Below are positions 1-64,000 of a DNA stretch of 64,000 nucleotides, in pieces. Every line of letters begins with the position of its first letter. The first letter of the stretch is position 1. Origin of the DNA: Utricularia gibba (Eukaryota > Streptophyta > Magnoliopsida > Lamiales > Lentibulariaceae); assembly GCA_002189035.1 (NCBI GenBank), contig NEEC01000016.1, forward strand, positions 1,550,001 through 1,614,000, read 5' to 3'. The position numbers and the translations under genes are program-made. Below the pieces are notes generated by a model. The model did not search any database. It was not told the DNA's origin and worked only from the letters and a program-made list of their open reading frames with translations.

Positions 1-795
1 TGTGTTCTTGATGTCATTTCTAGACTTTCATTCCATCGAAATCCAAAACGTACGGAGATTACCTAAAACCCAATATGGATTCCATGGTGGAGTATTGGGT
101 GTACACGCAGCACTGAAATACCGAATTCATTCATGTTCTTTGGAATGGCAATTATTGAGAGGCGGCCATACTTTTCAAATAGGGTCCATGAGTATTGAGA
201 TTTCTGACGAGTGTGTGGTCCTAATTATCTCAGCAGCCTCTGTCGTGTTTACACTATGTAAGAACAAGCAAAAAGGGGGGATGAATCTCTTGAAATGTGT
301 TCTTGATGTCATTTCTAGACTTTCATTCCATCGAAATCCAAAACGTACGGAGATTACCTAAAACCCAATATGGATTCCATGGTGGAGTATTGGGTGTACA
401 CGCAGCACTGAAATACCGAATTCATTCATGTTCTTTGGAATGGCAATTATTGAGAGGCGGCCATACTTTTCAAATAGGGTCCATGAGTATTGAGATTTCT
501 GACGAGTGTGTGGTCCTAATTATCTCAGCAGCCTCTGTCGTGTTTACACTATGTAAGAACAAGCAAAAAGGGGGGATGAATCTCTTGAAATGTGTTCTTG
601 ATGTCATTTCTAGACTTTCATTCCATCGAAATCCAAAACGTACGGAGATTACCTAAAACCCAATATGGATTCCATGGTGGAGTATTGGGTGTATACGCAG
701 CACTGAAATACCGAATTCATTCATGTTCTTTGGAATGGCAATTATTGAGAGGCGGTCATACTTTTCAAATAGGGTCCATGTGTATTGAGATAACA
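1..795. repeat. 295-bp tandem repeat, about 2.7 copies
   Basis: Three head-to-tail copies with a 295-bp period start at 1, 296 and 591. The first two are virtually identical over their full length and the third breaks off at about 793. Each carries the same open frame of 119 codons, cut short in the third copy. The open frame is simply repeated with the unit, resembles no family I recognise and is probably not a gene. The array begins at the window edge and may extend further left. The end of the array lies about 100 bp upstream of the TATA box of the first secreted-peptide gene. Confidence 0.95.
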
Positions 796-893
796 ATATC
801 TGGATTTTAATGTTATATTATTTATTTTTTAGTGGAGTGATGGGATGGCACCTACCCATTTGCGCTCTTGATTATTGATTTCAAGTTTTTGTT

Positions 894-904
894 CTATAAA
901 TAGC
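894..904 (+). promoter_or_regulatory. TATA box of the first secreted-peptide gene
   Basis: CTATAAATAGC lies about 50 bp upstream of the ATG at 947. The same box, with the same spacing class, precedes the two paralogous genes at 2244 and 6462, which supports its function. Confidence 0.7.
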
Positions 905-946
905 GAAGAGGCATTCGTGAGTGAGTGTGAGCTCCGCGATCTGAGA

Positions 947-1400
947 ATGGCTTCTGCCAGATTACTTCTCTTTGTCGGGCTCTTCTTGCTCATCGCTCTC
1001 CTCGCTTCCTCTGAGGTTGCTGCTGTAAGAAATTTGGCAGAGGCCTCCAACGCCAACACCCTCGATGCATGTAATGAAACAAAAAGAGCTTCTATTTGGT
1101 GTATGAACTCATTATCCTACTGCTACTGACTCATATATTGGTTTGGTGGGCTTTTTTCTTTTTCACTCAGCCAAACCTGGTGACGAGGTACACAGCCGTG
1201 GCGCAGTAGAGAGGACTGAGAAGTTTGGGTTTTATAGGAGGCCAATTCGTGGTGGAGGCGGCGGAGGAGGTGGTGGTGGGGTGGAGGCGGTGGTGGAGGT
1301 GGAGGTGGAGGCGTGGTGGAGGTGGAGGTGGTGGCGGTGGTGGTGGAGGAGGGGTGGCCGCCACCCTCACCTTGAATCTGGGGAGGAGTCCAAGAATTGA
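947..1400 (+). CDS. Small secreted glycine-rich-type protein (two exons)
   Basis: The model is exon 1 at 947-1070, a 100-bp GT-AG intron, then exon 2 at 1171-1400, giving 117 codons. Exon 1 encodes a signal peptide with a long Leu/Ile core, then SSEVAA and RNLAEAS. This closely resembles the N-terminus of the plant secreted glycine-rich protein family (PF07172 type), where SSEVAARELAE is typical. Exon 2 gives a basic stretch ending FGFYRRPIR and a run of about nine glycines, then reads into Val/Glu/Trp/Arg residues. That tail looks like a frameshifted continuation of the GGN tract, because another frame stays glycine-rich there. The product is expected in the cell wall or apoplast. Exon 1 has exactly the same length and phase as in the two downstream paralogues, but exon 2 is unrelated to theirs. 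The start was chosen from that match and the TATA box. The C-terminal end is uncertain. Confidence 0.6.
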
Positions 1401-2180
1401 CGAGGCTTCCAAGCCACCTTATGTTTCTAATCTCTGTCCGAATAAAGACACAAGTGTGCATGATTCTGTATTGAGCCCATTGCTTCCCTTCTTTGTGCTG
1501 TCGGTGTGATGCTGCTGTATCTTCAATCCACACTAAATAAAATTCCAATCTGAATTACATGACATATGTATTTAAAAATAATAATTCAAATATATTATTA
1601 AATATAATATTGTATTAAATACCTTCTAAATATCTAAATATTTTTGTTATCAAATATTGATAATTTTCAAAAATAAAAAAAAAACTTATTTTTTTTCAAA
1701 TTATCTAGTAATGTAATTTCTTTCTTAGTAGATAAAATTTTTTTAATTATTTTTTGAAATTAGTTGTATAAAATTTAAGAATAGACACCCAATCAATTTT
1801 TCTCTTTTTGTTTGCTCTTCAAACATGTGAAAAAAAAATACATATTTTGGAAATTTGGAAGAGTGTTCGAGCGGGTGAACGCCAACCAAGCGATGGAGCC
1901 CGCTACACAGTCCAGTCGAATAATTGAAATCTTGTTTATCACAATTTTTTTAAAAAAAAATATTTTTTAATAAAAAGATCGTATGCAGGTTTTAAAAATT
2001 TGGATACGTGATTAGTCCCAGGAGCTAGCGATATCATGAAATTATCCTGAATTAATAAATAATTATCGTGGTTTAGAAACTAGAATAATAAAATGATTAA
2101 ATAAGATTTATTTTTAAAAAATTATCTTCACGCCAACCAATTTTGAAGACAGCTGTGACGTGGGTGTGATTTGCTCGAAT
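1401..2180. other. AT-rich intergenic, including promoter of next paralogue
   Basis: No gene is visible here. From about 1620 the sequence is the start of a duplicated segment whose second copy begins near 5811. The part from 1850 to 2180 is probably the promoter of the pseudogene at 2244, because it is conserved in the other copy. Confidence 0.6.
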
Positions 2181-2186
2181 TTCCTA

Positions 2187-2196
2187 TCTATAAATG
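2187..2196 (+). promoter_or_regulatory. TATA box of the middle paralogue
   Basis: TCTATAAATG lies about 50 bp upstream of the ATG at 2244. It is equivalent to the boxes at 894 and 6405. Confidence 0.6.
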
Positions 2197-2243
2197 GACG
2201 AGAAGCATTCCCGAATGAGAGCAAGCTCAAACCATTCTCAAAC

Positions 2244-2637
2244 ATGGCTTCTTCTTCTTCTTCCAGAGTGCTTGTTTTCTTCTTGGTAGTGGCTTTCCTC
2301 ATTTCCTCTTAGGTTTCTGCTGCTAGGCAGCTGGCGGAGGGCACCACCTCCAACTCGCTCGGTTTATGTAATCCAGGCTTCCCCATAATACTCACAAAAT
2401 GTTTTCTGCAACCCTTCGTCTTATAATTTAAAACATAACTGGAATGCGGACTGGAAGCATTCTTTTTTTTGGTTGCTGATCGTTGTTTTGTTATTTACCT
2501 CAGCCGAGCTGGGAGAATGGATGAAGGCGGGCGTAGTGGAGGGATCTGATATCTATCTGTGCAACTGCAAAGTCGCCCAGTGCCGTTGTCCACCCCGCCC
2601 ACCGGTAGCGGCGGCCGCGGGTGAGCCCAGGAACTGA
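2244..2637 (+). pseudogene. Cysteine-motif secreted peptide gene, nonsense-broken copy
   Basis: The structure is exon 1 at 2244-2367, an intron, then exon 2 at 2504-2637. The intact length would be 85 residues, the same design as the gene at 6462. Codon 23 (2310-2312) is TAG where the sister copy has GAG, so translation would end inside the signal peptide. Everything else is intact. Both splice sites and phases are retained, and exon 2 still encodes YLCNC, a second CRC pair and a Pro-rich tail ending GEPRN. The single change and preserved frame indicate a recent loss, or a sequencing error at one base. Confidence 0.75.
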
Positions 2638-2817
2638 TGAATGAAGAAGCTGCGTTTCTCAGTGTTGTTCTCCCTTTCAAGGAATAAAGCACGCAGTGCG
2701 AGTGTGTGTATTTGGGGGTGGTCTACAATGCTGTGTGTAGCGCCAGCCGCCAGGGCTATGTATGTATCTACATGCATTGTGTTTTTAATGTGATTCTCTG
2801 CTTGCCTGGTTATTACC

Positions 2818-3540
2818 TACGTTTACAACTTGGATACATAACCCCGGCAGTTTTTGTAATGCTTCAGGTAGTTCACATGTTTATTAAAAATATATTTTTT
2901 ATCTATTATTATACAAAATATAAACTATTTTTAATAAAAATTAGCGTATGAATATAATATAAGAATAAAATTTGAAATAACTTCAATTTAAATTAATGAA
3001 TACGTAATGCAATACATAGACTAAACATAATTGATGGGATACAAATCGGGTATAATCAAATGACTTCTGAAAAGATACCAAGAGATGTTCTGAGAAGATC
3101 GTGTCAATCGACTGAATGATGCAAATAAGAGGTACAGTCTGAAAAGCGACTGAATTATGGCATAGCATACGGCTGGTATCTAAAAAGTGAGATCGTATAG
3201 CAGGTGTAGAAAGCAACCGATATTAGCATAGATCTAGATTCGACCAGAGGGGGGCTCTTGGATAAAAAGAAGAAACCAACAAAAAAAAAAAAGAGGGAGA
3301 GGACTCTAGTGCTTGTATCCTCTTCTTGGTCATCTCTATCCAATGGAAATATTTTCCGACGAGTTCCGATAGCTCTGTGGTTTTTCCGTCTTCCGGCGAT
3401 TTTCACGTAAAAATCTTCGCTTACTCTTATTTCAACCAAACCAACCGTGAAAAACACAACTAAGTGTGATATTCCCGATTGCACTTATCACCCTAAAATC
3501 GGCCTTCCAACGAACTTCGAATTTACCCCAACATTTTGAC
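2818..3540. other. Intergenic; right half probably LTR/leader of a gypsy element
   Basis: No gene is visible. From about 3000 the composition is less AT-rich and leads directly into the gypsy gag at 3605, so it is probably remaining LTR or untranslated leader. No matching second LTR was found downstream. Confidence 0.4.
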
Positions 3541-4690
3541 GCCCACCGTGGGGCAGATCCACAACCCACTCAAGAAATCCACGAGAGTCAATCACTAAGT
3601 GTTGATGATGGCGGAAAATAGCATAGCCACCAACCCGATCCATGACGGAAGCGCTAGCGCACAAGACCTTGGCCCTATGATCACCAGCAGGGAAGAGCTA
3701 AAGGCCCTTCTAAGAAAATCCCCACCGATTTCAGGAAACCTTCAGGCCTCAACTCCAATGCCCAAGAGGGGACACCCAAAACTGCACCACGAGTGGAGAA
3801 GTGGCCCACAGTTCCGGAATACCCCTCAGACACAGAGATTGAGTCCGAAACTGAAGAGGAGATACTACGAAGGAAACGGCGTAACCAAGTCATATATGAG
3901 CCAAAAACTGATAGGGAAAACATGACTGGCGAAATCTTGGAAAAAAGGGAAGAAGAGCTGAAGAGAGAGTTAGACCAGATTCGCGAGAGGAGAAGACTTA
4001 TCGACAAACGGATGTCGTCAGGGAAAAGAGAGGGTAGGGGCTTCAGGGATGTTTTCGATCAGAACGTATCCACTGGGAAACGAGACGTTCTGGCCAATAT
4101 TGCTCTAGCTTTGAAGAATGGAGTTGAGGGAGCAGCTGGGACTACATCGCTGCACTTTGACCCCTTCTCAGACAATTTAGTCGAGAAAGAACCCGAGAGA
4201 GGATTTAGAGTCCCGAACGGATTACCCATGTATGACGGAAAAGGGGACCCCATATCACACGTAATCAACTTCGATATGAGGATGTTCATGGTTCGACATT
4301 TAGAAGCCATGAAGTGTAAGCTGTTTGCTTGCTCGCTCCAAAAGGGAGCAAAGACTTGGTTTAAACAGTTAGAACACGGCAGTGTGGCATCCTATCAAGA
4401 GTTAGTGCTGCTGTTCACTACCCGATACACTGTCAATATCAAAGCTCCACCTTCAAAGGCAGCACTATACTCTATTCGGTATGACCACCGAAAAGAGAGT
4501 TTGAGAAGATTCGTCGACTGATTTAACTGCCAAGCGCATGACGTCCAGCTGGATTTAAAGGAGAGGGTGGAGATAATGAAGCGGGCCTAGCCATACGAAA
4601 TGAACCTTTGATGGTATCAGGAATATGCAGAAGCACCAAGGTAAGAAGAATTCTTATTGATCAAGGATCTTCCTGCAACAGAACTGGCCC
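3541..4690 (+). mobile_element. Ty3/gypsy retrotransposon gag-protease remnant
   Basis: The leader phrase GCCCACCGTGGGGCAG at about 3543 is typical of plant gypsy elements just before gag. A gag reading frame starts at the ATG at 3605 and changes frame near 3790. It then runs to a TGA at 4519, with further coding-like sequence after it. The retrotransposon gag domain is recognisable from MYDGKGDP through WFKQLEHGS to FTTRYTVNIK, roughly 4225-4450. About 100 bp after gag, the sequence ILIDQGSSCN (near 4650) is the aspartic-protease DxGSS motif. The C-terminal part of gag and the zinc knuckle are therefore deleted. No reverse transcriptase or integrase follows. This is a dead internal-deletion copy. 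Confidence 0.85.
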
Positions 4691-5810
4691 GACCTTATTT
4701 CAGAGAGTCTCACCAAGTTTTGGGTTAGGGCCAAACTAAAACCTGATTACATAAAAATATGATTAACGTGGTCCTACCCCAATTATTCATAAGGTCGTGT
4801 TGGCCCTAATCGGCCCACGAACTTACCATATAATAAATAATTTTTTTAAAAAAATAAGTAAACATTAATATACATTTTAATATTATTTAAATAATCTATA
4901 GAAAAAAAATTTAAAATTATTATATAAATTATTAATTCATATTATCTATTCTTAAATTAAAATAATATATATAAAATGAATTTAAATTATTCAAAATATA
5001 TAATAATTATAATTATTATATATAAAAATTCTATTTTTTAATTGGACCTAAGGCCTTACGGGTTCAAGCCAAAAAACTCGACAATCTTTTGGGTCATCAA
5101 TGTATAGACCCAAGCCTAATGTTTTTTAGGGTCAGGCTAGGTAGGCCCACAGGTTTGGGCTTTAACTTTCATCCCTAGCCACAAGTGATAATTTGGACAA
5201 ATCAAATGGATTGAATGGAATCGTAAATCATTAGATGCCAAATAAGTGAATGTTTGAGGAGAAAATCATTTTGCATTATATGCATTACTTGTAACCCTTT
5301 CTCTTTGGCTTCTTAATGAAACCATTTTTCTGGTGCGCTTTTGTAGTTTATGGTTTTTCCATTCTGATGCTTCTCATAAAAAACATTGGCATCTTTCATC
5401 GTTTTATGCGTTAATCGAAAACAAAATCTTAACCGTTAAAATGTGTATATGATTTGGGCTCATACCCAGAAATCGGATTGACTTAAAAAACCGATTTCAA
5501 TGCACAAGAAACTTCAGATGTTATTTTTGAAATTTTTTCAAATATATTTTTTATGATTGTTTAAAAAAAATAATTATAAATACTCTATGACAGTTTATGA
5601 TATGTGAGTTTAAGTCAAGTTTAATGAAGATTAATAAAATTATCTTTTATTATCAATTATTATAAATTATGTATTCTAGACATACCTTCGAAACATAATA
5701 TTATTATTAATATATATCTCAAAGAAAATTTCAATTTTAATTGTATTATACTTGCTTATATAAAAATAAATAGGTTAAATATATTAATAATTATAATAAA
5801 ATATAATTAC
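4691..5810. other. AT-rich intergenic with dispersed-repeat debris
   Basis: No gene is visible. Between 4770 and 5180 the phrases rich in GGCCC/GGGCTT (for example AGGCCCACAGGTTTGGGCTT) look like the end of an old transposon. The rest is AT-rich without recognisable structure. Confidence 0.4.
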
Positions 5811-6404
5811 CCTCGAAATATCTAAATATTTTTATTAATTATTACTGATTTATTTTTAAAAAATGTATAATAAAAAAACACTTTTTTCTAAATATCTAGT
5901 AATGTAATCCTTTTTATTAGATGTACTTTTAAAAAAATTTCAAATTAATTGTATAAAATTTCTGAATAGACACCCAATCAATTTTTTTTCTTTTCTTTTT
6001 CTTTTGCTATTTAAACATGTGAAAAAAAATGCGTATTTTGGAAATTTAGAAAAGTCTCCCGGAGGGCTGAGAGGCTGAATGCCAACCAAGCGATGGGGCC
6101 CGCTACACAGTCGTCGAATAATTGAACTCACGTTTACCACAATGCTTTTTTTTTATTAAAAAATATTTTTAATAAAAAAGAATCGCAATGCAGCTTTTAA
6201 AAATTTTGATACGTGATTAGTCCCAGCCCCCAGGAGATAGCGATATCATGAAATTATCCTGAATTAATAAATAATTATAGTGGTTTAGAAATTAGAGTTT
6301 TAAAATGATTAAATAATATTTATTTTTTAAAATTTATCTTCACGCCCACCAATTTTGAAGACAGCTGTGAGTGTGACGTGGGTGCGGTTTGCTCGAATTT
6401 CCTT

Positions 6405-6414
6405 TCTATAAATA
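6405..6414 (+). promoter_or_regulatory. TATA box of the intact cysteine-motif peptide gene
   Basis: CTATAAATAG lies about 50 bp upstream of the ATG at 6462. It is conserved with the two sister genes. Confidence 0.7.
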
Positions 6415-6461
6415 GACGAGAAGCATTCCCCATTGAGGGCAAGCTTAAACCATTCTCAAGC

Positions 6462-6838
6462 ATGGCTTCTTCTTCTTCTTCCAGAGTGCTTGTTTTGTTC
6501 CTGGTAGTGGCTTTCCTCATTTCCTCTGAGGTTTCTGCTGCTAGGCAACTGGCGGAGGGCACCACCTCCAACTCGCTCGATGCATGTAATCCAGGCTTCC
6601 CCATACTCGCACAATGTTTTCTGCCACCATTCGGCTTATAATTTAAAACAGAACTGGAATGTTTGCTTTGTTTTGGTTACTGATCTGTGTTTTGTTATTT
6701 ACCTCAGCCACGCTGGGAGAATGGGTCAAGCAGGGCATAGAGGCATCTGATACTTATCTGTGCAACTGCAGAGTCCCCTCCTGCCATTGTCGTCCCCGCC
6801 CACCGGTAACGGCGGCCGAGGGTGAGCCCAAGAACTGA
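6462..6838 (+). CDS. Small secreted peptide with paired CxC motifs (intact)
   Basis: Exon 1 (6462-6585) and exon 2 (6708-6838) join in phase 1 to give 84 residues. Residues 1 to about 29 form a signal peptide: a serine run, then VLVLFLVVAFLIS, then SSEVSAA. The mature peptide of about 55 residues begins RQLAEGTTSNSLDAS. Its centre is YLCNC, five residues, then CHC: four cysteines arranged C-x-C-x5-C-x-C, followed by a Pro/Arg stretch (RPRPP) and a charged end. The signal peptide and RQLAE resemble the secreted glycine-rich protein family, but exon 2 does not, and I know no named family with this pattern. An apoplastic signalling, defence or metal-binding peptide is possible but unproven. The nearby nonsense copy and the exon-2-divergent gene at 947 make this a small local family. 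Confidence 0.7.
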
Positions 6839-6964
6839 TGAATGAAGAAGCTGCTTTTCTGATTGTTGTTCTTCTCCCTTTCAAGAAATAAAGCACGCAG
6901 TGCGAGTGTGTGTATTGGGGGGTGGCCTACACTACTGTGTGTAGCGCCAGCTGCCCGGGCTATG

Positions 6965-7590
6965 TATCTACGTGCATTACGTACATTGTGTTGTTAATGT
7001 AATTCTGGGCTTACCTGGTTATTACACAATTCCGTGCGGTTTTAGTTGTTTTCACTACACGATGACCAGAACTGTCGGAATATTATCGGGCGGCTGTTCT
7101 CGGCGTAACGTGGTGGGGTCCTAACTAAAACAAAAAAAAGTGGTGCCCGTCCTCGTGTCGGCTGAATAATCAACGTCTCTGTCACCTAGTGGATGAGAAG
7201 AAGAAGAAGAAGCGATAAGGAGCATGGGCGTGTGTGGACGTCCTTATTTTCCTGTTTTTTTTTTACGTAAATAATTCCAGTTATATTATTGAGAAACATT
7301 ATTAAAAAACTTTACTACTAAATACGGCTATACTCTTAAAAACTTGAAAATTTAGAATCAATTTTAATTTTTAAAAAGATGCAAAATCTCAACATTTATT
7401 TCCAAATAGAGTCACAATTTGTGCATAAATTTAATAAAAATAATTTCGAAAAAGATGGGATAAGCCATAGGTTCGATGATGAATCAACGGCCCATTGGGC
7501 ATAATTACAAGATAAATGCTGGAAAAATTGGACTATCCACTTGGGCTTCTTGATATTCATTTATGGATTTATGGTTTCATCTTTTGACTC
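6965..7590 (+). repeat. Second duplicated segment, copy 1
   Basis: This segment aligns with 8168-8735. It includes the stretch with CTACACGATGACCAGAACTG, the CGGCGTAACGTGGTGGGGTC phrase and the later GCTGGAAAAATTGGA block. It overlaps the end of the 1.2-kb duplication. It contains no gene that I can see. Confidence 0.85.
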
Positions 7591-7911
7591 AAGATGTGAG
7601 TATAAGTTCGATTCAACATATTATGGGTTGAACTTATCAAGTCAACATAAAAAATTATAATTCAATAAATACAGATCGATCGATTGATATACTACACATA
7701 TTCTGGATTACGAGTTGCGTAGGATTATTGCACATTTTATATATACTAACACAAAATAAACTTAATTTATAATTACTGACTCAATTGATTGGGATTACCA
7801 ACTCATTTGAAAAAAAACGCATACTTTTTTGTTGTTGAGCAAAATATATTATGAATCCATCTCATTCGCATTTTTTTAAGATTACAAGTAACAAATTCGA
7901 TCAGTGACATG

Positions 7912-8127
7912 TCAATTTGACACATATCTGAGTTGATCTAGAAGTGGATATTTCATTATGTATGTTGTTGCAAGCATGTAAACTCCTTTGAATGTATTGC
8001 ATGTTGTTTTCTTAATAAATTTTAATTTAGAAAAATATAAAACATAAATAAGCATAGTACGAGTGTCGATCTCAAAGAATTGATTTTTGTGAAAAGTGTT
8101 TTGTACTAAATATTTACAAATTATCAC
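7912..8127 (-). mobile_element. Fragment of gypsy LTR end (minus orientation)
   Basis: Read on the minus strand, this piece matches the sequence just before the primer-binding region of the Athila-like element at about 43332-43460. Both encode QNTF..Q..EIDT.TML in one frame. It is a fragment of the same LTR family, lying between the two copies of the 7.0/8.2-kb duplication. No coding role is likely. Confidence 0.55.
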
Positions 8128-8167
8128 GAGTTTATAAAAGTGGGGATTTGAAATATAAAAATAAAAG

Positions 8168-8735
8168 ATGTACGTGCATTGTACTGTTAATGTGATTCTG
8201 GGCTTGCCTGGTTATTACACAGTCCCGTTCCGTTTTGGTTGTTTTCACTACACGATGACCAGAACTGTCGGAATACTATGGGGCGGCTATTCTCGGCGTA
8301 ACGTGGTGGGGTCCTAACAGAAAAAAAAAATGGTGGCCGTCTTTGTGGCGGCTGAATAATCAACGTCTCTGTCACCAAGTGGATGAGAAGAATAAGCGAT
8401 GAGGAGCATAGGCGTGTGTGGACGTACTTATTTTCCTTTATAACAAAAATAATTACTAAATACGGTTACACTTCAAAAAAACTTTGAAAAATTATAATTA
8501 ATTTTTATTTTTAAAAAGGTGCAAAATCCCAAAATTTCCTTCCAAATAGAGTCATAATTTGTTTTTAAATTTAATAAAAATAATTTCAAAAAAGATGGGA
8601 TACTTAATAGGCTCCATGATGACGAATCAACAGGCCATTGGACTTAATTACAAGATAAATGCTGGAAAAATTGGATTATCCACTTGGGCTTGTTGATGCT
8701 CATTTATGGGTTCATGGTATCATCTTCATACATAA
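8168..8735 (+). repeat. Second duplicated segment, copy 2
   Basis: This is the partner of 6965-7590. The two copies are separated by AT-rich DNA that holds the LTR fragment at 7912-8127. Confidence 0.85.
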
Positions 8736-9720
8736 CACATGTACACAAGTGTCATGCGATGGGTTACGGGTCAAACTCAACTAAATTAGCATAAAAATCG
8801 AAATCAAGATTTGCAAACCAAACCGTAACCGAAACCATGGTTACTATTTGTAAGTACTTTCCAAGTACCAATATAAATCATTATGATTGTTTAGAGATGA
8901 AATTTTTATTAAATATTAAATATTTAAATATTTAATTTTTATTTTTAAAAAGTATTTATTTCAACTATATTTCTAATAATTGATTTTTATTTTAAATCCT
9001 TAATATTTCTGAAAAATATTTTTTTATTATTAATATAAAATGATTAATAATAATTTTATATTAATATCGTCTGTAAAATAATAAATTTGATGGTAGTTTA
9101 ATATAATAATATGAAATAAATATTATAAATATCTATTTTCTAATTTACATGATTTTTTTTATTTTTCATCTTATGATATTTTTAAAAATCATGATTTAAT
9201 TATAAAAAATGAAAAACAACACCTACGCAATAAATAATTTAGTATAAATTCAATATAATAATACGAAATAAGTCAATTTCACAAAAAAAGTAATAAATAT
9301 TGTTATCATCCATTTTCTAATTTGTATGATTGTTTTTTATGTTTAATTTTATAATATTTAAAAAACATAATTTAGTTATTAAAAATTGGAATTAATATCT
9401 ACGCATTAGAGTATTTTGTAGGACGTATAAAAAAAATAAATACAAAATAATTTTTTAATAATAACACCTATTAAATAAGTAATTTGATAGAAACCAGCCA
9501 TAATAATATAAAATATTTCTATTTTATTGAAAAAAAAATATTGTCATTATACTTTTTGTAATTTCTATGGTTGCTTTTACGTTTAATTTTATAATTTTCG
9601 TAAAAAAATGTCAATTAGCTGTTCTAAAATTAAGCAACATCTGCGAAATAATTAGATTGTCACGATTTAAATATAATACTACAAAATAAGTTAACTGTTT
9701 TGAAAAAAAAAACAACATTG
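8736..9720. other. AT-rich intergenic
   Basis: The stretch is very AT-rich. Several loosely repeated phrases of the form TTTTATAATATT/ATAATA suggest diverged internal repeats. Nothing recognisable is encoded. Confidence 0.5.
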
Positions 9721-11160
9721 TTACTGATTATTCTCATTTTCTACCTCTACCTTTTCCTTTATCTTTGCATGTGCCCGCACTTGTTAAAGGCATGTCTCTT
9801 TGTTGATCCATTGCTATAACATCATTTTCATTCAATTAAGCTTGCAATTTGTGAAGTTGTAATTTTTCCACTAACATCTGTATTTTTTCCTTCAACTTCA
9901 TTATTTCCAACTGAAAGTTGATAGATTTTTGTCGTCCAGCAATCAATTCATCACCTTTGATGTTCAATTCAACCTTGTATACAGATTGCTATACTATCAA
10001 ATCATTCATTATGATGTTGTTCTTCTGAATCTGAAACTTGAGATCTTTTATCTACAAAAGAAAAAAAACTAAATTAGAAAATATAAAAAAAACAAGTATC
10101 ACATGTATTAGCAAAATAAATTTCATTTTTATTACCTCATTTTCCATTCGTTGAATTTGTTTATATTGGTTTAAATGAGTACTTTGTCATGTTGTTGTGC
10201 AATCGAAAGCTCCTCATTAATACACACTTCAGCCTTCTCATAAATAGACACTTCAGCCTTCTCATAAATAGGCACTTCATTCTTATTATCTCCATTTTGT
10301 TGTTCAGAATTATCCTACACAAAAAAATTTTATATTGCAAACCTTATTTATTTCAAGAAAAAAATAAAAGAATTAAATAATATTCATAGTTTATTTACTT
10401 GTTGTTCATTACTATCGATGTTTACCAGAATTGGTTGTTTATAAACAGCAAGATGATGACAATTTCACCTTGATGTTGGTGCAGACCGCCACTCAACGAC
10501 ACCATGAATGTTTTGAAGTGCTGTCATAATGTTAAATAAATAAGTAAAATAAGATATTGAAAAATTAATGTAAATTAAAAAGACTTACTTCGAATTTGAG
10601 CAGATTTCGAGATGATGTCTTCAGTTGTATATTTTTTTGATTGCAAAAAACTTTTTAATGCATGTCTAGTTTCTTTATTTACATTGATTTTTTCAATACG
10701 AGAATTTATAACGTTATCCTCAGGATATGTCAATGGAGAATGCTTTGAGATTGCAAAAGATCTAGGTGGTATAATCCATAGTTCTAGGTAGGTTTTGATA
10801 AAATCTAATATTTGGTAATCCTTAAAAATACCAAGTTACAATAGGAGCTTTTTTTAGAAGAGATAGTGCAAAAAAATTTGACAAGGAAGATTATACATAT
10901 TCTTCTTCACACAAGTGTAAGAATGCTAAGATAATACTATAGAAAGATGGTGCTAAAAACCTAATAGACAATCTAAAATAGGTGAGCACATTAAGAGCAA
11001 AGGGATGAATGGGTACCCTAAAACCAGCATCAAATGTTTTACGAGACACAAGCCAAGCATTGGGATGTTCATGAGGGTCAAGAGGTGTGTTTTGCGTAGC
11101 AAGAATTGTCAACCAATCAGTTAGGATGAAATATTTAACACAAAATCTATTCATTCCCTA
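9721..11160 (-). mobile_element. Plant transposon protein relic ('putative gypsy-type transposon' domain)
   Basis: On the minus strand, 11154-10891 encodes an 87-residue stretch with GFRVPIHPFALNVLTYFRLS, followed by LAPSFYSIILAFLHLCEEE. This matches the pattern of the plant transposon-associated domain PF04195, which typically reads GxxLPlHPFf.e.L.yf.LsP.QL.PN....i.gF..lC. Further left, 10800-9750 reads on the same strand as broken pieces rich in Lys, Glu and Gln. They resemble the coiled-coil tail of such proteins and end in a basic KGKG-like motif. Stops and frame changes are frequent. The family call rests on one motif and was not searched. Confidence 0.5.
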
Positions 11161-12200
11161 ATCAACAAAGGATACAAAATAAGAATAGAAATCTGAAAAT
11201 AAAGAAATGGAAAACAGTTAAACAAACATGATATTAACGATGAAAAACGTAGCTAAACCCAACTAAATACATAATTATATGAAAAGACAACTTTTCATAA
11301 TTAAACCCAACTTAATATAAAATGCATACTGCATCAACAAATGCATAGATACCAACTTATATGCAAGTTGCAATAACAAGATTACCAGATTTTAAGCCAA
11401 CGAATTCTGGCCTTTCAAGAGCGCAACGACACTGATAAGAAGAGCCTTTATATGCAACAAAAGATGATGTAAACTAGTTAGGATTGCACACTTATATAAT
11501 AGATACCAACTTTTAAAGAAAATCATATTGCATAGATTCATTCACATCCATACATAATCTATATCAATTATTTAAAATAATTAAAAAAAATTGCTTCACC
11601 TACAAAATACTCATTGTTTGATGTGTCGCCCCAAATTTCAAATTTTAAGTATTTTAAAAATGACAAACGAAATAAGTTATGGATGTATTTCAACGACACC
11701 TACGCATTACATGTGTTTTGAATGTACCTTCTCAAAATCTAACCATTCTTACATTATTTTAAAAAATGGCAAGAATTTATTATACATTTATTTATTCTAA
11801 ACCCTTGATTAAACTATAAATTAAAAATTTTAGTAGTTTTTGTTCATAGTAATGAAGTTTATCATCACCCAGATTGCAGCGTGTTAAATAATCAAAATTC
11901 ATAAAACCCACGTTTTTTTGTAAACATATATTCAATATTTTTTTTATAAAACATCATAATATTTGACATTTACGTAAAGAAAAAGATACATTCGTATATC
12001 ACGTAAGTTTGAATGATTATTTATAAACTTTAATGTCAATATATTGCTTTTTAATAATATATTTGTAATTTAAAATTTTTGAACCAGTTTTTATAAATAA
12101 AAATTTGTTACAAAAATATTTTTTTATCTAATGAATGTCAATTTGAATTTTAAATCATTTAATAAACAATACACATACGTAAGTATATTTGAGAGTGTTT
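11161..12200. other. AT-rich intergenic
   Basis: No gene or clear repeat is visible. Short open frames are what AT-rich DNA gives by chance. Confidence 0.5.
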
Positions 12201-12930
12201 CCATAAATTGTTTTGGCCGCCTCTACAAAACGCAATGTTACATATGTCCCGTCGAAAATTTCACATTTGCAACATATTAAAAAGGTGGGAATCTTTCAAA
12301 TATTTCATTTACCCTAAACCCTAAAACCTTAAAAACCCTAAACCACGAAGTCGAAATTTATGTTTTTTAATATGAATGGTTCTTAATGATAACGTTGGAT
12401 CATTCTATCAGATATTCAAAGAAAAAGAAAAAATTCTATCAGATATTCCATAAAATGTTGTGACATTTTCAATGATTTTAGCAATAGAAAAACCATTATG
12501 TGGTGACGTCAATTCTTGAAAAACTAAAATTCGTTTTTTCATACACCAAGAATTATCTACCCAAGAACAATATAACTCTCATTGTTACAACATTTCCAAC
12601 CATCACAAGTTAAACAAAAATTACAATGCAGAGGTTTAAAAGTAGAAATTAAAAAGTCATGCATGTTTTTAAAATCCTCAAGTGCCATATGATATGCGAT
12701 TTTCCTAAAAAAAATTTTGTATCCCGGTTGAGCTTGTTTCACGATTCGGAATTGTGAACAGTACGGTTCACACACGGGTCAGAACCGTCAATTTCACGGT
12801 TCCAATTATGTCGAACTGAACCGGAACCGCACAGACATCCATCCCTTGAAATCGAACCGGAATCGATGGTTTCAGTTCGAACCGTGGTTCCGAGACCGAA
12901 CCCACCTCTAATTGTAATTCATTCAATAAA
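12201..12930 (-). mobile_element. hAT transposon fragment with terminal repeat-rich end
   Basis: On the minus strand, 12775-12557 encodes a piece containing LTCDGWKCCNNESYIVLG, like the 'T.D.W.s......Y..v' motif of hAT transposases. The nucleotide sequence CCAACCATCACAAGTTAAAC at about 12596 recurs in the larger hAT relic near 48732, so both come from one family. The adjacent 12770-12910 is packed with the inverted phrases GAACCG and CGGTTC, which often mark plant hAT ends. Confidence 0.55.
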
Positions 12931-14164
12931 AAAAAACAATTTTTAATGAATTATATTTCAGAACCAATACGTCTCGCTGAGTACACTTATATCCGTGTAC
13001 TATAAATGTATCTCATATCCATTTTTTACTGTTATAAGTAACAAATCCAATGATCCAAGTTGGCCCGTATCCGTACCTTGGTTCCATTGGATCGAGTTTG
13101 ATGGTGTGGTCATGGAAGTCATGAGACTTCTCATTCGCCTTCAACCAACTGCTTTTGTTGCTGTCTTGTGTAACAGTTACACATTTTGTAGATATTTCAC
13201 TTTGTACACTGTTGAAAGCATGTAAACTTCTTTGAATGTTTGGAAACTCAGAAGCCAGTAGCATGTTCCTTCCAATGAACACAAGGGAGTTATGGAATCA
13301 TATACTACAAGCACCAAGAAACATGAACTTGAACTGCTTGTTCATGGCTGTAAGTTGCACCTCCTTCTTGTCGAGTAATGCCGTCAATCCCACATTCTCT
13401 TCGATCGCTTCTGCATCTTCTCATTCTCGGACTGTGTATTTTTGGCCACCAATTTGAGATATAGAAAGATACTCTATGATCAAGCTTCAGAATATTCGGT
13501 AGCCAGAGCAACTGAACAATAAAATATTTGAAGAATCCATATAACATCTTGCCCCGATCTCCCGAATAATGTATAAATCAAAGAAAATACACTTTTCGTC
13601 CTAGTTGACAATAAAGATGTCATCTTGATCACCCAAATTTCAACAGACACATGCAAGAATGATGGAAAAATGCTCAAGAATTCTAAAACTCATCCAAAAG
13701 AACAATAACGTCGCAGTCAACCAATGCACAAACAATGTATGGGTAACACATATCAAAAAACAGTGTAATTGCAACTAACCCTTCGAAGTTCTTCTCGATC
13801 TTCTGAAAGTGCTTCTTCGACTGTTTCAGGGTTTCCCTTATTCTGATGACACGATTGACGCGGTTGAGCTCCTTGTTCTCAGAAGCCCTTCCTAACGAGC
13901 ACTTTCCTCGACTAAACTCTGAACCGTGTGCCTCATCTCGCTCAACATACTGTTGGTCGCAATCGTGATCTACTGCATATCCTCTAGATTCAGAGACATG
14001 GATCCCCTTTGCCCTTCGTCCCTTCCCCGGTCAAAACTCCAACCCACCGCTATGTGCGGTAAATATTAGGATCAGTTACAAATCTCTTCCATTTGCACGC
14101 TTACTTTCAAAACCTGTTATACATAGTCCGCCCAGAAGCCCACTTGGCCCCTCACCATAATGTC
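12931..14164. other. Unassigned sequence left of the copia insertion
   Basis: Composition is near-genic from 13000 to 14160. A 40-bp phrase around 13207-13245 (GCATGTAAACTTCTTTGAATG) also occurs near 7966-8000, so part of it is repetitive. On the minus strand, 14005-13760 gives a Glu/Ser/Arg-rich reading with several stops, possibly an old gag. I do not recognise a gene. Confidence 0.35.
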
Positions 14165-14169
14165 TCCCG
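14165..14169. repeat. Target-site duplication, left (TCCCG)
   Basis: TCCCG immediately precedes the left LTR, and the same five bases follow the right LTR at 18875-18879. Confidence 0.95.
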
Positions 14170-14470
14170 TGAAGATATGTTGTGCAGTTGTTTGGAGCAA
14201 CGTTGGTGCTTGAGCTTCGGAAGTAGATTTAAGAAAAAAACAGTTTGCAACAAGTAAGACTTGGGAGTATTTAAACTACTTCCTATGAAGGAGTCGACCG
14301 TTGCGGTAAATAGTGGGCTTCATATGATGATTTGGATCTTTGGGCTTTTCTAGGTTGATGTTGGGCCGCATTCTCTAGTCGACCCAGGGTTCACTCTCCT
14401 CCAGAATCGCAGATAGACGCTGGTGAGCTGAGTTCTTCGCGACGGAGTGCTGATGCAGCACAATCTAACA
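14170..14470 (-). repeat. 3' LTR of the copia element
   Basis: This 301-bp LTR is bounded by TG and CA in plus-strand reading. It is the downstream LTR in element orientation and is nearly identical to 18569-18874. Confidence 0.95.
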
Positions 14471-14480
14471 CTCCCCCTTG
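14471..14480 (-). other. Polypurine tract of the copia element
   Basis: Read on the minus strand, CAAGGGGGAG abuts the 3' LTR. This is the expected position and composition for the plus-strand DNA primer. Confidence 0.85.
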
Positions 14481-14524
14481 CTGCGAAGCTCTGTGTTTTC
14501 AGTGGGGCATTCCTTCATACCTAT

Positions 14525-15971
14525 CTAGTCTCTTAGGTCAGCAAATCGCTTGGGCGCTAGGAATTTCGTAAGTAGGTCAGCAGCCTGTTCTTCAATCCAA
14601 ATATACTTGAACGCGATTTCTCCATTCGATACAAACTCTCTAAGAGCATGATAACGAACTCTGATATGTTTGGTCCTCCCGAATTGCGTTGGATTTTCGC
14701 CTAGGGCAATTGCTGACTTATTATCTATCCAAAGTGTGGTAGCACCGTGGGTTGGTAGGTCAAGATCTTCCAGAATTTTCCTGAGCCATATGGCATGTTT
14801 TGCAGCTTCCACTCCAGCAATGTATTCCGCTTCAATGGACAATAGCACAGTGATGTCTTGCTTCCGGGATGCCCAGCTGAAGACTCCCGATCCGAATGTG
14901 AAGAGGTAATCGCTTGTAGTCCTTGAATCCTCAAAACTACCTGCATAGTCGGAGTTAGTAAATTCAGATAAATTCATACCTGTGCCCTTTTTGAATGCTA
15001 GACCATAGGCTATCGTTGAGTTCAGGTATTTGATGATCTGCTTGGCCGTGTCCATATGATGTTTGTGAGGATTCCGCAAGTATCGGGAGAGGTAGCTGAC
15101 ATAAAAACAAATGTCAGGTCTGGTAGCAGATAGGTACATAAGCGAACCGATCAAGCTACTGAAGATTTTATCATTTGCAGAAGCTTCTTCGTCGACTTGG
15201 TCAGACTTCATGGCAGGTACACTAACAGGTTTCGCATTACTCATGTTGTATTTTTTTATGAGATCAGTAGTATATTTGCATTGGCTTAGGTAGATACAAT
15301 CAGGAGTGTGCTTGATCTCTAGCCCCAAGAAGTAACTCATTGTTTGTAGATCGCTCATCTCAAATGTAGTCATGAGTTGCTGTTTTTTCTTGAATCAGCA
15401 GATAGTGGGCATTTCCAGTAAAAAGAAGGTCGTCGACATAGAGAGACACAATGAGGTACTTCGTTGCCTTCTTCAACGTATAGAGTGTGATGTCATTTTT
15501 GCTCCTCTGAAAGCCCCTTGAGTGAAAATGAGAGTCGATTTTGGTATACCAGGCCCGTGGTGCTTCCTTTAAACCGTATAGGGCCTTATGGAGTAGCAGG
15601 ACTTTGTTTTCTGCTCCTTGTTTGACAAATCCGGGAGGCTGTTGAACATATACTTCCTCTTGTAGGGCCCCATTCAAGAAGGCGCTCTTGACATCCAGGT
15701 GAAAAATGTCCCAATGATTACAAGCAGCCAATGCTATCAGTAATTTGATGGTATCAAGATGTGCAACAGGGGCAAAGGTCTCACTGAAATCAATCCTAGG
15801 TATTTGAGAATACCCCTGAGCTACTAGACGAGCTTTCAGCTTGTTCATGGTCCCATTTGCATTTAGCTGTGTGTGGAATATCCATTTCACACCTATTATT
15901 CGACTATTGGGAGGCTTGAATACTAATTCCCATGTGCCATTCTTTTCAATGGAATGTATTTCAGATTCCAT
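14525..15971 (-). pseudogene. Copia reverse transcriptase and RNase H region
   Basis: The first reading block, 15971-15360, starts in the conserved region WELV and KWIF. It continues through KARLVAQGY, FAPVAHLDTI, LDVKSAFLNG and LYGLKEAPRAWY to YVDDLLFTG, the copia reverse transcriptase active site. The frame then changes at 15360-15373. The second block, 15373-14525, carries YFLGLEI, GSLMYLSATRPDI, the RNase H core with SDYAGS and SIEAEYIA, and the end motif AADLLTK (usually ADxLTK). Together these are the complete catalytic domains, broken by at least one frameshift. Confidence 0.95.
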
Positions 15972-16030
15972 GATGGCTTTCCAACCCGGATCCTGGTGGG
16001 CAGAACTCCAGTCAAGAGGTTCCTAAGCAA

Positions 16031-17149
16031 CTAAGCAGCGATCATATATCTGGCTGATGTATCAGTAACCTTGCGCAGGTGCTTCCCCATCTTCAATATA
16101 GGAATCAGTGTCGACTGGTTGCTGGTTAGTGGTGTAGCTGCTGGAGACGTTGAGCTGGTGACGGGAGTAGGAGAATTATCCCTTAAATCATCATCTGTAT
16201 CAGGAAAAGGCTCTTTAAACAGGTCATTCCATGTATAGGAAGCAGGTATATTTTCTGGAGACCAATCCAGCATTTTTGTTCATCTACTAAGACAGATTAT
16301 GATTTTTTGTGTCTCCAAATGCAGTACTCGATATGCCTTAGAGACATCGCTATACCCTAAGAAAATCCCAGTATTTGCCCATTTAACCAGTTTTCCATGG
16401 CGTTTTTCTGGAGGCACATAAATGTAATAGAGACTTCCAAAAACGTGCAGATGTTTCACTTGAGGAGGTGTCCCATACCAAGCTTCATATGGTGTTTTGT
16501 TAGGTAAAGAGGAGGTAGCACACCAGTTCAGAATATAGATTGAGGTATTTGCTGCTTCGCCCCAAAAATAGCTGGGTAAGCTTTTTTGAAACAGGAGACA
16601 CCGGCTCATGTTCATGATGGTCTTGTTCTTACGTTCTGAGGTTCCATTCTGCTGCGGAGTGTACGGGGTAGTTAACTCATGCTTGATCCCTTGAGACTCA
16701 CATAGGGTAATCAGCTCGGTGGGTGAGTATTCTCTACCGTTATCAGTTCTGAGTTTAACAATCCGTTCTTTGGTTTCATTTTCAATTGCAGATTTGAAGA
16801 GCTGGAAATAGTGAAGGACTTGAGATCGATTCTTCCAGAGGAAGATCCGGGAAAATTTGGTAAAATCATCAATGAACAGTAGGAAGTACCGGTTGCCACT
16901 TGGAGTTGCACAGTTCATGGGGCCACACACATCAGAGTGCACAAGTTCCAATTTTTGAGAGCTTTTCCAGGTTCGGGATTCGAACGGAAATTTGCTCATC
17001 TTTCCTTGCTGACATATGGAGCATACAGCTGTGTCATGTTTCAGTTCTGAGATCCCATCAACCAGCTTGTGCCGCTGCATGTGAAGGTTTGTTGACATAT
17101 GTGCCCAAACCGTTGATGCCAAGTTTCTGTCGTTAGGCTGCTTAGACAT
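16031..17149 (-). pseudogene. Copia integrase region
   Basis: The block 17149-16280 has the zinc-binding HMQRHK..CSICQQGK motif (H and C residues conserved). The integrase core has DVCGP and FIDDFTKF, then LRTDNGREY and the CESQGIKHELTTPYTPQQNG block, followed by ERKN and the FGSLYY, GIFLGY end. Asp and Glu of the DDE triad are present. An in-frame stop separates it from the Ser/Pro/Thr-rich linker at 16273-16031 that leads into reverse transcriptase. Confidence 0.95.
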
Positions 17150-17420
17150 ATGGCATTCCTGTCACTGGGAGAAAAATTGATAGGATATATTCTGTGATGT
17201 CACTCTGCCTTAAAGAGTACTTTTCCTATTGAGTCTTTAGCCGTGATGGAAGTACTGTCGTGTGTATAGTTAATATTTTGATCCTGCAATTGGCCATAAC
17301 TGATAAGATTGTGATGTGCTCTTGGCACATAGTACACGTCTCTAATGATTTTTCCAGATATGGAGATATTGCCGATTCCAGCAGGGATGAGTTTTTCTTG
17401 TCCAGCAGCTTGCAGAATTC

Positions 17421-18465
17421 TTATTTCTGATAGAGATTCAGGGTTTGAAAGCAGGTAATATCATAAGTCAGGTGGTTGCTGCAGCCACTGTCTAGGTACC
17501 ATTGCTTGTCTTTTGTGCATGATTCTTCATTTGCAGATAGACTGGCGTGAGTTTCAGTAATAGCAAGAACCATATCGCTCATATTCTGGGAGATTTCGGA
17601 GATACCAGCTACTACTAATAACTCTTTTGCCTTTCTTTTTTTCAAGACAGACCCCCTCAATATGTCCTGTGGCAGAGCAATGGGTACACTTGTTTGAAGG
17701 ATTCCAGAAGCAGTCTTTGTTGAGGTGATTTTTTCCTTTACAGAATTGGCAAGGTGGGTGAGGTCCTCTTTTCTCCGTTTTCGTCCCTTGATTTTGGCTT
17801 GATCTATAGTTCATGTATGCAGCTTGGAGGATTTTTTCTTGGGGCTTCTCTTGTTCTTCTAGCATATTGATCCTTTGTTCTTCACCCTATAGAGTGTTCA
17901 GTAATTCAGATGGTGTCAAATTTGTGAGACTCCTTGTAGCAATAAGAGCACTCACTACCGGGCTGAACTTGGAGGGCATACTTGTGCATATTTTGTTAAT
18001 AACTCTCTCGTCATCGACTGTTCCTCCTAGTAGCTTGATTTTGATAATAGGCTTGTTGAGTTTGTCTGCAAATGACTGAATAGAGTCTGAGTTTGATATT
18101 TTCACCAAGTCAAATTCCCTCCAAAGGTTTAGTCTTTCTGATTGTCTGGAATTTTCGGTTCCTGAAAATTCCACTTCTAGTATTTTCCAAGCTTCCCTTG
18201 CTGTTTCGCAGTTTACAATCATCAAAAACATTTCATCTGTAAGTGAGCCATGAATTGCAACCAGCACCTGCGAGTTAGCCATTGTCTCTTCTTTGGTGAG
18301 TTCTCTTGTTTTTCCTTCTTTGTCTGTGGGTGGATCTTTGGTTACTATGACCCATAAACCAAGAGCTTGCATGTAGCATTTCATTTTAGCTGCCCAAATA
18401 AGATAGTTCTTTCCATCGAACGGGGGTGGTTGTAGCGGTATGAAATTGTTTGTTTTGTTGCTCAT
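17421..18465 (-). pseudogene. Copia gag and protease region
   Basis: Gag starts with ATG at 18465 (MSNKTNNFIPLQ) and holds the copia gag pattern: PPFDGKNYLIWAAKM, AWKILEVEF and similar. An in-frame TAG at 17887-17889 interrupts it, after which the same frame continues to two CCHC-like knuckles, CQFCKGKNHLNKDC and CTHCSATGHIEGVC. After a frame change near 17600 the protease motif WYLDSGCSNHLT appears (about 17500). These are the usual gag-protease parts of Ty1/copia, disabled by the stop and the shift. Confidence 0.93.
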
Positions 18466-18556
18466 GTTGTTCCTGCGTTGTTAGTGAGATAAAGATGAAT
18501 GTAAGGATGTGTGTCGTCGTGTGGTGTGCTATACCTGATTTATTGTTCGAAATTGG

Positions 18557-18568
18557 GCTCTGATACCA
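18557..18568 (-). other. Primer-binding site of the copia element
   Basis: On the minus strand, TGGTATCAGAGC directly follows the 5' LTR. This is the sequence complementary to the 3' end of initiator tRNA-Met that most plant copia elements use. Confidence 0.95.
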
Positions 18569-18874
18569 TGAAGATATGCTGTGCAGTTGTTTGAAGCAAC
18601 GTTGGTGCTTGAGCTTCGGAAGTAGATTTAAAAAAAAACAGTTTGCAACAAGTAAGACTTGGGAGTATTTAAACTACTTCTTATGAAGGAGTCGACCATT
18701 GCGGTAGATAGTGGGCTTCATATGATGATTTGGATCTTTGGGCTTTTCTAGGTTGATGTCGGGCCGCATTCTCTAGTCGACCCAGGGTTCGGTCTTCTCC
18801 AGAATCGCAGCATCACATAGATGCTGGTGAGCTGAGTTCTTCGCGACGGAGTGGTGATGCAGCACAATCTAACA
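18569..18874 (-). repeat. 5' LTR of the copia element
   Basis: This 306-bp LTR is the upstream one in element orientation. It includes a CATCAC insertion relative to the other LTR. Confidence 0.95.
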
Positions 18875-18879
18875 TCCCG
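18875..18879. repeat. Target-site duplication, right (TCCCG)
   Basis: These five bases repeat 14165-14169. Removing the element and one copy restores the pre-insertion sequence. Confidence 0.95.
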
Positions 18880-20260
18880 TACCCGCACCAACTTGGTCAA
18901 TTCTCTGAGTCCCATGACCCCATTTCCTTTCAAGATGGATATTTATGTGCTCCAGAGTTTTGACTTTCATCATGTGAATTATCCAAAGTTTCTGTTTGTT
19001 TTGCTATGTAACCACTGAAACATAGTGCAGACATGGGAATTGGGATCCCTTTTGGTGAACGAAAATTGTGAAAAAGGTGTCGTCTTTGGTCTTCACTGCA
19101 GAAAAAATGAAGAGGGGGGAGATTGATTGAAGATTTGGGTCCACTTCCCAAAGAGGATCGGTGGCCCTTAGCTATCATCCTAATGTTTCCTCCCTGAGAA
19201 ACTTCACTTCTGTTCGGCCTTTGATTGCACTGTTCTTCAACGATTTTGCTCTGATCATTAAACAATTTGGCAAATGGAGGAGTCAAGGTACAGTTCAGAG
19301 AAAATTCCTATTGAGATTGCATGCCTTGTGGAGTTAATCATGTGTGTTTTGCTTTTGCGTATCATATCAAATCCCCAACATTTTCTGATATGGAGTAACC
19401 TACGCTGGAAGAAACTAGGGAGGTGTTGGGTTTTAAAAATGGTACCTGTTGACAATGAAGACTAAAAAGTTCCAGATTCACACATGGAGATGCAGGGAAG
19501 TAATGTTTTGTGGCAGCTGAGATTTTCTCCATATGGATTGGTAGTCTCTTTCTGGGTATTAAAAAGTTGCAGAAAGGCAATGAAATTGATACAAACACAG
19601 AGAGGACCAAATCTTCAAAGATTTCGGAAAAGAGGGAGATGATTGCAATCTCCTTACAAGAGGAGGTGTGCAATAAATATATGCAGAGAAAGAGGGAGAT
19701 CTGTGTAGAAGCTGTGCGTGTTCGAGGAAGGAAACTCGCACACAACGTAAAAGCATCCCCATTAACATATGTGGAGTCCATGCATCTGCTCTGTTTGAAG
19801 AACATTCTCGAGAATGAAGGACATGGCTGGCCGGCCCCCCTTTAATGCTCACTATTGCAACATCATTTGCCTTATGTAGATTACGATGAAATTCGTTGGT
19901 TTCTCCGCAGTTTTGTGAAGCCATCATATCAGCCACCAGCAAGATGGGGTGCGTAGAAATGGATAGTAGTGACAATGCATTTATTTTCTGGAGGTGTGTG
20001 CACTGTGTTGATGCTTCTGAGCCTCGCGGCAATGAACCAGACGCGTCCACCGCCGGAGCTTGGCCTTTCCGGCGAGGCAAGACATGGATATCAACATTGG
20101 AAGACGCATGTAAATTACTTGGGACGAATTATTTCCTGGCCGGCCGGAGCTATGCCCTTAGGAGGATGGGCGCCTTTAGTTTAGTTCCCTTGGAAGACCG
20201 CCTTTTCGAAAAGGAGCGACGCCTGCGTCCCTATTTATGCGTAATTTATTGATTCGGAAT
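18880..20260. other. Unassigned GC-moderate sequence right of the copia insertion
   Basis: Several open frames of 100-170 codons exist on both strands between 18930 and 20250, overlapping one another. None shows a family motif I recognise. Composition and the lack of obvious repeat structure would fit an unrecognised gene, a relic or a non-coding transcript. Confidence 0.35.
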
Positions 20261-21100
20261 AGGTGTTTTTTTTAAAAAAAAATTCAATTTAATTTTTTAT
20301 TAAATGTATTTTATAATACTTGATTTGTAAAATACTCACGTAATTTTTTCAATCATGTTAATGAAATTTTTTCTGTCATAGTTAACTGTGTGTTTAAATT
20401 TTTTCATATATTTAAATTATATATAATTTTAATTATAATATGTTAAATAAAAATCAATCAAATATTAAATAAATATTTTATAGATAATATAAGTCAATGA
20501 GATTATTTATGATTTCTCAAAGAGGTGATGTGGCTAAATAGAAAAATTCTATTAATCTTATATTAGTTATTGTTCCCATAAGATTATAATGTAAAATTGT
20601 AAATGTTAAGTATTAGAAATGAATAATAGCGTATAAGCCAATCATGAATCTTAATATTTGATAACAAAGTGAAACTTGAGCTTGTGCCATAGTGAAGGTA
20701 AATTCAACGAACAAGTTGAATGTCTAAGAAGGAGATAACGTAAATTTAAAAATCTAATGACGGAATAGTTTTAATTTGATTTTATAATAATTTTATTTAA
20801 ATGAATATTTGATAATAATTATAAATTAAATCAATATTTTAATGTATAGTTAATTTTAAACTTATTCTATACATTTATTGAAAATAAAAAGAAATAATAT
20901 ATTTTATTTTAAATTTTAATATATAAAAATTCATTTATCAAATATATTAAAAATATTTTATTTAATTATATAATTAGAATTCAGATGAATTATTGTTATT
21001 ATTATTATTATTTTAGTGAGGAGGAGGGAATAGGGATGTTGGGGTTGTCAACGTCAGCAGTCTTTCTCTCCCAGATATCTCTGTGATCGCCGAATCCCGA
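20261..21100. other. AT-rich DNA upstream of WUS
   Basis: The stretch is AT-rich without coding signal. It includes an ATT-triplet run at about 20995-21015. The last 100 bp before 21100 become GC-richer and are probably the proximal promoter and 5' leader of WUS (ATG at 21225). A TATATA box candidate lies at about 21151. Confidence 0.45.
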
Positions 21101-21224
21101 CTCCCATGTGCCCCACGCCTCTCCTTCCTCCTGTTCCTTCCTTCTTCTTTATATATTGAGCACCCCCGTTTTCCGAATCGCAACTACTGTTGTTTTAATT
21201 GGTATTCTAGCCAGCTTACAACGC

Positions 21225-22053
21225 ATGGCGGCGCCTAATGACGACGGCGGTAGCGGCGGCGGCGGATCAGTAGCCGGCCGTCAGACGAGCACAAGGTGGA
21301 CGCCAACGGCGGAGCAGATTCGGATTCTCAAGGATCTTTATTACAACAATGGCGTACGGTCCCCGACGGCAGAGCAGATTCAGAGGATCTCCGCGAAGCT
21401 GCGGCACTACGGTAAGATCGAAGGCAAAAACGTCTTCTACTGGTTTCAGAACCATAAGGCTCGTGAGCGCCAGAAGAAGCGCTTCACTTCCGTCCCCCCT
21501 CCGCCTCTCCCTCCCCCGCCGCACTCTTTCTCCGATCATCTCGCCACCGCCGCCAAGCTCAACGCACCCTTTTCGTCTTCAGGTTTACACACATTTCTTT
21601 TTTTTTTTCACCTCCTCCGTGTTCTTACGTTTTCTCCCTGTAGGTGGATTCGGAGGTCCCTTAGCCATGGAGATGAAGTTCAAAGTAAGCTGAAGAACAA
21701 CGCATTATCAAAATAACAAATCTTCATCTTTTTCTTCTCATAGTGCATGCTTCTCTCGACAGGAGTTCTGCGTCACTCCGGGAGGCGTTTGTACTCCCCA
21801 GAGCTTGGCATGGAACCCCTTCTCCTCCTCCTCCGCGTGCTTCCCTCCGCCGGCAAGGGAGATCGAAACACTGCCGCTGTTCCCGATCCAGGATGAAATG
21901 GCGTGGAAGTTGGTCCCTGAGGGCGGCGCGTCGAGTGTCCCCGGCGAGGGCGCGTCACTGGAGCTCAGCCTGAGCTCCTCCTCCGCCTCCTGGTACCATG
22001 ATGAAGCATGTCGTCTTCCAAATCCGGCCTTGAAACCCCATGCCCACAGTTGA
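21225..22053 (+). CDS. WUS: WUSCHEL homeodomain transcription factor
   Basis: Exons 21225-21582, 21644-21684 and 21763-22053 join in consistent phases to give 229 residues. The atypical homeodomain (about residues 24-89) contains [20 protein letters not shown] and ends with [16 protein letters not shown]. The extra YNN loop is characteristic of WUS itself among WOX proteins. The second exon ends in the short conserved block MEMKFK. Near the C-terminus are the WUS box TLPLFP (169-174) and an EAR-like repression motif LELSL (199-203). The protein is nuclear, maintains shoot stem cells by repressing and activating target genes, and recruits TOPLESS co-repressors through these motifs. It is shorter than Arabidopsis WUS (about 290 residues), mainly between homeodomain and WUS box, and has a 26-residue tail after the EAR motif. 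The ATG at 21225 is the first in frame. Confidence 0.93.
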
Positions 22054-22790
22054 TGCGAAGCTAACGTTACTTGTATGTTTTGGTCATGAGTATTATGAAT
22101 ATAAGATATGATACTAAGGGTTGTGGGTTGGCGAGGGGAGGAAATGATTGGAATGTTGAAAAATAGAGTGAAGTGGTGATGGGAGGCCCAAAAAGCTGAA
22201 TGATTGATTCATCAACACACTTGTTGCATGTCACTTCCCTTCACCTTTTCCAATACCCCTAAAATCCTCATTTCAACCCCAAAATATTTTCCAAATTTCT
22301 ACTATTTAACAAAATTCTACATTTAATTATTATTATTTAATTAACATTAGAAGTTTAATATAAGTAATGGGTCCTCATTGTTTGACGTACTACTAATATT
22401 TAGTTTCTAAAATTTAATGTATCAAATAAATTTAGTTATTGATTGATTTAAAATATTTAAAAAATAAGTATATATAGTTTTTATTATTCTGGGAAATCGG
22501 CGATGATGGTTGATTTTGATAATGAGGATCAATTTTGTCATAATAAAAAAAATAATTGTACATAATTTTTTAAATAATGAAGATGAATATTAATTTTTTA
22601 TGAACTAATCATCAACCATGCCATTTGAGAAGACACCCAAATTTGCAATTTTCAAACTTTAATAAAGTGAAGTAAACCAAATATTGAATACCCAAACAAA
22701 AATGCAAGCATGGGAACCCCTCAATAATTGAGGATTTTTATATAGTTTTAAAACTAAAAATAAAAGTGAGTTTCGAAATACACCATCATT
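22054..22790. other. WUS 3' region and AT-rich intergenic
   Basis: The first 200 bp are probably WUS 3' untranslated sequence. The remainder is AT-rich and shows nothing recognisable. Confidence 0.45.
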
Positions 22791-23740
22791 AATTATTTTA
22801 TTGTGTTATCCTCTGCCGTAAGGTTTGGGGATGATGCAGTTGAGGAACTGAATTGTCTCCTCTGGCGAAAGTTGAGGAAAGCGTTGCAGTTACAGAAGTC
22901 ATGTGGCGTATTCCGATGGGACTGAGACAGACAAATTCATTTTCCCATTCACATTCCTGTCTCCGCTTCCGCACAAAAAGCAGGGAGATGGAGAGAAGAC
23001 AATCGAATGCAACACGGTGGAGAGATGGGCGGTTGTTTGTTTGTGTGTGGGGGGGTTCCAGGACCAGGAAATGGTGTGGGGATTCAATCGGACTGTAAAG
23101 CATGTCGACTTTACATCCTGTTCTGGGCAGCAGGGGGGATTCCGAATTCAAAACGCACACCAAAACGTCAAGATCGCAGAGATTCTGTGTACCTTTTGCG
23201 GTTCATATCTTTGAAACTTTAGCAATCTTGAGGTACACGCACGCCCCATCTTGAGTTTTTGGAACCAGAGCACGATGATGATGATGATGATGAGTGAGTG
23301 AGTCGCAGCAAAGGAAATGATGTCATGGGGTGACAACAAACAGACATGTAACAGCTACTCTTCACCTGCACCCAATCGCAATCTTGTCATCAACCAGCTT
23401 CTGTAAGTGCAGATGGGCTGCGCAGACAGCAAATGCGAGGGTATATAGAGAATGCTCAGCTTCAGTTGCAGTATCTCCAGTATACGAATACCGAAGCCTT
23501 CGACTGTACGCATCATCTACAGGAGATGCCGGTTTCATTCTGCTGCTTCAAGGCAATCATCCCTTTTCATGGGAATGCCAGCAACTCTGACCGCCCGCCA
23601 TTGCAGCACTGAAAGACGATTCACTGAGCCTTTTCCACATGGAAGCTCCAACGACAGCAAGTAACGGGAGGACATCCTGCATAATATATCAACGGACCAG
23701 TCAGTATCTTTATTGAGCATTGGCAATTGAATCATTTTAT
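22791..23740. other. Unassigned low-AT stretch with ATG/GAT microsatellite
   Basis: Composition is genic, with overlapping short open frames on both strands and no family I can name. Around 23430-23600 one plus frame reads GYIENAQLQLQYLQYTNTE, which looks protein-like but has no supported start or exon partners. A GAT/ATG trinucleotide run occupies about 23273-23294. It could be a gene relic or a non-coding transcript. Confidence 0.3.
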
Positions 23741-24600
23741 TATTTCCATATAATTGTAGGTAAAATAGGTATAACTGTTATTTTACCATCAAGTAGATCA
23801 AAATTAATGAACGTATTAAACTTAGATAGTAATTCTATTTAATCGAATAAATAATTAGTGATATAAACTATACGATGCATCCGACCATTCTCGCTCAACG
23901 CGCAGTACGCCACCATGGTGTCACTCGACATCCCAACATATATGAAGCTTTTGATAAAAAATTGTTTAATAATAAGTTGTTTATAAGTTATTTTTATTGA
24001 TTATAAATTGTTTATAATTTATATAATTATTTTATTTAATTCTATAATTGATTTTAAAATAATAAATTTAAGTTAATTTTATAAATATGAAAAAACGTAC
24101 ATATTTGTTTTTTTCAAATTAATTGAATTATCGTAATTATCAAAATATTCATATTTATTATACCAATTTAAAATCAAAAAATTACTTACCTTTATGTTTT
24201 TACTTAGTTTTCAACATTCTCTCCTCATCCTATTATCACCTTTTATTCAAAAGCTATTTTTGTGTAATTTCATTCACTTGTGTTATTTAGACATTGAAAT
24301 TCAGTATTTAACTTGTAAATCTTATGATTTTATAGTTCTTATGATTTTAGTGATTATTTTGATAGTGATTTAAAAAAACTTTGTTTTTTAATATTATTTA
24401 ATAATAAGAGGTAAAATAGTATTTAACAGAAAAATAAATTAATATATTTAAATTCTAATAACTTAATTTTTAAATTTTTAATAAATATATCAGATCAAAC
24501 ACTATGTACTCATAATTGATTTATGAATTTATTAACTTAAAAAAATCAATAATAGTAAAAATCATACAAAACACCCAAAATGAAAACTGCCAATAGCTAT
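23741..24600. other. AT-rich intergenic
   Basis: No gene, repeat or RNA structure is recognisable here. Confidence 0.5.
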
Positions 24601-26580
24601 TATTACCTAATGCTGAGATGTTTGTAAGAGGAAAAAAAATTAAGCGTGCGTCCTCTCCCAGCGTAAGCTTCAAGTTTGGAGACACCTGGAATCCAGAAGG
24701 AAATCTGAGAAGCAGGCAGGAGGCTCAAACTTTTCAACTTGAAACCTGCATTCCAGAAGAAAAGAAACAGAACCACCATCTCATTATATGTGCTGAGTTT
24801 AGTGCGAAAAATGGTCTGTTTCAAGATTGACTGCTGCGGATGTATGCTCCAAAATGAACCTCATGGACACTCATTTAACAGAATTCACCCGGGTATAAGT
24901 ATGTCGTTTCGATGGTGATAAAGCATGCAGAGAAGCTAAGGTAACGAACATGGAATGGCTACGAGGAACCCCTCTACTTGGCAGTCCACACGCAAGGAGT
25001 CGGTCGGCTTCGAACACGGCGTGCAACTCTTGTCAAAGGATTACCGGACTCTTGGGCGAACCCCGAGAGTGCTCGTGGGAGAGACCCACTCGAGCTACGG
25101 GACTCTGTGCGATCGAACAAGCATGCGTACCCAAGGGATGGTGAGTGACGTGCTGAATCCTGGGAGGAGAGTGGTCACGAGCCCAAGTGCCCAAGTGTTA
25201 GGTGAGATATGGCTGGTATGCATTGGCCCAATAGAATGTTGGAGAAGGGCCCAAAGGTACAAGAAGGGTAAGAGGATTGACCTTTCATATACTAGGTCCA
25301 TAAGATGAAGGGTTGGAAGTGGAAAGGGTTCAGAACCTCAACGGTTGGGAGGTAGTATACAAGGGCTTGGCATGGTGGTGGGTTGGACATTGGAAATCAG
25401 AGAAGGAGCGCCACCATGCCGAGATACGGAAGGAGAAGGTCACGGTTTGGCAGAAGGGGAAGGAGCCACATGAAGGTAAGAGGAAGCATGAGCCGGAACG
25501 TACGAATAAGGGCTGAAGGGCCATAAGATGATGAGCTCGAAAGGGCGGGGTCGGACCCTTCGCTGAGGTATCTCCGACGTCAACCCAACGTGAGTTTGGA
25601 GGTAGATATCATCATGAGCTCCAAAGGGAGCGGGGTTGGGACGAATCACCGTGGCTTGTATCCCTCCCGACGGTAACGTGATGTGCCATCATGGGATACA
25701 CACCCGTTGTGACCAATGAGTTTTTACGATATATGTGTTTATGCTATTACGATGATATGTACCATGCTTATGGTAAGCCTTGGAATTCAGGAGTTCCCTG
25801 ATCTGATATGAAAAACATTCCCTCAGGGCTGAAGAAGATTCCGAAGTGGAATCACTGGTGAATGGCTTGACGTTAAATGGAATCACCCGAGGCTTTTTCT
25901 ACCTTCTCCGGTGAACCTCATGCGTAGCTCAAGCAGGAAAGTAGCACCCGCCACATGGGTTTAACCCCGCAAATCGTTCAAAACAAGCGCGAGTTGTGGA
26001 AACAGCAGTTCTTCGTCTTACCAAACATCGATCCCCGTCTTTTAGGTTACCGATTGGGGGAGGCCTCTCGGGGTTGAAAAATTAGCCATTTTGTGGCGTT
26101 TGGGGGTACGAACAAAAACACGCCCCCTGAGACAAGATTCGATCATCCCAATGGAACTGCAGATAGTAGCGATTTGCGAAGAAGCCCAGTTCCAAGGTGC
26201 AGATAGATCGATTTCTAAGAGGCAACACTCTGCTAGCCGCAGATCGCCGGAATTTCTTCAATTCACCACCTCAATCTAATATAGCCCCTGGCGGATCTCC
26301 GCCAGAGAGGATGGGCGACTGCTGATTCCAAACTTCCGAGGGAGGAATGCGAGGCAAGAAGTAAAGAACCAGACTGCGGTTTATATGATTTTGTAGGGGG
26401 AGAGACTTGAGGCAGACACAAAGGAGGCAGATTTGAAACTGATCGTAAATGACAGTTTTTGGGTGTCAATTTCCAAAAAGTTTAGGGTTTGAACAAAGGC
26501 ACAAAAACTTCCTATCCTTCAAAGTAGAGGTGTCAACAGGAAGACACCATGAACAAGGAACTTCAACCACATCAAGCCAA
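24601..26580. other. Unassigned sequence, probably old retroelement LTR-like DNA
   Basis: The stretch is GC-moderate and has no family motif. A phrase of about 35 bp, GAGCTCGAAAGGGCGGGGTC at about 25532, recurs in altered form (GAGCTCCAAAGGGAGCGGGG) at about 25616, some 80 bp on. The open frame at 24955-25308 (117 codons) resembles nothing I know. The texture suggests LTR or satellite-like repeat rather than a host gene. Confidence 0.3.
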
Positions 26581-26585
26581 AGTAA

Positions 26586-27746
26586 TCAAATCAACGCAGA
26601 ACTGATTTTTCCCATTAAACTGGGTGGAGAAGCGGCTGCTGGGGTTTCAATCTCATTCTTCGCTTCTTCCTCTCCTTCAATCTCATCATCACTATTGTAG
26701 ACGAACCGGATGTGCTTGCCCGTGAACTTAGGCCAATCACGGACACTCATTTTAGTCATTCCTTTGCAGAGTTCATTCATCAGTTCTTCATCTCCCTCCT
26801 CTTCTTCTTCATCTTCATGTTCAAGGTAATCGTCACTCTCTAGCCACTCGTCTCCTTGGTCTTCCTCATCTTCATCCATCATGCTACTGGCATTTGCCTG
26901 TATAGACCAAATGGATGAGCTATCATCTTCAATGGATAGGTTTTCTCCACTGCTCATTTTGCCTCCTTGGTATGAAGAGCCTCCTGAAGAATTTGATTTC
27001 TCTGAGAAATCCAACAGCAAAGACCTTGTGATCACATTATCACCCTCCAACCCTTCCTTGTTATCCTTAGTCATCATCTTTATCACAAAAAAAATGAGTA
27101 TCAAAATCACAAACTGTTAATCAAAAAATGACAAAAAACTAGAGCTGATTTAGAACCAACCTGGGGTATCAGAATCCTTTCTGTTACAGGTGTAATGGAA
27201 GGTAAATGGTCACCCTCACCAGAGAAGTCCGCTACTTGGGGCGTGTTAGCCGGAGTCGGAGCCACCAATGTAATAGGTACTGGAGAATCGATGCTGAGTC
27301 CATAAACCTTGAAGAGTGGCCTATTTTCAATCGCAATCTTAGAAGGCTCTCCCTCTTCCTCAACCTTCTGCAGAAGACTCTTCACTTGACCACGCAACAG
27401 GGCTTCACCAGATCCAGGCGCCGATTGAATGGTTGCCTTCTTCTTGTAAGCAAACGACGATGGAGTCGCCTGATTTCCCATCGCCAATCCAATAATCGGC
27501 GAATCGTTCGTTATATCAATCAGCGCAGATCGATCTTGCCGCTGCACCGACTTCGCTTTCTCCTTTCCATATTCATCAAGTTTTCCTACAAGAATAATCA
27601 GAAACAGAAAAAAAAAAAGAGTGATCGTAACCGGAACAGAGGAAACGACCCATACCCGTCGCCGGGAAAGGCAAACTACCGTTGTTGGCGGCAGAAGAAA
27701 GGGCATGCGATCTTGTTACTCTTCTAATGGACGACGGAGTTTCCAT
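26586..27746 (-). CDS. Conserved plant nuclear-type protein with D-box-like motif, function unknown
   Basis: Exons 27746-27680, 27585-27161 and 27077-26586 join in phase to 327 residues, starting METPSSIRR. Residues 41-49 (RSALIDITN) fit the RxxLxxxxN destruction-box pattern recognised by the anaphase-promoting complex. After it come NDSPIIGLAMG, the motif GSGEALLRGQVKSLLQKVEE (a short predicted helix or coiled coil) and LVAPTPANTPQV with TP sites. Exon 3 encodes a very acidic stretch (Asp/Glu runs) and a conserved-looking patch, MSVRDWPKFTGKHIRFVYNS. I recall similar uncharacterised proteins in Arabidopsis but not a proven function. The promoter carries a perfect mitosis-specific activator element at 27856-27866, so expression in G2/M and turnover by the proteasome are predicted. 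That role is inference. Confidence 0.7.
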
Positions 27747-27855
27747 GTTCCCGATCTGGCCGGAGCGTTAAGAATCCGTAAGATTTGAGATGAGAAAGTA
27801 GAAGACTCTAACAAAGGAGACGCTGGTAACATATATAGCAAAGCTACAACGTTTT

Positions 27856-27866
27856 TGACCGTTAGG
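27856..27866 (-). promoter_or_regulatory. MSA element (mitosis-specific activator), perfect match
   Basis: On the minus strand CCTAACGGTCA fits the consensus YCYAACGGYYA bound by three-repeat MYB factors in G2/M genes. It lies 110-120 bp upstream of the ATG at 27746. A second core (AACGGCTA, minus strand, 27893-27900) lies 27 bp further upstream. Confidence 0.65.
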
Positions 27867-28199
27867 CGCGTGGCAGTGACGCCTCCAGAAAGTAGCCGTT
27901 GTGATTTAAATCTTATGGGCTTGGGCTTAACATACAGTGATTGCGACGTATAAACAATTTATTTTTTTTACAAGAATGAAAATAAAGATATTAATACAAT
28001 AAATCGAACGAAATTTAGGATATTTAAATTCTATTTTGTATATGTTTTTTTGGAAGAATACTTCAGAATAATTCTATTTTAAAAAATTAAAAATTTTAAA
28101 AATCAAAAGTTATAGAATTTTAAATTATGTTTTATTAAAACAGTTTTCGATCTTCTACCAGGGCGTTAGGGTAAAATTTTGCGACGATGAAGTTGCACT

Positions 28200-28830
28200 C
28201 ATTAACGATTTCGAGGTGAAGGTTACTGGGTATGGAATTCAACTGCTTTATGGGTTTGGAGGACTCCGTGTGTTTTGTGGGTGAATTTTTTTACCATTGA
28301 GAATGATTGTTTTTGTAGAGATATCGAAGATTGGATGCGGAAGTAGGTTTATTGAGGCACTAGCTGCATCTGATTCAACAGGGGAATGAAGATAGCATGG
28401 CCCAGGGGAAGAAGTTTCAGGTGTCTGTGGATCAGGAACCAACTAGATTAGTGGTAAGATTGATGTTTGGATGATTAGGACTTGTGAGAGGAAGAATTGA
28501 ATCCTGGACCTTCTCCAGGGGCATTTGGCATCGGCGAGCCCTTTTGAAGGCGCCTGATAACAACAAGATGAAAATGGCAGGAGAGGTTGGCAGAGGCGAA
28601 TGAGGCTTTGCCTCGGGTTAAGCCGGCCATGGCTGACGGTCCAAGAGTCAGCGATTCCCGTCTTGAAGCCAACGAAAGAGCCCAGCAAATGCTTCATGAT
28701 CTTCAATCTGAGAAGATGAATTGCGGCGGCGATCATGCGGAGCAGAGACGGGTTCTCGGGTCATCTGCTCTCTGGAAATTTCAAAGCCATTAGAGGAAGA
28801 GGCCATTGGAGGTGAGAACGCAAATGCAAC
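28200..28830 (+). pseudogene. Degenerate coding relic, family unknown
   Basis: Coding-like pieces follow one another in changing frames. The piece at 28319-28452 reads RYRRLDAEVGLLRH, a stop, then LHLIQQGNEDS and AQGKKFQVSVDQEPTRLV before a possible GT donor. The next, at 28480-28570, reads LQGHLASASPFEGA and then a stop. At 28587-28740 comes AEANEALPRVKPAMADGPR followed by SRLEANERAQQML. The final piece, 28725-28822, reads RDGFSGHLLSGNFKAIRG in another frame. The continuity of protein-like text across at least two frameshifts and two stops suggests a dead gene or damaged exons of a real one. I do not recognise the family. It sits about 0.8 kb upstream of the ROP gene. Confidence 0.4.
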
Positions 28831-30747
<1,917 letters not shown>

Positions 30748-31620
30748 ATTCACCGAGTTCTTTGTTACGTGCGTTGGGAAGAACAAGACCAGCAGAAGCG
30801 GCAAGTTAGAACAGTTGTCGTGTTCTCAAATTCTAATATATTTCCATAATTTTTAATTGATTTTAGTTCCAAATTTTATTATTAAATATCAATCATCTAT
30901 GTTTTCAAAAAATATAAATTTAGAATTGTTTATTATTAATAACAAGATGTAGAAGTAAGATTTTCATTTTATTTGAAACAGTTCTTGAAAATTTAAATAA
31001 AAATCACAAATTTAGATTTCGTATATATGATTAATTTTATTTGAATATATGATTTAGGATATGTTGAATTTAGTTAATTTTAAAATTTGAAATTATGTGG
31101 ATGTAATTAATTTTAAAATTGTGTATTATAACAATATATTAGAAATTTTGATTAATATATTAGAAATTATTTTAGAATTTAAATAATAGTCTAAATATAT
31201 ATTTAAAACATAGAAAAATGAATAATATATTTTTTTAAAGAACTTTAAATAAATTGTGAAATTAATTTCAATAATTATTAATACCAAATGAACCTCATAA
31301 TTTCTTGAAAAGAATTTTTGAGAGGATATTCTTACAAAACATAAGTTAGGGTTATGCAACATAATAGGATTTCTGGATTTTTGAGTTTTTTAAAACATAA
31401 ATTACTTGTATGAATATTAAAATGTTTGAAACATAAATTTACTTTATCAAAAGCACTGATTTAATGCGTCACCCGTAATTCACGGTTTATGCCAACATAG
31501 GATTCGCTCCTGTGTGGGGACACGCACGTCCGTACGGTACACCCGCGGCGCTTTCACTCGCAATCAATACAGCGCTGGAAATGGCGGCAATTTGATGCCC
31601 CTCATCGTTATTCAAATTAC
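30748..31620. other. AT-rich intergenic and FBS4 promoter
   Basis: No gene is visible. From 31480 the DNA becomes GC-rich and is probably the promoter and transcription start region of the following F-box gene. A telo-box-like AAAACCCTAG lies at about 31638. Confidence 0.45.
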
Positions 31621-31740
31621 ACTTTTTTCCCCAAAAGCAAAACCCTAGCCCGCCCTCGTTTTTTTCCCTCTCGTTTCTCGACTACTCGCCTTCCAACGAC
31701 GATTTCCTGCGCCGCCACTGAGTTCTCCCGTCCATTGCTG

Positions 31741-31860
31741 GTACGTTCGTGTTTCGCTGCTGATCAATCGCGTTTTTTGGTTGTCGGTTTGGCCTGGTTT
31801 TTTTTTGGTCACCGGAAATTTTGCTCTTTTTTTCCCATGAAATTGTTGGCGTTGTTGCAG
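31741..31860 (+). other. Probable 5' untranslated intron of the F-box gene
   Basis: A GT-AG interval runs from GTACGTTC at 31741 to TTGTTGCAG at 31860, about 50 bp before the ATG at 31910. Position and splice consensus suggest a leader intron. Transcript data are needed. Confidence 0.5.
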
Positions 31861-31909
31861 AACCGCTTGATGATAAGTTCGAAGTGATACAAGGGGTTGG
31901 GAGTGGTGG

Positions 31910-33132
31910 ATGGGGAAGGTATCGCCAAATGAGATGCAATTAAAAGGTGGGAGACAGAAGCCATGGTCGAAAAATCGCAAGAGTAGTAAGTACTTGAAGC
32001 CCGGTGCTCTTGCCCAGATTCGAAATAGCAAGGCTGCTAGTAAAGCTTGCACGGATCTTGGGAAGAAACGAGTTGCTATTGCAAACGCCAAAAGGATCTT
32101 AGCAAGTGATGCTGATGATGCGGCTCATCGCAATATAAGCCCTGGATATTTATCGCCTGTGAGGTCCCAGTTGGATACCTTGTATGGGGCTTTAGGTAGT
32201 ATTAGTCAGAACCAGTTACCAAGTACACCATCGACACCCTGTGACAAAGTTTGTGATTCCGAATCACGCCTTGAATCTCTTCCGGATGACTTGCTGGTAC
32301 ATTGTTCTCACCCTTTTCTATCTGATCATTCAGTTTGAATTTTCCAATTTAAGCACTTGAGATTTGCATGTTCGCGTATATTTGATGACCCTCTTTGAGT
32401 CCAATTGAGAATGTAGCACTTCCACCAGTGTGTCGTTTCACAGTTCATACAGCACTTCACAATGATAACTGGGAATTTCCACCACCAATCATGGGTCTGT
32501 TTTCTGATGTAAAGGTGAAAATACTTTGCCATCTCCACCACGATCAGCTCAAAGCAGTGTTTCATGTCTCACGGAAGATTAGAAACGCAGTGAGTTGTTC
32601 CAGTACCATTTTGTTCCTGATTACTTGTCTTTCTGCCCGTAGAAGAAACTGATTGCACACCTTTTTATCCATCTGCTTTAGGTGATTATTGCAAGACAGT
32701 TCTACTTCAATTATACCACTCCAGACAGAACAAGGCAGGAGATGCTGAACACAAGAACTCCACTTCCAACTGATCATTGGCCTTTCATGAGGTTAGCCTT
32801 GACATTTTGAATTCTACGTGACATCCAGTGAAGACCCTTTTGTTTTACAAACTGAACGTATGCATTGCAGCATGCGAAGTGGTAAAGGGATTTGGATTCG
32901 AAGCCCCCACACACCTAAGGCACCCAAGCACGGACAACGCCCCCCATCTCGTTTGAAAATCACAGAGATGAGGCAAATCGCAGCCGTTCTTTTCCAAGAT
33001 TCCTCTTTCTCATCCAAGTGCTTGGTGCCATCAGTACTTGGAAAACCCATGTGTAAGTCGTTGGCTTCCCACAGAGTGTTGCTCTACGAAGATGAACTGT
33101 GCCAAGCAGTCGCTCAGAACAAACTCCGTTGA
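31910..33132 (+). CDS. F-box protein, FBS4-like (At4g35930 type)
   Basis: Exons 31910-32296, 32515-32589, 32682-32791 and 32871-33132 join to 277 residues. The N-terminus starts MGKVSPNE, followed by the block YLKPGALAQIRNSKAASKAC and GKKRV. The F-box lies at about 122-165: ESLPDDLLVKILCHLHHDQL, then AVFHVS. Downstream are RQFYFNYTTPDRTRQEML, a basic patch rich in TPKAPKH and RPPSR, and the family end VLLYEDELCQAVAQNKLR. These blocks match the F-box-stress-induced (FBS) subgroup as I remember it, and especially FBS4. Such proteins join SKP1-CUL1 ubiquitin ligases in the nucleus; FBS proteins respond to stress hormones and bind 14-3-3 proteins. The gene is convergent with FD, about 0.5 kb apart. 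Confidence 0.9.
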
Positions 33133-33626
33133 CCTTGCCCTGCTTCCTCAAGTCCACGCCATGCTCGCCCCGCCGTGGTACCCCTAAAGGCCGGTATATG
33201 TACAGCCCATGCATCTCATGTCTCCACTTTTTTTTGATTCTCAGTGCCTCCCGTGTTTCAACTCTCTACTTCACCGCCTTGGTGAAGGTGCGTCTGCGAC
33301 TGCCCTCTGCTCGCTCATTTTTGTAACATATTGAGGTGTTTATTAGTATTCCTCTGTTTTCAAACGTATTCTGGCGAATCCAACGGTCACCCCTGGGCTT
33401 GTCGGATTTAGAACAAAAATGTAATAACCTAAGACTTGGTGCAAGGCGTTTGGGCAGGGAGCTGCTTTTCTTGAAGGAAAACGTTCTACTTGATGGTTAC
33501 AGGGAGTGAAAAGACGGACATGCCCTTCATCCGGGAGCGGGTCCCACCTTCCCCGCAACTCTAGGACTACTAGACGACAAGGATAGATAATAATAGACTA
33601 GCCAATACATTCACAGTGAGCCAGGA

Positions 33627-34532
33627 TCAAAACGGTGCCGTTAGCGTTCTCTGGAGACGCCTCTCCTTGGTGCTTTGGTGGTGGTGGTAGTCGTGGTCGT
33701 GGCCGTTCTGGGCAGCTGCCGCTCTCAATAGCTGCGTGTCACGTTCAGAGAGTGAAAAAAGACGGGAGGGAAAAAAGGCGACATTGTAATGGACTTTTAG
33801 ATTTCCAGATTCAGCATACAAGTTGTATGCATTCTATTCATTGGACTACCCTTTTAGTTCTTTCCCCACTCGAATCCTAGGCCCTGTTATGGAATAGCAG
33901 GCACAAACAAAGACACCCGGTTTCCTTGTATTAACAGTGGTAGATCCAAACCTGTTGCTGCTGTTCCTTGAGGCGGGCGTTCTCCGCAACAAGTTGTGCG
34001 ACCTCCATTTCCAGCTCGTTGGTGTAGGCCTGAACAAAACAGAGAGAAAGAAAACAAAAAAAAAAAAGACAGGGGATTGTGTTCAATATTTTACGGAGTA
34101 AAGTTTGGTGTTGAGTAAGAAGGAATGGGGGTGTTTTTGTTTCGGTGCCTGTTTTCTAGCTCTGGATCGGGCGGCGGACTCGCGGTTCTTGATCATGCGT
34201 TTTTGCCTCCGGTCACCGGGGCCGGGCTCGAGATCCACGAACCTCTTCCTGCCGGCAGCGTTGGCGTGCTCGAGTGCTTCGAGAGCGATGTTGAGTGATA
34301 TGGACTGGGGGCGAAGGGAGTTGAGTGCGAGGGCGGTTGGAGTTGGGGGAGGAAGCGCTGCAGAGACGGGAGCCGCGTCGTTGGAGAAGAAGTCCTGCAG
34401 GATGACACCTCCGACGGCGTGCCGCTGGAGATCGGGCTGCAGAGTGAGGTCCCTCCAAAGATCCTCCATTGCCGGAGATGATGAAGACTGGGTGGAGTTA
34501 GATTTGAAGACAGAGGAGGAAGATGGCCACAT
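33627..34532 (-). CDS. FD: bZIP transcription factor FD (florigen partner)
   Basis: Exons 34532-34149, 34029-33952 and 33731-33627 join to 188 residues. The N-terminal part has the FD/FDP conserved block MEDLWRDLTL and then DFFSND. The basic region ends NRESAARSRARKQ (N116 and R124 are the DNA contacts) and the zipper is ELEMEVAQLVAENARLKE. The C-terminus RTLTAPF is the S/TAP motif whose phosphorylated Thr binds 14-3-3 proteins, linking FD to FT to activate AP1-type floral genes in the shoot apex. The ATG at 34532 (MWPSSSS) is chosen because no conserved sequence lies upstream. Intron 1 has a GC donor instead of GT, listed separately. Length is at the short end for the family. Confidence 0.9.
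34147..34148 (-). other. GC splice donor of FD intron 1
   Basis: Exon 1 must end at 34149 after the codons for ARKQ, because exon 2 begins AYTNELE in phase at 34029. The next two bases on the minus strand are GC (CAG|GCACCG), and no GT near them gives a usable frame. Reading on without splicing gives APKQKHPHS and then a stop, losing the zipper. Confidence 0.75.
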
Positions 34533-36240
34533 TTGGAGCAGCAGAGGAACACGTTGGGGGCCAATTGGGGGACCTCGCAGCCAAACCCACAAAAATACAC
34601 GAAAAACAACAAGATTTTTATACTGAGTTCTGTTCTGTTCAGTTCTGTCCCCCAGCCTTTTTCACTAAACGTGGCCACCATGGCATGGCATTCGCACACT
34701 CGCACTACCTTCGAGTCCCAGATTCATTTCCATGTTCATCTAGACAAGGGATGAATGAGAGGGGTGGGTGTGTGTGGAGTGGGGGAGGGGAGCAGTGTCA
34801 CGCATAATCTTTTCAGTACATTTTAGTCGGATTCTGCAGCAGAGAGGTTTGGCAGAATTGAATTGAATGGGAGTGGTGGGGCTTTGTTGTCATTGTCTTG
34901 TCGCAGCAGCTGCCTCGCCTGTAACATAATTACAAGAAGCCACATATCCCACATCGAAAACTCCCAAATTCTGTACTTGCTCCTGACGCATTATCCATCT
35001 ATACACACGCTTACCTCCCTCTATACATACATACATACAGTGCATTTCCCCGCATTTGGATTCATTGCTTCGAATCTCATTTGGAGTGAATTTGCCCAAA
35101 CTTCATTTGGAGAACGAAAAAATGACCTTCATATCATATCCTCCTTACAAGTGTTTAGGGCGAATGCCATCTACTCATGTTGTGGAAGTGGAACAATTAT
35201 TTTTCCCTAAAATAAAGAAATGTATTACCGAATACTATATATCATCGAAATAAGAAGGGTGTTTAGAATCCACAATATTTTAAATATACAAAGAAATAAG
35301 AAGAAGAATATCATGATCTATTTTTTCGAGAGAGAAACCAATCTCTTAGATAGAAGCGAACAAAGTGTATCAAGTTATTGTAACTACTATAAACCTTTGC
35401 TCATCTTCCTATGGCCACTTTCTATTTTTTGTTTTTTTAAATTATCAGCTCTGTTTATCTATTTATTAATTTATAAGTTATTTCCTAAAATAGAGCAGCA
35501 TATCATCTAATGCAATATATATGGTTGGAGTAGATGCAAAAAGAAAAAGTGTGTCAAATAATGCATCTTCTTAATACATGAAGAATTAATAAGTAGAATA
35601 CTAGGATCCATTTTTAAGATAGAAATGAAATTCCTAGAGTTCTTCTGACTTTCTTCTATGAGCCTTCATTAGGATTTATTATTTATTTATACTTTTTTGA
35701 AATAATTTTGTTTAATTTTTAAAAATTTAAATTTTTAATCATTCTATATTAAAATTGCAAATCTAAATTATATGATTAAGTTAAAAAATTATTAAATTTA
35801 TTACATCTATATTTTAGTTATTGAATAAAATATTAATTTTTACATACTTCAAAAATATATTTATATTCTAATATTTAATATGTTAAAATTTATAATATAT
35901 ATAATTTATTTTATTAAAATTTATAATATAATTTATTACTATAATTTTGAATTAATTTTGAATTAATTTTATTCACAAAATATGAAAACTGCTTTTATTA
36001 TAATTTTTAAAATATATAACAGGTATATAATTCAATTTTCCTTGTTTTTTTTTCCTCTATTTATCAGTTTCATAGTTATTTAAATTGTTTGAGTAAGAAT
36101 GTCAACAATGGCACTCATCTCACATGCAATCCAATGAATTTTTTTTAAAAAAATGCACCTTAAAAACAATGTTTTAGCACTAATTTGAGATCGGGCAGCT
36201 GCATCAGCTACTGTCAAGGAAGAAGAGGTTAGTAGTTGGT
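34533..36240. other. FD promoter and intergenic AT-rich DNA
   Basis: No gene is visible. The first 300 bp after 34533 are probably the FD promoter, including TGTGTGGAGTGGGGG-type purine-rich DNA. From 35250 to 36150 the sequence is AT-rich, with nothing recognisable. Confidence 0.45.
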
Positions 36241-36244
36241 AGGG

Positions 36245-38192
36245 TTAAATGCTGCTCTGTGCATCGCATGCTTGGCCTCTTTTCTGTGCATGAAACCGGG
36301 CCGGTTCGCATCTCGCGGCGTATCCGAATTTTAGTGTGTTGTATTTCCTATGTACTCCTGTAAGTTTACCCGTTTCTGCATTCCCATGAAATTCGACCAT
36401 CTCCCTTGAACACTCTCTGCGAAACGGGAAGAGAGTCGTTACGAAGTTAAAGCTTGAATCTTGCACTGCGGTTGAGTTGAATTATACTCACTGTAACTCA
36501 TCTTCTGAGTAGCCTGTGTGCCATTCACATGTCTTGCTCCAGTGCCCAACTCCGTATAACGTTAGCTGTGCTGTGTAGACAGCTGCAGCAGCGAGGAATG
36601 ATGGGGGGTGCTTCAGCATGTCATACTCCACTAGACAGAGCTCAACCAGGAAGAAAGCCAGTTGCTCAAGCTGCACATAAAGGTGTGCTCTTTATATGTG
36701 GGTAGTTACAGTTTCCCAAGTAAAACAGCAAAACAGTATTCGAACCTTTCGGTCAGATTGAGCAGCCTTGAGGAATCGTCTCATGAAAACGTACGGAGTT
36801 GGAACAGACATGTTGAATTGAAGAGTGTTCAGCATCTGTTTCTCCTGCGGAAGGAAGAAGCAGCGCACAGGTTTAATCTGCAAATTCAAAGTTGCAGTTC
36901 AAATCTTCTCATTTCCTACCATTTCAAGGACTTCCTTTCTCGTATATGCTTTGTCCGAAATGAAGATCAGATCAGCTACTACAGGGACGGAAACTTCCTC
37001 GTACTTGCAGGCTAAGAGCATAGCCACAAGGCCAACGAGCTGCAGCTTCTTTCTAGCAACCGATTGGTTAGCTAAAAACCGATCAATCAGATTTACAGTT
37101 AGAAACAATGTCTCTTCGCGAAGTTCAAACTTATGGTGAACCTCTACGAGCCAGTCGATGAGAATGGCTCGCATTTTCTCATTGATGTCGAACTGGTTTA
37201 CCATATACACAGAAGAAACGCAGCTGGAGCTCTGCAACAAGCAACAACCGGCTGGTAACTCAGTGCGCTGCACTTTGTTTGTCTTCAACTGAGATGCATC
37301 AGAGCAAGTATGATGGAGTCGGCATTGTTGTACTGTACCTCAATTTTCTTGTAGTATGTGTATAGGTCTTCTATGTAGTCTACAACGGCAAGTGGATCCT
37401 TGCAGTCACCGCCATCAATGTCCACGATTGTCTCTTCAAATATGTCTTCCATTTCTACCTCCTGCACAGATGTCATTTTGCAAGATCATTGCTTGTTCGA
37501 AGATAGGGGATGAATTTGAAAAGGGGTGCTTACTGTTTGGTCCGATCCCGTTGTTAGAACCTCGGATCGCTCCAAAGACATGGGCTCAGCATCAGTTAGG
37601 GGAGTATCCTCCCACACTGTGAACACATTGGCACCAGTCTTTGCCTTCTTTGCTTCCTGCTCAGCTCAGAGTTAACATTTTCTATGTACTTCATTTACAA
37701 ATCAATAGAAGCTACGCACCTCAGGGTACTTTTTGGATGAAACTCCCACTTGTGCATCGCACTTCCTGAAGACAATTAAGAAACATACATGAAACTAGAA
37801 TCCAATGAACCAACACAAACAGGCAAAGTAACTCCCATTTTCCCAGAAGAGACTACAAACAGGAGACGGAAATTCATATCCAATGAACAATTTTGAAGTC
37901 AAAGTGTTAGAATTATACGCTGCAATTCCTCTCTTGTTGACAAAACCACAGAAACGAGGATCAGCAGATTCTCCAAGCTTACGGTTAATAACGCTCAGAG
38001 GTCTTCTCTTTGGCCAAATCTCCCCGCCGAACTTCCTCCCCACCATTACCCCCTCTGCCATTATTCGAAACCAATATTCAAGAGAAGGAATCAAAATAAA
38101 GAAAACAAAAGCTACTAACCAGTGGGTTGTCTAATCGAAGCATTATTCTTATTCTCATCAGAAGCAACAATTTCTTCTGCTTTTCTCGACAT
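36245..38192 (-). CDS. CYCB2: B2-type mitotic cyclin
   Basis: Nine exons: 38192-38120, 38054-37919, 37765-37720, 37656-37534, 37461-37339, 37231-36920, 36844-36746, 36670-36492 and 36416-36245. All phases agree and give 420 residues. The destruction box RRPLSVIN is at about 41-48. The plant CYCB2 signature [19 protein letters not shown] precedes the first cyclin fold, with [18 protein letters not shown] at about 187 and [17 protein letters not shown]. The second fold follows, with [16 protein letters not shown] and [15 protein letters not shown]. The C-terminus has [12 protein letters not shown] and [12 protein letters not shown], typical of B2 cyclins. The protein activates CDKs at G2/M and is destroyed at anaphase. 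Two AACGG cores lie in the promoter, so G2/M transcription through MYB3R is expected. Confidence 0.95.
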
Positions 38193-38373
38193 TTCTGAAG
38201 TGGGTTTTGAGAATAAGGAAGAAACTTTCGATGGAACAAGAAAAATTCAAACATAAAAGACGAGACTTTGAGGAAGAGGGGAGCGGCCAGTGGGGACGAG
38301 CAAGAGCCTCTCTCCCTCTGCTGTCTGTCCGCCACTCTCATCCACTTCATATAACTCCATTGTTTTGAAAAGT

Positions 38374-38451
38374 AACGGCTAGTGAATCCCCTCCATTGGA
38401 TCGCCTAAACTCCAAAACAAGGCAAGTCCCGGGACTACTCGGACACAACGG
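38374..38451 (+). promoter_or_regulatory. Two MSA-like cores upstream of the cyclin
   Basis: AACGGCTA at 38374-38381 and AACGG at 38447-38451 lie 180-260 bp upstream of the cyclin ATG, in reverse orientation to the gene. The first fits the core and right half of YCYAACGGYYA, the G2/M element, which works in either orientation. The second fits only the core. Confidence 0.5.
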
Positions 38452-38459
38452 TAACCTTG

Positions 38460-41010
38460 GTTTCCCGGAGACCCCCACGTGGGAAAGAGACGTTTTTTTT
38501 TTTTCCAAATGAAGGCTACCCTCCCTCCATTATCCCCTGAATACAAACTCAAATGGAATGGATGGATACTCGCCCATCCCTGTCTTGCAGTACGGTATCG
38601 GGATATGAAATTTTAATTTGATTTGTTGAAAAAAAAAACCTTGATAGAAATTATTGTATTAAAAAATATTAATATAATATATTTGACATAAAATTTTGTA
38701 ATTGAATTTACATAAAAATCTATCAAAATGTTCGTGAATGAGTAAGTTTTTAATATAAATTTCATTGTTATTCTTGACATTTTATTTACTATTTTTTGTC
38801 TAATAAAACATTTGGAGTGAAATTGATAGTTGAAGAAAAAATATCTTAGGAATATTAAAAATAATATTTTATTTAATTAAAATTCATTTATATATGAGTT
38901 TATGTTTTAGTTTTAATGTGTTTCATTTAATATAAATCAATATTTCATATATTATGACGTCTAACGGCATCGCAGGGACCACAAAATTCAAAATGAGTCT
39001 CCAATGCATTCATTTATGGTTCCTTATCCCCAAGTGTGACATGGTTCGGCATGTGGGCCCACTATAATAATTTAAATTATATATTATATTCGTCCACATA
39101 ACGAAAAGATCCCATGTGTCGAACCTCGGTGGTATGTAGTTTCATGTCCCCCACAAATGCCAACACAAGAATATAGTTTTTAATTAAATAATTATAAGTT
39201 GCCATTGATAACTCGAAAAGGGGAAAATCATAAGATATATTAAAATGTATAAACTATAAATTATTAATGATAGTTATTTTACATATTAATGAGCATTTCG
39301 AAAGTTTTTGCAATCTGTTTCTATTTCTCAAAAAGTTGAAATATAAATAATTTACTGAAGTAGGAAGGGAAATGTAGTGTTTGGAAAAACGCCTAAGGTA
39401 GATCTAGAAATATTTTAGAAATAAGTAGAGTTTTGTGCAAAAATATTTTTGACATTTTTGAATTCTTTGGAGCTCTACATTGCTATTTTCTTCTTATTTT
39501 GTGTGATCTATGTTATGATTACTATCTTAAAGGAACTACGGGGTTTGAAGAGAAAGACATGAAATAATTTGAAAAATGATGTACAATAATACTTCAAGAA
39601 CACTTGAGTTGTACTTTGAATTTTATAAAAGAACAATTAAAAAATTTATAGATAATATTGAATGAAAAATCTATGATCTATCATCACCAATCAGTGGTCT
39701 TAGTTATACATCTAAATTCGAAGAAAAATCGATAAATCATAATGACCAACTAGGAGTCAAAATTGTAGATGGCAAACCCCAAAAAAATCTACAACTCGTG
39801 ATGGCCAATAATGGATCATGAGTGAAGAACTTATTTAACCAAAATCTATCTAATGAATGGTAATATATTTCAACATTGGTTTCTTTTTTCAGCATCATGC
39901 CTTCTTTGTATTGTATTGGTTGATTTCTACTTTATAATAAAAAAAAATAGTCAATATTTTATGAGAATAAAAAATTCCAGAAATAATCTCTTGATTAAAA
40001 ATTGAACATTTAGGTAACTGTTGTATGCTGTTTTTTTTAACAAATTTTAAATAAAAAAATGTACAATAGAATTAAGTGTAATATGAATATCAATCACAAG
40101 AAGCTGAACTTTTACAAAAGCTGAAGTTTTAAAACCTATTATATATTGTCACAGATTTTGTAAAACAGATAAAAGATGCTAAAATTGAAAATAAAATTTA
40201 GGTAATAGATCTTCATTAAGGAAATCAGTTCTTAGAAAATGAATCTTTCTTATTTCTCTCTTATTATTTGAGTTTTTACTAATTTCTTTCATATACCAGT
40301 TATATGAATAAAGAATTATCTAGAATTTCTTCACTTTCATACAAATAAATACGAGATTTGTCTCATTTGATTTCCTCTTGTATATTAAAAAGAATAAGAG
40401 TAAATAGCTTATGATTGCTCCCAAGATTGAAATTTGCGCATATGCGCAATTGTTGTGAATGTTCAATGCCTGAGAATGAGGTCACTACCTATTTATTAAC
40501 CAAATATCTTGATAAGAAGCAATTCATCATCTCTCTCAAATTAGAAAAAAAAAGGAGAAGTTTTTCTTCTTTTTGCTTTTTATCAAAATTCACGAAAAAT
40601 ACCTAATTACCTATTGAGAACTAAAAGAGTAGGGGGACTCAATTAATAGACTTTGAGTTTGTACATAAAAAAATGACACTCATAGATAGATATAGAAGCA
40701 TAGACATTCAATACATTAAAACATTAAGGTAATCACAATAAGCTCTAAGATAACAGATAGTGCTTAAATTAGACTTAGAAATAAAAACACGTGCCACATT
40801 AAAAGCATTAAAAAACATGCAAAAATTTTTGCCCCTATGGCAAAAAGAAAGTAAATCTTTGGAAATGAGATTACCTAAAAAATTATCAAACACAAAAGTG
40901 ATTAGAATTCAAAGACTATTTTTGGATAAACAAGAAAACTTATCTTAAAAAGAGTGACATCGTTTATGAGAATATTCAAACAAGAGAACTATTACATGGG
41001 AAATAAAGAA
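38460..41010. other. AT-rich intergenic
   Basis: No gene is recognisable. Open frames at about 40415-40950 are short and unsupported. Several phrases around 39600-39800, for example GATCTATCATCACCAATCAG, recur loosely and may be repeat debris. Confidence 0.45.
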
Positions 41011-41019
41011 TGAAACGAC

Positions 41020-41800
41020 TGTAGTGGGCAAAGGGCGATCATTCCAGTGTATCTGAAATGTGGCTGCCAACATGAGTGAGATTGCCGCTATGGAGTTTGC
41101 TTCAATTGTGAATAAAAGGGTCATATCGCATGGAATTACACTACCAAGGAAGTTAAGATAGCTCCACCCCCAACGGCCTATGGTACGGGACGAATTTATC
41201 ATCCTGATTGGGCCTGGAGCAAAGTAGGACTAGAAGTTGATTATAGGTACGATCCAACTCCTTAGAACTAATGTCATGGTTTTATTTGATTGTGGTGCCA
41301 CCCATTTGTTTGTATCAGGGGAATGCGAGGTGGGGTCGGCTGCATGAGGAGGAGTTGAGTTTCAAATAAGGATCTTAAGAGGGGAAATCCTTTGTAGTCG
41401 GCGACTGGCTTTAATATCAACTGTGACGGCCCTACCTAAACCCTAAGTTGGATTCTACCCTTGATCACCTTATACAGTCAAGGGATTGAGGTATCACCCA
41501 ACAACCACGACCTTTCAAAAAAATAAAAAAAATAAAAAGATATCCCCTTTAATCAAAAGTAAAGTAACAACAATCCGAGCAACTATGACAAGCAACAGAA
41601 AAGGTTCATATAGTCTATTAACATCAATTGTAACCCAAAACCAAGTGAGCCATTACCCAAAATATCCGACCGCCTACCCAGCTCTTTCCTCTAGCTGATT
41701 GCTAGCACCAGCTTGTTACTCGCCACTAATCGCTAGGTTGCATGTGCTGCCATGAAGGCTCCGACCTGCAGAGAAAGTTAAGGTGTTAGTCTCTACAGCT
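41020..41800 (+). mobile_element. Ty3/gypsy zinc-knuckle/protease fragment with LTR-like tail
   Basis: At 41055-41160 the translation includes CFNCE, a stop, then KGHIAWN, a broken CCHC zinc knuckle. At 41275-41325 LFDCGATH and LFVS form the retroviral-type protease motif. About 90 bp later the phrase TGTGACGGCCCTACCTAAAC at 41420 resembles the start of a plant gypsy LTR. Everything in between is deleted. It is not connected to the Athila-like element at 43.4 kb. Confidence 0.65.
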
Positions 41801-43440
41801 TTTACCCATTACAACACACACCCACACGAGCCCAGCACCACCCTGTGCTCACATGTCCTTAGACACTTCAGGCTAGCCTTCATAACCCATATGCCCAAGT
41901 TAAACTCCATGATCCCCTTGTGCTCGTGCCCACCCAGCACCCTACTCCTTCCTTCAGCACCTAGGCTAACGACTTCATCCCACATGACCCGATGACGTCC
42001 TTGTGTACCAAATTCCACGATAACCTCCCAGTCCAGAGCACCTGCTCCGCTATCGTGCACCCACTCAACTAGCACGCCCAACGTCATTCCCATGACCCTG
42101 CACGACATATAACCTCTGCGCTTGAGGCTCAGACCGTAGCACCCAACGTTGATCTCCTAGAGACTATGGCTATTGTTGATTTATGCACACTATGGGTTAA
42201 GTGTCATTTTTTAATTTATTATTAGGTATTATTATGTGTTAATCTAGTGTTAAGTCTTCCAATTAGGAATTATATTGATAAGTAATTTATTTTCCTAGAA
42301 AAATCCTATTTTCCTATTTTGTATATATTTTATTTGTCTTTTTCATGCATTTTGATCGAGATATGTGAGGAGGCAGTCGTGGAGTGTTGCAAGAGGATAG
42401 ACTCTGACTTTTCGTGCCTTGCACGTGACTCGGAAAAATTGTGGGCGGAAGACTGACACTGGTAAGGCCCCTGACTTACGGTATGTCAAAGTCTTCAGTA
42501 ATAATTGGGCGCTAACTTGCACACAAAGAAAAGCTGGTAGCACACGCAAGACAGAAGGAATGATGGAAGGGGACCAAAAGGAGTTAATGCATGTAGGAAG
42601 TGATATAAAATCAACTTGGAACACTTGCTTTCGGATCTTCTTTTTGCACTTATCTTTGTACTTAGAACTTTGAGGTTTTCCCCCCTCCAAGGAGGAAGAA
42701 TACTTAGCTCCCATTTTTGTTCTGTTTTCATGGCCCTTTGTGGCTAAAACTCTTTAGTTTCTGAGAGTAGATGAAGTTTCCTTCCAAGTCTTGAGCATTT
42801 CACTTGTTTCTTCGCTAAATTCAATCCGGATTTTGCATACTTCCACGTGTATTGTTGCAGTCTTTCTGTAACGACTCTTAGTCATGGTCTATGAGTAGCA
42901 GGCCACTCCTTGCGGGTCTTGATGAAGAGCAAGGTGAAGAGCACCAACTCCAACCCTACCGGTTTGAGGGAAGTAGCGAATTGTTTGTGGTAGAGGTAAC
43001 ACGACAATGGACGAGTAGTGACCTCGTACCCGCTACTGGTCATTGGCAACAGCTGAGCACATGCACACAATTCTCTTCTCTTCTTAATTGTCCAAGCGAG
43101 AATCACATGAGGCTATTTCCGTGCCTCCTTGTTAATCAGAGTGTAAGAGAAAGTAGGCTATTCCTTGATCCTATAACCAGCTATTCGGAAGGAATTAGTG
43201 AAAATTGAGGCAAGGATAGACAAAAGAAGGAGACGGAATCTCATTCTACAGAACTGTGTCCCGTAGTCAATGTCAATCACTTAGATTGTAACTTTTATTT
43301 CTACATTTCAAAAACCCCTTTTTACAAATCCGTGACAATTTATGAAAGTTTTCTACAAAACACTTTTCGCAAAACTCAACTCCCTGAGATCGATACTTGT
43401 ACTATGCTCTTTTGTGTTTTACATTTTACATATTTAAAAT
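41801..43440. other. Probable LTR or leader preceding the Athila-like element
   Basis: No host gene is recognisable. The last part, up to 43440, contains CCCTGAGATCGATACTTGTA, the LTR end also found inverted at 7912-8127. It leads straight into the primer-binding/leader phrase at 43465. The left end of the LTR and a matching right LTR were not found. Confidence 0.45.
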
Positions 43441-46440
43441 TTGTTGGGGAAATGACATGCAACAAATTTTGGCGCTGTTGCCGGGAGTTGTGTATTTTTG
43501 TATTTAGTGTTGTATATAGTTTTTCTTTTTCTTTTCTTTTTCTTTCTTTCCTCTTGCTTTTCTTTTGTTTCCATTTTGCTATTGTTTTTCTTTGTTTTTA
43601 TGCATTCAGCTCCACCCAAGGGTCACTGAAGCTTGAGATCGTATCGAGAAATCTTGTGCCCCTTAGATTCGGAGATTGAGTGCACATTTCTAGCGAAAAA
43701 GCGAGAATTAATTTCTATTTCATCTACTGACAAAGAAATGACTGCTTAACCACTACTAGAGTCCCCACAATGCACGAAGAACAGGAGCAACAGCATTTGC
43801 AATTTTTTCCAGTTCTGCCGATCACTAATCATGGCCTAACACTAAGGACCATCAAAGAAGAAATCACCACCAACCATGCTGACCAACCATTTTGTATCAT
43901 CTTTGATGCGGAACAGGACTTTGAGCTTTGCCCATATCTGTTCTAGACACTTTCTAAATTTGCTGGGAGAGAAAATGACGACTCAAATCGTCATCTTAGA
44001 GAGTTGCACACGTCTTGTGCATCCATGCACCTAAAAGGTGCTACGGAGAACCAAGTCAAGCTGCAGATCTTCCCTTTCAGTCTCACTAAGCGAGCCTTGG
44101 AATGGCTATGTGGACTACCACCATCCTCTATTGCAACCTGGGAGCAAATGGTTCAGATCGATATGCGCCACTAGGAAGAGCCTCCGCGGGAAGAAGAGCT
44201 TTAGCTACCATGCTACAAAGTGAAGGAGGGAATTTACAAAAATATTAGGACAAATTCAACCGGATATGTGACACATATTCACAGCATGGACTTACTTAAG
44301 GTCAAATTCTACAACATTTCTACGAAGGATTGACCCCCATGATCAGAGGACAAATAGATGCCACTTGTAATGGGTCATTACTAGAGAACCACCACAGCGC
44401 TAACGCCCGAAGATTGATAGAAAAAATGGCTGCCAACTCTTATTCTACTTCCAGTCAATATGACCACTCATATCGAGCACCTGAAGGAATTTCTCAGCCT
44501 ATAAAATCAATGCATGAAGTGGACAATTATGAAGTTTTAGCTCAACTTGCTGCTATGAGTGATACATTGAAGCTATGATACATGAGATGCCAATAGAAGA
44601 GGTAAATGCATTTTACCAGAACCAATGAGGAGCTTACAACTACGAAAACTATCAAATGCTGCGAAGATACCACCCTGGTTTCTGCTGGAGACAAGCAGTA
44701 CCTCCTGTTCAAGCCCCATCACTAGGGAACCCTTATGCTGTTCCTCAACAAACTCTCACTGCTCTGCCTCAGCCTTTGCAAATCACTGGAGTTGCAGATC
44801 AACATCTTGTTCCTTATCATCCGAATCATAATTTAGAGTCCATGGTGAAGTACCTTGTCGAAAGCACCACCAAAATGCATGCCGCCCAAAAGGATATCGA
44901 TGGATGAATCACTAGCATGCAAACTCAAATCACCTAGTTAGAGCAAGCCATGAACTGGTTGGAGATGCAAGGAGCACTGCCATCCCAGCCAGTGAAGAAC
45001 CTAGAGCACATCAACGCAATATCTTTAAGAAGTGGGAAGGATCTACCGGAACCTTACCCATGGTTCATGACTAAGGTGGACAGATCCGAAGAAAAGGAAT
45101 TAGAAGTCTTGGACGACGATGATGACGTGGATGAGGAGATTATTTTAGAGAATTCTGATGGTTCTCCAGTCGAGAACAATGTTGTACCGATGCCACCTGA
45201 AGAAGTGAAGGAGAAGGAGTTGCAAGAAGTTGATCATCCCAAGACTTTAGTCATTCAACCTCCTTTTCCTATGAGACTTTGAAGGAAGAGCAAGGACAAA
45301 CGTGGACTAAAGGCTTTCATGGAGGTGATGAAGAAGGTTAATGTGAATATCCCTTTGCTGGAAATGATTGATCAAATGCCAAAATTTGCAAAAATGTTAA
45401 AGGATTTGTGTGACCCCAAGAAGAAGATAAAAGTGGAAGAGGTAATTCCTTTGACTGAAAATATTTCAGCAATTATTCAAAGATGGCTTCCATGAAAGTG
45501 TAAGGATCTAGGTATTTTTCCATACCTGTTACTATTGGTGATACCAAAATTTCAGTTGACATGTGCGATTTATGAGTTCTATGTGCGATTCCAAAGCCTG
45601 TTGAGGTTTGCTTTGGGGCTAATGGACAACAAGCATCTCATGATGCTCAGATTTCGATAGGTGTTCCTATCTCAACTGAGGGAGTGGCTCATCTTTGTGG
45701 CTGTGGAAACCACTGAGGAGCTACTTCAGGTAGCTTGCTACTCAAGACTGAACTAGGGGTGATCGATGAAGAGAAAGGCAAGAAGTTTGATTTTGGAGAG
45801 CAAAAACCTGAGAGAAGTGCCATGGGTTCGATGGCAGGTCTCCGGACACCCTATGGAGAGTGTCGTTATGCCGGAACCCATTTTAGCTACAGTTAGATGG
45901 GACATATCACTTAGAATTGTTTGGGGAAGGAGACGAAGGCTATGTAGAACACGATAGAGTGAGTCATGGCAACCATTCAGATCACACAGAGGCAAAGAAG
46001 AATGAGAATGATATATAATAGGTATGCTCCTACTCTTAAAAACAAATATTGCAGTTTTTTTCGATTGCGGAGCCATGCATTCCTTCATCACGAGGGAATG
46101 CACATGACAAGCAAGACTTTAGGGTCATGAATTGGTTGAGTGTTTGAAGCTAAGACATCAAGAGGAAGAGTACTGTGTGGAAGGCATAAACACACTAAAG
46201 TGGTGATATGCCTAAGGGCTATGGGAGCCAAGGTGGATTGATAGAATTAGATATTTTTGGGATTGATGTTATCTTAAGATTGAATTGGCTATGATGGTAC
46301 CAAGCAGGGATTGGTTGTGCCGGATGGGTCATTGAGCTTGAGGATGCACAAAGAAGGAAATAGGAGTAAAACCATGAAAAGAGAGCCAATGGATGAAATA
46401 GTGGAATTTATACAAAAATTTCGAGATGTGTTTTTGATAA
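43441..46440 (+). mobile_element. Athila-like Ty3/gypsy element, gag-protease part, degenerate
   Basis: The phrase TTTTGGCGCTGTTGCCGGGA at 43469-43488 is the leader that follows the 5' LTR in Athila/Tat gypsy elements. Gag follows in broken frames. One block, from about 44000, contains LHTSCASMHLKGA and ALEWLCGLPPSSIATWEQM. FYEGLTPMIRGQIDA follows at 44320, then RRLIEKMAANSYST, and a linker with AISLRSGKDLPEP at about 45015. The block VNIPLLEMIDQMPKFAKMLK, at about 45340-45400, is the conserved region before the protease. No recognisable reverse transcriptase or integrase follows, so the 3' half is missing or too decayed. Confidence 0.8.
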
Positions 46441-47690
46441 CACTGTTTTTATGGTATTTTTATATGTGTTTTTAGTTGTAGGTTTAAATGTTATTTAGTG
46501 TGTTAAATTGTCTACTTTTGTCTATTTAGATTGTTAAAATGTATTTATTAGGAAAACATGCTCAATTGGCAACAATTGAGCTGAAAACTCTAACATTTTC
46601 CTCTAGTCCGTGTTTAAGTCTTAACAAGGTAAGAACTAGTACTGTAGCAGTGCATCTTCCACATTGACAAGTCAAAATGGACACAAAAGTTGTGCAAAAG
46701 TCACTTTTCTCTGAAAGCAGCCACTCTTCTGAAAAGATAAGATTTGGAACAGATATCTCTCTTCTAAAAGCTTGAGGAAAAGACGAAACTACCCTTACTT
46801 TTGAGCTGAAAAAGGAAAAAGTAAGAGAGAGATAGAGCGAACAGTGAGGGGGGAGAAGCGGAGCGAGAGCGAGGAGAATTGTGTTTCTCCGGCGACCTTC
46901 AGATCTACATTCTACACCAGCATTCCACTCAAGATTTTGATTTTCAGTAGATCTACATCTCACAGAAGTATCTTGATACTTTTATTTGCATTTTTCTGCA
47001 CTTTCGTTGTTGTTTAACTTACGCTATTACTTCCTTCATTTTCATGCTTTCTGTTACATTTCGATGCCTTGTTGTGAACGAGAAATCCCTTGTACACCTT
47101 ATTTCAGCTTATGAACATGATCCTGTTTAAGCCTTTCGTGTTTGACTTTGGATTTCCATGCAGTGCAATGGCATGTTTGTAGTGTCTAGAGAACATTGAA
47201 ACCTCTTGATGTTGGAACACATTAATGACATCTTTGCGGTACCTTGAGGACATTGAAGCTTTGTGATGGCTAGGCACTACAATTGCAAGTTTGTGCATTG
47301 CCAAAAGAATTTCACATGAAATTATAAGTTTCCCCTTCTCCTTATTTCAAGCTTGGGTCTGATTGTGTCCAAACATGGACACATGTGGAGTTAAAAACTT
47401 GTACTTCAGTCAGTATATGAAAAAAATGATAAATGAATAAATAATATGGTAAAGTCACTCATTCTCATATATGGAACTCCCTTCACCACCGTCATCATCT
47501 TTACCATTTTGTATAAATGATATCAAGCTTGACCGTCTCAGAGTGAGAATCTTAACACTCAAGCTGAAGGCACTTTGTGATGCCACGGTAGAAGCTAGGG
47601 GTGCCAGCACATGTCTAGCCACCTATGCCAATATATGATACATTGCAACTTACAATTTCCACCAATTTAAGACGTCAAAGTTATCACTCT
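46441..47690. other. Repeat-derived sequence, LTR-like
   Basis: The stretch 46560-47340 contains an inverted phrase at its left end (GCTCAATTGGCAACAATTGAGC) and a long GC/purine-rich core at 46810-46900. It reads like an LTR and leader of a retroelement, but no partner LTR is in the window. No host gene is seen. Confidence 0.35.
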
Positions 47691-47700
47691 TAGCTTAAAA

Positions 47701-49299
47701 CTAGTGGGTTGTATTGGACAATACCACCTCGTTAGCCTTGATGGTCATGCTAGGAGATGTTGAAATCATGGAATAATAATCATATGCAAAAGAGAAGATC
47801 CATCTATGCAACTTCTCACTTCCAACCCGCATATTGGACGCTTCGCACTCATACAAGTCATACAAATATGTTAAAGCATCTAAAGAAGAGGTATACATTT
47901 TTTTTGCATCAAGTCGGATATTAGGAAGTTCAAGGGATGTGAAATAATCACAAATCAAATTTAAACCGGCGTGCAAACTGGTTGCTTTTACCCTAGGATC
48001 AAGCATGTTTGCTACAAGAAACAACATAGGTATAGTCTCAAAATATTTCATAAATGTAGTGGCTATGACAATCAAGGTAGACAACACAGCATGTATGGTA
48101 AGATAGTAAACACCACTAAATAACCTAGTGTATTTATGAAAAATAGAAAGCAAGTCAACCAATATGTCAAACTTAGCATGCACATCATCATCATCCACAA
48201 TATTAAGGTCTGTATACGTAGTTAAAAACAATGATACAACTTCTCTATAAGGAATAAAAAATTGAAGCATAAAAAACGTAGAACTCCATCGTGTTGGCAA
48301 ATCTATTCTTAAAGTTTGGAAAGGCGGACACTTTAACCACATAAACGCTTAAAAGACACCATTTTGTGCTAAACATCTTCACATGATAAACTATCCTATG
48401 CACACTAGACAAAGCAGCCTCAATATCATTTTCATTTAGTGCATCTTGTACATATAAATTCAAAATATGACATGACAAATGCATCTTGATCTAAAGAAAC
48501 ACCCACTTAAAACAGGATTTATAGATGATTTCAACATGGACATCGCACCAACATTATTGGAAACATTATTAAGATTTATATTAAAGACACGATGAATAAT
48601 TGAATACTCAATATATAAGTAACAAATTTAGCAATTTGTGACTCCATGTGTGGAGTCACTTTTGTATAAACCATTTGCAATCAATCTAATGAGCAATTAC
48701 AACTAAATAATTTTCATCATTAATATCATGCCAACCATCACAAGTTAAACCAAATTTGCATTTCATAGATTGAAAATCATAGATCAAATGTGATTTTTTT
48801 CTTCGAATTGTTTTGACGCAATTCCACCCGCTTTTCTCTTAGACATGGGAGCAAGTCTAGGTTGCAATCTAGATTAATAAAAATGTCGAAAAAACAGATT
48901 CTCTACTTCTAAAAAAGATTTTTCACTAGCAATCAATGCAATTACATAATCAACTTAGGTATCATCAAGATCAAATGAAAAGTTTGAAACATAGCCACGC
49001 AAAAAATTCAAAGTAGATTGTCCTAATGAAGTATATGTCTTGTCTATATGCTTACTTCTAATATTACGAATGAAATTAGAAGTTGAACCACTCTTACCAT
49101 AATCATACATGATGACATAGTACTTACAACATACTTTTTTAGCCTCTTTATCGTGGTTGAAATATTCATACCAATTGATGCATGAAGCATCTCGTTTTTT
49201 TGAGGTGAAAGAGATATCTTCCCTATCGCCCAAAACCTCAATATTACACTCAGGATGTTGCTCGTGTGAAGGTGTCACACTTTGATGTGATTCTTCCAT
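47701..49299 (-). mobile_element. hAT-family transposase relic
   Basis: On the minus strand, the BED-type zinc finger comes first (about 49215-49030: NWYEYFNHDKEAKKVCCKY, then STSNFIRNIRSKHID). The CHILNL(Y)VQDAL region follows at about 48475, and then the RWSST motif at 48291. MLDPRVKA lies near 48006, and the block ends with VSSTSPS-like sequence. This order is that of the RICESLEEPER/DAYSLEEPER-type hAT transposases. Multiple frame breaks and a gap between the zinc finger and the core show it is dead. The right flank at 49680-49830 is rich in GACCCG/CGGGT phrases, as is common beside plant hAT ends. Confidence 0.8.
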
Positions 49300-52200
49300 A
49301 TTAGGTTACCTGAAACACAATTGGGAGAAACAAATCATTCCCAAACCTTACATAAATTACTATTAACCGCACATACGCATGCTTGTGTTTCTCTTTGGAT
49401 AGTCGCACACATACATTTTGGAAGGTCTCCAAACACCACAAAGCATGTGAGTTCTAGGGATTTAGCTTCAATTTTGGTCCAAAAGTCTTTGATAATGCAG
49501 AATTAATCTCCTAAATGCGCAATGAACAGCACACAAAAGTCACAAGAGGGAGGGGCACAAGCATTTGAAAAACATGTTATTAGCCCATGTATTTATATGA
49601 TGGTGAATTGGGACTTTATAACATTCATATACATTAAAGAGATTGAAACCCAACGGTTGAACATCCTAGCTCTTTTTGATAGACTACATTACAAGCCCAT
49701 ATTGGTTGACCTGCAGGGTCAACCCGTACTCGTGCACCTCCGACCCGTCCCGTACCCGTTTTGGATGGTTACAGGTAATGGGTTGGACCCATCACAGGTA
49801 AACCCATATCCGTGCCCAGCTCTAGCGGGGCATTGAACCAAAATCTCAATCGCCCTTTGTGAATCGAGTAACTCCCCCATCACCTGCATGGTCTTTTGCT
49901 TTCATGTGATAACATATGTTTTTCAATGTATTAGGACTACAAAATGAATAATATTATGTTATTAAACTAGTAGTTTATTAGATATTTCTTTATTTTCATG
50001 ATTAAGAACATTATTTAGATTTTTTAGTCCCAACGTTCATCCTAATTATTTTCTTTGAGCAATGCACCACATTTTGGGCAATGCAAATTCCAATGAGTTG
50101 AAAGTGTACAATGGAAGTAGACCAAATTCCAAGGAGACCAAAAAGTAGATTTTGGAAATAATGAAGAAATAAAAAGTGGATCTCCCCGTTGAAAAATACA
50201 CAACACAATTCTAAGGAGGGGGATTTAGTAGAAAATCATAGAAAAACCATGAAAAAGAAGAAGAAGATGAAGAACTCAGCTACATTTGAAGATATATTAC
50301 TTCTAGTCAGGGGTAATTTTAACTTTTTGCACGGAAGAACCAGGAAAATTGTTTATTTTCTATTGTTCAACTTTAAAACGTGGATGATGTTTATGTTATG
50401 ACATCCACAGAAAACAATAATCCAACATAAAAGTAATTCATTATTTATGTAAAATAGAAAAGAAAATAAAAACTTTCATTTTTTAAGTAACTTGAAAATA
50501 TAAAGAATAATGAATGTAATTCATTATATTTGGAGTGTGACATAAAAAGACCAAAAGGGATAAATTCAATCAATGAACATCTTCAAACAACCTTTAAAAA
50601 TTAAAGAAATGATTTGTGAATTGTTGAAACTATGACTATTCACTCAAAGCATTAGTGACGTTACAAAATAAGAAATGTTGTAGCATCGATCACATCTTCA
50701 CCTTCTTGAATGTTGATATTGTTGAAAATTGGACATTAAGAATGAGAAAACAATAAAAAACTCAAGCACGTAACATGCTATGCTAGTATTTCTCGATCTT
50801 CAAGGATTCAAGAGTCTTTTCAGGAACACTATTCAACTTAGAAATTAGTTATATATATATATGTCTAACTCTAATGAACTCAAAAAAAAAAAAAAAAAAT
50901 GTGGGCTTAGCCCGTATGCACATGTAAGAGGCTTTTGGGGTCGGTTAGTTTTGCACCCCTCCTCCTTCACATGTAACCTTTTGAGTTTTAGGGCCCTTCG
51001 AAAATCCAATTCGATTTAATAAATTAGAACCATGCGAGATTAACTCATTTTCAAGTTCATCAAAATTAATGTGTTAATATTTCATATAAATTAGTTGAAG
51101 AGAACTTCAACTAATAATGCGGGATACTCATCTATTCTCCAATATCCAATATTTTCAATAGATACTCCCTATAAAGATGACGTTGAGTATGTTCATGCCC
51201 AATAGGTTGCATAAACAACAACACTTAATTCAGTCATAGAGATGCTTCTAACAAGCTCAAGTCCATAACTTGTTTTCAACAAATCACAAAGTTGGAAAAA
51301 AAAATGTATCCATCATCAACTCATCATAACATCTTGCTGGAGTTCCTTCAAGCATCTCTTTCAATTTTCACTGCCCCCATAAGTCTTCTAGTTGGACATG
51401 GCATTTTTGAGATTTCAATGAGTAATTACCAATGGAGGAGACAATTTTTCCTCGTATGTTGTAGTCTTTGTACGGTAGACTTGAAAGAATATCCATCATT
51501 TTCAGATGACATTTTAAGAGGCTATGAATAAAATATAAAACAATTTATCATTAAGTACCCCATAAGAAAAATTCTAGTTTATGATATTACAAAAAGAAAA
51601 ACTCTAATTTTGTTATGGCTATAGAAACAATTTAATAGCTATAAAAACTCTAGTTTGTTTATTTCACTATTTGCTTAAAAAAAAATCATGTAAAAATTAA
51701 TTCACTCAATATCCACAATTCTACTATCATTTATTGATACCTTAAAATTTTACAATCAACCATAATCAACAATTCACAAGAAGTGCAGTATCCCAAGCGA
51801 TAAAAAACATTCGAGAAAATTGTATATAATGCTTTTTGCATATAATGCATAGGAAGAACAATTTCGTGTTGAGCTTGGCATCAAGTTGATACAGTCACAA
51901 TAGTAGAGATTACAAAGTATATTGAATTTCAAAGAGAATCCAAAGGGATCGAATTAGTCATCTTAATTTTTGACAAAGAGAACAAAATATTACTTATGAA
52001 AATAAATCTATTTGACTCTTGATTAAAAAGAAATAAATTGTCAACACCAGAGAAGCTTATGGATAGAAGAACTTTTTTGTCTTTTTACGATTGCAGTATT
52101 TGTATGGAATCTATCTTAGAAACATTAGAACAATCTCTTTTTAGATAACAGTGGTGTTATGAAAAATTTTTAGAAGCTATTTTTATTTTTCAAAAAATAA

Positions 52201-53330
52201 AAATAATTTTATTCTAGAACACTATCAATTGTAAATGTAATTATATCACAAGTAATTTTGAAATTATACTACAAAAATTATTTTTAGAGAAGTAAAGAAT
52301 TACCTACTTTTCCATCTTTAAAAAGTAATTTTGAAAAAATAGAAATACATTCTAAAAATTTTTCACAACGCTGCTTAAGAATATACTACAAGGCAATGTG
52401 CAAAATATTACTTTTTTGTGTGTAAGTGCCCCAAGTCTGCCAATGGAATTAGAGTTGTGTTAATGACAAATCCTGTATAAAATAGAACATGTTGCTAATG
52501 AAACAAATCTGAAGGTTTTGATGTTATTATCGTATTAGTATATTTGGAATATTAGGCGGAAAAAGTTTTTTGTGAATGAATATTCCCATAAAGATTCTAT
52601 TGAATACAAAATATATGAATAAAAAATGCACATACATTTAAATAAATAGTTGCTCAAATCATCCTTGACAATTCGACGAGCCTCAACCACCTAAACAATC
52701 TTTATTTTTCGTAATATTTAAGCATATTAATTTTATTTGTACATTTAATTTAAAAACCATCATCTAAATATTACCATTAGAAAAAGTTTGAAAAAAAATA
52801 TCCCTTGATTTTGAATTCTTGTTTTATAAAAAGACAGCTATTAAGCAGAAGGTGTTCCAAACCTATGGAAATTGTTGTTGTTAAACCGGGTACGGAGCAG
52901 GAGTTGGAAACCTTGCTCTCAAATTACGACACATACTTCCAAATTTCTTTTAACCAAAAGCGAGAGCATCCCGTATTATAGTTTTGGACGAGCATTGATT
53001 ACACAGAGAGAGACTTCATTTGAAACATGAAACCACTACTGCGTTTTGGTATATTATATTAATGGGGCTGGCGGGAGATTCTCTCTTCAAATTTAATTTT
53101 TTTTCTATAACAAAAAACCATAAATATAACAAAAAAATTATAAAAAAACCGTCTCAAACTGATTGGGTTGGGTAGTACCCAGCCAATGCCTGACTGATAT
53201 CATGCTGAAGTTTAGTGGGCTATCTATGGTGTACATTTCACACCAACACTTTGGAGGTTTTTAATTTCATGTACAAAGTGTGTAGTTACTGCTAGTAACT
53301 TGCCCAACTCAAAGTTTGATTAAACTGGGG
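49300..53330. other. AT-rich intergenic with scattered repeat debris
   Basis: No gene is recognisable over 4 kb. An AT dinucleotide run lies at about 50850-50865 and an 18-base A run at about 50882-50900. The stretch 52400-53050 resembles parts of 62230-62600 (for example TAATGACAAATCCTGTATAAAATAG against TAATGACAAATGCTATATAAAATAT), so it is a dispersed repeat with two copies here. Confidence 0.5.
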
Positions 53331-53454
53331 TTTGTTTGAAAATTTGCGGTTGGATTGATGCTCAGCTAGGACAACTCCTACCCGCACTCTCAGTATATAA
53401 TACGAGGTTCCTACACCCAGGTTTGTGCGTGTTGCCTCTGCTGTCGGGAGAGCA

Positions 53455-54083
53455 ATGGACTCCCCCAATTGGGAATCGGACGAGGGCTCCTCAGCGGCTC
53501 ATCCGAACCCCAGGCGCAAACCAGAACAAGAACAAGGAGAAAAGAAAGATTCTCCTCCCAGGGTTTCCCGTGGTCCGCCAGTTCCACACTCAGAACCCCA
53601 CGGGGTAGGCCTTCCGATGAATCTGCTTTCCAGTGGTTTAGGAGGCTTGAACCACCGCCGAATCCGATTACTGGTGAGTTGGATTTTTTAGGTACGCAGG
53701 GTTTGGTTGTGACTGTGCAGGGGGGAGTACACGCTGTGCCGATGGTAGGATCTCCCGGGGAGATGACCCGAAAGAAGATGCGCCACGGCCAAGGATCCAT
53801 GAAGCAGCCCAGACATGGATCCGGGAAGAAGTGCTATGTTTGTGGTAAAGAGTTCCATTCTGACAAGGCTTTGTTTGGCCACATGCGATCTCATCCCGGA
53901 AGAGGGTGGCGAGGGGTTTACCCTCCGCCGTCTTTTCAAGCTAGCCAAGAATTCGCTGACCTTCGGGATCTTCAACAAGCTGCTATCGCCGCCGTCGCAT
54001 CCCCCATGAGGATACCGCAACATCTTCTGTGCGAGACCGTGGGCAGAATGCGCCGGAGGGGCGCCCTGGCCTGCCGGATCTGA
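53455..54083 (+). CDS. Single C2H2 zinc-finger protein, with a 1-bp deletion
   Basis: The reading frame starts at the ATG at 53455 (MDSPNWESDEGSS). After a shift at the G run 53602-53605 it continues as GRPSDESAFQWFRRLEPPP to the TGA at 54081-54083. The span is 629 bases, one short of 210 codons, and a fifth G in GGGG restores a continuous 209-residue frame. The finger, at about residues 126-146, is CYVCGKEFHSDKALFGHMRSH, a C2H2 finger with KALFGH in place of the usual QALGGH helix. It is followed by PGRGWRGVYPPP. A Lys/Arg patch before the finger may act in nuclear import. It is probably a plant transcriptional regulator. No EAR motif is obvious. The gene is intronless, as many plant C2H2 genes are. 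Confidence 0.75.
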
Positions 54084-56380
54084 ACCACTCGCCGCCATCG
54101 GAAGACAATTAGATTAATCCTGGAAACCATCCTATGTTTTTGCTTGTTTGTGGTTGTGTGTTTGAGGGATGTCCTGCCTTGTAGTGAAGGCATAGAGTGA
54201 GCCCTTAGAAAACTTTTGATGGATTAGGGTTTCATGATTAGGGCTCATGCCATCCCATGAATGTCTTGTCATATTTGTCGCCTTACTTATGCTACTTCCT
54301 CATCAATAAACATGTTGTGTCTTAATACGTTCTTGTGAGCATCAATCTACAACTACATGGAATCACTAGCTTACTATCAAGGAAACTATCAATCCTCCAA
54401 ATCTAGACTATATCAACATGTGCGTCGCGTTGCGATGTGTCGTGTTGCGATATGTCGCGTTGTGAAATCACAAGTCTCCCTATCATAATCTCACTAAATA
54501 CTTCTAGATATATATCAAGATCTCATCCAACATGAATGTGAATCACCACCCTTGTTTGCAAAGTCCCTCTTCCACATTCCACCTCACATTTATCGGTTTT
54601 ATTACACACATAATGGGATTGTTAGATTTCTAAATCACATTAGTGTCAAAAGGGATATCATTCCCGCCCCTTTTTGTAATCTTTGCAAAAAGACAAAGCG
54701 AGCATCTCAAGTCGTCTCTATCTTCAAACATCACAGCATTTGCTGATTCCTGTCCTCTTTGTCAAAGGATCGCATTGCTTTGCATTGCATTTGGTTGGAG
54801 ACAAAGCATATTAATGAAATAGGTTGCGATTAATGGTGGTCGTAGTTTCCAGCCCACAGAGAAAAGATGCTCGCGGTAAAAATAAAAATAAAAAAAAGCA
54901 AGAAAAGTTGGAGAGTAAAACCGTGAAGGAGATAACTAAAAGCAGGAGATAATTAGTGAGGAGATGTGTGTGTTAAAGGCACAGCTTTTCACCTGAGTCT
55001 CCGGCAGCGTTCTCGTTCTTTTGTGCGTTTCCGAGCACTAAAAGCAATGATTCTGTTCTATGGCGTTAAATGCACATAAGCGTTACAAGGGGAGGGAGTC
55101 CAAGTGGAGCATTCTCCACCCGGCTGGCTGCTCTTAAAGACTAGGGGCCAAGCAATGCCGGAATCTAAAATTATGAACACTTCGTCTTCATTCCAAACAC
55201 CTTTTATTTACAGAGAAAAGCACTCTAGAATGTGTTTCAAAGTGGTTCTTAAAAATATTAAGGTATGGAGGTTCAACTTCTTCTATTTTATTAGAATGAG
55301 TTCAATAACTCAAGATACTAAAGCTTGAAAGAAGGCAATTATACTTCTTGCAGTTATTAAGGAACTAATATCACATTTGATTGCTTTCCCTAATGTTATT
55401 TAAAACGTGGACATGAGTCAACTCGAATATTCTTGGGGTTGACCCAATGTGGATCAGACCCGTTATCTGTAATTATAAAAAATAGGTATGTGACGGGTTC
55501 ACAATACACGGATACAAGTAGATTCAGCGGATTAGGAAGGGTGAGTCTAAACATAATCCAATAACAATAAAAAATGTATTTTTTATAAAATGAGTTTGAC
55601 ATTCCAATCAATTGGGCTTATAGCTTATGAATTAAATCCAATTCATGTTAGTATATATAAATTATGTAATGATTTAGGTTAACATGTGGCCTGAAATGTG
55701 TCTAACATGTTGACCCCTATCTATAAAATCATAATTTTTTATGCTGACTTGACAGATTCAACCCATAACCTATCGGTTTGACCCGTGCTTACCTCTATTT
55801 CTTTAATTCCAATGTAATGCTAAGTTTTGATTTTTCATATCTCATCATATTTTTTAATAATTCCACTACTATTAATTTTTACATGACTAGGATTTTTGAA
55901 AAACTATACTTGATTTTTTGTTATGCTATCTAAAAAATATGAAATATTTTGATGTAGTTCATCATATGACTAATAAATGATTCCGTTTTTAAAGTTTGAA
56001 CATAATTTTGATAACTATTGCAATCTTGTGGTTCGCTGTACACATAGAGAATAACAAGCACGGATTGAAAATGACATTTTTCAAATATATTATTTTATAT
56101 AGCATATAAATTCCTAAAAGTAGATGGGCCCAACAATTTGGAATGATCCGATGGACAGAAGGGTAGGCCCATTTTGGCCCATTGGGATACTAAGTGGGCC
56201 CTTCCCCTAAATGGAAGACAAGAAGCCCAAAGACACAGGTCTGGGGTGGGGACCGCAATCGCATCCCGCCAATCACGGAATGATTGGCTCGGGGTCCACA
56301 ATCTGAAAGGGTTTTCGCATAAATTGAATAATAAAAATTTGTGAGATTAAAAAAAGAGTATAAATAAAAATATGAAGAAA
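54084..56380. other. Intergenic between the C2H2 gene and WOX13
   Basis: No gene is recognisable. At 55400-55800 are GGGTTGACCC/GACCCGTT phrases like those beside the hAT relic at 49.7 kb, probably a small non-autonomous element. The last part, 56100-56380, is likely WOX13 promoter. Confidence 0.4.
54421..54468. repeat. Short tandem repeat, unit about 16-17 bp, three copies
   Basis: The phrase GTCGCGTTGCGAT, with small changes, occurs three times in a row. The unit is GC-rich in an AT-rich neighbourhood. Confidence 0.75.
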
Positions 56381-56485
56381 TAAATGGATGATGTTGGGGA
56401 GGAAAATATTCGCGTACCCGATCGTTGTCATTATTTCGCCGAATCCCTTGGAATTTCACTCGCTTTACTTTCTTCGCCGGGATCC

Positions 56486-57503
56486 ATGGAGTGGCAAAAG
56501 CAACCGCCGCCGCCGCCGCAGCAGCCGGAGGATCCGGGTGGCGGTGTGTTTGTGAAGGTCATGACCGACGAGCAGATGGAAGTTCTGCGCAAGCAGATTG
56601 CAGTTTACGCCGCCATTTGCGAGCAGCTCGTGGAGTTGCATAAATCCCTTACTTCTCACAACGATCTTGCAGGTACGGAATCCAGGATGTAAATTGAATT
56701 AGCTCCATTTTTTTTTTTTTTGTCGCTGAAGCGCAATCCCTGTCTGTGTTTCAATTGAAAACGCTGCTTATTTTTTGGATTAGGAATGAGGTTGGGAAAT
56801 ATGTATTGTGATACGTTGATTGCATCGGGGACGCACAAAATTACTGGTAGACAGCGGTGGACTCCCACAGCGATGCAACTTCAGATTCTGGAGCGCATGT
56901 TTGATCAGGGAATTGGAACCCCAAGCAAGCAGAAGATCAAGGAAATAACTGGTGAATTGTCACAGCATGGCCAGATTTCTGAAACCAATGTCTATAACTG
57001 GTTCCAGAATCGGCGAGCTCGGTCGAAAAGGAAGCAGCAGTCTACTCCTTCAAACAAGGAAGAATCAGAGGTGGATACTGAAGTTGAATCTCCCACTGAG
57101 AAGAAAGCTAAGCCTCCAGAGTTTCAAGCTCACCACGCGCTAACGTCATCTGCAGGCGATCTCTGCTTTCAGGATCATTCATTTCATTCCGTGGATACTC
57201 TCAATGGGAAGATAGACTCTATTATGTCTCCAGAAGGCAGCTCAAAGTTCGGTGACATTCTTGGGCAAATGCCCTTCTATGGGAGCACGCTGTCCGGTTC
57301 AAGTAACTGTTTCATCTTGACAAGTTGCTTTCTTTTCCTAAAACATAGCTTTATCTGCTTCAATTTTCATCTTTGTTCTCTTTTCTTCGTGTTCAACTCA
57401 CACTTTCTGTTTTAAAGGCGCAGGGATAGATCAGATAATGGGGAAGATGGAAGTTCAAGGAAATTATAATTATTTGCTACAAGATGGCTATAGCATGGAC
57501 TGA
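56486..57503 (+). CDS. WOX13: WOX13-type homeodomain transcription factor
   Basis: Exons 56486-56672, 56784-57302 and 57418-57503 join to 263 residues. The N-terminus MEWQKQ is followed by a Pro/Gln run and the block [20 protein letters not shown], then [12 protein letters not shown]. This block is conserved in the ancient WOX13 clade. The homeodomain (about 87-146) contains [19 protein letters not shown] and ends [16 protein letters not shown]. The clade-specific [14 protein letters not shown] contrasts with [13 protein letters not shown] in WUS. Then [15 protein letters not shown]. There is no WUS box, as expected. It acts in the nucleus; the Arabidopsis relative affects flowering, fruit replum and callus formation. 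The ATG at 56486 is chosen by homology. Confidence 0.92.
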
Positions 57504-58341
57504 TAGCTTGCAGAATATATACATATCATATACAGACTGAAATGCTCCAAGTTGACCTTTGGACAAATGATATTGCTTTGATGCTTTTGGTTTCCTGTTT
57601 TCCTTGCTGTGTGGAGTAAAATCTATTGCAGGATAAAGAATGAACTTCGTGTATGTTAAAAGTTACTGCATTCACTGCGCGATGTATTGTTTTTCTGTAA
57701 TGGAAGCCATGGTGGGAGGTAAAAATGCAGAATATTTGTCTCTCCACTTTTGTGGCTTCCCATGATGACTAGAACTGCCTGATTGTCACGTGTGTAGTGC
57801 TTGAGCTCCTAAGACATCTGCGAGTTCTCTTGAGCATGTCTCTGTGTTATTTTCCTCTGTAATGTAACAGTAAAATAACAGACGTAAAAAACAAAAGACC
57901 TCCAGCACTTGATGGGCAAATTTGTAGGGGGCATTCCACGTGAATGCGGGGACACGGATACGGGGACACATCCGGATCCTTAGATTTTGAGTTAAAAGTG
58001 CCACTTAGTTGAACCATGGTTGCCAATGGTCGGTTTATGTTCAATTATTCATCTATTTCCCAGCATGTGGTGACGCGCACTTGCCGTGTCCTTGTTCTTA
58101 ATCATTTGAAAGAAGCTATCTTGAATTCAGTTTCTATTACAGGAGAAGAAGCACCTCAAAGTCACCAACTACAGTGCTACACCGCAAAGAGGAAAGAAAC
58201 CATACTGTGTTTCCCACTCTATGGCAAGAAAACAAAACAAAAAAAACTTCTTCATGTGATCTCTATATCCCTTTAGATCCATATCATCATCCAAAATAGA
58301 AAGAAACGAAAAATCAGATCCAATAGTATGCTAAAAACCAG
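57504..58341. other. 3' flanks between WOX13 and the kinase gene
   Basis: The stretch 57504-57720 is probably WOX13 3' untranslated sequence. At 57935-57980 the phrase GGGGACACGGATACGGGGAC is a short internal repeat. The rest shows no gene. Confidence 0.45.
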
Positions 58342-60047
58342 CTATTGCTTGTGCATCTTGAGCTGAAGGCCGGCCACTCCAGCATTGAGCTTCTCAATCT
58401 TAGGCTCATGACTCACCCCATCCTCATGCTTCTGATCATCCACGTTAAGCCAAGGATGCTGAAGACACTGCCGGACGGAGGGCCGTTTCTCGGGTCGAAA
58501 TCGAGTATCGGTTGAAGGAACTCTGTGAACTCACGAGCATCGCTTTCAGAGAACTTGTACTTGTCAATGAGGAGCCGGCTCAGTGATCCATACTTGAGTC
58601 TTCTGATCCTCTTCAGGTCCCCATATCTGTCGAAGTAATCTTTGGCTCGAGCCCCAGATGTGGCTACCTTTAGATAACAAGTGATGGAACATCATTCACA
58701 ATATTGAAACTCAGTGATATTCAAAAATGATGCATACCTTGCGAGGAATCTTCCCAAGGAGCTCCATCATCAATGCAAGGTGATCCTGCAATTTTCGTTG
58801 GAGAATAAATGATATTGATCCATGTGATGTTTTGGGGACTGATGCAGTTTGTGAAACAGTCAAGAACCATGCAAAGTGAGTAAAAATTGAGGCTTGAAGT
58901 TGTGCATAGAGCAGAGGGATAAATGATCAGAAATGTACCTCATCCTCACTGAAACCTTGACCATTCTTGGGAACAAACATCATCTCACCGGTGGCAAGTT
59001 CGAATGCAGTACAAGCAAATGACCACATATCAGCAGGAAACGAATAGCCAGACTGAAGTATGACTTCTGGAGCTCGATACTGCCTTGTCTGAATCTCTTC
59101 AGCAATTGGCTTATCAGCCCAACACGCATTTCCAAAATCTACAACCTTACATCTCAAATCAATCCCATCCAAGGATCTAGCAGGCTTGGGAACAATGGTG
59201 GGAACTCCCATTGAAGCTCGTCTTTCTGATATCCGAGCAACCGCACTTCTTGCCTTCTGCTTCAGTTTTTTCTCAATGCTGTTCATGGTAGCCCCAACAT
59301 TGGGGTTCCCTTCAGGCCTCTCAAGGATAGGAGTCATTCCTGACCTAACTGGATCTTTCGAAGGGTTAATAGTAGAAAACAGCAGAATGTTCTCCGGCTT
59401 AAGGTCAGTGTGTAAGATTCCCAACTGACAATGCAAGTAATCCAGTGCAGTCAAAATGCATTTGCAGATCTCCCTTACTCTGTTCAGCTCAAGACCCTTG
59501 TATCTGTTATACTTGATCAGTTGAAGTAAACTATCACCAAGAAACTCAAGAACCATGCAGATGTGCTGCCCATTTGGTCCCGAATGCTTGAAGTGATCCA
59601 CTAAGCAGACAACATATTTGCTGTTGGAGGGATCCCCTTTAGCGATCGATGAAAGGATGTCGATTTCATGTAGTGCAGCTTGAGCAAACTGGGGAGCACT
59701 TTTTTGGATTTTCAAGGCAACATATTTCTGACACCAAAATCAAAAAGCTTCAGTCAACAGAGAGCAACAAAAATCGCAATCCTGAAGCTCCCACAGCACC
59801 CACAAACCAAAATGAACGCAAAACAGACAAAAAGAGACAAAGAATCGATTTTTCTTACAGATGTTCGAGTATCGTAAGCTAGCCAAACCGTGGAAAACTG
59901 TCCCCAGCCCAGTTTCTGCTGCGCGATGTATCTCCCAGAAGCGAATGAATCGCCGAACCTGACGGCATGGTACCCTCCTTTCCTATAGGAATCGATTCCT
60001 TCATCTTCGTCCTCCGATCCCGAAGACGAAGAGGGGCAACCAGACAT
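58342..60047 (-). CDS. SRPK-type serine/arginine-protein kinase, with a 1-bp deletion
   Basis: Exons 60047-59859, 59727-58939, 58785-58738 and 58667-58342 give 450 residues if one base is restored. The P-loop LGWGQFSTVW is at 45-54 and the ATP lysine in VALKIQK is K69. The catalytic loop is HTDLKPEN with Asp171, the SRPK variant of HRD. DFG is at 260-262, and TRQYRAPE follows. The roughly 80-residue spacer between catalytic loop and DFG, with Arg/Lys-rich helices, is as in plant SRPKs. These kinases phosphorylate SR splicing factors. Near 58491 the minus strand reads CCCGAG where CCCGGAG would give DPEKRPS, the expected subdomain XI. With it the frame runs exactly to the TAG at 58342-58344. 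As written it stops at 58413. Confidence 0.9.
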
Positions 60048-62690
60048 GGCGATCAACACGACAGGCGATCAGGAATGATGAAAAATATCAGAAGGTCGAG
60101 ATTGGAAAACGCAGAAGGCGAAGGGAAGAAACCGATAAACTGATTCTTATTCAGTGAAATCAAATTGGGGTTTCCTATTTTTGATCAATCCAGAGATGTG
60201 GCCATCAAAACAGGACTCTCTCCACTTTTCCCTCCTCCCTTTTTTCATCCTGAAGCAAGGAATCCATTCATGCAAATGGTAAGGTAAGCTCCATCCCAGG
60301 GATCACATGAGATCGCATCCATCGCATTCACCAACTTTACTGTTTTTGTATTTTCATTAATATTTTCGAGTTACTTAAATTAAAATGCATTTATTATTGA
60401 TCAATATACAAAAAATAAGACTAATATCATTTTAGACTTAACTGTTTAAAAACTGTGACAAAATAGATCTCAATATTTTTAGCAATTAAATCATTTTATT
60501 AGATGTAAACAGATATTTTGGTATATTTTTAATAATAAAACAGATATAATTATTATATTTAAATTTTGGTTTTTTTATGTTAATTATCTTAAATTTATAA
60601 TTAATATTATTATATTTAAAACATTATTTTGATTAAAAAATTTAATCGATTCGTTATAATTGGAATTTTATCTAATATTTCACTAATACTGTTAATCATA
60701 ATTAGATGTAAACATGACTATGAGTCATTTTAATTATTTTATAAATTGACTTTTCCAATAAATACCATATCATTTTTATTATTTTAAATATTATGTTCTT
60801 TACACTTAGCATATGAGATTTTCACAACATTCTTCAACATCCGACCATGCTCAATAACATTAAAAAAGAATTGGAAGATAATGGATTAATTGAAATAGGC
60901 TTTGACAGAGAGGATCAAAATATTACTAATAAAAGTGAATGAGATAAGCTTATACATAGAGGTATTGTTTTGACTTCATATGATTATTGTACTTATGAGG
61001 AACTTATTGGTAAATTATTTTATTTTATTACAAAACATGATCTTTCATTATTTTTGAATGTTGTTTTTAATTACTTTACATTTCATTATTTTCAATTGAT
61101 TTTAGATATTTCATACTATTTTGATCTTTTTGAAAAGAAATTGTATTTTATGGATTCTTAAGATATTTTTAAATAAATTTAAGAATAAATCAAAACCCAA
61201 CAAATTATGAATTTGATAAGCCACGAATCTCAGCCCATGCTTTGGTCAAGGAATAAAGATTTGATTTAAGATTCATGGATAAAATAAATATTTTTAATAT
61301 ATTTAAATAAAATATTTTGATATAAAATTTTATCCAAACACATCAAATAATTTCAATAGGAATACTCAAGTTTCCTCTATTATAAATATCCCACCTTCTT
61401 AATTATTAAAGACATCTTTGGATCACTTTTTTTTATATTTTTTTTCTATTTTTGTATTTATTTTCATATTACAGTCAAACACATGTAGAGTCTTGCAGCT
61501 AAGGATTTGCAATTAAGTTTTGTTTGCGCAAGTCCTACATGTATAACTGATTTATTATGTTTCTCAACATTTAATTTGAGGTATGATTCTATTTTTTGTA
61601 ATATTTTCTTCACCAATGTGCTCTTTAGTACCATTAACTTTAAAAAAGTGTGAGAAAATCTAACAAACACTTAAGGAGAAGAGCTCAATCGTAGATCATT
61701 GATAAGATATATTTTGTATAATTTGTCTACGAGATGTGAAATGTAAGAATTAGATTTAAGTGTGGGAAGAATATGGGTCATCACATGAGATGAAATAGTT
61801 TTGGTGGTGTGATTGATTCTATAATTTTGTTAAACAAAGAATGGAACTATGATGATCGTCAAATAGTAATATTTTAAAGTAGCATCTCCAAAATTTATAC
61901 AAGCAAATCAGTTTTCAAGGTTTACACACACAGGTATAAATGAGTTTTAAGCAAATTGAATCCTAAATCCAAAACCATTATTTATATTGTTTTTAGAACC
62001 AAACTTTTGTTTTGTTTTTTGCCTTCTCGAGTCATTGTTTTGAAATAAAACTTCAATAACAATTTTCTTGTGAATATGATCTTATTTTATTATTTCAACG
62101 ATTTTTATGCACTTGTAAAATTACCATCACTTATCTTAAAAATATCATAGCATTCTCTTTTTGAGTATGAGTATATTAAAAAAATAGTATATAAAATTAT
62201 ATTTTTAGTTGAGAAGTACTCCAATTCAATCATTGAACATGTTAATGACAAATGCTATATAAAATATCAATGAAACAAATAGAATAAATTTGGAAGGTTA
62301 CAACATTCATATTGTGTTGATATATTTGGAATGTCAAATGAAAAAAAAAAATTTTATAGATGAATATTCTTATAAAATTTCTATAGAACTAATAAATAAA
62401 GTTTGTTTATAAATAGTTCACTGAATATAAAATAAATGAAGTACATATAAATGAATGATTATTTGAACTATTTTTTATAATTTCATGATACTCTCACAAT
62501 CAGTCGCTTTAATAGTATCTTACTTTTGTAATATTTTTATCATATTACTATTATTTGTATATATCGTTTAGACATTAATAAAATTTTAATTCTTACTCTT
62601 AAAAAAAAATCATCAGATTGCTTCTATTGTTCATCGTGTAACTTCATTATGGTCTTTTGTTATGTTTTTTCTTTTTTGAAGGTGATCAAT
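60048..62690. other. AT-rich intergenic, kinase promoter at left
   Basis: The stretch 60048-60300 is probably the kinase 5' leader and promoter. The remainder is AT-rich with no gene. A copy of the dispersed repeat seen at 52.4-53.0 kb lies at about 62230-62600. Confidence 0.5.
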
Positions 62691-62816
62691 AGATGGTTCA
62701 ACTCAGTTATCCTAAGCCTTGCAACAACTCTATAAACAAAACTTCAATGGATCAAAAAATGTTCATTATACATTTATTTTTGAGTTTTTTCTTCTCTTTG
62801 TTTGTATTCATTCTTC

Positions 62817-63454
62817 TTATTCAACATATAGATTCATGTCGTTGCTCCTTGGCTTTTGATTCTTGCTTTTCCTTTGTTTCTGCTTCTGTTTCTTCCTCAA
62901 GGGCCATTGCTTCTTGGATTCTGAAATAGTAGAAGCGGCTTTGATAGCAATAGGACAGTCGCCATTGCTACAAGATTCGTGATTCATGACCTTCAAATCC
63001 AACAGCTTCTCATCCCCCACCAACAAATCATCTTCCTCCAATGAAAGAAGATCTTTGCAAGTTTCATCACAATTAATCACCACCTCGACCACCATCTTCT
63101 CATCAACTTGGATCATACAAGGCATCTTCTCATATTTATCTTTGGTTTGAAAAAAGAAAAAGAAACTCAATTCATAAAACCACTTTATTATATATGCTTG
63201 TCTAAATTTTCAATACTGACCTTGATTTTCAACCCCTTTGTTGCCATTTCCAATTTTTTTAATGCTCCCACTACTTCTTGTCTTCCTCATGTGGCCCTTT
63301 TCTTCTCCTTTAAAACAAACCTTTTCCCTTGTCATATGGAAGAACACACATTACTCTTGATGGAGGAAGATATGGTGGGCTTCAGATAGTTGGGAGCCCA
63401 TCTTGCCATTGTCATCTTTTTATCAATAACATTGTTTCTTCTTCCAGAGGCCAT
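62817..63454 (-). CDS. Small basic/acidic protein, family not recognised
   Basis: Two exons are supported: 63335-63221 and 63139-62817, joined in phase 1 with GT and AG, giving 145 residues. The start MTREKVCF follows directly after an upstream frame of 40 codons (63454-63332, MASGRRNNVIDKKMTMARWA) that overlaps it by the four bases ATGA. A one-base insertion there would fuse the two frames into one protein of about 185 residues, which seems likely. The second exon has an acidic centre (LLSLEEDDLLVGDEKLLDL), a CSNGDC patch and a very basic Lys/Gln C-terminus, suggesting nuclear location. Function unknown. The splice sites and the absence of stops support a real gene. Confidence 0.5.
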
Positions 63455-64000
63455 GTAATGTAAGAAAAGGATAATGATGAAATGATGGAGGCAATATCAA
63501 GGGAAGAGAGACGGAGACAAAGAGAGAGAGGAGGCAAATCAGCAAATAACATGGATAGCCATTAACCATAATTAGTACTTTCTTAATCTAGGGGTATGTT
63601 CTAAACACCTTTTGGTTTCTCATTCTCATTTCTAATAAAATGAGGATGAGCAAATATGAGAATGAGTTTTTTTATAAAATGTAAAATATGTAATAATAAT
63701 ATTCTGTTAGTTAATGAGAATGTAAAATAAATATGCTGAAAAATGACTAAAATGCCCTACCATTAAATAAATATGTTATTTTCTTTATATTTCTTTAGAG
63801 TAAACTAATATCATTAAAGTTTAAATTATTTAAATAAATTATGTGAAAACACAATAAACATAAAAAAATTCATATAATATGTTGATTTATGCCTTTTAAT
63901 TCAATGTTGATCATGATATTCTCGCCACATAGTAGAATGAATGGTTTTCTTTAAATCATCTATCAAATTATTATTCATTTCAATATCATGTTGTTCTTCA
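63455..64000. other. Window edge, AT-rich
   Basis: The stretch 63455-63580, with a purine-rich GAGAGAGGAGG stretch, is probably the promoter or leader of the minus-strand gene. The rest is AT-rich with no gene seen. Confidence 0.45.

What the first reader, a model, noticed from the sequence alone, without database searches (positions are those of the whole stretch)
21225..60047. WUS, FD, CYCB2, WOX13, ROP, FBS4, C2H2 and SRPK in one block: apparent ancestral state of two Arabidopsis regions
The gene order ROP, FBS4, FD, CYCB2, C2H2, WOX13, SRPK equals, from memory, At4g35950, At4g35930, At4g35900, At4g35620, At4g35610, At4g35550, At4g35500, in exactly that order. WUS would be At2g17950, in the chromosome 2 partner block, which also keeps a ROP (At2g17800), FDP (At2g17770), CYCB2;1 (At2g17620) and an SRPK (At2g17530). 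This window would thus show the pre-duplication order, with WUS linked to WOX13 and FD. In Arabidopsis WUS and WOX13 would then have ended up on different chromosomes through reciprocal loss. Two WOX genes of the modern and ancient clades 35 kb apart is itself unusual.
Basis: partly seen in the sequence, partly recalled or inferred. Interest (0 to 1): 0.75.

Follow-up and report, generated by a model that had tools for sequence, protein, structure and literature searches.

The report
Conserved WUS–WOX13 gene block, bladderwort
This stretch of what is almost certainly the humped bladderwort (Utricularia gibba) genome keeps an old eudicot gene order in which the stem-cell gene WUS lies near its distant cousin WOX13, but the genes sit so close together because neighbouring genes were lost after genome duplications, so it is not an untouched ancestral state.

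Summary
All eight named genes are present in the stated order, plus an unnamed gene between WUS and ROP and a dead TPR gene. The order matches, by gene number, both Arabidopsis regions. The genome carries the Utricularia COX1 dicysteine motif and matches the long-read U. gibba assembly, so it is a core eudicot (Lamiales), not an early-diverging angiosperm. It is also not unduplicated: a homeologous block on contig C505 (dS about 0.53) and an older one on C255 (dS about 1.0) carry the same genes in the same order. C505 keeps five genes that the window lacks, but has lost FD and FBS4, has a broken WUS, and has a WOX13 without its homeodomain. Published locus numbers put WUS and WOX13 on one chromosome, about 120-130 loci apart, in coffee, tomato and poplar. 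So the linkage is an old, widespread eudicot feature, while the 35-kb spacing is derived. It is ordinary conserved microsynteny with a clear case of fractionation. Interest is low to moderate.

The parts
21225..22053 (+). WUS: 229 aa, three exons (21225-21582, 21644-21684, 21763-22053), homeodomain with FYWFQNH, WUS-box TLPLFPI, EAR-type LELSL
   Evidence: homeodomain best PDB hit is Arabidopsis WUSCHEL, E 1e-37
26586..27746 (-). Gene X, 335 aa, no Pfam family; conserved in homeolog C505 at the same place
28529..28992 (+). TPR-protein pseudogene remnant, frameshifted; intact-looking copy in homeolog C505
29601..30747 (+). ROP/RAC GTPase, 7 exons; among Arabidopsis chains in the PDB the best hit is ARAC6; apparent 1-nt deletion at the exon 6 acceptor
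31910..33132 (+). FBS4-like F-box protein, 277 aa, single copy in the genome
33627..34532 (-). FD-like bZIP, 188 aa, C-terminus RTLTAPF, GC-AG first intron; only close copy in the genome
36245..38192 (-). CYCB2-type cyclin, 9 exons
53370..54083 (+). C2H2 zinc-finger exon (N-terminus not resolved)
56486..57503 (+). WOX13: 263 aa, three exons, WOX13 (T1WOX) motif upstream of the homeodomain, [10 protein letters not shown]; only intact T1WOX found in the genome
58413..60047 (-). SRPK-type kinase, 4 exons; apparent 1-nt deletion changes the last part of the frame
38900..53300 (.). Interval between CYCB2 and C2H2 with hAT-like transposase remnants; a CCHC/gag-like stretch at 44.3-45.3 kb was recognised by eye only. 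In C505 the same interval is about 1.3 kb

Best explanation
The window is one fractionated homeolog of an ancestral core-eudicot gene block, in the genome of Utricularia gibba (very likely). Before the younger Utricularia duplication the block read WUS, FHA gene, X, CPK16/18, ARM, COX15, rhodanese, TPR, ROP, FBS4, FD, CYCB2, C2H2, WOX13, SRPK; earlier still it held many more genes. Shown: the window and C505 share this order and retain complementary subsets; WOX13 on C505 lost its homeodomain through an internal deletion, and the window's TPR gene decayed in place. Inferred: small deletions after whole-genome duplication removed the rest, which brought WUS and WOX13 to 35 kb. The same process, acting on the Arabidopsis At2g17/At4g35 duplicate regions, put WUS and WOX13 on different chromosomes. 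Nothing requires a function for the linkage.
For: Collinear homeolog C505:1012893-1049765 and older block C255; pooled dS 0.53 for window-C505 and 1.03 for window-C255; the WOX13 gap is 413 bp in the window against 37 bp in C505 and covers the homeodomain; FD and FBS4 absent from C505 and single-copy genome-wide; FHA, CPK, ARM, COX15 and rhodanese genes kept on C505 but missing from the window, TPR intact-looking there and broken here; COX1 dicysteine motif (all Utricularia, PMC11688529); assembly of 100.1 Mb with a 3,424,836-bp contig against a published 581 contigs and contig N50 3.4 Mb (PMC5793159); two recent WGDs and fractionation in U. gibba (PMC8333044, PMC6982007); coffee Cc07g10660/Cc07g11890, tomato Solyc02g083950/Solyc02g082670, poplar Chr05 8.86/7.79 Mb.
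Against: No Arabidopsis, grape or Amborella genome could be searched, so the cross-species collinearity rests on published locus numbers and on recalled AGI names. The ancestral interval of about 120-130 loci is read from gene numbering, which counts loci only roughly. Only about 50-60 kb was fetched around each duplicate, so lost genes may have moved rather than been deleted.
Confidence: 0.9

Rival explanations
1. The window is the unduplicated pre-duplication state kept in an early-diverging angiosperm, with WUS and WOX13 primitively adjacent.
For: Gene order equals both Arabidopsis regions; in two magnoliids WUS and a WOX13-clade gene lie on one chromosome (Annona Chr3, wintersweet Chr11).
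Against: Utricularia COX1 motif; at least three duplicate blocks in the same genome; genes missing here are kept on C505; spacing in coffee, tomato and poplar is about 120-130 loci.
Confidence: 0.04
2. WUS and WOX13 stay linked because of selection, for example shared regulatory DNA or co-regulation of adjacent developmental genes.
For: Linkage recurs in Utricularia, coffee, tomato and poplar.
Against: Arabidopsis and one poplar copy separated them; C505 destroyed its WOX13 and broke WUS; many unrelated housekeeping genes share the linkage.
Confidence: 0.03
3. The block arose by recent tandem or transposition events that happened to gather these genes.
For: Retroelement and hAT remnants lie in the window.
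Against: The same order recurs on C505 and agrees with published locus order in other eudicots; C505 has a far shorter CYCB2-C2H2 gap yet keeps the order.
Confidence: 0.01

Closest known systems
Arabidopsis duplicated regions At2g17 (WUS, ROP3, FDP, CYCB2;1, SRPK) and At4g35 (ROP5, FBS4, FD, CYCB2;2, WOX13, SRPK)
   Same: Same genes in the same order; WUS survives only in one region and WOX13 only in the other
   Different: In Arabidopsis the two regions are complementary survivors of an older duplication; the window keeps both WOX genes in one copy
Asterid and rosid WUS-WOX13 linkage (coffee Chr07, tomato Chr02, poplar Chr05)
   Same: WUS and WOX13 on one chromosome
   Different: About 120-130 loci apart (about 1.1 Mb in poplar) instead of 35 kb
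Post-WGD fractionation in Utricularia (PMC6982007, PMC8333044)
   Same: Alternate gene loss between homeologs in a tiny genome
   Different: Here shown gene by gene for one block that holds WUS, WOX13 and FD

Membership tests
WUS (T3WOX) | WOX homeodomain with FYWFQNH, WUS-box TLxLFPxx, C-terminal EAR motif | tested here: met
   FYWFQNH, TLPLFPI and LELSL present; PDB WUSCHEL best hit
WOX13 (T1WOX) | Conserved WOX13 motif upstream of the homeodomain, YNWFQNR, intron just upstream of the homeodomain | tested here: met
   motif [31 protein letters not shown] in exon 1, homeodomain in exon 2; criteria from PMC2584047 and PMC6788696
FD (group A bZIP) | bZIP basic region and C-terminal SAP-type RxxS/TAPF phosphorylation motif | tested here: met
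   Pfam bZIP_1 E 2e-15; C-terminus RTLTAPF
FBS4 | F-box plus the FBS-specific flanks | tested here: inconclusive
   F-box-like E 3e-4 below cut-off; FBS-specific flanks judged from memory only
CYCB2 | Cyclin N domain of B2 type | tested here: inconclusive
   Cyclin_N E 3e-40; subtype assigned by synteny and recollection, not by a tree
Whole-genome-duplication homeolog (window and C505) | Collinear paralogous genes with similar dS | tested here: met
   seven collinear genes (one a WOX13 pseudogene), dS 0.47-0.60 for five of them
Unduplicated ancestral block | No paralogous block in the same genome | tested here: not met
   C505 and C255 blocks
Arabidopsis At2g17/At4g35 alpha duplicate pair | Anchors collinear with both regions | not testable with these tools
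   No Arabidopsis genome held; locus numbers from papers and memory; SRPK pair tagged '>2-4a' (PMC545797)
Utricularia | Contiguous cysteines in COX1 helix 3 | tested here: met
   SLLLLCCSALVEVG on contig C515; motif fixed in Utricularia and also found in one Genlisea section (PMC11688529)

The most novel reading that the evidence does not exclude
WUS and WOX13 linkage could be a relic of an ancient WOX gene cluster, so that the founding WUS-type gene arose near a WOX13-type gene and the two have stayed on one chromosome arm since before flowering plants.
Probability: 0.03. Interest if true: 0.7.

Novelty: new member of a known kind. Interest (0 to 1): 0.25.

Why it matters
It fixes the ancestral order of a block that holds two meristem and flowering regulators (WUS, FD) and WOX13. 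It shows why Arabidopsis has WUS and WOX13 on separate chromosomes. It also gives a readable case of fractionation: one homeolog lost FD and FBS4, lost the WOX13 homeodomain and has a broken WUS, while the other lost at least five different genes. It warns that close spacing in compact genomes should not be read as ancestral linkage.

Tried and rejected
Early-diverging angiosperm: rejected by the COX1 motif and the duplicates. Unduplicated block: rejected by C505 and C255. Tight linkage as ancestral: rejected by coffee, tomato and poplar locus numbers and by genes kept only on C505. A MAFFT alignment of the WOX13 pair misplaced exon 1, so the BLAST blocks were used instead. For WOX13 the exon-2 hit of the dS script fell on the C505 WUS homeodomain, so that dS value is discarded. 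Literature searches for the tomato FD locus and for one set of COX1 terms returned nothing. Gene X could not be named.

Full report
What was checked. The window lies at G000:C402:1550001-1614000 in a 100.1-Mb, 516-contig plant assembly. I built spliced models by matching exons to GT/GC-AG sites. WUS has the homeodomain with FYWFQNH, the WUS-box TLPLFPI and the EAR-type LELSL, and its homeodomain matches solved Arabidopsis WUSCHEL at E 1e-37. WOX13 has the upstream WOX13 motif and [10 protein letters not shown]. FD has a bZIP domain and ends in RTLTAPF.

Where it comes from. The mitochondrial COX1 on contig C515 reads SLLLLCCSALVEVG. The contiguous cysteines are fixed in Utricularia and otherwise known only from one Genlisea section (PMC11688529). 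The assembly size and a contig of 3,424,836 bases fit the long-read U. gibba assembly (581 contigs, contig N50 3.4 Mb; PMC5793159; 101 Mb, PMC6982007). I conclude that this is Utricularia, very likely U. gibba: a Lamiales asterid with two recent whole-genome duplications (PMC8333044), not an early-diverging angiosperm.

Duplicates in the same genome. Searching the genome with each protein gave a second block on C505, from WUS (1012893) to SRPK (1049765), with X, ROP, CYCB2, C2H2 and a WOX13 remnant in the same order and orientation. Synonymous divergence for WUS, X, ROP, CYCB2 and SRPK is 0.47-0.60 (pooled 0.53). A third block on C255 keeps WUS and ROP at pooled dS 1.03, so it is older. By chance only about 0.2 WOX-ROP pairs within 40 kb would be expected in the genome, yet three blocks carry such pairs.

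Fractionation. C505 has lost FBS4 and FD without trace, and both are single-copy in the genome. Its WOX13 keeps the motif exon and the C-terminus, but a stretch of 413 bp in the window is replaced by 37 bp there, which removes the whole homeodomain; the rest holds stops. Its WUS has CTG in place of the start codon and a frame change before the WUS-box; the frame change could be an assembly error, the lost ATG less likely so. Conversely C505 keeps an FHA gene, a CPK16/18-like kinase, an armadillo-repeat gene, COX15 and a rhodanese gene that the window lacks, and an intact-looking TPR gene that is broken in the window. C255 keeps a CPK and a cold-shock-domain gene between WUS and ROP. The ROP3 number, and the assignment of the kinase to CPK16/18, are from memory.

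How old is the linkage and how tight was it. In coffee, with no duplication after the eudicot triplication (own knowledge), CcWUS is Cc07g10660 and CcWOX13a Cc07g11890 (PMC11641659). In tomato WUS is Solyc02g083950 and WOX13 Solyc02g082670 (PMC9788163). In poplar WUSa and WOX13a are 1.07 Mb apart on Chr05, and WUSb stands alone on Chr07 (PMC4023605). These are about 120-130 locus numbers apart, so the linkage is old in core eudicots but loose. The 35-kb distance in the window is a product of gene loss. In magnoliids the two genes share a chromosome but lie far apart (Annona Chr3 loci 1665 and 2847, PMC12905963; wintersweet Chr11 loci 833 and 217, PMC11991195), which is weak evidence.

The order is ancestral and the reciprocal-loss explanation for Arabidopsis is the best available; the SRPK pair At2g17530/At4g35500 carries the shared tag '>2-4a' in a survey of splicing genes that reports duplications (PMC545797). 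But the window is itself a fractionated duplicate copy, so 'ancestral state' holds for order only, not for spacing or content. Linkage of a modern and an ancient WOX gene is widespread rather than unusual. No paper found here discusses the pair explicitly, but it can be read from published tables.

Limits. No reference plant genome could be searched, FBS4 and the CYCB2 subtype rest partly on recollection, and ROP and SRPK each contain an apparent single-base deletion in a short run, which in a long-read assembly is most simply an error.

Noticed in passing
window 30504 (ROP exon 6 acceptor) and about 58505 (SRPK last exon): Each gene has an apparent 1-nt deletion in a short run that shifts the frame; C505 SRPK reads FDPEKRP where the window reads FDPRNG. 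Probably long-read assembly errors.
   Followed up: partly
L001 6893-7784 (C505:1012893): The homeologous WUS has CTG in place of ATG and a frame change before the WUS-box: a decaying or non-AUG WUS copy, while the C255 copy looks intact.
   Followed up: partly
window 14525-18480: A Copia-type retrotransposon (reverse transcriptase, integrase) on the minus strand; its reverse-transcriptase part is split over two overlapping frames.
   Followed up: no
window 3658-4521 and 47701-49305: Retrotransposon gag fragment and hAT-like transposase fragments; a CCHC/gag-like stretch at 44300-45282 was recognised only by eye.
   Followed up: no
window 872-1129 and 6309-6641: Two similar small secreted GRP-like proteins about 5.4 kb apart (weak Pfam GRP, below cut-off), a possible tandem pair.
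   Followed up: no
window 34149 (FD intron 1): FD intron 1 appears to use a GC donor (AAACAG|GCACCG).
   Followed up: no
window 26586-27746: Gene X, with a conserved ALIDITNDSPIIGLA core and an acidic C-terminal part, has no Pfam family but is retained in both homeologs (dN/dS about 0.3).
   Followed up: partly
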